DNA of 36,744 nucleotides from an uncultured Ignavibacteria bacterium (lineage in GTDB: Bacteria > Bacteroidota > Ignavibacteria > Kapaibacteriales > UBA2268), in the NCBI GenBank assembly GCA_903862655.1, contig CAIOZA010000116.1, forward strand, positions 1 to 36,744, in the 5' to 3' direction. A program made the translations under genes and the position numbers. The notes under the pieces are model-generated. The model did no database searches and was not told where the DNA came from. It saw only the letters and a list, made by a program, of their open reading frames with translations. Below are positions 1 through 36,744 of the stretch, one piece after another; within the stretch, counting starts at the first letter, position 1, and the number at the start of each line of letters is the position of its first letter.

Positions 1-1
1 A

Positions 2-103
2 TTTGATTATATTGAAGTTTTTTATAACAGACAAAGATTACATTCAAGTTTAGGTTATTTAACTCCGGTGGAGTATGAAAATCAATTTTTTAATAACAAA
101 TAA
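2..103 (+). CDS. IS3-family transposase (OrfB), C-terminal fragment cut by the window edge
   Basis: This is the last 33 codons of an open frame entering from the left edge. The peptide begins [20 protein letters not shown] and continues with TPVEYE. That is the typical end of IS3-family DDE transposases, including the 'YN..R.HS.LGY.tP..yE' motif that follows the catalytic glutamate helix. The catalytic residues themselves lie outside the window. A likely IS right end follows within 40 bases. The enzyme would move the IS by copy-paste. Family assignment is confident; intactness of the element cannot be judged. Confidence 0.85.
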
Positions 104-116
104 TCTCTCTTCGTTC

Positions 117-141
117 TGTATTCAGAATCGGGTGAAGATCA
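117..141 (+). repeat. Probable right terminal inverted repeat of the IS3-family element
   Basis: Starting 14 bases after the transposase stop, the sequence opens with TGT and closes with GGGTGAAGATCA. IS3-group elements characteristically end in TCA, and this tail resembles the known IS3 end. The left end lies outside the window, so the repeat cannot be matched to its partner and no target-site duplication can be confirmed. Confidence 0.45.
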
Positions 142-409
142 GGTACAATTGTATCCGGCGTATCCGAATATTTCTTTTCACTTTTACTATCCATCTCTTG
201 CATCCGATGTAGATAGGTATCGTCACCTGAATTAAAATCACTTTTTTTCGCATCTTGTATAATGTATTCATTGTTATTCCTATAATTAATGCTGCGGCTC
301 GAGAATTAATAAAAACCTTTTTTAAATTTTTAATAGACTCAAAATGCAATATTTGTTCATCAATTTTACTTATTGCGCACTGTTCAATCGTCATTTGTAC
401 TCCTTTCAT
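122..409 (-). CDS. Small helix-turn-helix protein, probably truncated by the IS and possibly frameshifted
   Basis: The reading frame codes for 95 residues. The central part (SRAAALIIGITMNTLYKMRKK, about residues 36-56) looks like the DNA-binding helix pair of small excisionase or HTH_17-like proteins. It overlaps the upstream HTH gene by four bases (ATGA), so the two are probably translated together. After the run of seven A (minus strand, 248-242) the annotated frame becomes basic and hydrophobic. The neighbouring frame reads a more normal hydrophilic tail starting KSDFNSGDDTYLHRMQEMDS and stays open to position 90. The last codons lie inside the probable IS end (117-141). I read this as the 5' part of a regulator cut by the insertion, possibly also frameshifted at the A-run. 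Confidence 0.45.
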   Translation of the reverse strand: MKGVQMTIEQCAISKIDEQILHFESIKNLKKVFINSRAAALIIGITMNTLYKMRKKVILIQVTIPIYIGCKRWIVKVKRNIRIRRIQLYLIFTRF

Positions 410-717
410 TTTTTTCTCCTGTTATTTAAGATATAATCATTCGCCTTCTTAGAAATTTCATCTTTACTCAAACACTTGTTCTGCATTAACCAATCGTTTA
501 GCTCCAGTCTATTAAAGTAACACAGCTTTCCTTGTGGTTTGTAGAAAGGTATCATACTCGAACTGGTCAGCTTATATAGATAAGCCTGACTGATGTTCAA
601 GTATGTTGCGGCTTGTTGCAAAGTGAGCACTTCTCGTTGTGAAATTTTGAGATTTGTAATCTCATTTTTGATTGCAGATATTTCTGATAAAATATCTTCT
701 GTTGTGTTGGATGCCAT
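406..717 (-). CDS. Excisionase-type helix-turn-helix (HTH_17-like) DNA-binding protein
   Basis: A 103-residue protein. An N-terminal helix (residues 1-28, probably coiled coil: EDILSEISAIKNEITNLKIS) precedes a winged-helix segment at about residues 30-78. That segment runs LTLQQAATYLNISQAYLYKL, then IPFYKPQGKLCYFNRLELNDWL, matching the pattern 'lt..eaA.yL.is...lyklt....ip.yk..gk..f.r.eL..wl' of the HTH_17/MerR-like excisionase family. Such proteins are common beside tyrosine recombinases in mobile elements of Bacteroidota, where they bend DNA and favour excision. A purine-rich GAAGG lies about 8 bases before the start. Two inverted repeats upstream (760-773 and 811-833) could be its operators. 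Confidence 0.75.
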   Translation of the reverse strand: MASNTTEDILSEISAIKNEITNLKISQREVLTLQQAATYLNISQAYLYKLTSSSMIPFYKPQGKLCYFNRLELNDWLMQNKCLSKDEISKKANDYILNNRRKK

Positions 718-759
718 GCTGTTACCTTCGATTAAAAAAACATAAATAAAATGTTATTA

Positions 760-773
760 AAAATTGCAATTTT
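760..773. promoter_or_regulatory. 14-bp perfect palindrome upstream of the HTH gene
   Basis: AAAATTGCAATTTT is self-complementary over its whole length. It lies about 43 bases upstream of the start of the minus-strand HTH gene, within the likely promoter. A dyad of this size suits a dimeric regulator, possibly the HTH protein itself. AT-rich palindromes can arise by chance here, so confidence is low. Confidence 0.3.
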
Positions 774-810
774 AATCAAGGGCAAACTATATGGAATAAA
801 AGCAGAACAC

Positions 811-833
811 AATTGGTAAGAATATTACCAATT
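811..833. promoter_or_regulatory. 9-bp inverted repeat with a 5-nt spacer between the RteC-like and HTH genes
   Basis: AATTGGTAA (811-819) and TTACCAATT (825-833) are perfect arms around GAATA. The outer bases CACAA (806-810) and TTGTG (835-839) extend the pairing past a one-base bulge. It lies about 94 bases upstream of the HTH gene start and 38 bases upstream of the 3' end of the RteC-like gene (minus-strand order: HTH gene last). No U-run follows on the minus strand, so an operator or an RNA processing/attenuation hairpin is more likely than an intrinsic terminator. Confidence 0.4.
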
Positions 834-870
834 ATTGTGAAAAACATTAAATTGTTTTGGGAAGGCTAGA

Positions 871-1608
871 TTAAAATGACAAGCTTTTATTTTTAATTAT
901 TAGTTCTACAAGCTTCTTTCCTTTTTCTACATCAAATCTGCGTATGATTTTTTTGTTTGAAAGTAAAGTATTTTCAAAGGTAGTTTGAAAATATTTAATT
1001 TTAACTAATTGATCTCGAAATAAAAAGTGTTTAAATATGACTTCAGCTATCTGAGAGGAATTGCTTTCATTAGAAATTAATTCATTTTCTATTTGAATGA
1101 GTTTAATTATATATATTAATTTATTTAAATTACAAATCCAATTAAATTTATCATTTTTATTGTGTCCAAATTCCTTATAATCGCTTTCATCATATTGGAT
1201 TTGACTATTCCGTTTATTAGAATCGGTTAAGTCGATATGGGTTTCATTCAAATCCGTATGTGTCGGAATAGTAACATCTAGTGTCGATACCTCTTGACTG
1301 ACATTCTGCAATTCTTTAACCCAAGTTCCAATTTGATAAATCAAATTAGGTATTTGCTCAGTTTGCTTTTGAACATTATCATAATCTGAAATAAATCCCA
1401 TGCCAATTTCATACTCAGAATGAATAACATCTTTATAGTCTTTATTCGAATGATACATATACTCTCGTTCATGATCAGTAAGCCAGACCATGAGTTCTTC
1501 CTTTTCAATATTTAGAATGTATATCTCTCTTTTTAAATAATCAATTTTTTGTGTGATCGAAGGTAAATTGTCGGTATGATATAAAAATTCTCTTAAGGTT
1601 TTCATCAT
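871..1608 (-). CDS. Hypothetical protein, weakly RteC-like, of the integrative element
   Basis: I place the start at the double ATG at 1608/1605, four to seven bases after the recombinase stop. The longer frame from 1659 would overlap the recombinase and add a basic stretch. The product is about 244 residues and mostly helical. The N-terminal part (MKTLREFLYHTD, then 'IDYLKREIYILNIEKEELM') looks coiled-coil. The C-terminal part has 'F.Wi.nlnkLiyiikliqien.lI', then 'iaevifkHFlFrdq', and a final helix. That order recalls RteC-type regulators of excision in Bacteroides conjugative transposons, but the match is only a pattern. No enzyme motif, signal peptide or membrane segment is visible. Its place directly behind the integrase supports an accessory role in the element. 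Confidence 0.4.
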   Translation of the reverse strand: MMKTLREFLYHTDNLPSITQKIDYLKREIYILNIEKEELMVWLTDHEREYMYHSNKDYKDVIHSEYEIGMGFISDYDNVQKQTEQIPNLIYQIGTWVKELQNVSQEVSTLDVTIPTHTDLNETHIDLTDSNKRNSQIQYDESDYKEFGHNKNDKFNWICNLNKLIYIIKLIQIENELISNESNSSQIAEVIFKHFLFRDQLVKIKYFQTTFENTLLSNKKIIRRFDVEKGKKLVELIIKNKSLSF

Positions 1609-1612
1609 CTTC

Positions 1613-2653
1613 CTATAATACTGGTAATGCGTCAATAGCTTGATTCTTCTTCTTGTCAATTAATTTAGCATAAACTTGAGTAGATCTAATATTTGAGTGT
1701 CCCATTAACTTTGAAACTGTGAATAAATCAGCACCAAAGGTGAGATTCATCGTTGCAAAAGTGTGTCTGGCTGAATGGAAAGTAATTTTCTTAGTAATCT
1801 TTGCTTCATGGATCCAAGCTTTTAAAAAAATACCTAAATGATAATCTGGAGGTAATTTAAAAATTTTTGTGTCGGCCTCGTCTGGTTCACCAATTAATTC
1901 CAATGCTGTTTTAGAAAGTTTAATGATATTTTGTTCTTGTGTTTTTTCTTGAACAATGTCAATGTTGCCATTTTGAATTTCTCTCCATGTCAAGTTCCGT
2001 ATGTCACCAAGTCGCAGACCGCTAAAACAGCTGAATAAGAATGCTCGCTTAACTTCACCATTAAAGCAATCCTCTTTATTTAATTTTTTCAATTCCTCAA
2101 ATGTAAGGTAATACTTTTGTGCCCTAGTTGTTTTAATCATGTCGATTTTATCGAAAGGATTGTTACTTATTATCTCATTTTTTAAAGCCTGATTGAAGAG
2201 CTGTTTAAACATAAGCATGTAAATATAGGCTGAATTTTTTGATACAGGAACTTGGTCTAATAAATAACTTTTAAAGTTCTCAATAAATAATTTATCGATT
2301 TCGTTAAAACATAATTTTTTGGATGAATGATGTTTTTCAATATGATGCAATAAGCATTTAAATGTGCCCTTCCTGCCAGAATTTTTATCAGAAATGTAAT
2401 GTTCTGAATAATCAAAAAAGTTTGTTCTTTGAGTTTTATTACTCTTTAGATTATAGTTGTTATTTGCAATATCTAATTCTCTGGTGGCTCTAATTTCATT
2501 TGCTTGTCTTAATTTACTTTTATTCGTTTCTTTTTCTCCTTTGAGGAGGTGGATATCTAGAAATTCATAAACTCTCCTCTTATTAACATAAATATCCAAA
2601 TATAATGATGAATTTCCATTCCCTAGCTTTTTTTCTCTAACCTTAATGCTCAT
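1613..2653 (-). CDS. Tyrosine recombinase (phage-type integrase) of an integrative element
   Basis: A 346-residue protein of the usual length for Bacteroidota integrases. The order is an N-terminal arm-type DNA-binding region (about 1-60), a SAM-like core-binding domain (about 75-170) and the catalytic domain (about 183-340). The catalytic set is visible: R214 (SGLRLGD), K237, H293 and R296 (FHSARHTFA), H319 (LMGHSNI), and the nucleophile Y328 (STQVYAKL). It should cut and rejoin DNA at an attachment site. An AAGGAT lies 8-9 bases before the ATG. The gene is the outermost gene of the mobile block, divergent from purE, so the element boundary probably lies between 2654 and 2980. No tRNA target is visible there. 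Confidence 0.93.
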   Translation of the reverse strand: MSIKVREKKLGNGNSSLYLDIYVNKRRVYEFLDIHLLKGEKETNKSKLRQANEIRATRELDIANNNYNLKSNKTQRTNFFDYSEHYISDKNSGRKGTFKCLLHHIEKHHSSKKLCFNEIDKLFIENFKSYLLDQVPVSKNSAYIYMLMFKQLFNQALKNEIISNNPFDKIDMIKTTRAQKYYLTFEELKKLNKEDCFNGEVKRAFLFSCFSGLRLGDIRNLTWREIQNGNIDIVQEKTQEQNIIKLSKTALELIGEPDEADTKIFKLPPDYHLGIFLKAWIHEAKITKKITFHSARHTFATMNLTFGADLFTVSKLMGHSNIRSTQVYAKLIDKKKNQAIDALPVL

Positions 2654-2708
2654 AACAAAAATCCTTAAATATTAAAATATTTTTAGTCTTTCTTGCTTAT
2701 ATTTGTAT

Positions 2709-2740
2709 GTAACTTAGAAAATATTTGTTTGAGTAACAAA
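2709..2740 (-). promoter_or_regulatory. Possible Bacteroidota-type promoter for the recombinase
   Basis: Read on the minus strand, TTTG (2740-2737) is followed after 20 bases by TAAGTTAC (2716-2709). That is six of eight matches to the Bacteroidota -7 consensus TAnnTTTG at acceptable spacing. One RAGTAACA repeat overlaps the TTTG element. The consensus is loose in such AT-rich DNA, so this is tentative. Confidence 0.25.
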
Positions 2741-2793
2741 TTAAAACAATCGAGTAACATAATAAAATTACGACAAGTAACAATCGAGTAACA
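2731..2793. repeat. Four phased RAGTAACA direct repeats in the int-purE gap
   Basis: GAGTAACA occurs at 2731-2738, 2752-2759 and 2786-2793, with AAGTAACA at 2775-2782. The start-to-start distances are 21, 23 and 11 bases, close to whole helical turns, so all four would face one side of the helix. Two copies share the longer form CAATCGAGTAACA (2748-2760 region and 2781-2793). Such arrays next to a recombinase are typical of arm-type or excisionase binding sites. The rest of this 327-base gene-free gap (2654-2980) shows no gene and no RNA I recognise. Confidence 0.6.
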
Positions 2794-2980
2794 AAAAAGT
2801 AGTAATAAAGGTGATATAAAAATGCAAAGAAAAACAAAATTATGACTATGAAATAGCATTGAAACCGGGTTTATCTTGTTTTTATTTGTATGTTTAATGT
2901 GTAATTTTAACCAGTTGTTTTATTTATGAAAAAAATATATTATTTTAGTTGTCTTTATTATTTACTGATTAAGATGTAAT

Positions 2981-3493
2981 ATGGAAAAAAACAGAGCAAT
3001 TGTAGGAATTATTATGGGAAGTGATTCTGATCTCCCAACAATGAAGCAGGCAGCCGATGTTTGTGAAGAATTTGGCGTAGCTTATGAAATGAGAGTTGTG
3101 TCAGCTCACAGAACTCCTGTAGATATGACGGAATATGGTCAAAATGCTCATAAACGGGGAGTTAAGATTATAATCGCTGGTGCCGGTGGCGCAGCCCATT
3201 TACCTGGAATGGTGGCTTCTAATAGTCCACTTCCTGTAATTGGAGTTCCCATTCAGTCTAAAGCTTTGAATGGATTGGATTCTCTCCTGTCGATCGTTCA
3301 GATGCCTCCAGGAGTACCTGTTGCAACTGTAGGAATAGGAGGAGGAAAGAATGCCGGTCTGCTTGCTGTTGAAATACTTTCAATATTTGATGATGAATTA
3401 TTTAAAAAATATCAGGATTTCAAAGAAAAAATAGCGAATGAATCTAGAGACAAAAACGAAAATCCTGATTTTACTGAATTGATGAACAATTAG
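2981..3493 (+). CDS. purE: N5-carboxyaminoimidazole ribonucleotide mutase, PurE class I
   Basis: A 170-residue cytosolic enzyme that shifts the carboxyl group of N5-CAIR to give CAIR in purine synthesis. The PurE motifs are all present: GSDSDLPTM (residues 14-22), VSAHRTP (40-46) with the conserved histidine, [12 protein letters not shown] (66-77), and [20 protein letters not shown]. The loop is the short bacterial class I form. A charged C-terminal tail of about 20 residues adds little. No PurK lies beside it in this window. nadE starts 12 bases after the stop, so the two are probably cotranscribed. No clear Shine-Dalgarno sequence precedes the ATG. Confidence 0.95.
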
Positions 3494-3505
3494 AATGTAA
3501 TTATT

Positions 3506-5449
3506 ATGCAGATCAATATAACAGAAATGGGCTTTATACGTGTTGCCTCAGTCTCACCTGAGTTGAGAGTTGCGGATATCGAGTTTAACAATACATTGAT
3601 AAGTCAGAGTATTCAGAAAGCTGAAAAAGCTAATGTTAATATCATCGTTTTTCCAGAAATGTGTATAACCGGATATACGTGTGGGGATTTGTTTTTTCAA
3701 AAGTTACTACTTGATAATGCCATTGAGTCAGTCTTAAATCTGGCAAAGGCTCATTCTAAATCTAAAATAATTTCTATAGTTGGTGCTCCTATCCAAATTT
3801 CAGATAAAATTTATAATGCTGCATTTATTCTTCAGAACGGAAAAATTCTTGGTATAGTTCCAAAAACTTACCTGCCAAACAATGCTGAATTTTATGAAGA
3901 AAGATGGTTCGCATCATCTTTTCATTGTTCAGAGAGTTTCATTGAAATTAAGGATGAACTCATACCATTTGGTGCCGATTTACTTTTTGTGAATAAAGAA
4001 ACAGAAATGATTTTTGGTATTGAAATATGCGAAGATTTGTGGGCTGTTATTCCACCAAGTTCAATGATGTCTATTGCAGGTGCAAATCTAATATTCAATT
4101 TGTCAGCTAGTGATGAATATCTGGGTAAATATCAATATCGTAAAAATCTGGTAATTACTCAGTCTGCCAGGTATTTGTCCGGTTATATTTACGCTTCTGC
4201 TGGGCCAAACGAATCATCATCTGATCTTGTATATTCAGGTCAATGTATGGTTGCAGAAAATGGTGTTTTACTTCAAGAAAGTCAAAGATTCCAGTTCGAA
4301 TCACAAATGATAATTGCTGATCTTGATATAGATAAACTCAAATCTGAAAGAACAAAAAATACAAGTTACAGGAAATCTGAAAGAGGAATTGATTATAGAA
4401 TGATTGAATGTGATATCAAGCATATTCAAGACACTATATTCCAAAGGCAAATTTCAAGAACTCCATTCATTCCATCAGATGAATCAGTTAGAAGTGAAAC
4501 ATGTGAAGAAATATTCAATATCCAACAAACCGGATTAGCTAAACGATTAAAGCATATTGCTTGTAAGAATGTTGTAATTGGTGTTTCAGGAGGACTGGAC
4601 TCAACACTTGCCTTGTTAGTTACCCATAAAGCTTTCCAAAAACTAGGTATGAATCCTAATGGAATTCATGCGATTACTATGCCAGGGTTTGGTACTACTC
4701 AAAAAACATATATGAATGCCCAAAAACTTTCTGGAATGTTAAATTGCACATTCCTTGAAGTTGATATAAAGCCGGCTGTCAATCAGCATTTTAAAGATAT
4801 ACAACATGACATTAACCTATTGGATACTACATACGAAAATGCTCAAGCCAGAGAAAGAACTCAGATATTAATGGACTATGCAAATAAAGTGAAAGGAATA
4901 GTTATTGGCACAGGGGATTTATCCGAAATGGCTCTGGGATGGTCAACCTATAATGGGGATCATATGTCTATGTATGGCATTAACGCTGGTGTTCCCAAAA
5001 CCTTGATTAAGTACATCATTGAATGGTGTATCAACACAGAAACTGATGAGAAGTACTGTAAAGTTCTTCTTGATATAATCTCAACGCCTATAAGTCCAGA
5101 GCTTTTACCGCCTGGCAAGGGAGATAAAATAGAACAAAAAACAGAAGATCAGATTGGTCCCTACATACTTCACGATTTTTTCCTATATCACTTTATTAGA
5201 AATTCTTATCCTCCTTTAAAGATAATGGAATTAGCAGCTTACTCCTTTAAAGGAGAGTATAGCCGTCAAGTTATTATTAAGTATCTTAAACTTTTTTTCA
5301 AGAAATTTTTTGAAAATCAGTTCAAAAGAAATTGTCTGCCTGATTCAGTCAAAGTAGGATCTGTAGCTCTTTCACCGAGAGGTGACTGGAGAATGCCCAG
5401 CGATTCGCTACCTAATATATGGCTTAATGATTTAGATACTTTGAAATAA
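3506..5449 (+). CDS. nadE: Glutamine-dependent NAD+ synthetase
   Basis: A 647-residue two-domain enzyme that converts nicotinate adenine dinucleotide to NAD+ with ATP and ammonia taken from glutamine. The N-terminal nitrilase-type amidase (about 10-290) shows the E-K-C triad: E51 (FPEMCITGYT), K120 (VPKTYLP) and C175 (GIEICEDLW). The C-terminal synthetase (about 330-647) has the PP-loop SGGLDS (361-366), 'GTGDLSEMALGW', and the end motif SPRGDWRMPSDS. The length and the YTCGDLFF insert are those of the long form known from Mycobacterium. The start could also be the internal ATG at 3527 (MGFIRVAS), which fits the family N-terminus slightly better. Confidence 0.95.
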   Translation: MQINITEMGFIRVASVSPELRVADIEFNNTLISQSIQKAEKANVNIIVFPEMCITGYTCGDLFFQKLLLDNAIESVLNLAKAHSKSKIISIVGAPIQISDKIYNAAFILQNGKILGIVPKTYLPNNAEFYEERWFASSFHCSESFIEIKDELIPFGADLLFVNKETEMIFGIEICEDLWAVIPPSSMMSIAGANLIFNLSASDEYLGKYQYRKNLVITQSARYLSGYIYASAGPNESSSDLVYSGQCMVAENGVLLQESQRFQFESQMIIADLDIDKLKSERTKNTSYRKSERGIDYRMIECDIKHIQDTIFQRQISRTPFIPSDESVRSETCEEIFNIQQTGLAKRLKHIACKNVVIGVSGGLDSTLALLVTHKAFQKLGMNPNGIHAITMPGFGTTQKTYMNAQKLSGMLNCTFLEVDIKPAVNQHFKDIQHDINLLDTTYENAQARERTQILMDYANKVKGIVIGTGDLSEMALGWSTYNGDHMSMYGINAGVPKTLIKYIIEWCINTETDEKYCKVLLDIISTPISPELLPPGKGDKIEQKTEDQIGPYILHDFFLYHFIRNSYPPLKIMELAAYSFKGEYSRQVIIKYLKLFFKKFFENQFKRNCLPDSVKVGSVALSPRGDWRMPSDSLPNIWLNDLDTLK

Positions 5450-5505
5450 AGATGTTTTATTGTATATTAGAAGTGATTTATAAAGAATATATGAATTAAT
5501 TATCA

Positions 5506-6159
5506 ATGGATTACGATACTTTAAATAGTGAAATAAAAATAATTATTGCAGATGATCACGAAATTGTAAGAACCGGGCTCAGAAAGCTATTGATATTAGA
5601 TAAGAACATTAAAGTTCTTGATGAGGCTCAAAATGGTGCTGATGCCGTAAATATAGTTCGTTATCATCAACCGGATATAGCCTTGATTGATATTCATATG
5701 CCTAAAATGGACGGTATTGAAGCTACAACTTTAATAAAGAGAGAATTCCCTGATGTCCTAGTCGTTATCTTAACCGCTTTTGAGGATTCAAACCACCTGG
5801 AAAAAGCTTTAAATGCTGGTGCCGACGGATATTTAACTAAAGACATCTCTGCAAAGCAATTGGTTGAGTCGCTAAGACTTGTAATGAGGGGTGAAAGAGT
5901 GTTTAGCCCATCAATCATAAATATGCTACAGAAGAATTATGGAGTTCTAGCTGAGAACGAACCTCTTATTTCAATAACTAAGCGTGAACAGGTGATTTTG
6001 AATCTAGTAGCTCAAGGTAAAACGAGTCCTGAAATTGCTGATTTACTTGATATAAGTTTCAGGACTGTTCAATCCCATAGGCAAAACTTAATGCAGAAAT
6101 TGGGAGTTAACAATTCAGCGGCACTGATTAGTTATACCTTAAAAAATAACATAAATTGA
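5506..6159 (+). CDS. NarL/FixJ-type two-component response regulator
   Basis: A 217-residue transcription factor. The receiver domain (about 11-125) has the acidic pair D16-D17, phospho-acceptor D62 (LIDIHMPKMDG), switch T90 and K112. The LuxR-type helix-turn-helix (about 153-212) reads ITKREQVILNLVAQGKTSPE and then IADLLDISFRTVQSHR. All residues needed for phosphorylation are present. No sensor kinase is adjacent; the nearest sensor-like gene (30399) lacks its phospho-acceptor histidine. A second receiver gene follows, suggesting duplication. The motif AATTATCAA overlaps the start codon region (5498-5506) and recurs in the palindrome at 6207. Confidence 0.92.
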   Translation: MDYDTLNSEIKIIIADDHEIVRTGLRKLLILDKNIKVLDEAQNGADAVNIVRYHQPDIALIDIHMPKMDGIEATTLIKREFPDVLVVILTAFEDSNHLEKALNAGADGYLTKDISAKQLVESLRLVMRGERVFSPSIINMLQKNYGVLAENEPLISITKREQVILNLVAQGKTSPEIADLLDISFRTVQSHRQNLMQKLGVNNSAALISYTLKNNIN

Positions 6160-6206
6160 AACAAAAATATTCTCTTTTTTTAGCTCATCCCTAATAACCA
6201 TCGAAA

Positions 6207-6228
6207 CAATTATCAAAATTGATAATTG
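6207..6228. promoter_or_regulatory. Inverted repeat upstream of the second response regulator
   Basis: CAATTATCA (6207-6215) and TGATAATTG (6220-6228) are perfect 9-base arms around AAAT. The site lies 69 bases after the first regulator's stop and about 92 bases before the second regulator's start. A half-site (AATTATCAA) also lies at the first regulator's start. It could be an operator bound by a dimeric regulator, or a weak terminator, since a short U-rich stretch follows about 12 bases later. Confidence 0.35.
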
Positions 6229-6320
6229 AGTAATTGTACTTATTTTTAATCATCGTTTTAAATATTAATTTTGTAACAATTATTTTTATTAATGGTAAAA
6301 ACGTGTACAATAATCTAAAT

Positions 6321-6821
6321 ATGAATTCTTCATACCAAACGATAAAACTATTATTGGCTGATGATTTTGAATTAGTCAGGATAGGGTTAAGAACAATTTT
6401 TGATAAGCATAATGATTTTGTATTGCTTCAAGATGCTATTAATGGCGATGATGCGATTGAATTAGCGCTATTTCACCGACCGGATGTAGTGCTAATGGAT
6501 GTTAAAATGCCCTATTACACAGGAATCCAAGCCGCAGCTATCATCAATATTAAATATCCTGAAATTAAAATAATATTGTTTTCTGCCTATGAAGAAGAAG
6601 GATTAAGAGTCGGCGATTTGCCTGATAATGTAAAAGGTTTTTTATTGAAAGATATGATTTCAAAAGATCTGGTTGATGCTGTGAGAAAAGTAAATGATGG
6701 TTGCTACGTTTTTAGCCGTGAAATATTAGCTAACTATTTAAAATTTAATGTAAAAATTGACGATAATAATTCTAATTATATAGTATTTGAAGAAAGTCCA
6801 TTTAAAAAAAAATTATGTTAA
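6321..6821 (+). CDS. Receiver-only response regulator, apparently truncated NarL paralogue
   Basis: I start at ATG 6321 (MNSSYQTIKLLLADD), giving 166 residues. The frame is open back to 6234, but that extension is hydrophobic and does not match receiver domains. D14-D15, phospho-acceptor D60 (VLMDVKMP), S88 in place of the usual threonine, and K110 (FLLKDM) are present, so phosphorylation looks possible. Similarity to the previous regulator runs through the receiver and the linker (CYVFSREILANYL versus RVFSPSIINML). The protein then ends at KKKLC after a run of A, with no helix-turn-helix. A degenerate copy of that domain appears downstream (6866-6925). It may act as a phosphate sink or binding partner, or be decaying. 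Confidence 0.8.
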   Translation: MNSSYQTIKLLLADDFELVRIGLRTIFDKHNDFVLLQDAINGDDAIELALFHRPDVVLMDVKMPYYTGIQAAAIINIKYPEIKIILFSAYEEEGLRVGDLPDNVKGFLLKDMISKDLVDAVRKVNDGCYVFSREILANYLKFNVKIDDNNSNYIVFEESPFKKKLC

Positions 6822-6865
6822 AAGAATTGATTATTAAAATTTAATTACAACTTGGCATAAAAAAT

Positions 6866-6925
6866 GTTACTTCGAGAGAACTTAAATTATTAGATTTATA
6901 AAATATTGAATTAACAAATTGATAA
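6866..6925 (+). pseudogene. Possible remnant of the lost LuxR-type helix-turn-helix
   Basis: In a frame different from the upstream receiver gene, the translation reads VTSRELKLLDL, stop, NIELTN, stop, stop, IT. Without gaps this lines up with ITKREQVILNL, VAQGKTSPEIA of the complete regulator upstream: T, R, E, L, L, T and I are identical and several others are similar. Such a match at the right distance after a receiver domain suggests a DNA-binding domain broken by stops and a frameshift. It is short and in AT-rich DNA, so chance is not excluded. The region also carries the leader of the gene at 6955. Confidence 0.35.
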
Positions 6926-6954
6926 ATAACAAGTTAAACAATAGATAAAAAATT

Positions 6955-8349
6955 ATGATATATCATTCATTAAAATTAACCTTAATAGTCCTTGTAATGG
7001 GACTTCTAAATTCTGAAGTCTATTCGCAGACTGACAACGTTGGCATAGGAACAACAACACCAAATAATTCAGCAGTTCTGGATTTAACTTCGACAACTAA
7101 AGGATTTTTAGCTCCAAGAATGACTCAGGCTCAAAGGACAGCTATCGCAACTCCTGCCAATGGTTTAGTTGTTTATCAGACTGATAATTCTGCTGGGTTC
7201 TATTACTACAATGGCACTACTTGGATTTATGGTCTAAATGGTTCAGGTGCCAGTTCTTTTGCTTGGGGTTTAACCGGTAATGCTGGGACAAATCCAACTA
7301 ATAATTTTGTTGGAACTACAGATAATCAGCCTCTTTACTTCAAGTCGAATAATGTAGCTTGGTATATCATTAATACTAATGGTAGTTTACAAAGAGATAA
7401 TTCTGGCAATGCACGTGGGGTTCAAGCTGTTGATCTGCAGAGTAATCGATCAAGTGTTACTCAGGTATCCTCAGGTGATTATTCTTTTTTAGCAAATGGA
7501 GTAAATAATACCGCATCTGGCACAAATTCTTTTGTTGGTGGTGGTAATAATAATTTTGCTAGCGGAGCTAATTCAGCAATTATTGGTGGGCAATATCTCA
7601 AGCTAGGAACATCTTCTTTCGGATTTAATGCCTCTGGTAGTTCGTTAATTGATCTTTCAGCACTAAGCAACATTGGATATTTTGGTAATGCTAATTTGAT
7701 GATTGGCAATGATGATAATACTGCAAGGGAACTAAGATTTCTTCAACCAACGACGACTCCGGGTACAGCATATTATTCATCTTTCAAATCTCAGGCACAA
7801 ACTGCGAATATCTCTTATGTTCTTCCTGCTACTCAGGGAACAGCTAATACTTTGTTGAAAAATGACGGGTCAGGCAATCTTAGCTGGGATGCTTCTAATC
7901 AAAGTCGTGCAAGGGCGTATTTAGGGGCGGCTCAAACAATTCCAAATGCAACATGGACTCAGGTAGGTTTTAATAATGAAAATTTTGACTCTAAAAATGA
8001 GTTCTCAATAACCAATTATGAGTTTACTTGTCAGGAAACAGGATATTATCAAGTTAATTCTAGAGTAGAATTTGATTGGACAAATGCAAATATTAATAAT
8101 CAGAGTGCATATTGTCAAATTGCTATTTATGTTAATGCTTCAGTTTATTCATATGGTAATAAACTTGGTTTAAGGGCTTATAATGACCAAGGTGTCATTC
8201 GTTATAATGATTCTCCTGTTGTTTCGGATATTGTTTATGCTACAGCTGGACAAACCATTCGAATATATGTTTTTCATAGTTATGGTTCAGGCAAAGACCT
8301 TAGTCCGAATTCAAGTGTAACTTATGTTTCAATACATAGATTAAGTTAA
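6955..8349 (+). CDS. Secreted tail-fibre-like protein with YadA-like head repeats and a C1q/TNF-like end
   Basis: A 464-residue exported protein. A signal peptide (about 1-24) ends at EVYSQ. The mature start carries the widespread Bacteroidota fibre motif: VGIGTTTP, SAVLDLTSTTKGFLAPRMT, then GLVVYQTDNSAGFYYYNGTTW. A YadA-head-like stretch with ASG and GGxNN repeats lies at about 175-220 (NGVNNTASGTNSFVGGGNNN). The last 145 residues (from about 318, RARAYLGAAQTIPNATWTQV) resemble the C1q/TNF jelly-roll that trimerises fibre tips. No T9SS tail and no S74 chaperone domain are visible. It is the first gene of the exported block and ends 33 bases before the giant gene. A trimeric surface fibre is the likely role; the ligand is unknown. 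Confidence 0.75.
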   Translation: MIYHSLKLTLIVLVMGLLNSEVYSQTDNVGIGTTTPNNSAVLDLTSTTKGFLAPRMTQAQRTAIATPANGLVVYQTDNSAGFYYYNGTTWIYGLNGSGASSFAWGLTGNAGTNPTNNFVGTTDNQPLYFKSNNVAWYIINTNGSLQRDNSGNARGVQAVDLQSNRSSVTQVSSGDYSFLANGVNNTASGTNSFVGGGNNNFASGANSAIIGGQYLKLGTSSFGFNASGSSLIDLSALSNIGYFGNANLMIGNDDNTARELRFLQPTTTPGTAYYSSFKSQAQTANISYVLPATQGTANTLLKNDGSGNLSWDASNQSRARAYLGAAQTIPNATWTQVGFNNENFDSKNEFSITNYEFTCQETGYYQVNSRVEFDWTNANINNQSAYCQIAIYVNASVYSYGNKLGLRAYNDQGVIRYNDSPVVSDIVYATAGQTIRIYVFHSYGSGKDLSPNSSVTYVSIHRLS

Positions 8350-8382
8350 ATAAAAAAAGAAGATAAAAAAATATGGAAATAA

Positions 8383-11300
8383 ATGAGAAATAGGGTGAAC
8401 CATAAAGGATTTTACTTTTTTAGAGTTTTGATACTGGCTTTTGTATCAATACTCTCTTTCTCGTTTATGTATGCAGGAGATGTCCTTCAAATAACAAATG
8501 GTGGACTTTTTTATATGTCACCCTCTGCTCTTGTTTCAATCAAAGGAAATGTAATTTTAAATAGTGGTGGAACTTATACTCAAAATGATACAGGTACTGT
8601 TTTTGTTTCCGGTAATATGACAATGGATGGGACCTTGAATTCCGGTAATGGAGCATTTATATTTAACGATACTTTAAATTCCACAATTGATGGATCATCT
8701 AGTCCCGGATTCCATACTGTATATGTTAATAAAACAGCAGCAATTGATAATGGTTTTTATTTGAAACAAGGAATAACAGTAAAAAGGGATTTAACTCTCA
8801 CAAATGGTGTTTGTTATCCCGATAGATTTAGGATTTATATTGGCGGTAATTTTAACAATAATGCTACATTTACGCAGGCAACTTCTACAGTTGTTTTCAA
8901 TGGGTCTGCTCAACAATTCATCAATGGTCGTGCTACAACATTCTATGATTTGTGGATAAATAAGACATCCGATACTGTCAAAACCGCAAATGATGTTGAA
9001 GTTGATCATGCTTTCCGTATAGTCAGTAACTCTGTTTTTAATATTCAAACCTTTCACTTAACAATAGGTCCAAATAGCGGTATTTATCCTGATAGTGCTT
9101 CAACCGGTAATGATCCTGTAAATGATCCGTTTAGTATAAATAAATATATAACCTGCGAAGGGGACTCAGCTACATTAGGTAAAATAATTAGGAAGATTCC
9201 TGCAGGTGCTCTAGCGTCAGACAGAGTCGTTAGATTTCCTATCGGAACAAGAGGACCTTCAGGAGGATCAAGCAGAGTCTATTCACCTGGTAGCTTTTTC
9301 TTTATGAACGGTATGACAACATTCGGTGCAAATGCCTCAATATCTTTGAAATGTATACCGGCAGAGCATCCGGCAGTTGTATATAGTAACGTATCTTTAA
9401 AAAAGTATTGGCAGATCTCAACAACTGGTATTGATACAATTTATCGTGGTGGATTTAATGCCAGATTTGACTATCATGTTTCAGAAGTCCAAGGCGATGA
9501 ATCAAAATATACTTTGTGTTTATTCCGACAATATAGTGCATGGTTCATTAATCCAGGTTCGGGATTTGGAGTTGAGACAGTAAACCATAGATTCCGAGTT
9601 GATGAAGTTACACGTACTAGACTAGACGGAGAATGGACATGTGGTCAGCCTGAGAGTGTATCATTAATTTATTATACAAGAAAAAGCGGAAACTTCTCAG
9701 ATGCTACTACATGGTCAAGGGTTGGCTATGGAGGAGCAGCTGCTTCAAATGCTCCGAATTCGATAAACGATTTAATCTATATCGGCAATCATGATACTAT
9801 AACTGTCCTAGCCACACCTCCATATTTCAATGTTTTGACTGTTGATACTACTGGTGCTATGCTTATGGCACAAAATGCATTTTTGCAGGGTGATACTTGT
9901 ATCGTCAAAGATAATACTCTTCTCGGGGTTGCTAGCGTAAATGGAATAACAGCTGTTGCATCATCCGGAAATATTCAGACTTCAAGTAGAATTCTAAGTT
10001 CGAAGTGCATTTATCTTTATAATGGAACAACTGGTCAGGTAACAGGTAATGGTATTCCTAATACTATTCGTTCATTGATTATTCAGAATACCGGGGCTGC
10101 GGATAGCTCTGTAACTTTATCACAAAATGTTCTAATTTCAGATTCGTTAGTAATAAACCGTGGTGTACTCTCCACAAGTATTTATAATGTTGACGGTGAG
10201 ACACCTGGCAAAACATTTACAATGCGTGGTGGTGAATTCCAATGTTTAGTTTTTCCGTCAAGATACACATCACCATCATTTACTGCCGGAACTATTAATT
10301 TCACAGGTACAGGTTCTGTTACCATACCTAGTGATAGTAGCATTTCGGTACCTCCCGTTAAACAATATTTTAATTTGAAATTTTCCGGAGCCAGAGGAGC
10401 AAATACATATATTACACTTTCTCCAATTGGTGAAATTATTATTAAGAATAATTTTGATATTTCTCAATTAACATGGAGTGTAGTTCCAAATGCGGATAGA
10501 TTCATTGTTACAGGTTCCAATGTAGTTTTCGATAAAAGTGGAGGTACCCAGGATATTCCAAGTGATTTGGCAACAGCACAACCTTTAACTTATAGATTAA
10601 CATATTATGATCTTACGATTAGAGGAACCGGAAATAAAAGATTGGTAAATGGAAGTGACAGATTATATATTAGAAATAATTTATATTTGGAGAAGGATAC
10701 TTTATCAGCCAATGGTTTCGATATCTGGGTTTTAGGAGATTGGTACACTACCGTCGGAACAACTTTCCTAGGAGGTACCAATAAGGTAACTTTCGAAGCT
10801 AACGGTGGTACTGACACGATATTATCTAACGGAATTTCTTTCAATAAAGTTGATATTCGCGGTTCATCTACTGGGTTAGTTCGATTCATCGATAAGCTCA
10901 CCATTAATGACTCTCTCAACGTATCTACTGTTGAATTTGAATCAATGGGTTTTGATACTTTGCAGCTGAATGGTCATTTTACTATTGGCAGCGGAAAATT
11001 CATTGCTAATAGTGGTACAGTTCTTTTCTCAAATACAACTTCAAATCAAACATTTACTCATAGTGGTGTTGGTAATTTCCATAATATTACTGTCCGTAAA
11101 ACCAGAGGATTAACTGTAAATGTTGCTGGTACCACAGTTGTAACTATTCTTGACAGTTTAACCTTGTTCGCTGGTAATATTGGTGGAAGAACTGCTTCCA
11201 GACCAGTACTTATGGAGACCGGATCTCAAATAATTCGACCTGGAACCACACCCGGTCATATCGACGGTATTTTAAGGCTACCTGTTCCTTTAAGTGCTAC

Positions 11301-14300
11301 AACTCATAAATTCGATATCGGAGAAGGCACTGCTTATGTACCTCTAACTTTAGCCATAAATGGTTCAGTGGGTACAGTCGGTTATCTCGAAGCTATGACT
11401 GGTTTGGACACAACAGCTGTAAATGTAGGGAGAGTAATTTTAAATACTATTGATCCTAATGGTGCTGCTCTTGACACAACAAAAAATGTTAGAAGATATT
11501 GGACTTTGAATACAAATTTTACTGGTAATACATTCAATCTTGGCACCAGAGACTACGATTTAGAAGTCAAATATCTGAGGTCAGATTTAAGAGGATCTCC
11601 AACATTAGCCGATTCATTGAAATTTGAAATGAGACAGAGAGATGGTACTGTTAACGCAGCGCATTGGTTCCGTACTAACACAGGTGTAAGAGCTGATTCT
11701 TCAATCCAAATAACAGGTAATACATTATTACCCCAAAATACAACGGAATATTTCTTTGTTGGTGAGCCAAAGGTTTTTAATTTTTACAGTATTGCTGATG
11801 GTAATTGGTCTGCATCATCAAGCTGGTCAACTGCCGGATACGGAGGTCAGGCGGCAACTAGAGCTCCACTACCAGTCGATAATGTCTTCATTGGTGATGG
11901 GAAGCTTATTACACTCGATGCTGATCAAACTGTTAATTCAGGATTAACCGTTTTAGTTGAAAAAGCCGGACCTAGCGATCTGCCGGGTACATTAATTTGT
12001 GGAACAAGAACATTAGGTGGAACTGGTACATTTACTTTAGGAGACTCTGCCTCTCTAAGTATTGGTAGCCGATTTGGAATAACTACCGCGGTAGCCAGTG
12101 CTACTGCTGGGAATATTCAAACAACAACTCGAAATTATAACGGTTCTCCTGCTCATAGCAGGGGAAATTTCATATATACAAGTGCTGGATCAGGGGTACC
12201 GCTTGCTGCTGCTGCTGGAGATGGTTTGCCACTTACAATAAATTCATTAACAGTCAATATGGGCACAGCTCCTGTTATTTTGACTATTGCTACATCAGGA
12301 ACTTCATCACCGGCAAGAGTCTTACAGATTAGAGATAGTTTCAATATTGTCAAGGGTGTAGCAAATATTGGTGACATAATAACAAAACTTGGTGGCAATT
12401 TCAGAATAAGTACGAATGGATCTTTTAATCCCGGAACGACCAGAATTGCTCTTGCCGCAAGCACTGCTGAACAAGTTGATAGTGCTAATACCAAATCAGG
12501 ATTTATCTGGAATGGTTATAATAATATTCAGGAACTAATTTGTGAAGACACAACAAGGCTTTTGAAATTTTCAAGATTCTCATTAAAAAAGCCTGGCGGC
12601 GTCGTAATATCTACAAATAATATACATGCACCGGAATTATTATTTTATACTGCTAATAGAGTTAATCTCGATATGAGTACTCATAACAAATATATTATTG
12701 TCTATGACGGCGCGGGAACATATTTAATTAATAGACCACTCCCATTAAATGTATTTACTGCATTAACTGACCCTTTATACGGTTATGTAGATGGTAGACT
12801 CATTAGAGGTATGCAAACTAATGATAACAGAGTCTGGCCTATTGGAACTAAAACAAGATATTCACCGGTAGAACTTACAGTTAATAATGTTAACACAGCT
12901 GGTTTGATTGAGGTTGTAGCAACTGACGGAAATCATCCAAAATTTAATACAAACGGTATTCAGATTAAACCAGCATCAAATATTCAAAGATTTTGGGAAA
13001 TTAGTACTCCAACAATAGCTACATTCACTCAATTTGCACTTAATGCTGCCGGTTCATCAGGTAATACAATGAATGTCAGATTGATTTATTATCCCGATGA
13101 TATCAGAGGAGGAGCTAATCCTGTAAATGATTACTGGATCTTCAGAAAACAAAATATTCCACCTGATGGTGTTGGTACTATTGATAAATGGACTAATACT
13201 CTTAAAATCACTAATCCTAACGCATCCAGACTTGCGACTGAAACAGCAGCCAATCTGAATACTCCGGTAGGTGTGAATGGAAACGGAATTTTTTGCGATG
13301 TATCTCAATTCTCATCTGCAAATTGTATGACCTTAATGGTTGGTGATCAGAATCAACCAAATGTTAGATACTTTTACAGTCGGGCGGATGGAAATTGGAA
13401 TGATAATAATACCTGGTCTCCCTATGGTTATAGTGGAACCGCTTATGGGGCAGGAATTTTCCCAAATTTAAATTCCGGTACCGATAATGATATAGTATTG
13501 ATTGGTGATACGGCTGGAGCAAGTCGAAAAGTGACTTTAAATATCGCAACAGGTACTGCAACTGCTGTGTATGTTGATAAATTTGGGGTTGGCGAAAGCA
13601 GGGGAATATTGTCTTGTCCTGGAGATAATTATTTAAATTGTAATCAATATGTTCAGAAAAATGGTGGGCATCTTGAAATTGGTTCTCCAAGCGGTATATC
13701 AGCGTTAGGAAGTGTAATCGGTAATATAAGGGCATCAATTACTAGAAATTACAATTGGAATCAATATAATAATAATCATTTCTCTTATATCGGAACGGCA
13801 GATCAGGTAACTGGAGCAGGATTACCTGCAGGTCAATTATATGGTGATCCTGTCGGTGTTGGAATGCTAGAGATTAAGAATACAGGTTTTACAGTTACAT
13901 TGAACGATTCTGTTCTTATAAGGGACAGTTTAAAATTGTCAAGTGGAACTCTACGCTTTAATTCAGCCCATCCAATCAATTTGAAAGGTGATTTAATAAA
14001 TAATGTTACTCCAAGAGGTTCAATAGCTCTAGCATCCGCATCCACATCAGCTACAACCAGTTTCAACTTCATTGATACATTATCAACTCAGAGAATTCGT
14101 GGTACTGCAGATTCAACCATATTTCCATCGAATGTTGTTATTAATAAAGCAAATGGAGTGCTTAAAGATACTACTCAACATGTAAAGATTTTAGGTGATT
14201 TTAAGTTTAATAGTCCGACAATATTTGATTTGTGTGATACTAAATCATTAACACTTGATGCTACAAGTAAATACAGCACAACAGGAGTATGGGGCATCAC

Positions 14301-17300
14301 TACTATGGTTAAAGTTTCCGGAGGTCCAAATACAGGAACTTATACAAAGTATTTCAATACTGGTTCACCTAGAGCATTAGATTCACTGTTTATACCAATT
14401 GGCGAAGATTCATTAGGTTTAAGATCAGCAAGATATAGCGAAGCTAATATTAAGTTGAATAATATGAATTATGCTGCCGGAGCTAATGCAACATTAACAT
14501 TAAGATCTTTATACCCACATCCGAATGCACCTGCCGGTACTCCAAGCTTGCTTAAAAAATACTGGAGCGTTTCTAATAGTGGTATAAGCAGGGCTGGAGC
14601 TACGAGTACTACAGATGTCAGACTAACCTATACTCCCTCTGAAGTAATGGGCAATCAGGTCAATTATGTACCTGAATTTTATCGAAGAGCTCCTTCGACT
14701 GGCTGGTCATTCAATTTGAATAATGCTGCATCAGCTGCCTTCGATACGCTTAATAAGGTAATAACTGTGACTGGATCACAGAGAACACCTGATGTCGATT
14801 GGACAGCCGGCGATCCAAGTTCATTCCAATTAGCCAGATCATATTTTAGCCGAGCAAGTGGTAATTGGGATGCAGTTGCTTCGTGGTCCAATGATAATAC
14901 ATCGGGTCCAACTGGTCAACATAATAGTCAAGACACAGCATTGAATTATCCTGGATTTTTCCCTGGTGACAAAGTATACATAGACAAGAACTTTGTCATT
15001 AATTATAATAAATCAACATTGAATCCAATTGACTCTTTGATAATTGGCAATACTCCAACTTTCGGGAATCAAGGTGAACTTCAGTTTGTTTCATCTGCTG
15101 GGTCGAATAAGTTGTTGACAATTAGTCGAAGTGTAAATATCGGAACAAATGGATTAATTTCAAAACAAGCAGGTGCTGTAACAAGTATCGATACATTGCG
15201 TATCTACAATGATTTGACAAATGGCGGTACAGCTGCAAGCAGAGGTATAAATAATGTAGCAACTAGTGCAACTAACAGATTAATGTTTGATTTTGTTGGT
15301 GCAACGCAATCAACTGTTTCAGGCACAGGTAATTTCACTAATCTTGGAATTATTGGAATAAACAAACAAGATGCATTAGACACATTAATTAATACATCAA
15401 CAACTTTATCATCAGGTTTAACAGGCAGTAACTTCTTAAGTTTTAATCTGAATTCAGGTGTATACAGACATGAGAATGCCGGTAATGCAAGACTTAGTGT
15501 TTCAAGCGGTTCCAACGACCTGATAATAGCTGATAATACTTGTATTGATATTCCACAAGGAACTGTAACAACCGGAGATGGCTTTGTGATGCAACAAGGT
15601 TCATCAGTTTTGCTAAGAGGTGGAAATATGATTATTGGTAATGCTGCCAATGAACATTTCCAATATGAGACAGGTTCTAATGTATCTATGTCTAATGCAA
15701 GCATTATGACCGTAGCAGGAAGTTTCAGAAGAAGGTATATTACATCTTCATTGAATTTCTCGATTAGTGGATCCTGTGTCTTAAATGCAGTCAATATGGG
15801 TTCAACAACTGATATTAACAACAGACGAGCCGGGTTCGATATTGGAGCAGCTAATTCTGTTTTCAATCAAACAGGTGGTACAATCAAAGTAATGAGACCT
15901 ATGGATAGCTCTACAGTTCTTAAGGATCCAGATTATAATAATAATTCTGAGACTTATTCAGTAACAGGTGGAACGGTTCAAATGGGCGATCTGACTCAGG
16001 CTGCTTCAACTCAGGCATTTACGGTTTTATCTTATCCCCCTTTCTGGAATCTGGATATAGAGCATACATTTGGTCAAACTTTAACTTTTGGTAATAATTT
16101 AACTATAGTCCGAAATGATTTGTCAATACGCAACAGTTCAGTAGCTACATTGAACGGACAAAATTTAAATCTTGGCGGTGATCTGACTACATCAGGAAAT
16201 GGAAAACTTTTAATGGGTACCTCTGGTTCCCGTGATATTACTTTTATAGGAGATGCTTCTGCAAGTCCAGCAACTAAAAAGTATCAAACTGTTTCTTTTG
16301 GTAATGCATTAAGTGACAAATTCTTCAACATTTCACTTAATAAACCTTCTGGTGGACAGGTAATACTATCACAGACATTATCAAACTCCGATATGATAAT
16401 TACTAATGAATTGGATTTTGATATTGGTAATCAAGGTATTATTAATGCCGGGACAGCACGCTATGTCCAGTTAGGCACAAACGGCACTGATGTTGCGGCT
16501 ATTCAAAGACTTGGGTTAGGTCACGTTGCCGGTGAATTGAGATGGTGGACTGGTGATGGCGTTCAAATTAAAAACTATCCTGTAGGGGATACTTTACATT
16601 ATACGCCGGCTATCTTCCAAAGTACAGCAGGAACGGGCACTCCAGGTTTATTGAGTGTTACTGCTTATGGCTCGAATCATCCGGATATTCTTGCCCTGAG
16701 AACCGCAATTGGAGTAGACACAGCAAAGAATATATATAGATATTGGAGAGTTATCCCAACTGCTAGCTTAGGTTATTCTCTAGGAAGTTCTGGTAGAACT
16801 TATAGTTTGTCTTTGCAATATATTCCGGGAAATTCCCCAACAGGAGATGTAAGAAATTCTGCTGATTATACATTGTTCGAACATTATATAAGAGTTCCTG
16901 ATTATCCAACTGCAGGCACTTGGGATGTGACTACTTTAGCAAGTTATTCTGATACTACGGCTGTATCAACTGCCAATCTTATATTTGGAGACTTTTTGAT
17001 AGCAGAAAATGTAGGACGAAACTTTTATAGCATTGCCAATGGCGATTGGAATCAACCATCAACTTGGTCTAATGCTGATTATACAGGGGCTGCAGCAACA
17101 GATTATCCAAGAAGATACGGTGATCGTATATTTATTGGTAATGGGAAAAGTGTCATATTATCACTATCCAATCCAAATGTCAGATCAGTTACTGTTGAGA
17201 AATTCAACAATCTTCCCGGATCATTAGCTATTCAGGATGATAGATTTATTAAGGGTATATCATTTATTCTTAAAGATGACTGTACAATTAAGACAACCGA

Positions 17301-20300
17301 CGGTTACGGTTTCACTTCTCTAGCCGGTCCATTGTCAACGAGTGGCTCTATTCGTAGCAAGAATATTAGATCTTATGGTGTAAGCCGATATGAATATAAT
17401 GGAGTTCAGAATCAATCGTTAGGTGATGGTGTTCCTCCTGTTGTTAAAACATTAACTATTAATAATAATAGCAACCCATATCCATACGTATCTGTTGTTA
17501 ATTCAAATCTTACAGTTAATGACACATTGGATATTGCAAATGGAATTTTTAAACTTAATGCTACAACCTTGAATCTTAAAGGAAATGTAATTCTTGGCAA
17601 TACCATAACTACAGAACTTGATCCAGGTACAAGTAATTTCTGGCTCGATGGAACTGCAGATCAATATGCTATTATCAATAAGAGCAATGGACTACAAACT
17701 TATAAAACATATATTTCAAAGCTAACAGGTAATATCTTTGTTGCAGGAAGTACACCTATTCCTAATTTCAAGATTTCCAACAATCTGACATTCGAAAATA
17801 ATAATACTGCAAATATTGATACAAGAACATCGCCAGGGAATGGAGTAGTTTCAATAGATTCCGGCGCAACTCTAACCAGACTTGGAAGTGGATATATTGA
17901 CGGTAGATTAAGGAAATTTATTCCAGCTTCAGTTGATACTAGTTCTATGCTTTACGAGATAGGTTATAAGACCGATTACACACCTTTGACTTTAGAATTT
18001 ACATCTGGAACAGGCAGTGTGAAAGGTAATGTTGAAGCTGTGAATTTCTCACCATTACTAAAACAACCTTTCTCGGGAAACAGAATCGATACGACATTTA
18101 AAGTTGATCTTTGGTGGAGTATAACTGCTCCAACTGGTAGTTCATTTGCTATGGGTACCAGATTGATGAACACAATCCTTCAGTATCCTAAATCGCTTAT
18201 TATGCCATCGGTCGCTCTTTTTGATACTGCTCAAGCCGAAGTAAGAAGAAAGAGCATCCCAGCTGATCCATTCGTTTGGATGGATAGAAGGGGTCTTGCT
18301 GTTTTGGATTGGGTAGATTTCCCAACCTATCAAACTGTAAGAATTGCTCCACAATCTACTCCTGCTATATGGTGGTCAGGTTTGGGTGAATTCTATATCG
18401 GTTATAAGAGTCAGAGAATATTTTACAGTAGAGCTTCTGGTCTCTGGACTGACTCTTTGTCTTGGTCATTCTATCCTGGAGGTATCCCCAATGTTCCCTC
18501 TGGTGAATTTCCGAATCCTGATTGGAATGCTCCAATAGCATCTAAAAATGAGATAAGAGATTCAGTAGTTATTCAAAATAGTGATGTAATTACGTTGAAT
18601 ACTATTCCCGAGCTGGCATATCTTGCAATAAACGGGAATGGCACACTATTGATTCCTAATGGCAACTATTTGATGCAAAGCAGTATTCTTACCAGCGTTT
18701 TTGTTATGAATGGCGGTTGGATTAATAATAAAACTCCATTAGGTATAGAAACCGACACAAGTATCAGTATCCTGAGATTTGTAAACAGAACTTTCCATCC
18801 TGAAGCAAGTTTTATTTTTTCTGGTGCTTTGAATCAGAAATTTGGAAATGCTTTCCCAGATTATATTACTAATCTGACAATCAACAATGATGCTAATACG
18901 AGAATTGTTTCTTCTTTATTGAATAACAGCAAAACCGAGCTTAATATTTCAGGCAATCTTACCATTACCCGTGGTGATTTAAGATTATTCAACAATTTAA
19001 ATATTCGCTTGGGTGGAGATCTAACTGATGATGGAATCTTCAATGCTACAATTGATAATTTGAATGCCTCGATTGTATCGACATTAACTATTAATGGAAG
19101 CGGAAACACAAATCAGACTATATCCGGATCCGGGACTTTACTGCTTGATAATCTAAAAATGAACCGCGGAGCTGGTAGTGGTATTCTGCAGGCTAATAAA
19201 TATTTGCAAATTGCGAATCAATTGGATTTGAGAGAAACAGGGAATCTTAACAATCAAATTATTACTCTTGGATCCAATATTGATATGTCAATATTCAGCA
19301 GTTCGGCTAATGCAATTATTAATTACAGCGGTACTGCTCCATTAAGCTATATTAGAACTGATCTCAGCAGTGGACTTCTGATTAGAAAAGTATCTCAAAA
19401 TAATACTTATACTTATCCTATCGGTTCTTTTGAAACTACGGATAAATATACTCCTCTTCTTTTCACAACAGGAGCTACTGGTAATAGCGGATCAGTTGGA
19501 GTAAGAGGATCTAAAGGATCAAATGCAACTCCAGCCTATATTGATGGCCATGCTAGACTGATTCCGATTCAAACTACAGATTATGTCAAAAGATATTTTG
19601 TTGTTGATTCTGTTACAACATCAATTCCTGCGAAATTGAGGTTTTACTTTAATAGCTCAGATATTGCCGGTCTGCAGGCAAACATTAACCGTATAGGTCG
19701 TTGGAGACCTCAGAGAGAAGTTACACCCGGTGCTTGGCGCAGAGTTCAGGGTCCCATTGATTATGGATCTTTCTACTTTGAAACTAATGCTAATGTCGAT
19801 ACCTCCGATTATTATGGCGACTTTACTATTGCTAATGCTGAAGCGTTTAGGCGTTCATTCTTTAGCCGTCAATCTGGTAACTGGAATGATGGCAATGCAT
19901 GGACTTTCTCCAGAACTCATGTAGGTCCTCCGGCCGGAGAATGGCCCAATGAAGCTGATGATTCTGTGCAAGTTGGTGGAGGCAATTTAGGAATCGGAGA
20001 TCATAGTATAGTGTTGAATGTAGGCCCGATAAATACTATAGGTGGATTAGCCGTCGGCACTTCTCTAACAAATTCCGGAACCTTAGATTTTGGCACGAAT
20101 ATTGTAAAAGGGGAGTTCAGTACTGTGTCAGATTATTCAACTTTAAAGTTGGGATCTCCAGATGGAATAACATTAGCTGCTCCATTAGGAAATTTACAGA
20201 CAACTTACAGGACTTTTGCACCAGGCGGCTTTATTTCATTAGTTTATAATGGAGTAACGAATCAATCCCCAGGTGATGCACTACCTAATTCATTAAGAAA

Positions 20301-20802
20301 TTTAACGATTGATATTTCCGGTATTACAAATAATAACTCGTTAATTTTAAATAAAAACATTAGTATTTTTGATAATTTATATATAAATTTGGGTGCATTA
20401 GATTTGCAAACTTTTACGACAAATAACTCAGGTGCTGGTATCTCGACATTTTCGATATCGCCTAATGCATTATTAAGATTATCTGGAACGAATAATTTAT
20501 CGCTAACTACCTCTAATTATGATAATTATATTGTCGATATCAATAGTACGATAGAGTTTTATGGATCAGATCAGAATATAAATGTACTCCCGGCCGGATT
20601 GAATTCAGGACTGGGCAATGTCGTTACAAGCAATCCTGGGATAAAACTCGTAAATGCGCCTCTTCTGATTCGTGGAAATCTATCGGTGACAACTGGTTCG
20701 ACTCTTAGCAATATCGTTGGTGTGAATGCTTTATCAGTTCTTAAAAATGTAATTAATAGCTCAATCATCAATAATTGTGGAGTGATCGAGATAGGGCAGT
20801 AG
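8383..20802 (+). CDS. Giant 4139-residue modular surface protein with seven FYS/GNW modules
   Basis: A very large exported protein. A signal peptide (about 1-31, FFRVLILAFVSILSFSFMYA) is followed by beta-rich, Thr/Ser/Asn/Gly-rich sequence. Seven module headers of the form 'FYS..sGnW.d..tWS' begin near residues 430, 1134, 1664, 2154, 2881, 3347 and 3826. Most modules continue with 'GnIqt..r.y', 'yNG..nQ..GdGlP..i..LtI.n', 'v.I.DSL.i..G.l', 'G.idGrl.r', 'yPiG....YtPl' and '.RyW.i.......v.L.Y...d.rg'. The first 429 residues resemble a module lacking its header. The last module is short and ends with NNCGVIEIGQ rather than a T9SS tail. No enzyme motif is visible. I infer an adhesin or filament subunit; the family is only partly known to me. 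The single uninterrupted frame of 12.4 kb argues that it is expressed and selected. Confidence 0.85.
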   Translation: MRNRVNHKGFYFFRVLILAFVSILSFSFMYAGDVLQITNGGLFYMSPSALVSIKGNVILNSGGTYTQNDTGTVFVSGNMTMDGTLNSGNGAFIFNDTLNSTIDGSSSPGFHTVYVNKTAAIDNGFYLKQGITVKRDLTLTNGVCYPDRFRIYIGGNFNNNATFTQATSTVVFNGSAQQFINGRATTFYDLWINKTSDTVKTANDVEVDHAFRIVSNSVFNIQTFHLTIGPNSGIYPDSASTGNDPVNDPFSINKYITCEGDSATLGKIIRKIPAGALASDRVVRFPIGTRGPSGGSSRVYSPGSFFFMNGMTTFGANASISLKCIPAEHPAVVYSNVSLKKYWQISTTGIDTIYRGGFNARFDYHVSEVQGDESKYTLCLFRQYSAWFINPGSGFGVETVNHRFRVDEVTRTRLDGEWTCGQPESVSLIYYTRKSGNFSDATTWSRVGYGGAAASNAPNSINDLIYIGNHDTITVLATPPYFNVLTVDTTGAMLMAQNAFLQGDTCIVKDNTLLGVASVNGITAVASSGNIQTSSRILSSKCIYLYNGTTGQVTGNGIPNTIRSLIIQNTGAADSSVTLSQNVLISDSLVINRGVLSTSIYNVDGETPGKTFTMRGGEFQCLVFPSRYTSPSFTAGTINFTGTGSVTIPSDSSISVPPVKQYFNLKFSGARGANTYITLSPIGEIIIKNNFDISQLTWSVVPNADRFIVTGSNVVFDKSGGTQDIPSDLATAQPLTYRLTYYDLTIRGTGNKRLVNGSDRLYIRNNLYLEKDTLSANGFDIWVLGDWYTTVGTTFLGGTNKVTFEANGGTDTILSNGISFNKVDIRGSSTGLVRFIDKLTINDSLNVSTVEFESMGFDTLQLNGHFTIGSGKFIANSGTVLFSNTTSNQTFTHSGVGNFHNITVRKTRGLTVNVAGTTVVTILDSLTLFAGNIGGRTASRPVLMETGSQIIRPGTTPGHIDGILRLPVPLSATTHKFDIGEGTAYVPLTLAINGSVGTVGYLEAMTGLDTTAVNVGRVILNTIDPNGAALDTTKNVRRYWTLNTNFTGNTFNLGTRDYDLEVKYLRSDLRGSPTLADSLKFEMRQRDGTVNAAHWFRTNTGVRADSSIQITGNTLLPQNTTEYFFVGEPKVFNFYSIADGNWSASSSWSTAGYGGQAATRAPLPVDNVFIGDGKLITLDADQTVNSGLTVLVEKAGPSDLPGTLICGTRTLGGTGTFTLGDSASLSIGSRFGITTAVASATAGNIQTTTRNYNGSPAHSRGNFIYTSAGSGVPLAAAAGDGLPLTINSLTVNMGTAPVILTIATSGTSSPARVLQIRDSFNIVKGVANIGDIITKLGGNFRISTNGSFNPGTTRIALAASTAEQVDSANTKSGFIWNGYNNIQELICEDTTRLLKFSRFSLKKPGGVVISTNNIHAPELLFYTANRVNLDMSTHNKYIIVYDGAGTYLINRPLPLNVFTALTDPLYGYVDGRLIRGMQTNDNRVWPIGTKTRYSPVELTVNNVNTAGLIEVVATDGNHPKFNTNGIQIKPASNIQRFWEISTPTIATFTQFALNAAGSSGNTMNVRLIYYPDDIRGGANPVNDYWIFRKQNIPPDGVGTIDKWTNTLKITNPNASRLATETAANLNTPVGVNGNGIFCDVSQFSSANCMTLMVGDQNQPNVRYFYSRADGNWNDNNTWSPYGYSGTAYGAGIFPNLNSGTDNDIVLIGDTAGASRKVTLNIATGTATAVYVDKFGVGESRGILSCPGDNYLNCNQYVQKNGGHLEIGSPSGISALGSVIGNIRASITRNYNWNQYNNNHFSYIGTADQVTGAGLPAGQLYGDPVGVGMLEIKNTGFTVTLNDSVLIRDSLKLSSGTLRFNSAHPINLKGDLINNVTPRGSIALASASTSATTSFNFIDTLSTQRIRGTADSTIFPSNVVINKANGVLKDTTQHVKILGDFKFNSPTIFDLCDTKSLTLDATSKYSTTGVWGITTMVKVSGGPNTGTYTKYFNTGSPRALDSLFIPIGEDSLGLRSARYSEANIKLNNMNYAAGANATLTLRSLYPHPNAPAGTPSLLKKYWSVSNSGISRAGATSTTDVRLTYTPSEVMGNQVNYVPEFYRRAPSTGWSFNLNNAASAAFDTLNKVITVTGSQRTPDVDWTAGDPSSFQLARSYFSRASGNWDAVASWSNDNTSGPTGQHNSQDTALNYPGFFPGDKVYIDKNFVINYNKSTLNPIDSLIIGNTPTFGNQGELQFVSSAGSNKLLTISRSVNIGTNGLISKQAGAVTSIDTLRIYNDLTNGGTAASRGINNVATSATNRLMFDFVGATQSTVSGTGNFTNLGIIGINKQDALDTLINTSTTLSSGLTGSNFLSFNLNSGVYRHENAGNARLSVSSGSNDLIIADNTCIDIPQGTVTTGDGFVMQQGSSVLLRGGNMIIGNAANEHFQYETGSNVSMSNASIMTVAGSFRRRYITSSLNFSISGSCVLNAVNMGSTTDINNRRAGFDIGAANSVFNQTGGTIKVMRPMDSSTVLKDPDYNNNSETYSVTGGTVQMGDLTQAASTQAFTVLSYPPFWNLDIEHTFGQTLTFGNNLTIVRNDLSIRNSSVATLNGQNLNLGGDLTTSGNGKLLMGTSGSRDITFIGDASASPATKKYQTVSFGNALSDKFFNISLNKPSGGQVILSQTLSNSDMIITNELDFDIGNQGIINAGTARYVQLGTNGTDVAAIQRLGLGHVAGELRWWTGDGVQIKNYPVGDTLHYTPAIFQSTAGTGTPGLLSVTAYGSNHPDILALRTAIGVDTAKNIYRYWRVIPTASLGYSLGSSGRTYSLSLQYIPGNSPTGDVRNSADYTLFEHYIRVPDYPTAGTWDVTTLASYSDTTAVSTANLIFGDFLIAENVGRNFYSIANGDWNQPSTWSNADYTGAAATDYPRRYGDRIFIGNGKSVILSLSNPNVRSVTVEKFNNLPGSLAIQDDRFIKGISFILKDDCTIKTTDGYGFTSLAGPLSTSGSIRSKNIRSYGVSRYEYNGVQNQSLGDGVPPVVKTLTINNNSNPYPYVSVVNSNLTVNDTLDIANGIFKLNATTLNLKGNVILGNTITTELDPGTSNFWLDGTADQYAIINKSNGLQTYKTYISKLTGNIFVAGSTPIPNFKISNNLTFENNNTANIDTRTSPGNGVVSIDSGATLTRLGSGYIDGRLRKFIPASVDTSSMLYEIGYKTDYTPLTLEFTSGTGSVKGNVEAVNFSPLLKQPFSGNRIDTTFKVDLWWSITAPTGSSFAMGTRLMNTILQYPKSLIMPSVALFDTAQAEVRRKSIPADPFVWMDRRGLAVLDWVDFPTYQTVRIAPQSTPAIWWSGLGEFYIGYKSQRIFYSRASGLWTDSLSWSFYPGGIPNVPSGEFPNPDWNAPIASKNEIRDSVVIQNSDVITLNTIPELAYLAINGNGTLLIPNGNYLMQSSILTSVFVMNGGWINNKTPLGIETDTSISILRFVNRTFHPEASFIFSGALNQKFGNAFPDYITNLTINNDANTRIVSSLLNNSKTELNISGNLTITRGDLRLFNNLNIRLGGDLTDDGIFNATIDNLNASIVSTLTINGSGNTNQTISGSGTLLLDNLKMNRGAGSGILQANKYLQIANQLDLRETGNLNNQIITLGSNIDMSIFSSSANAIINYSGTAPLSYIRTDLSSGLLIRKVSQNNTYTYPIGSFETTDKYTPLLFTTGATGNSGSVGVRGSKGSNATPAYIDGHARLIPIQTTDYVKRYFVVDSVTTSIPAKLRFYFNSSDIAGLQANINRIGRWRPQREVTPGAWRRVQGPIDYGSFYFETNANVDTSDYYGDFTIANAEAFRRSFFSRQSGNWNDGNAWTFSRTHVGPPAGEWPNEADDSVQVGGGNLGIGDHSIVLNVGPINTIGGLAVGTSLTNSGTLDFGTNIVKGEFSTVSDYSTLKLGSPDGITLAAPLGNLQTTYRTFAPGGFISLVYNGVTNQSPGDALPNSLRNLTIDISGITNNNSLILNKNISIFDNLYINLGALDLQTFTTNNSGAGISTFSISPNALLRLSGTNNLSLTTSNYDNYIVDINSTIEFYGSDQNINVLPAGLNSGLGNVVTSNPGIKLVNAPLLIRGNLSVTTGSTLSNIVGVNALSVLKNVINSSIINNCGVIEIGQ
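9670..20799 (+). repeat. Seven diverged protein-level modules inside the giant gene
   Basis: Headers start at 9670, 11782, 13372, 14842, 17023, 18421 and 19858, giving periods of 704, 530, 490, 727, 466 and 479 residues. The copies are similar in protein but not obviously in DNA, so they are old duplications kept apart by drift. An eighth header of the same type lies in the next gene at 22884. Confidence 0.8.
20767..20802 (+). other. C-terminal signature IINNCGVIEIGQ of the giant protein
   Basis: The last codons read INNCGVIEIGQ followed by TAG. The cysteine is eighth from the end. The neighbouring exported protein ends with MNNCGTVEIGD in the same register. This is not the conserved pattern of T9SS type A tails. 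Confidence 0.7.
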
Positions 20803-20810
20803 ATCAGATT

Positions 20811-20839
20811 GTCATTCCTGCGAAGGCATGAATCTGAAA
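20811..20839. repeat. Degenerate dispersed palindromic repeat
   Basis: ATTCCTGC (20815-20822) and GCATGAAT (20826-20833) form an imperfect inverted repeat around GAAG, flanked by GTC on the left. It has the look of the short 'gtcATTCcTGCGaa.GCAgGAATct' intergenic repeats found in many copies in other genomes. A more decayed sequence of similar kind lies at 33141-33170. Confidence 0.4.
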
Positions 20840-20855
20840 TTGAAATCGATAATTA

Positions 20856-20895
20856 ATATTATTAAACTTTGTTTATAAACTAAGTTTAATAATAT
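20856..20895. promoter_or_regulatory. 40-bp near-perfect palindrome after the giant gene
   Basis: ATATTATTAAACTT (20856-20869) pairs fully with AAGTTTAATAATAT (20882-20895). The centre GTTTATAAAC is itself palindromic, so only one T:T mismatch interrupts 20 possible pairs. It begins 54 bases after the stop. No U-run follows directly. It may protect the 3' end of the giant's mRNA, partly stop transcription before the next gene, or bind a dimer. Confidence 0.55.
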
Positions 20896-20923
20896 GATAC
20901 AAAGTTAATACAGTTGAATACAC

Positions 20924-20943
20924 TAGGTATAAGTACCTATTTT
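20924..20943 (+). terminator. Weak terminator- or attenuator-like hairpin
   Basis: TAGGTA and TACCTA pair across TAAG, and TTTT follows at once. The stem is only six pairs and AT-rich, so read-through is likely. It lies between the large palindrome and the next gene and could lower transcription of downstream genes relative to the giant. Confidence 0.35.
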
Positions 20944-21110
20944 AAATGAAATTTGAAATAATTAATTTAGTACCACTGGATAAAAGTTTTTTGAAATAAT
21001 CCTGTGGACTCAAAAAAAGATAAATAATTAACACAGGAGATAAATAAATGAATAATATGATAACTATATTTTACAACAAATTATTTTTTCACGTTTTTAG
21101 GAGTTTTCAA

Positions 21111-23324
21111 ATGAAAAAGCTTACGTGCCTTTTGACTTTAGTGTTGATCGCTCTGTTCGCATACGAAGCATCAGCTCAGGACTTTACCAATAACATAGGC
21201 GGTACTTACACAGCCTGCGCAACCGGTAAAATTGTTATGCGTTTAGCTGGTGCCAATGGCATTACTACTGGTATCTTTACCGGTACAGCACCTATGGGAT
21301 TGGTTACAAGCAGAATACCCGGTATTGTTGACTGGGGTGCTGGTGCAGCTGGACAGGTAGTTCAGAACAGATATTACACTGATTTAACTGTGTCAGGTGG
21401 TGCTAAAACACTAGCTGATGCTTATATTAGTGGTGTTTATACAATAGCAGTTGGAGCAGGTAACAGAACCTATGGTACTGGTACTATTCATTATGATGGT
21501 ACAACTCTTACACAAGACATTACTTCAGAAAGTGGTGCATCAGCGGGTACCAACAGATATTATAATTTAGTTTTTGAAGGTTCTGGAACAAAAATAGTCC
21601 AAGCAGCTTCGACTGTTTTTGCTGATAACAGCCTTCAAACGCTTCCAGTAGGAGGCAGTGCAGTAGCAACAACTGTTAATGGTATATTAGAAATTGGTAA
21701 ATCTGCAACAGCCACAGCTTCAACTATCAATGGTGCATTTTCAGTATCTGGAGCAACCGCTGCATTTAAGAATGGTAATAGTGCCACTGGTTTTGTGAGC
21801 ACATTTGACATTGCAGCTGGTGGAACGGTATCTGTTGATGCAAATGGCGATGCTACCTTAAATGCTGCATCGACAGTTACACTCGGTAACCTTAATCTTG
21901 TTGCAGGTGGTACTGCAAAATTAATAGTAGCAAATGGTGGCTCATTAACTTTAGCAAACGATTTAGGTGGTTTGGCTAAAATAGATATTGCCGGTGGTAA
22001 AGAGATGACCGTTACTGGTTCTTATACTAATCTTTTCTGTGCCGCCACAAATGCTACTTATAATGTATCATCAATCGTACATTATAATGGAGCTCTTGCA
22101 CAAGCAGTTGCTACAACTGTTGCAACTAATCCTTATGGTAATCTCTGGACAGATGGTGGAGATAAAACATTAAGTGCATGTGCTTTCCCTGCAGGTGTCT
22201 ATGTTGCTGGTGACTTATCACTAGCTGGTGGTAACCTTTACTTAGGTAATGCTGCAACTGCAGCCGCAAGTACATCAACACTGTATATTTCAGATATAAC
22301 TAAGAAAGTAATTTATAATGATCCATCGGTTCTTCATGGAGCATTACTTAGTGCTGATGGACCTACTGAAGTTGTTGGAGCAATGCGTTTGCTGGGTGGT
22401 GCAGGTTTTGCAACTGGTACACCATATAGGTTTAATAATCATGGTATGTTAGCAACATTTACAGGTGGTACTTTTGCAGCTGGAAATTATTTTGAAGTTT
22501 TGTCATTGCCTGGTACAGCTCCAAGAAATTATGATCCTACTAAGGATCTTAATAGAAAAATTAGCTTAAGATATAGTGCCGCTCCTATGGCATTCACTGC
22601 AACAGTTCAAGCTGGTTATAAAGTATCAGATAGAGCATGGGCAGAAAACCCATATTATGAAAATGAATTCCGTTTCTGGGAATCTAGAGATGTACCAAAC
22701 TTGGCAATCGAAAAGATTGCTACTGGTTTCGCATATACCAGAGTTATAGCCGGTACTATTCACACAGTTTCTCTACCAGGTATAACAGAAACCGCCGCTG
22801 ACATTGATGCAGCTCCGATTGGTAATGCTGATGCAGGGTTTTTATCAACAAACGATCTTATTTTACGTGCCGGTCCAACAATTTTCTACTCAATCAGAGA
22901 TGGACGCTGGTCTAATCCTGCAACTTGGGACGAAGGTGCCCAACCAGGTGCTAACGACGACGCTGTTGTAAGACATACAGTTCATGCTGGTTATCCAAGA
23001 CTTTCCGATGCTATGTATGCTTTACCTGAACAGCATCCATTGACACTTGTTAAGAATATTACAATCAATGATGTCGCAGGTTCTTCATTACTTTGGGGTG
23101 GTGGAGCCGGAATTGGAGATGTAAGTATATTTAATCTAACCGCAACAGGTTCAATAACAAACAATAGTAAAATTGGAGGTACAATGGCACCTTCCGGTGG
23201 TAATGATGTTACATCAACTGCATTTAACGGTATGTCAATATTTACACTTTCAACAATGCGTACAAACAACTTATTCAACAACGGTTTGATGAATAACTGT
23301 GGTACTGTTGAAATTGGTGACTAA
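21111..23324 (+). CDS. Exported repeat protein related to the giant, sharing its C-terminal signature
   Basis: I start at 21111 (MKKLTCLLTLVLIALFAYEA, 737 residues). AGGAG lies seven bases before it and a standard signal peptide follows, cleaved near SAQ. An upstream in-frame ATG at 21048, also behind AGGAG, would add 21 residues. The mature protein is rich in Ala, Gly, Thr and Asn and beta-strand-like. One 'FYSIRDGRWSNPATW' header, as in the giant, lies near residue 592 (nucleotide 22884). The protein ends NNCGTVEIGD, matching the giant's end, with no T9SS tail. Ala/Gly-rich low-complexity sequence at about 170-300 may be extended beta-helix. It is probably a partner or minor subunit of the same surface structure. 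Confidence 0.8.
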   Translation: MKKLTCLLTLVLIALFAYEASAQDFTNNIGGTYTACATGKIVMRLAGANGITTGIFTGTAPMGLVTSRIPGIVDWGAGAAGQVVQNRYYTDLTVSGGAKTLADAYISGVYTIAVGAGNRTYGTGTIHYDGTTLTQDITSESGASAGTNRYYNLVFEGSGTKIVQAASTVFADNSLQTLPVGGSAVATTVNGILEIGKSATATASTINGAFSVSGATAAFKNGNSATGFVSTFDIAAGGTVSVDANGDATLNAASTVTLGNLNLVAGGTAKLIVANGGSLTLANDLGGLAKIDIAGGKEMTVTGSYTNLFCAATNATYNVSSIVHYNGALAQAVATTVATNPYGNLWTDGGDKTLSACAFPAGVYVAGDLSLAGGNLYLGNAATAAASTSTLYISDITKKVIYNDPSVLHGALLSADGPTEVVGAMRLLGGAGFATGTPYRFNNHGMLATFTGGTFAAGNYFEVLSLPGTAPRNYDPTKDLNRKISLRYSAAPMAFTATVQAGYKVSDRAWAENPYYENEFRFWESRDVPNLAIEKIATGFAYTRVIAGTIHTVSLPGITETAADIDAAPIGNADAGFLSTNDLILRAGPTIFYSIRDGRWSNPATWDEGAQPGANDDAVVRHTVHAGYPRLSDAMYALPEQHPLTLVKNITINDVAGSSLLWGGGAGIGDVSIFNLTATGSITNNSKIGGTMAPSGGNDVTSTAFNGMSIFTLSTMRTNNLFNNGLMNNCGTVEIGD
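23292..23324 (+). other. C-terminal signature NNCGTVEIGD
   Basis: The same terminal pattern as the giant protein, in the same register: NNCG, two residues, EIG, one residue, stop. The residues before it also match in kind (LFNNGLM here, VINSSII in the giant). Confidence 0.7.
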
Positions 23325-23339
23325 TTTATTTAAATATTC

Positions 23340-23365
23340 GAGGTCAGGAGACGTCTCCTGGCCTT
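23340..23365 (+). promoter_or_regulatory. GC-rich perfect palindrome just before the third surface gene
   Basis: CAGGAGACGTCTCCTG (23345-23360) is a perfect 16-base palindrome. Flanking GAGGT and GCCTT extend the RNA stem with wobble pairs. It lies 15 bases after one stop and 10-16 bases before the next start. No U-run follows, so an mRNA processing or stability hairpin, or an operator, fits better than a terminator. Its GC content stands out strongly from the surroundings. Confidence 0.55.
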
Positions 23366-23375
23366 GGATTTATTT

Positions 23376-25427
23376 ATGTTTATGAAAAAGATCTTAACCA
23401 TATTGACGGTTTTCGTTCTCATAACCATCGTTGTTAATTCACAATTACTCGATGGGCGAAATACTATTATCAATACAGGAAAGATTATTGTTCATGGTCA
23501 AGCTAGACTCACACAGGACACAATTGGCGGTAGAGTTGAATACGTGAAGAGTGTTAATTCTCAGACTCAAACTATTCCTCAAATCGTATATAATGAGTTG
23601 AAATTTGGCGGCACATCCGAAAAGATGGTATCTGATCCAACCAAAAAACTTGTAGCATTGACTCAGTACATTGCAGATTCAAACTCAATTGTATTGCTCA
23701 ATCTTGCAACAAACATACAATCCAAAGGTTTAACAGTTCAGAATGGTATAATCAATCCTAGTTTACTTCAGGGCAGATTAATCCTAAATGGCGATGCCAA
23801 TCAATCTACAACAGGAACAGGTACATTCCGCGAACTCGAATTGGACAACAAACAGGGAACAAACGTAACAAACGGAGGTGGCTTCAAAGTCAGCACTGTA
23901 TTGGAATTGCGTCGTGGAGAATTCCACAACGATGCAGCCAATAATTTCTCAGTGGGTGACTCAGCGACCATTATTCGTCACGTCGGCAGCTCTCTTGCTG
24001 TCGAACCTCAGTTCGATAAGCATGTCAACGTTCACTATGTGGGCGATGGTGCAATGAATACGGGAGGCGAACTGCCATCTGATTCTACGAAATTATCAAA
24101 TCTTTATGTTGAAAATTCTGGTGGGGTTACATTAACAAAACATGTAACAGTAAACGATACATTGTTAGTTGGTTCAACAATCCGCACTGAATTCGACGAT
24201 ACTTCAAAATATGTACTGACATATACATCATTCCGTGATCCAATATTTGGATCAGTCAATTCTGAAATTGATGGTAGCATCAGAAGGACATTGCTTCGTT
24301 ATGACAGCTCAAAAGTGATATTCAATAATCCATATTCTTATGCATTATTTAAGAGCACTTCAGAAGCACCAAATGTCAAGGAAATTACTTTCCGTATAAA
24401 GCCCAGAACATTTCCACCAATGCTTAACGGCAATACAAAAGTTCAAAGGTTCATAAGCATTCGTGCAAAAGATGAACAGTATAATGACATACCAAATGGA
24501 GTGGATTTCACAGTTGGATATGGATTCCGTTATGATAAAAATGACACATCATTCGACGAATCAAATAAAAATGACGTAAATAGAGTTAAGCTGGAACGCT
24601 GGATTGCTCAGGGAAATTCCTGGGTTGATCTTCAGGGCTCTCAGCCAACAACAGTGGATGAAGTTAACAGATGGGTATTTGCTGAAGTAAAGAATTTCCA
24701 GAACTTCGGCGATTTCTCAATTGGCATGGCTGATGGATTAAGAAATATGCTATTTGCAAGTGAAGTTTTACTTGAAGGTGGAATGAGAAATCGTCAGCAG
24801 GATATGGGGCAGGAACTAAGGGATTCAAATTTGATACCATTAATGCCTCCAAATATATATCCGTATAATCTTGATCCAAAGAGAACATTGTACAAACTTG
24901 CCGTTATTCCGGATTCTGCAGTTGATTGGATATTGATTGAACTTAAATCAAGTATATCCGGTGGAAAATCAACTTATGTTACATGTTTTGTTAGAAGAGA
25001 TGGAAAATTAATTGATAGGGAAGGAAAGTTTCCAATCAATTTATACAGTGAAGGTGTAGATTCCGGAAATTATTATATTGCAGTCAGACATCGCAATCAT
25101 TTATCAATTATAACAGAAGAACCGGTAGCTATTCTTCCGTCAAAAAATGTAACTCTGATGAATTTTACCAAACCAGAGAATTTACTCGGTCGTGCAGACG
25201 CATTGAAAGCCTTAGGTTTCAGACCTGATGGTTCATTATTGTTTGGAATGATAGCTGGAGATTCAAACGGTGACGGTAGAATTGATGAATCCGATAATAT
25301 TTCAACTTGGGATGATAGGGATTATGAAGGATATTCACCAAGAGACATAAACTTGAATGGGATAATACTGACAAGTGATTTAAACATAGCATGGAACAAT
25401 AGAGGAAGAAAAACATACGTTCCCTAA
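23376..25427 (+). CDS. Exported beta-repeat protein with a dockerin-like calcium-binding end
   Basis: I start at ATG 23376 (MFMKKILTILTVFVLITIVV, 683 residues); ATG 23382 is equally possible, while a TTG at 23364 lies inside the hairpin. A signal peptide ends near VNSQ. The body resembles one unit of the giant protein: a strand-rich region with 'L.V...G....g.l', then 'GSVNSEIDGSIRRTL' and a segment ending in NFQNFGDFSIG. The C-terminus (from about residue 628) has two EF-hand-like loops, DSNGDGRIDESD and DINLNGIILTSD, arranged as in type I dockerins. No cohesin is recognised nearby. The mature start IINTGKIIVHGQ resembles the giant's last residues. It may be an assembly or capping subunit. 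Confidence 0.75.
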   Translation: MFMKKILTILTVFVLITIVVNSQLLDGRNTIINTGKIIVHGQARLTQDTIGGRVEYVKSVNSQTQTIPQIVYNELKFGGTSEKMVSDPTKKLVALTQYIADSNSIVLLNLATNIQSKGLTVQNGIINPSLLQGRLILNGDANQSTTGTGTFRELELDNKQGTNVTNGGGFKVSTVLELRRGEFHNDAANNFSVGDSATIIRHVGSSLAVEPQFDKHVNVHYVGDGAMNTGGELPSDSTKLSNLYVENSGGVTLTKHVTVNDTLLVGSTIRTEFDDTSKYVLTYTSFRDPIFGSVNSEIDGSIRRTLLRYDSSKVIFNNPYSYALFKSTSEAPNVKEITFRIKPRTFPPMLNGNTKVQRFISIRAKDEQYNDIPNGVDFTVGYGFRYDKNDTSFDESNKNDVNRVKLERWIAQGNSWVDLQGSQPTTVDEVNRWVFAEVKNFQNFGDFSIGMADGLRNMLFASEVLLEGGMRNRQQDMGQELRDSNLIPLMPPNIYPYNLDPKRTLYKLAVIPDSAVDWILIELKSSISGGKSTYVTCFVRRDGKLIDREGKFPINLYSEGVDSGNYYIAVRHRNHLSIITEEPVAILPSKNVTLMNFTKPENLLGRADALKALGFRPDGSLLFGMIAGDSNGDGRIDESDNISTWDDRDYEGYSPRDINLNGIILTSDLNIAWNNRGRKTYVP

Positions 25428-25502
25428 TCAAAGATTTTTGTAGAAACCGATCAAACAGATTTGAGGACAATATCGTTGAGTTTTTAGACTATAATTTTTA
25501 AG

Positions 25503-26858
25503 ATGATGAATAAATTTCAAAAGATATTATTATGTTTATTATTACTACTTATACCAATCTTCACACCTTTGGCTGCGCAGAATGATACTTCTGCTGTGGT
25601 CAAAATTGAAAATATCATTTTAACCGGTAAATACGAAGTCGAATTTGATGTCAATCTGTACCGCATGGATGAACGTTGGCTTTATTGGGCTAATGGTTCA
25701 TTCCAATTTGCATTTGATACAACGTCAGATTATCAATTCAACTTAAATAATCACTCAATAACTTATCTTCCCGGAACAAGCGATTTAAATGTAACAACAA
25801 TGGCTGGTGTAACAGGTTTACCAACTGATGATTATCTGATCACGCCAAGAATCATTGGTAGTAAATTCAGCTTAACCGTCGCAGGTCCTGACAGTATATT
25901 TAATTGTTACAAAGTCCGTAAAGACACTCCATTGAAAATTGGAAGGTTTAGAATAGAAAATAAAATTCCTTCATCCCCTCCCACGCGCTTTAAATGGCTA
26001 ACACCTTATTCTTATTATCAAGCGTTGGCGTATAAAACGAATAAAGATAGTATTTTATTGCCGGATTTATTTCGTTATAATACAAATGATAATATCGAAA
26101 TATACGACGAAAAGCATAAAGTAGAGTACGTTGCCGAAAGCTATGATCCTCGTATGATCATAAAGAATTTTCATGCTGAATACATGGGATCTTTACTTGT
26201 GAGATGCACATGGGAAACCGAAAGTGAAGCATTTAATGAAGGATTTGTCGTCAAAAGATCCGATTCCTGGATTCAGGGAAGTGATTCGACAAAAATAAAT
26301 TATGACATTACTGCCGGAAGCTATAAAGATTCCCCATATTATCCACAGCTAATCGGTCTTGGTACATCCAAGAAAGGTCAGAAATATGAAATGTGGGACA
26401 CAGTTCCATATCGTGGAATCAACTATTGCTATAAACTTTACAATCAATACAAATATGTTGATACACTGTCACCGAATGCTATATCTTGCATAACAACTCC
26501 AAATTCAGTTATCAGGGATGCTATGGCTTTAGAAAATCCATTTAACTATTCTACTACAATTAAATTCTGGTATGAAGACGATGTTATGGTTGATATGAGA
26601 ATTTATGATTTAAAAGGAAGATTGGTTGATGCTTTACTCAATAGTGCCATTTATAAGTATTATGGCAAAACCAAAGATCTACCAGGAAGTATAACTGATA
26701 ATGCGATAAGAAATAATTTGCCGTACGGAGAAATAAAATGGACACCTAAAGATTTAGCACAACAAGGGCTGTACGAAGTTGTTATTATTGGAACTCCAAT
26801 AAAAGATCCAACAGTAGAGAAGTCAGTTATGGTAATAAAACTGCAATATGTTAGGTAG
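25503..26858 (+). CDS. Exported protein with a T9SS-like C-terminal domain
   Basis: A 451-residue protein with a signal peptide (about 1-25, LLCLLLLLIPIFTPLAAQ). The N-terminal half (about 30-165) begins 'VKIENIILTGKYEVEFDVNLYR' in style, a beta-sandwich seen in exported proteins of this group. An Fn3-like stretch follows near 215-330, with LLVRCTWETESEAFNEGFVV. The end starts at ENPFN (344-348) with 'sTTIkF......v.mrIYDlkGrlVd.Ll', the pattern of T9SS sorting domains, and finishes with 'GLYEVVIIG'. It should cross the outer membrane by T9SS. It lies 75 bases after the dockerin-like gene and abuts the next gene, so the two are probably cotranslated. Confidence 0.75.
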   Translation: MMNKFQKILLCLLLLLIPIFTPLAAQNDTSAVVKIENIILTGKYEVEFDVNLYRMDERWLYWANGSFQFAFDTTSDYQFNLNNHSITYLPGTSDLNVTTMAGVTGLPTDDYLITPRIIGSKFSLTVAGPDSIFNCYKVRKDTPLKIGRFRIENKIPSSPPTRFKWLTPYSYYQALAYKTNKDSILLPDLFRYNTNDNIEIYDEKHKVEYVAESYDPRMIIKNFHAEYMGSLLVRCTWETESEAFNEGFVVKRSDSWIQGSDSTKINYDITAGSYKDSPYYPQLIGLGTSKKGQKYEMWDTVPYRGINYCYKLYNQYKYVDTLSPNAISCITTPNSVIRDAMALENPFNYSTTIKFWYEDDVMVDMRIYDLKGRLVDALLNSAIYKYYGKTKDLPGSITDNAIRNNLPYGEIKWTPKDLAQQGLYEVVIIGTPIKDPTVEKSVMVIKLQYVR

Positions 26859-28801
26859 TGAAAACTTATATGAACTTAAAAAATTATTATCTAATTCTTT
26901 TAGTATTGGTTTTCTTTCAATTTGCGAATCTTGAAGCACAATTTTCTATACTATCACCTTTAAATTCTGATACTCTTACCTCTGGAACAATAACTACAAT
27001 TCAGCTACAGAACCAAACCAACACAAGAGTAAAACTTAGTTATTCAAACGATTACGGAAGTAACTGGACACTCATAAAGGATAGCCTGAGCAGTTTGAAT
27101 TATAAATGGCTTGTACCTTCTCTCGACACAGGAAAATGTCTTATCAAAGCAGAAGCAAAAGGATATTCAAATCCATATCTTATTTGGGAAAAGAAATTTG
27201 CACATAAAGATGAGATAAGATCAGTTGAGATTTCAGAGGATGGTAAGTATATTCTATCTTCAGGCAATGACTATATGGTGAAAATTTGGGATATTCAATC
27301 TAAAATTTGTATTGATTCTATCACAACAATTGCCGGCTGCTACTCTGCCCATTTTATTTTCGGGAATGATTCAATACTAATTACCGCCGGCAATTCAGGG
27401 TACATTTGGGACAGGAAAAATCTCTTTAATCCATTAAATCAATTTTGTAATTTTGCAAACAAAGCACGTACTTCAGCTGTTCACACTAAATCACGAATCG
27501 TTGCAATAGGATCTTATGATGGAACAATTAAAATTTATGATTTAAATAATCTCAGTCTGCCTATCATTACAATAAATTCACCAAATAATGCCTGGGTTTA
27601 TACTTTGAGCTTTTCTAATGATGGGAATTTATTAGGATATGGTGATGCCAATGGTTATGTCTATGTTTATGACTGGAAAAACAATAAATTAGTGAATACT
27701 TTTGGTTTGAATTCTTCCAATTCTATATGGAGTGTTGGATTCTCACCTGATTCGAAAAGGATAGCAAGCACAGGGGTTGATGAAACTTTGAGAATCTGGG
27801 ATATCCCATCAAATCTAAATGTGTATAATATAACGGCACATATCAATGACATCCGGTCATCAAAGTTCCATCCGGCAGGCATTTATGTTTTGACTGCAAG
27901 TCTTGACTCATTAATCAAACAATGGGATCCACAAACGGGTGCACAGATTAGTATTGCAATGAATCATGGTAACCAAGTAATTTCTGCTGAATACTCACCG
28001 ACAGGAGATACTATTGTTTCAGCAGGCAGGGGAGATGTAAATACCGGGGATTTTCCTATAAGACTTTGGAAGAACATTCAATACTCTGATCTATCTGATA
28101 CCGTTTTGGTAAATGTTAAATATCCTATCGCTTTCAAAACAAATTCAATCGATACTTTTCCTGATAAAGTTGTATATCTTCCTGTTTCTTATCGTAATGT
28201 ACCTCAGACGGATACTCCTAAAGATTTACAATTAAATGCTATTTTAAAATTATCAGTTCCTTTAGAGCTACTTGATCTGAAATCAAATGCGATTCACTCC
28301 GGTAAAATAGGAAAATATGATACAGTTTCATTGTCAATACCTAATTTCAAATGGCAGGATACTGTTGCTTTACTAAAATTCCGAACATTATATAGTGAAA
28401 ATAATATAAATCAAGTAAAAATAATTGGAATAGAATTTGATAAATTAAGTAACTATTATCTGCTCAGTGATACGAGCAAGGTTCAGATAAACCCTGTATG
28501 TGGCAGAGATCCGATAAAAGGGCTAAGCTTTGCAGGCTTCAATAACGATATAAATGTCTATCCAAATCCGATAATAGATAATGAACTTAACATAGAATTT
28601 GATTTGGTTGAAGATTCTAATATTGAAATTAATATTGTCAATATCAATGGCTATATAATCAAAAATATAGTTAAAGGTATGTTTAAACGTGGTCGATATG
28701 TATATAAGGACAATTTGACGAATTTGAAAAATGGTTTTTATTTAATTCAAATGAAGCATAATATGAATATGATGAATAGAGAATTAATAATTTTTAGATA
28801 G
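26858..28801 (+). CDS. Secreted WD40 beta-propeller protein with T9SS sorting tail
   Basis: The frame starts at GTG 26858, overlapping the previous stop by one base; ATG 26870 (MNLKNYYLILLVLVFFQFAN) is an equally good start. A signal peptide (to about residue 28, LEAQ) leads to a short Ig-like region, 'LSYSNDYGSNWTLIKDSL'. WD40 repeats fill about 113-400, with VKIWDI, IKIYDL, LRIWDI and IKQWDP ends and 'S.DGKYILSSG', 'FSPDSKRIASTG' blades. The tail starts at YPNP (568-571) and reads 'NIEINIVNINGYIIKNI' then GFYLIQM, a classical type A T9SS domain. An extracellular propeller would serve as a binding platform for surface proteins. Only the sorting function is clear. Confidence 0.85.
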   Translation: MKTYMNLKNYYLILLVLVFFQFANLEAQFSILSPLNSDTLTSGTITTIQLQNQTNTRVKLSYSNDYGSNWTLIKDSLSSLNYKWLVPSLDTGKCLIKAEAKGYSNPYLIWEKKFAHKDEIRSVEISEDGKYILSSGNDYMVKIWDIQSKICIDSITTIAGCYSAHFIFGNDSILITAGNSGYIWDRKNLFNPLNQFCNFANKARTSAVHTKSRIVAIGSYDGTIKIYDLNNLSLPIITINSPNNAWVYTLSFSNDGNLLGYGDANGYVYVYDWKNNKLVNTFGLNSSNSIWSVGFSPDSKRIASTGVDETLRIWDIPSNLNVYNITAHINDIRSSKFHPAGIYVLTASLDSLIKQWDPQTGAQISIAMNHGNQVISAEYSPTGDTIVSAGRGDVNTGDFPIRLWKNIQYSDLSDTVLVNVKYPIAFKTNSIDTFPDKVVYLPVSYRNVPQTDTPKDLQLNAILKLSVPLELLDLKSNAIHSGKIGKYDTVSLSIPNFKWQDTVALLKFRTLYSENNINQVKIIGIEFDKLSNYYLLSDTSKVQINPVCGRDPIKGLSFAGFNNDINVYPNPIIDNELNIEFDLVEDSNIEINIVNINGYIIKNIVKGMFKRGRYVYKDNLTNLKNGFYLIQMKHNMNMMNRELIIFR

Positions 28802-28844
28802 ATTTTTTTTAGGCATTTTTTTTAGCAAAATATTTAATAAGAAA

Positions 28845-30230
28845 TTGAAAATCCAAAATAATCATATTGTTTTTTTAGTATTTTTTACACTTTTAACAAC
28901 ACTTTCATCCCTTTCTCAAAATAGTCTGGATGGAATTTTGTACGATTATCAGGTACTTCCGAATAATGATACTCTCCTAACAGTCCGTAATCCCGGTGAT
29001 TGGTGGTATGGTTTAACTGGTGGAATCAATGCTAATATCTTTTATGGTGATTTAATCATTCCTCAAAATCCTAATCCTTTCAATCCCGCTGCAGATACAA
29101 TCTCAACAAACATGGTAAGTTTTAAAACTAAAACTAGTATTTCTCCATGGGTTGGACTAATGACAGAGTATAAACCAAATGGGAGTAATTATGCAATATT
29201 TTTGGGATTAAATCTTTTCGATGCAAGATCAGTTCAAACTGATGATGTTGTCGATAAAACTAATAATGCACACAGTTATACATTTTCAATGAATTATACT
29301 TATGCAAGTCTATCCCCAGGATTTAGATATGATCTAACCAAATCACTATTTATACTAAGTAGTATTTCTATAGAATATCTTTTAAGTTCTAAACAATCTG
29401 TTATTGATAAATATACTGGAGTTCGATATCGACGTGTTCCCCTGGGACCTCTGGAATATAGATTTGGTATTAACCTTGGATTGGGATATGATTTAACATT
29501 TCTGGATATCAACCGTAAATACAGAGCAAAATTTACTCCTTATCTTTTGTTCGGAGCTGGTACTGCCGCTTTTACTGGGTATAAGTCAAATACTAATCAA
29601 TTTCTCATTAGACTGGGATTCCAGGTTAAAATGGGTAAAGATAATTCAATTCAGGAAACTCTTCCTGGTAATCCTGATGCTATGTTTCAACCTGGAGATC
29701 TTGCCCAGTTAAAGAATACAAAAAATATATCCTTTACTTTACCATCAAACAACCTGGTTGCTTTTGATATTAGACCATTTAGTAATAGTATAGTAAGTAT
29801 TGAAGAAGATACTACAAAATCTATTGAAATAACCGGTACCTTAATTCCCGATGAAAAAACTGAGAAAGTTGAAATAGTTTACAACAGAGTTAAACCATTC
29901 TATTCACCTGCAGCCGAAAATACTAAAGTCACAAAATCACTTCAAACCTATTTGGATGAATTCGTGAAAACATGGCAAAAAGATAGATCTATTTTGATAG
30001 ATGTAGTTGGATATTCTGATAACCAAGGATCGTTTGAAGTTAATGAAGCCCGTTCGAGAGAAAGAACTAAATTAGCAGTCGACTATCTTGTGAAAAGGGG
30101 AGTACCTCGACTGAATATTTATGACAGAGTAGGTGGATCCCGTAATACTGGAGAGAATCAGTTTACCGCTGATGGACGACGTAAAAGTCGTAGGGTAGAT
30201 ATTAGTATCAGAAAATCCCCGAAAAAATAA
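28845..30230 (+). CDS. OmpA-family outer-membrane protein with peptidoglycan-binding domain
   Basis: A 461-residue protein starting at TTG 28845; the next in-frame ATG would remove the signal peptide (LVFFTLLTTLSSLSQ). Residues about 45-265 look like an outer-membrane beta-barrel, with alternating aromatic strands such as WWYGLTGGINANIFYGDL and YRFGINLGLGYDLTFL. A linker follows. The OmpA-like domain (about 345-461) carries the conserved Asp in DVVGYSDNQG (from 386) and Arg in KSRRVDI, which bind peptidoglycan. It closes the surface block and could anchor the structure to the cell wall, as OmpA-type partners do for other large surface proteins. No PorP/SprF-type barrel is present. Confidence 0.85.
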   Translation: MKIQNNHIVFLVFFTLLTTLSSLSQNSLDGILYDYQVLPNNDTLLTVRNPGDWWYGLTGGINANIFYGDLIIPQNPNPFNPAADTISTNMVSFKTKTSISPWVGLMTEYKPNGSNYAIFLGLNLFDARSVQTDDVVDKTNNAHSYTFSMNYTYASLSPGFRYDLTKSLFILSSISIEYLLSSKQSVIDKYTGVRYRRVPLGPLEYRFGINLGLGYDLTFLDINRKYRAKFTPYLLFGAGTAAFTGYKSNTNQFLIRLGFQVKMGKDNSIQETLPGNPDAMFQPGDLAQLKNTKNISFTLPSNNLVAFDIRPFSNSIVSIEEDTTKSIEITGTLIPDEKTEKVEIVYNRVKPFYSPAAENTKVTKSLQTYLDEFVKTWQKDRSILIDVVGYSDNQGSFEVNEARSRERTKLAVDYLVKRGVPRLNIYDRVGGSRNTGENQFTADGRRKSRRVDISIRKSPKK

Positions 30231-30252
30231 TCTGGTATAATTTTTGTAATTA

Positions 30253-30307
30253 AATAATATTCATTAGTAGATTTATGAATATTATTACTATTAATATTTA
30301 GTAATAA
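30253..30307 (+). promoter_or_regulatory. Two overlapping, mutually exclusive hairpins
   Basis: AATAATATTCAT (30253-30264) pairs perfectly with ATGAATATTATT (30275-30286). TTATTACTA (30282-30290) pairs perfectly with TAGTAATAA (30299-30307). Both need 30282-30286, so only one can form at a time. The pair lies between the OmpA gene and the sensor gene. The layout is that of an attenuator, but no U-run makes either a clear terminator. Confidence 0.4.
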
Positions 30308-30329
30308 CGTGTGCTATAAACTTTGAAGA

Positions 30330-30351
30330 TACATTTGACAATATTTTGTCA
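30330..30351 (+). promoter_or_regulatory. Candidate promoter and operator before the sensor gene
   Basis: TACATTTG (30330-30337) is a full match to the Bacteroidota -7 element TAnnTTTG. It overlaps an inverted repeat, TGACAA (30336-30341) and TTGTCA (30346-30351) around TATT. No good -33 TTG is seen at the expected distance. The predicted transcript would start inside the repeat, about 55 bases before the ATG, so a bound protein would block it. Confidence 0.35.
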
Positions 30352-30398
30352 TGAAATTTTGAAAACAATACAAATACATATTAAGGAATTACATCATT

Positions 30399-32603
30399 AT
30401 GGCTAAAGAAAAGAAAATCTTGCAACAAAAAGATGATTTGCCAGTATCAGCAATAGATAAAGCACAAACACTAAAATTTGCTAATACCTATCCAGCATAT
30501 ATCCTTTTGGTAGTTTTGCTCATCATTTCTTATTTCGTATTTAGGAGCGTTAATGAATCTGTCGTAGATGCAAGGAAAAATCAATTTGATAAAGCCTCAA
30601 CATCTGTCATGACCAGATTTCAGCAAAGTTATAGTGCTCATGTTCAAGTGATGATGTCAATACGTGGATTGTATGATAATCTTCCTCAGGTTGTAAGAGA
30701 TTATTTTATGCTTTATTCAAGCGTTCCCCTTAAAACACTTCCATCAATAATAAGTATGATGTCGGTGCAAAGAGTTAGAACTGAGAATATTGTTTTTTAC
30801 CGTCATTATGTTCAGTCTCAGGGATATTTTTATTATGACATTAATCCACAATCTCCTGAAAAAAAGGAATACTATCCTTCAGAATTCATTTTTCCTGAAG
30901 CAACCAATCAGCATATACATGGTTTAGATTTAAATTCTGTGCCTCAGCTTCATAATATTATTGAAAAATCTAAACATAAAACTGATTTAATCACTACCGA
31001 AGCATTTATTCTAAGAAAACCTGATACACTAAGTCTATTCCTAGTATCTTCAGTTTTTAAAAATTCAGCTCCCTTGTTTCCATTTGACATACCAAAGGAT
31101 TCCTTAAATCAGCTAGTTGTTATGGAAATTAATGGAAAAAGATTTTTTACAGAAGCATTAGGCAAGGGAGTTGCAACTGATACTTCTATCTTTTTTGAAT
31201 GTTATCAAAATGTTGAGGGAAAAAAAGTACCAATCTTTCAATCAGACAACTTTAAAACTAATTCAGAAGGGTTTAAACCTATTTTGTCAGACGAAAGAAA
31301 ATTAACTTTTGCCGATAATAGTATAACTGTAAAATTTGCAACAGTACAAAATTTTGGAGGTTCTTTCCAAAATTATCTGCCATTTGTTGCACTGTTGGTT
31401 TCACTTATTATTTCTCTTGCTCTATTCGGTTTTGTTATGTCTGTAACTATTACAAGATCTAAAGCCCAGGAATTAGCAGGCAAGCTAACAAAAGCTCAAA
31501 GAAGAATTATGGAATCATCTAGTGATATTATTGCTGTTATGACTTTAGATGGGATTTGGAACAATATGAACCATGCTTCCATAAGGATTTTTGGTTTAGA
31601 GCCTGGAAATATGGTAGGGCAGAACTTCAAAGAATTATTTGTTAATGAAAGTGATTTCAGGCTGTTCAATGATTTCAAAAATAATGTTCAAGAGGAATCT
31701 GCAGAAAGATTTGACTTCCAGATGAAGGATTATGGTGGAGAGATTAAATGGATAAATTGGAATATTACAGTATCTCCTACCGAAAAGGTTATTTATGCAA
31801 TTGGGCGTGATGTTACATTAGAAAAACTTGCTGAAGAGCAGAATAAAGTAAAAATTCGTCAGATTCAGGTGGCAGAACAATTGTCCAATGAAGCTAGTGA
31901 ATTCAAATCAATGTTCTTGAGTAACCTTAGCACCAGATTTAAATCTTCTTTATCAAAGATAATTGATTATCAACAGAAAGTGATCAATCAGCAATATCAA
32001 AATGATGATGAAAAGGATGAATATCTTAGCAATTCATTTGAAAAATCACAGGAATTATATACAAATATCTCAGATATGGTTGATGTTGCAATTAGTACTG
32101 AAAAAATTGGTTTTGATATGCGTGATCTGTCAATCGGAGATATTATTAAAGCCTCCCATAATTTAATTAAAGTTGACCATGATTTTAAAGCTGAAATTAA
32201 TCTTCAAATAATTGATAACTGCGACAAAAAAATGGTTCATTCAGATTTTGATTCATTAATTCAAGCTTTTGCCTTAATGTTCAAAGCATTATCTGGAGGA
32301 AGTTCTAAATCTAAAATTGAAATTACTGCAACAGTAAATCCTTATGAAAACAATGTTGAAATAATTCTTCAAGGTCAGCCTGATCCCGATGTCTCCGAAA
32401 GAATTGATTTTTACAAACAACATCAGAACGATATTGTTTCCTCATTAACCGAAGATATTAATGATATTGTTCTAAATCTGGCATTGTCTTCTTCAATGAT
32501 GAGAACAGTTGGAAGCACAATGAGTATTGATACATTCGGACGTGATGACAACAACATCATCATTGTAACAATAGGTTCAGAAACAAATAGCGCAACTGCT
32601 TAA
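30399..32603 (+). CDS. CHASE/PAS membrane sensor with a degenerate histidine-kinase core
   Basis: A 734-residue inner-membrane protein. TM1 (about 34-48) and TM2 (about 327-352) enclose a CHASE-like periplasmic sensor ('SIRGLYDNLPQVVRDYF'). A PAS domain (about 368-480: SSSDIIAVMTLDGIWNNMNH) follows. The dimerisation helix reads FLSNLSTRFKSSLSKIIDYQ. In active kinases this is FLANMSHElRTPLn.Ii, so the phospho-acceptor histidine is T512 here and the Pro is Ser. The ATP-binding half keeps the fold pattern ('DSLIQAFALMFKAL', 'LNLALSSSMMRTVGSTMSI') but lacks a recognisable N-box Asn and glycine boxes. It is probably a pseudokinase that signals through binding. AAGGA lies near the ATG. A strong terminator follows the gene. 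Confidence 0.85.
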   Translation: MAKEKKILQQKDDLPVSAIDKAQTLKFANTYPAYILLVVLLIISYFVFRSVNESVVDARKNQFDKASTSVMTRFQQSYSAHVQVMMSIRGLYDNLPQVVRDYFMLYSSVPLKTLPSIISMMSVQRVRTENIVFYRHYVQSQGYFYYDINPQSPEKKEYYPSEFIFPEATNQHIHGLDLNSVPQLHNIIEKSKHKTDLITTEAFILRKPDTLSLFLVSSVFKNSAPLFPFDIPKDSLNQLVVMEINGKRFFTEALGKGVATDTSIFFECYQNVEGKKVPIFQSDNFKTNSEGFKPILSDERKLTFADNSITVKFATVQNFGGSFQNYLPFVALLVSLIISLALFGFVMSVTITRSKAQELAGKLTKAQRRIMESSSDIIAVMTLDGIWNNMNHASIRIFGLEPGNMVGQNFKELFVNESDFRLFNDFKNNVQEESAERFDFQMKDYGGEIKWINWNITVSPTEKVIYAIGRDVTLEKLAEEQNKVKIRQIQVAEQLSNEASEFKSMFLSNLSTRFKSSLSKIIDYQQKVINQQYQNDDEKDEYLSNSFEKSQELYTNISDMVDVAISTEKIGFDMRDLSIGDIIKASHNLIKVDHDFKAEINLQIIDNCDKKMVHSDFDSLIQAFALMFKALSGGSSKSKIEITATVNPYENNVEIILQGQPDPDVSERIDFYKQHQNDIVSSLTEDINDIVLNLALSSSMMRTVGSTMSIDTFGRDDNNIIIVTIGSETNSATA

Positions 32604-32693
32604 TAAGAACTCATCCCATACTAAAGATGTAAACATAAAGAGCTATTATCTGAGTTTAATAATTCGAAATTTATAGAGAATATTATAATGACT

Positions 32694-32723
32694 AGAGGTT
32701 GGAGAAATTCCAACCTCTTTTTT
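32694..32723 (+). terminator. Strong intrinsic terminator after the sensor gene
   Basis: AGAGGTTGGA (32694-32703) and TCCAACCTCT (32709-32718) form a perfect 10-pair stem around GAAAT, followed by TTTTT. This is a classical rho-independent terminator, 91 bases after the sensor gene stop, and probably ends the plus-strand transcripts. Confidence 0.9.
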
Positions 32724-33190
32724 ATAGACAGTCAGATTCAAGATATTTTTCCCCTCCAGCATTGTTAATCAAATCTTAAGAAGTAAATATTTTTTATCTT
32801 TACTCACAAAAGGATATAATTATTGAACCATTTTAATTGTGCCATGGATGAGAATTCAAAGTTAAATCTTATTGTGTTCAATAAAGTAAGAACTCCATCC
32901 TAGTCGATTTTTTGCTTAGCGCCTATCAAATACACATTGTTTATCCTTTCGTCATAGGGTGCCTTTTGGATGCCTTGTGTTACGCCTTTGGAATTACAGC
33001 AGATCAACTTGGATCTTGTTGGTTATTTGTCTTGTCAAATTGCTTTAATTATCTAAATTATGTTAATATGATGTTTTAAAAATGCAAGGTTAAGTTGTAC
33101 CAATTAAAGTCAATTATTTTAAGTATTCGCGCAGTGCGCGAGAATCATTACCGATTGAGAATGACGAGTCTTTTTAGCATGATTAATATA
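32724..33190. other. Gene-free gap between the sensor gene and the nuo operon
   Basis: No reading frame of note and no tRNA, rRNA or recognised small RNA is seen. The stretch 32910-33010 is richer in G and C than its flanks and holds the similar words AAAGGCG, AAGGCATCC and AAAGGCACCC on the minus strand. A short palindrome, CGCGCA-G-TGCGCG, lies at 33128-33140. The region may hold a decayed repeat or an unrecognised RNA. Confidence 0.35.
33128..33170. repeat. GC palindrome and decayed dispersed-repeat sequence
   Basis: CGCGCA and TGCGCG pair around one G at 33128-33140. The next 30 bases run AGAATCATTACC and end GAATGACGAGTC. This resembles the reverse complement of the repeat at 20811-20839 (AGATTCATGCC, ending GAATGACAATC). 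It may be a degraded member of one dispersed family. Confidence 0.3.
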
Positions 33191-33196
33191 AACAAG

Positions 33197-33231
33197 AAAA
33201 GGGTTGCTGTCACTTAGATGCAACCCTTTTT
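33197..33231 (-). terminator. Intrinsic terminator of the nuo operon
   Basis: On the minus strand AAAAGGGTTGC and GCAACCCTTTT form an 11-pair stem with a 12-base loop, ending in a U-run. It lies 28 bases beyond the nuoN stop. A/T tracts on both sides mean it could also stop plus-strand transcripts. Confidence 0.85.
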
Positions 33232-33258
33232 ATAAATATTGACACGAGAGAAGTGCCG

Positions 33259-34767
33259 TTACTTCCCCATAAAAATATTAGCTGAGTAACTAGCCCATTT
33301 AACTATATCGTTAAAGAATATTCCCAAATATAATGTGGGTATTGCAAAAACAAATAATAATACAATAGAGGCAGGGGAATAAGTTAGTTTTGATTTATTA
33401 CTGTCGACGTCATTCAAATACATGTTTCTGAATATTTTAACATAATAGAAGAGTGAAATCACACTATTTATTACACCGACAACAGCTAACCAAATATACC
33501 CGGCTTTTACGACTGCTGAGAAAACATAAAGCTTCCCAATAAATCCGGCTGTTGGTGGAAGACCTGTTAAAGAGATTAGGAAAAGGGTCATGCAAATACC
33601 AAGTATCGGAGCTCTATAACCTAATCCATTATAATCATCAATTTCTTCAGAACCAATATTGTTCGCGATTAAAGCTACAACATAGAATGCGCCAAGGTTC
33701 ATTACCATATACATAAAGAAGTATATCAATACAGAAGCAACACCAGCATCATCCATGGTTGAAACTGCCATAAGCATATAACCTGCATGTGCAATCGATG
33801 AATAGGCAAGTATTCTCTTGACGTTAGTTTGCCACAGAGCAACAAGATTTCCTAATGTCATAGACAAAACAGCAAGTATCGCAATAACAAAGTGCCAGTC
33901 AATTGAACCGAGCAATGTCCAAACAGAATCATTACCAGGAACAGAATCTAAAAATGTAACCTTGAAAAACCTTAATAATATTGCAAAACCAGCAGCTTTA
34001 GATGCTACTGAAAGATAAGCTGTGATCGGAACCGGAGCACCCTCATAAACGTCAGGAGTCCAGAAATGGAATGGAACAGCTGAAATCTTATATCCAAATC
34101 CAGATAAAATCATAATTACAGATAAAAATAGAGCGAAATTATTAACTGGGTTCGCTGCTAAAAATCTATTAATCTCGAATAGATTCAAACTTCCTGTCAG
34201 TCCGAATAATATCGAAATACCATAAATCATGATTCCTGAAGAAACAGCTCCAAAAATTACATATTTTAATGATGCTTCACTAGCTCTTTTCACTTCTTTG
34301 GTATATCCAGCTAAAACGTATGAAGAAAGAGACATAGTCTCAATAGCAAGATAAATTATTATCAGATTAGATGAGCCTACCAGAAGGAACATCCCAAAAG
34401 CCATTCCAATAATTAAAGTAAAATATTCGCCGACTCCCTTTGCTTTTTCATATAATTCATTAGTAAAAAATGAAATTAATACTACGCCAATGCTTGATAG
34501 CAGTATCACCCATTTCATGAAAATGCCAAACTGATCAATAACAAACATATTTGAAAAAGCTGTCGACTGCATATTCATTTGTTTAAAAAGGAAGTACCCA
34601 GTCACCAGAAAACCAATAAGTGCGGTGTAACCAGTGAGGTTCTTGGATTTTTTAAACATAAGATCCAGTAACAAAGCAACCAGAAAAGCAATGACGAGTG
34701 CTGTTTCAGGAAGAAACATCGAGATGCTTTTGTTTAGCTCAGCTATGAATTGATCTAATCCTAACAT
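33259..34767 (-). CDS. nuoN: NADH-quinone oxidoreductase subunit N
   Basis: A 502-residue, multi-helix inner-membrane protein, the usual length for NuoN. It is one of the three antiporter-like subunits that pump protons in respiratory complex I. Recognisable family segments are IIIYLAIETMSLSSYVLAGY with the conserved Glu, RASEASLKYVIFGAVSSGIM with the conserved Lys, AVPFHFWTPDVYEGAPVPIT, and LLPPTAGFIGKLYVF-type sequence (TGLPPTAGFIGKLYVFSAVV). It is the last gene of the operon, 38 bases behind nuoM, and a terminator follows. No Shine-Dalgarno sequence is obvious before the ATG. Confidence 0.96.
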   Translation of the reverse strand: MLGLDQFIAELNKSISMFLPETALVIAFLVALLLDLMFKKSKNLTGYTALIGFLVTGYFLFKQMNMQSTAFSNMFVIDQFGIFMKWVILLSSIGVVLISFFTNELYEKAKGVGEYFTLIIGMAFGMFLLVGSSNLIIIYLAIETMSLSSYVLAGYTKEVKRASEASLKYVIFGAVSSGIMIYGISILFGLTGSLNLFEINRFLAANPVNNFALFLSVIMILSGFGYKISAVPFHFWTPDVYEGAPVPITAYLSVASKAAGFAILLRFFKVTFLDSVPGNDSVWTLLGSIDWHFVIAILAVLSMTLGNLVALWQTNVKRILAYSSIAHAGYMLMAVSTMDDAGVASVLIYFFMYMVMNLGAFYVVALIANNIGSEEIDDYNGLGYRAPILGICMTLFLISLTGLPPTAGFIGKLYVFSAVVKAGYIWLAVVGVINSVISLFYYVKIFRNMYLNDVDSNKSKLTYSPASIVLLFVFAIPTLYLGIFFNDIVKWASYSANIFMGK

Positions 34768-34805
34768 AATTATTTCTTTTTAATGATAAATTCAAATAAT
34801 AACAA

Positions 34806-36446
34806 TTACATACCCGATAAATGACCACCAATTTTTACAAATGGTCTCATAAATTCTACAAAATGATTAACAGATGCTGACATCATATCGATAATAGGGT
34901 TAGGCATAATACCAAGAAAAATAACAATAACCGCTAGAGGTATCAATGCTGTTAGCTCTCGGCCATTAATATCATCATGTTTATATTTTTTGCCAGTTGG
35001 ATCCCAAGGTCCTTGCCATCTTTCAGGAATCTGCCCGAAGAATACTTTCTGCAAAGCCCACAACATATATGCAGCACCCAGAATAATACCTAATCCGGAA
35101 ACCATTGTCAGCATTGGATAAGTATTAAATGCACCCAAGAAGACCATTGCCTCACTTATGAATCCGCTCATACCGGGTAAACCGATTGCAGCAAAGAATG
35201 CAATTGTCATTATACCGGTATAAACAGGCATCTTGTTTGCCATTCCACCGAATTCATCAAGACCGCGAGTATGGGCTCTATCATAAAGAACACCAACTAT
35301 CATAAAGAGCATTGCTGTGATGATTCCGTGATTGAACATCTGGAATATAGCACCAACAATACCTTCAGGTCTCATAGATGCCATTCCAAGCATGACATAA
35401 CCCATGTGAGAAACTGAAGAATATGCAATCAACTTCTTCAAATCGCGCTTACCGATTTTGAATTGTCCTAAGGCACAGAAAGCCCCATAGACAATACTTA
35501 TCATACCTATCCAGGCTATTAATCCCTGGAAGTACCCCACAGCATCAGGGAATATTGGGAACGCTATTCGGAGCATTCCATAAGTACCCATTTTCAAAAG
35601 AACACCGGCAAGAATAACAGATATCGGAGTAGGTGCTTCTACGTGTGCATCGGGCAACCAAGTATGGAAAGGGACAGATGGAACCTTAATTGCAAATCCA
35701 ATGAATAGAGCTATGAATGCAACATATCGAATTGATGTGTTGAACCCTCCAAATATGGAGTCTGAAGCAAAGTTAGCAGGATTCATCATGTCAAGCATAT
35801 TGAACGAACCTACACTTAAATAAAGTCCGATCATAACCAAAAGCATAAATACAGATCCGACCAAAGTATAGATAAAGAACTTGATAGCAGCATATTCTTT
35901 TCTCGGACCACCCCAAATTCCAATGAGGAAGTACATCGGAAGTAACATTAACTCCCAGAAAACATAGAACAGGAAGAAATCAAGAGAGTTGAACACTCCC
36001 ATCATTCCCGTATCTAGCAATAAATACATTGCAAAATAACCTTTGACTGCCTTTTCAATACCGAACGATGGGAAAACGGCAACAAAACAAATAATAGCTG
36101 TTAGAAGAACCATTGGGGCACTTATGCCGTCAATTCCCATAAAATACTCAATATGGATATTGCCAATAAGTGGCAACGAAGCTTTAATCCATGTAAATTT
36201 TTCAATGAACTGAAAGCCACTCTGCTGGTTTACGCCAGTCATGCCATTATTATAATTCAAGAAAATAATAACGGCTAAAATCAATTGAATAAATGTAATT
36301 CCAACTGAAGTCCATCTAATGAGCATATTTGAACGTTTCTTAGTCTCCTCATCTTTGCCAGATGGGATAAGCCAGACAATCAACATACCCAGTATTGGTA
36401 AAAAAGTTATCCAGGTTAAAATTGGAAAGCCTATGGACCCTTGCAT
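34806..36446 (-). CDS. nuoM: NADH-quinone oxidoreductase subunit M
   Basis: A 546-residue membrane subunit of complex I with about 14 helices and proton-channel residues. The family marks are FYVFWELMLLPMYFLIGIWG with the key Glu, the KVPSVPFHTWLPDAHVEAPT loop with conserved Lys and His, KLIAYSSVSHMGYVMLG, and MFNHGIITAMLFMIVGVLYD. A strong GGAGG lies four bases before the ATG. It follows nuoL by 47 bases and precedes nuoN by 38, the usual L-M-N order. Confidence 0.97.
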   Translation of the reverse strand: MQGSIGFPILTWITFLPILGMLIVWLIPSGKDEETKKRSNMLIRWTSVGITFIQLILAVIIFLNYNNGMTGVNQQSGFQFIEKFTWIKASLPLIGNIHIEYFMGIDGISAPMVLLTAIICFVAVFPSFGIEKAVKGYFAMYLLLDTGMMGVFNSLDFFLFYVFWELMLLPMYFLIGIWGGPRKEYAAIKFFIYTLVGSVFMLLVMIGLYLSVGSFNMLDMMNPANFASDSIFGGFNTSIRYVAFIALFIGFAIKVPSVPFHTWLPDAHVEAPTPISVILAGVLLKMGTYGMLRIAFPIFPDAVGYFQGLIAWIGMISIVYGAFCALGQFKIGKRDLKKLIAYSSVSHMGYVMLGMASMRPEGIVGAIFQMFNHGIITAMLFMIVGVLYDRAHTRGLDEFGGMANKMPVYTGIMTIAFFAAIGLPGMSGFISEAMVFLGAFNTYPMLTMVSGLGIILGAAYMLWALQKVFFGQIPERWQGPWDPTGKKYKHDDINGRELTALIPLAVIVIFLGIMPNPIIDMMSASVNHFVEFMRPFVKIGGHLSGM

Positions 36447-36493
36447 TAATCCTCCGGATGTAATATCTTATATTATAAATTATTTACTAAATA

Positions 36494-36744
36494 TTATATT
36501 AAAAAGTAGATCAAGAATATAATTCCTAAAAGTACAAGCACAACGTAAGATTGAACCCGGCCTGTTTGAATTTTCCTCAGTGTACCACCTAATAATCCTG
36601 TTACATTTGCTGTAAGGTTAACAAAACCATCGACAACATATAAATCAAAGAATCCAATGAAATATGATGTTAATCTTGTAACTGTTGCAGTTAAATTTAC
36701 TATACCATCTACGAATTTATTATCAAACCATCCAAACAGTTTAG
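36494..36744 (-). CDS. nuoL: NADH-quinone oxidoreductase subunit L, C-terminal part
   Basis: The minus strand from the right edge is open for 82 codons, ending at TAA (36496-36494). It reads KLFGWFDNKFVDGIVNLTAT, later FFDLYVVDGFVNLTANVTGL, and ends with 'RKIQTGRVQSYVVLVLLGIIFLIYFLI'. The 'D...VDG.VN....' segments and the 'lQTG.VQ.Y.......' final helix are characteristic of the NuoL C-terminus. The gene continues beyond the window. Position directly upstream of nuoM supports the call. Confidence 0.92.
   Translation of the reverse strand, partial: KLFGWFDNKFVDGIVNLTATVTRLTSYFIGFFDLYVVDGFVNLTANVTGLLGGTLRKIQTGRVQSYVVLVLLGIIFLIYFLI

Follow-up and report, generated by a model that had tools for sequence, protein, structure and literature searches.

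A conserved surface-protein locus of the Kapaibacteriales with a predicted cohesin–dockerin-like pair

How might a giant exported protein without a type IX secretion (T9SS) sorting tail be held on the surface of a bacterium that possesses a T9SS? The question is raised by a locus on contig CAIOZA010000116.1 (assembly GCA_903862655.1; the 36,744 nucleotides analyzed are hereafter referred to as the window) of an uncultured Ignavibacteria bacterium of the order Kapaibacteriales. Bacteria of this group are known mostly through environmental DNA, and their named relatives are Candidatus Kapaibacterium. A preliminary description, made without database searches, had interpreted six genes of the locus as encoding one giant surface structure without an obvious known counterpart. 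From the analysis presented below we judge it probable that the locus specifies an apparatus for surface attachment that is kept together by a non-cellulosomal clip of the cohesin–dockerin type, with g4 predicted to hold g3.

Gene content and conservation of the locus

Genes g1 to g6 are consecutive plus-strand ORFs at positions 8383–30230 (Table 1). As had been proposed, all six products start with a hydrophobic, signal-like stretch, revealed here by a simple hydropathy score. The extent of the locus had been underestimated: a seventh gene, gD, whose product starts in the same way, lies 33 bp 5′ of g1. The gD protein had no match in Pfam, NCBIfam or PDB, and a C1q-like head is solely our own reading of its sequence. 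No tRNA was found in the window, and a promoter scan of the g1–g2 gap gave results near shuffle level.

Table 1. Window coordinates of the genes and domains of the locus
Feature	Position	Strand	Description	Basis
gD	6955..8349	+	exported, fibre-like start (VGIGTTTP...)	ORF and sequence
g1	8383..20802	+	4139-aa giant, seven F[YF]S...G.W modules, end ...NNCGVIEIGQ	sequence
g2	21048..23324	+	758 aa, related to g3 by profile, single g1-type module	profile comparison and sequence
g3	23364..25427	+	687 aa, beta-helix, C-terminal X-module and dockerin	predicted structure
g3 X-module and dockerin region (residues 461-687)	24744..25424	+		structure and profile matches
g3 dockerin calcium-type loop 1, DSNGDGRIDESD	25260..25295	+		sequence
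g3 dockerin calcium-type loop 2, DINLNGIILTSD	25344..25379	+		sequence
g4	25503..26858	+	451 aa, cohesin-like domain, FN3, divergent T9SS sorting domain	predicted structure
g4 cohesin-like domain	25581-26141	+		predicted structure
g4 FN3	26148-26501	+		predicted structure
g4 divergent T9SS sorting domain	26502-26855	+		predicted structure
g5	26858..28801	+	647 aa, exported WD40 propeller, type A T9SS tail, accessory	Pfam/NCBIfam and loci
g6	28845..30230	+	461 aa, probable outer-membrane barrel half, OmpA-type wall-binding domain	Pfam, PDB profiles
g7	30399..32603	+	CHASE/PAS sensor protein 3′ of g6, possible regulator	domain matches

The modular character of g1 and its relationship to g2 were borne out: the module start F[YF]S...G.W....W occurs seven times in g1 and once in g2, and the two proteins share the ending NNCG..EIG(Q/D). 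No Pfam family matched g1 at E up to 1 or any of the 21 g2 members searched at E up to 0.1, while hhalign connected g2N with g3H (E 2e-5) and g2M with g2N (E 1.7e-8). Of 14 g1 C-termini, one of them cut, only 1 carried the strict form of the common ending. This ending was considered as a general sorting signal and rejected. In 40 genomes a stop-anchored DNA pattern derived from it matched 21 times, 12 of these at the locus by coordinates. Since the 9 matches elsewhere compare with 8 for a reversed control, the pattern is at chance level away from the locus; the ending may have a role for g1 and g2 themselves.

A match to g3 was found in 54 of 60 genomes, host included (in one genome, to the tail only), and wide loci were fetched from 40 of the 53 other genomes with a match. 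The g4 gene lies immediately 3′ of g3 in 38 of the 39 loci that have room for it (L075, which has none, was left out); the exception, L071 of genome G041, carries a g2–g3 fusion, with g4 on another contig. In 33 of 37 loci a g2 gene precedes g3, and L071 adds a g2–g3 fusion to these; the 33 include L048 and L058, where the long g3 start chosen overlaps g2. In 34 of 37 loci g6 follows within 5.5 kb of g3. The WD40 gene g5 (16/39 loci) and g7 (21/36) are less constant. A blastp relative of g1 is encoded in 13 of 40 loci and lies 5′ of g2 in 12, with many stretches ending short upstream. Several other loci encode, 5′ of g2/g3, proteins of 300–3070 aa that gD matches locally in blastp. A near full-length g4 match was found in 52 of 60 genomes, one copy per genome; of those without it, seven have no g3 ortholog and in one the contig stops after g3. 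The constant core is g2-g3-g4-g6 and not the giant g1, and g5 is outside it. Because the set is conserved in relatives, it is far from a chance assembly.

In three genomes of one family g2 and g3 form a single protein without a linker: the g2 match ends at residues 816, 784 and 800, and the g3 match, which sets in at the mature start of g3, begins at 817, 778 and 793, respectively. Two of the fusion loci, L240 and L241, have g4 directly after the fusion and are outside the order counts above. These linkerless fusions suggest a capping role for g3 towards the beta-helix proteins g2 and g1. Gene order in relatives had been named as the way to check that the locus forms one structure; the order is kept rather than scattered, which together with the fusions strongly supports that idea.

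The WD40 propeller and the T9SS tail attributed to g5 were both found (PF00400, E 3.9e-30; PF18962, 38.1 bits in a genome search, above cut-off), with TIGR04183 at 21.2 bits, just below its cut-off of 23. By sequence g5 is a type A substrate; its Pfam matches are the best 25 of 45 families, and a type B tail is thus possible. The OmpA-type assignment of g6 held: an OmpA domain is present in the host copy and in 20 of 20 family members, and PDB profile matches were to OmpA/Pal domains. The barrel domain PF13568 matched 7 of the 20 members, the host copy not among them, and g6 probably carries its own barrel. A plasmid search with g6 returned only Acinetobacter OmpA domains. In relatives g7, a possible regulator, is often preceded by a gene of ~130 aa with a weak match to response regulators.

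A giant exported protein beside envelope helpers, an OmpA-type protein among them, is also encoded by the sprCDBF gliding locus of Flavobacterium johnsoniae, another T9SS organism. The locus might by analogy specify a SprB-like gliding or adhesion apparatus, with the T9SS motor powering g1 as a motility adhesin, g6 as a helper of the SprF/SprD type, and no cohesin–dockerin binding involved. The giant with its OmpA/barrel partner speaks for this, as do SprA, found in 39 of 40 genomes including the host, and the secretion of SprB with SprF as described in PMC10202324. We nevertheless consider it improbable. An HMM built on type A tails from the host genome found no T9SS tail in g1-type (0/12) or g2-type (0/31) proteins, and neither a type B tail on g1 (Pfam, E up to 1) nor a PorP/SprF partner in the host genome was detected. 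Moreover, the conserved core does not include g1, and unlike sprCDBF the locus contains a cohesin–dockerin-like pair. The preliminary description had treated the missing PorP/SprF barrel as a sign of a special locus. This argument was abandoned: PorP/SprF matches at E 0.001 or better occur in only 5 of 40 genomes, in one of them above cut-off, and an order-wide absence is uninformative. In addition, the T9SS tails of this locus are of type A (g5, and probably g4), whereas PorP/SprF proteins are tied to type B tails in PMC10202324.

Predicted folds of g3 and g4

In its predicted structure g3 consists of a beta-helix followed by a C-terminal X-module and dockerin. The g3 model has an overall pLDDT of 85, falling below 50 at residues 649–677, inside the dockerin. 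In this model residues 27–370 match beta-helices (6c72_A, Z 12.6; 7jvi_A, Z 12.1). For residues 461–687, which contain the weakly modelled stretch, all seven listed covering matches were X-dockerin chains (Z 7.6–8.2 over 137–143 residues), including 4wi0_B (Z 8.2), 4fl4_L (Z 8.2) and 2b59_B (Z 7.6). A Foldseek search with the whole model gave nothing at E 0.001 or better. The dockerin-like tail noted earlier was confirmed, both calcium-type loops being present in tandem at the C-terminus of host g3. Among g3-type proteins the loop pattern was found in 35 of 41 for loop 1 and in 34 of 41 for loop 2, some lacking a canonical loop, and the tandem repeat is plain in a 24-member alignment. With an E threshold of 0.5, Dockerin_1 (PF00404) was recognised in 10 of 32 g3 members (best E 1.8e-5) but not in the host copy. 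A PDB profile search with the wider X-dockerin family returned dockerin chains in 16 of 21 rows (best E 0.0043), some of which we take to be such from general knowledge. At least 585 stretches matched the tail region, at least 565 of them confirmed relatives. The only X-dockerin protein found in the host genome was g3.

The g4 model (pLDDT 87) comprises three domains. Residues 28–213, modelled within whole g4, match the CipA cohesin (4fl4_I, Z 9.6, rmsd 3.4, 133 aligned residues) and 3kcp_A (Z 9.3), the two chains belonging to the same scaffoldin. Residues 334–451 match the C-terminal domain of PorU (6za2_A, Z 10.5, 25% identity), and Foldseek with the whole model returned mostly multidomain FN3 rows. 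The Pfam Cohesin model (PF00963) recognised none of 37 g4 members with a threshold of E 0.5, and none of 10 neighbours from other lineages even with a threshold of E 1; we therefore call the g4 domain cohesin-like and do not file it as a cohesin. A chain of profile comparisons leads from g4N to the cohesin-like set of other lineages (E 2e-5) and from that set to Pfam cohesins (E 3e-5), unrelated domain pairs giving E 0.029 or worse; when g4N was compared with Pfam cohesins directly, the match was weak (Prob 9%, E 0.0038). The profile built from the cohesin-like set had no g4 match in 42 loci of the order and none in the host genome, and the g4N profile had no match in loci outside the order. 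Since neither profile finds the other group, the two are linked by profile comparison only. We take g4 to resemble a type I cohesin and g3 a type II X-dockerin, each of which has other partners in cellulosomes.

The T9SS tail that had been assigned to g4 was recovered in part. The host copy has no Pfam or NCBIfam match there (PF18962/TIGR04183), but PF18962 was detected in 16 of 37 aligned family members with a threshold of E 0.5 (best 1.2e-4), and the model of the tail is PorU-like. The genome's own T9SS-tail profile caught only 5 of 38 g4 proteins. We conclude that g4 is probably a type A T9SS substrate. Its tail is divergent yet well conserved within the order, and may thus be retained rather than cleaved. 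Overall, the absence of a known counterpart was half right: the parts resemble X-dockerins and beta-helices (g3) and a cohesin with a T9SS sorting domain (g4). Pfam cohesin matches also occur at three places elsewhere in the host genome, on contigs other than that of the window (reading frames of 1544, 1194 and 1036 aa), and these could be the real partners of g3. They lower our confidence in the proposed arrangement, as the g2–g3 fusions raise it.

Pairing of the two families outside the order

Fifteen cohesin-like proteins picked by eye among g4-HMM matches served as a training set. Most g4-HMM matches span FN3 and the tail, and only L116_8 and L121_0 span the N-terminal domain. Since 12 of the 15 adjoin an X-dockerin tail, a held-out set was used as evidence. 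All 10 held-out cohesin-like genes adjoin an X-dockerin gene (shuffle control: mean 2.5, maximum 7, 10 reached in 0 of 5000). Among 271 sampled genomes, X-dockerin was found in 23, the cohesin-like family in 12 and both in 11 (Fisher p 1.3e-12); 15 of 27 cohesin-like matches in these genomes lie directly downstream of an X-dockerin gene, as counted by hand from coordinates. The best PDB sequence matches of the cohesin-like family are alginate lyases (E 0.009). With a profile built from Pfam cohesins, a cohesin adjoins only 1 of 62 tails.

The distribution of T9SS tails is complementary: they were found in 22 of 25 cohesin-like neighbours and in none of 62 X-dockerin rows, which represent 60 distinct proteins (two were seen twice in the overlapping L129/L134) and several loci per genome in some cases. 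The X-dockerin-like tail could alternatively be a further T9SS sorting signal recognised by the secretion machinery, with g4 merely a co-regulated surface protein, given that it lies within 20 residues of the C-terminus in 56 of 60 distinct proteins, as a sorting domain must, that the proteins are mostly signal-peptided, and that it closes proteins of 1106–6220 aa (12 of 12 fetched). This, too, appears unlikely: the fold and two-loop repeat are of dockerin type and not those of an Ig-like sorting domain, four tails are not terminal, and the cohesin-like neighbour is left unexplained.

Proposed arrangement and its meaning

From the computed gene order, modules, predicted folds, co-occurrence, g2–g3 fusions and T9SS tail distribution we infer a surface role for the locus as follows. 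The g4 protein would be exported by means of its own T9SS sorting domain, with FN3 serving as a stalk for the displayed cohesin-like domain. That domain would receive the X-dockerin tail of g3, so that a protein without a T9SS tail becomes fixed to the surface. The beta-helix of g3 would provide a base or end-cap for g2 and, through g2, for the giant g1; separate g1 and g2 proteins would stack end to end on g3 into a fibre or mat. Nearby, g6 would tie the outer membrane to the wall, and g5 would be a lineage-specific accessory.

The predicted g4 cohesin-like fold and the predicted g3 X-module and dockerin with two calcium-type loops resemble the cohesin/X-module–dockerin type II pairs of cellulosomes (2b59, 3kcp, 4fl4, 4wi0). 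Here, in contrast, g4 is missed by the Pfam cohesin model, a single pair is encoded by adjacent genes, the clients would be structural beta-helix proteins rather than enzymes, and the anchor would be a T9SS sorting domain. That sorting domain is predicted to share the fold of the type A domain (PF18962, TIGR04183; PorU 6za2), with partial sequence match, but is divergent, whereas the g5 tail matches in sequence. Candidatus Stygibacter (Cloacimonadota), according to PMC8542988, likewise combines a cohesin protein carrying a C-terminal surface-attachment domain with dockerin-tailed exported proteins; that 3755-aa scaffoldin has tandem cohesins and enzyme clients, whereas g4 has a single cohesin-like domain, a putative structural client and conservation across the order. 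A cellulosome-like scaffold displaying polymer-degrading enzymes on the cell is highly improbable for our locus despite the dockerin enzymes and scaffoldin deduced in Ca. Stygibacter (PMC8542988), the other Pfam cohesins of the host genome and one X-dockerin protein of the order (L233) that by our reading starts like a metallopeptidase, since no enzyme was recognised in the locus, g4 has one cohesin-like domain and no array, and no X-dockerin protein besides g3 was found in the host genome.

An extension of the predicted clip, which we put forward only tentatively and consider rather unlikely, is that it acts as a T9SS sorting tail in trans, one tailed cohesin both exporting and anchoring tailless X-dockerin clients. 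Binding of the clients to the cohesin would take place in the periplasm, and the resulting non-covalent complex would cross the T9SS pore with the clients in folded form. The candidate clients are exported proteins, giants among them, with the X-dockerin where a T9SS tail would sit; they have no such tail themselves, and their genes often adjoin one for a cohesin-like protein that does. If true, type IX secretion would have a piggyback mode, spread across Bacteroidota and some neighbouring phyla.

If the clip itself is right, the use of cohesin–dockerin chemistry would reach well beyond cellulosomes, with structural surface proteins clipped together throughout an order. A function would be offered for a C-terminal region that Pfam scans name at most as a weak dockerin. 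The clip would also account for the surface retention of proteins that lack a T9SS tail in these bacteria, and perhaps even for their export.

Gene order in the window and in relatives

ORF calls and sequence bear out the six plus-strand genes of the preliminary description, g1 to g6, at the positions reported there. A seventh exported protein, gD, is encoded upstream, with its stop 33 bp before g1. Spacing calculated from the coordinates is tight from g2 to g6 (gaps of 39, 75, −1 and 43 bp), while 245 bp separate g1 and g2. The window copies of gD, g1, g2, g3 and g4 have no Pfam match at or over cut-off; in g6 an OmpA-type domain follows a probable barrel. The start of gD is fibre-like, and by our reading its C-terminal part resembles a C1q/TNF head. 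Proteins of up to 3070 aa with local matches to gD are found upstream of g3 in loci that lack g2 (L068–L070).

The locus is flanked by two response regulators on the upstream side and by a CHASE/PAS sensor (g7) downstream, and may have signalling control of its own. In relatives, an extra gene of about 130 aa with weak response-regulator matches precedes the sensor. Genes further upstream were read as purE and nadE. The integrase group beside purE at the contig start is possibly a mobile-element remnant; no tRNA was found in the window.

Named contigs were scanned with a g3 alignment. Among the matches listed, whole g3 is carried by genomes titled Candidatus Kapaibacterium or Kapabacteria and by others labelled Ignavibacteria, Bacteroidetes and, once, Bradyrhizobiaceae, labels that are older or vague. 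We infer that the order in question is that of Candidatus Kapaibacterium. A g3 match was obtained in 54 of 60 genomes, including the window's own, with only the tail matching in G050. Near full-length g4 is present in 52 of the 60 as a single copy, split into two pieces in G027 and truncated by a contig end in G057. It is absent from the seven genomes that have no g3 ortholog and from one more, in which the contig stops immediately behind g3.

A g3 match was seen in 53 genomes besides the window's own; wide loci from 40 of these were scored by blastp and profiles. The gene g4 directly follows g3 in 38 of 39 loci that have room for it, at gaps of −39 to 217 bp. Ahead of g3 lies g2 in 33 of 37 loci, with the two fused in one further locus, and g6 follows g3 in 34 of 37. 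A blastp relative of g1 was detected in 13 of 40 loci (upstream of g2 in 12 of these), many stretches reaching little upstream; for g5 the count is 16 of 39 and for g7 21 of 36. The core of the locus is g2-g3-g4-g6, the giant (g1) and the propeller (g5) being less constant.

Coordinates of features described in the text
Feature	Location	Strand	Remark
gD	6955-8349	+	window
Two response regulators	5506-6821		window
CHASE/PAS sensor (g7)	30399-32603		window
Tyrosine integrase, unknown protein, HTH_17 excisionase-like protein	406-2653	minus	window
g2-g3 fusion, G041	g2 23-816, g3 817-1543		residues
g2-g3 fusion, G049	g2 37-784, g3 778-1510		residues; g3 in two pieces
g2-g3 fusion, G056	g2 45-800, g3 793-1504		residues
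Fusion gene locus	L071:7083-11732	minus	
Fusion gene loci	L240, L241		
Pfam cohesin, own genome (G000)	C39:10138-10449		frame of 1544 aa, away from locus
Pfam cohesin, own genome (G000)	C27:122255-122575		frame of 1194 aa, away from locus
Pfam cohesin, own genome (G000)	C142:102868-103017		frame of 1036 aa, away from locus
Cohesin-like domain and X-dockerin in one protein	L132:9431-10837, L137_2, L147_18		
X-dockerin-closed frames	L222-L233		giants and one metallopeptidase-like protein (L233)

Predicted folds of g3 and g4

Structure models were obtained for g3 (pLDDT 85) and g4 (pLDDT 87). Residues 27-370 of g3 fit right-handed beta-helices, at Z 12.6 and 12.1 for the two best chains, and residues 461-687 match cellulosome X-module plus dockerin chains (4wi0_B, 4fl4_L, 4u3s_B, 5g5d_B, 3kcp_A, 2b59_B and 5m0y_B; Z 7.6-8.2). 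Taken alone the latter values are middling; the sequence evidence appears to agree with them. Dockerin_1 was matched in 10 of 32 g3 members, with E up to 0.5. Comparison of a multi-lineage X-dockerin profile with the PDB returned dockerin chains in 16 of 21 rows (best E 0.0043), some of which are not named as dockerins in their rows.

In g4, the matches are to the cohesin part of CipA over residues 28-213 (Z 9.6 and 9.3), to FN3 over residues 216-334 and to the PorU C-terminal domain over residues 334-451 (Z 10.5, 25% identity). In profile comparison the N-terminal domain of g4 (g4N) matched a set of cohesin-like proteins from outside the order with E 2e-5, this set matched Pfam-found cohesins with E 3e-5, and the direct comparison of g4N with Pfam-found cohesins gave only 0.0038; unrelated-domain pairs gave 0.029 or worse, all E-values being those of single comparisons. 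The profile chain, not Pfam, supports the cohesin assignment. Because Pfam is silent and g4N and the set fail to retrieve each other in plain profile searches, we call the domain cohesin-like.

X-dockerins and cohesin-like proteins outside the order

Judging by record titles among the matches listed, g3-type tails occur in Saprospiraceae, Ignavibacteria, KSB1, Calditrichia and Cloacimonadota. A sample of 62 rows from 38 loci comprised 60 distinct proteins, in 56 of which the X-dockerin ends within 20 residues of the C-terminus; 48 of 52 rows with the start in view have a signal-like N-terminus. No T9SS tail was found in the 62 rows, whereas 22 of 25 cohesin-like proteins at the same loci have one, two of the other three being cut by contig ends. 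A profile trained on 15 of these proteins revealed 11 further ones. In one of them a cohesin-like domain and an X-dockerin are fused; the genes of the remaining 10 all adjoin an X-dockerin gene (mean 2.5, maximum 7 in 5000 shuffles). Proteins with both domains could form self-linking chains. In a sample of 296 genomes of the phylum, some of them perhaps near the profile-building genomes, 271 lie outside the order; of these 271, 23 have the X-dockerin, 12 the cohesin-like family and 11 both (Fisher p 1.3e-12). By hand count from coordinates, 15 of all 27 cohesin-like matches have an X-dockerin immediately upstream of them, in the same orientation.

Against a cohesin-dockerin pairing, a profile built from Pfam cohesins detects a cohesin beside only 1 of 62 tails, the best PDB matches of the cohesin-like family are alginate lyases (E 0.009), and three other Pfam cohesins lie on other contigs of the window's own genome.

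Non-cellulosomal cohesins and dockerins have reportedly already been studied (Peer, 2009). Full-text searches, with most subscription journals and preprints outside their reach, listed no paper on such a locus or on an X-dockerin/T9SS pair of this type, and the accessible portions of PMC8857248 and PMC12484212 contain nothing on either. The nearest case among the papers listed is Ca. Stygibacter, with a cohesin scaffoldin carrying a C-terminal attachment domain (PMC8542988). According to the genome paper on Melioribacter roseus, the cellulase genes of that organism contain no dockerin (PMC3534657), which has no bearing on these X-dockerin proteins.

Proposed surface assembly

SprA is present in 39 of 40 genomes, including the window's own. 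In the latter (4.07 Mb), type A T9SS tails number at least 150; a PorP/SprF search of this genome gave no match. The tail profile detected no T9SS tail in 42 g3-type proteins of the order, and the same profile catches only 5 of 38 g4. With the T9SS present and a predicted sorting domain on g4, g4 would be brought to the surface and would hold there g3, which has no such domain. The two could meet either before or after outer-membrane crossing; in the former case g4 would act as a sorting tail in trans. PMC10202324 describes T9SS substrates as folding in the periplasm, with the sorting domain as signal, an account that leaves room for sorting in trans.

In all three genomes examined of one family, f7, g2 and g3 form one protein of 1509-1549 aa, in which a near-complete g2 profile runs, with no linker, into a g3 profile match that begins where mature g3 would; g4 directly follows the fusion in G049 and G056. 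Such a linkerless fusion is as predicted if g2 is stacked end to end on g3. Profile comparison identifies g2 as a relative of the g3 helix. An end motif, N..G.I..N.G.I.I, occurs near the g2 C-terminus (15/34), the g2 N-terminus (12/30) and the g3 N-terminus (22/40), against 9/406 and 3/482 interior windows of g2 and g3; the strict pattern was found at 0 of 40 g3 C-termini and 1 of 14 g1 C-termini (one of the 14 cut). Motif placement and fusions fit a stack of helices in which g3 would be the plug-bearing cap; for the separate proteins this arrangement is what we infer.

Twelve frames of 1106-6220 aa, fetched from three other families of the order and picked from g3-profile tail matches, all have the X-dockerin at the C-terminus. 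G044 has 12 X-dockerin matches, g3 included. No carrier other than g3 was found in the genome to which the window belongs. Thus g3 may be the adaptor where the giants are without this putative cohesin-dockerin clip.
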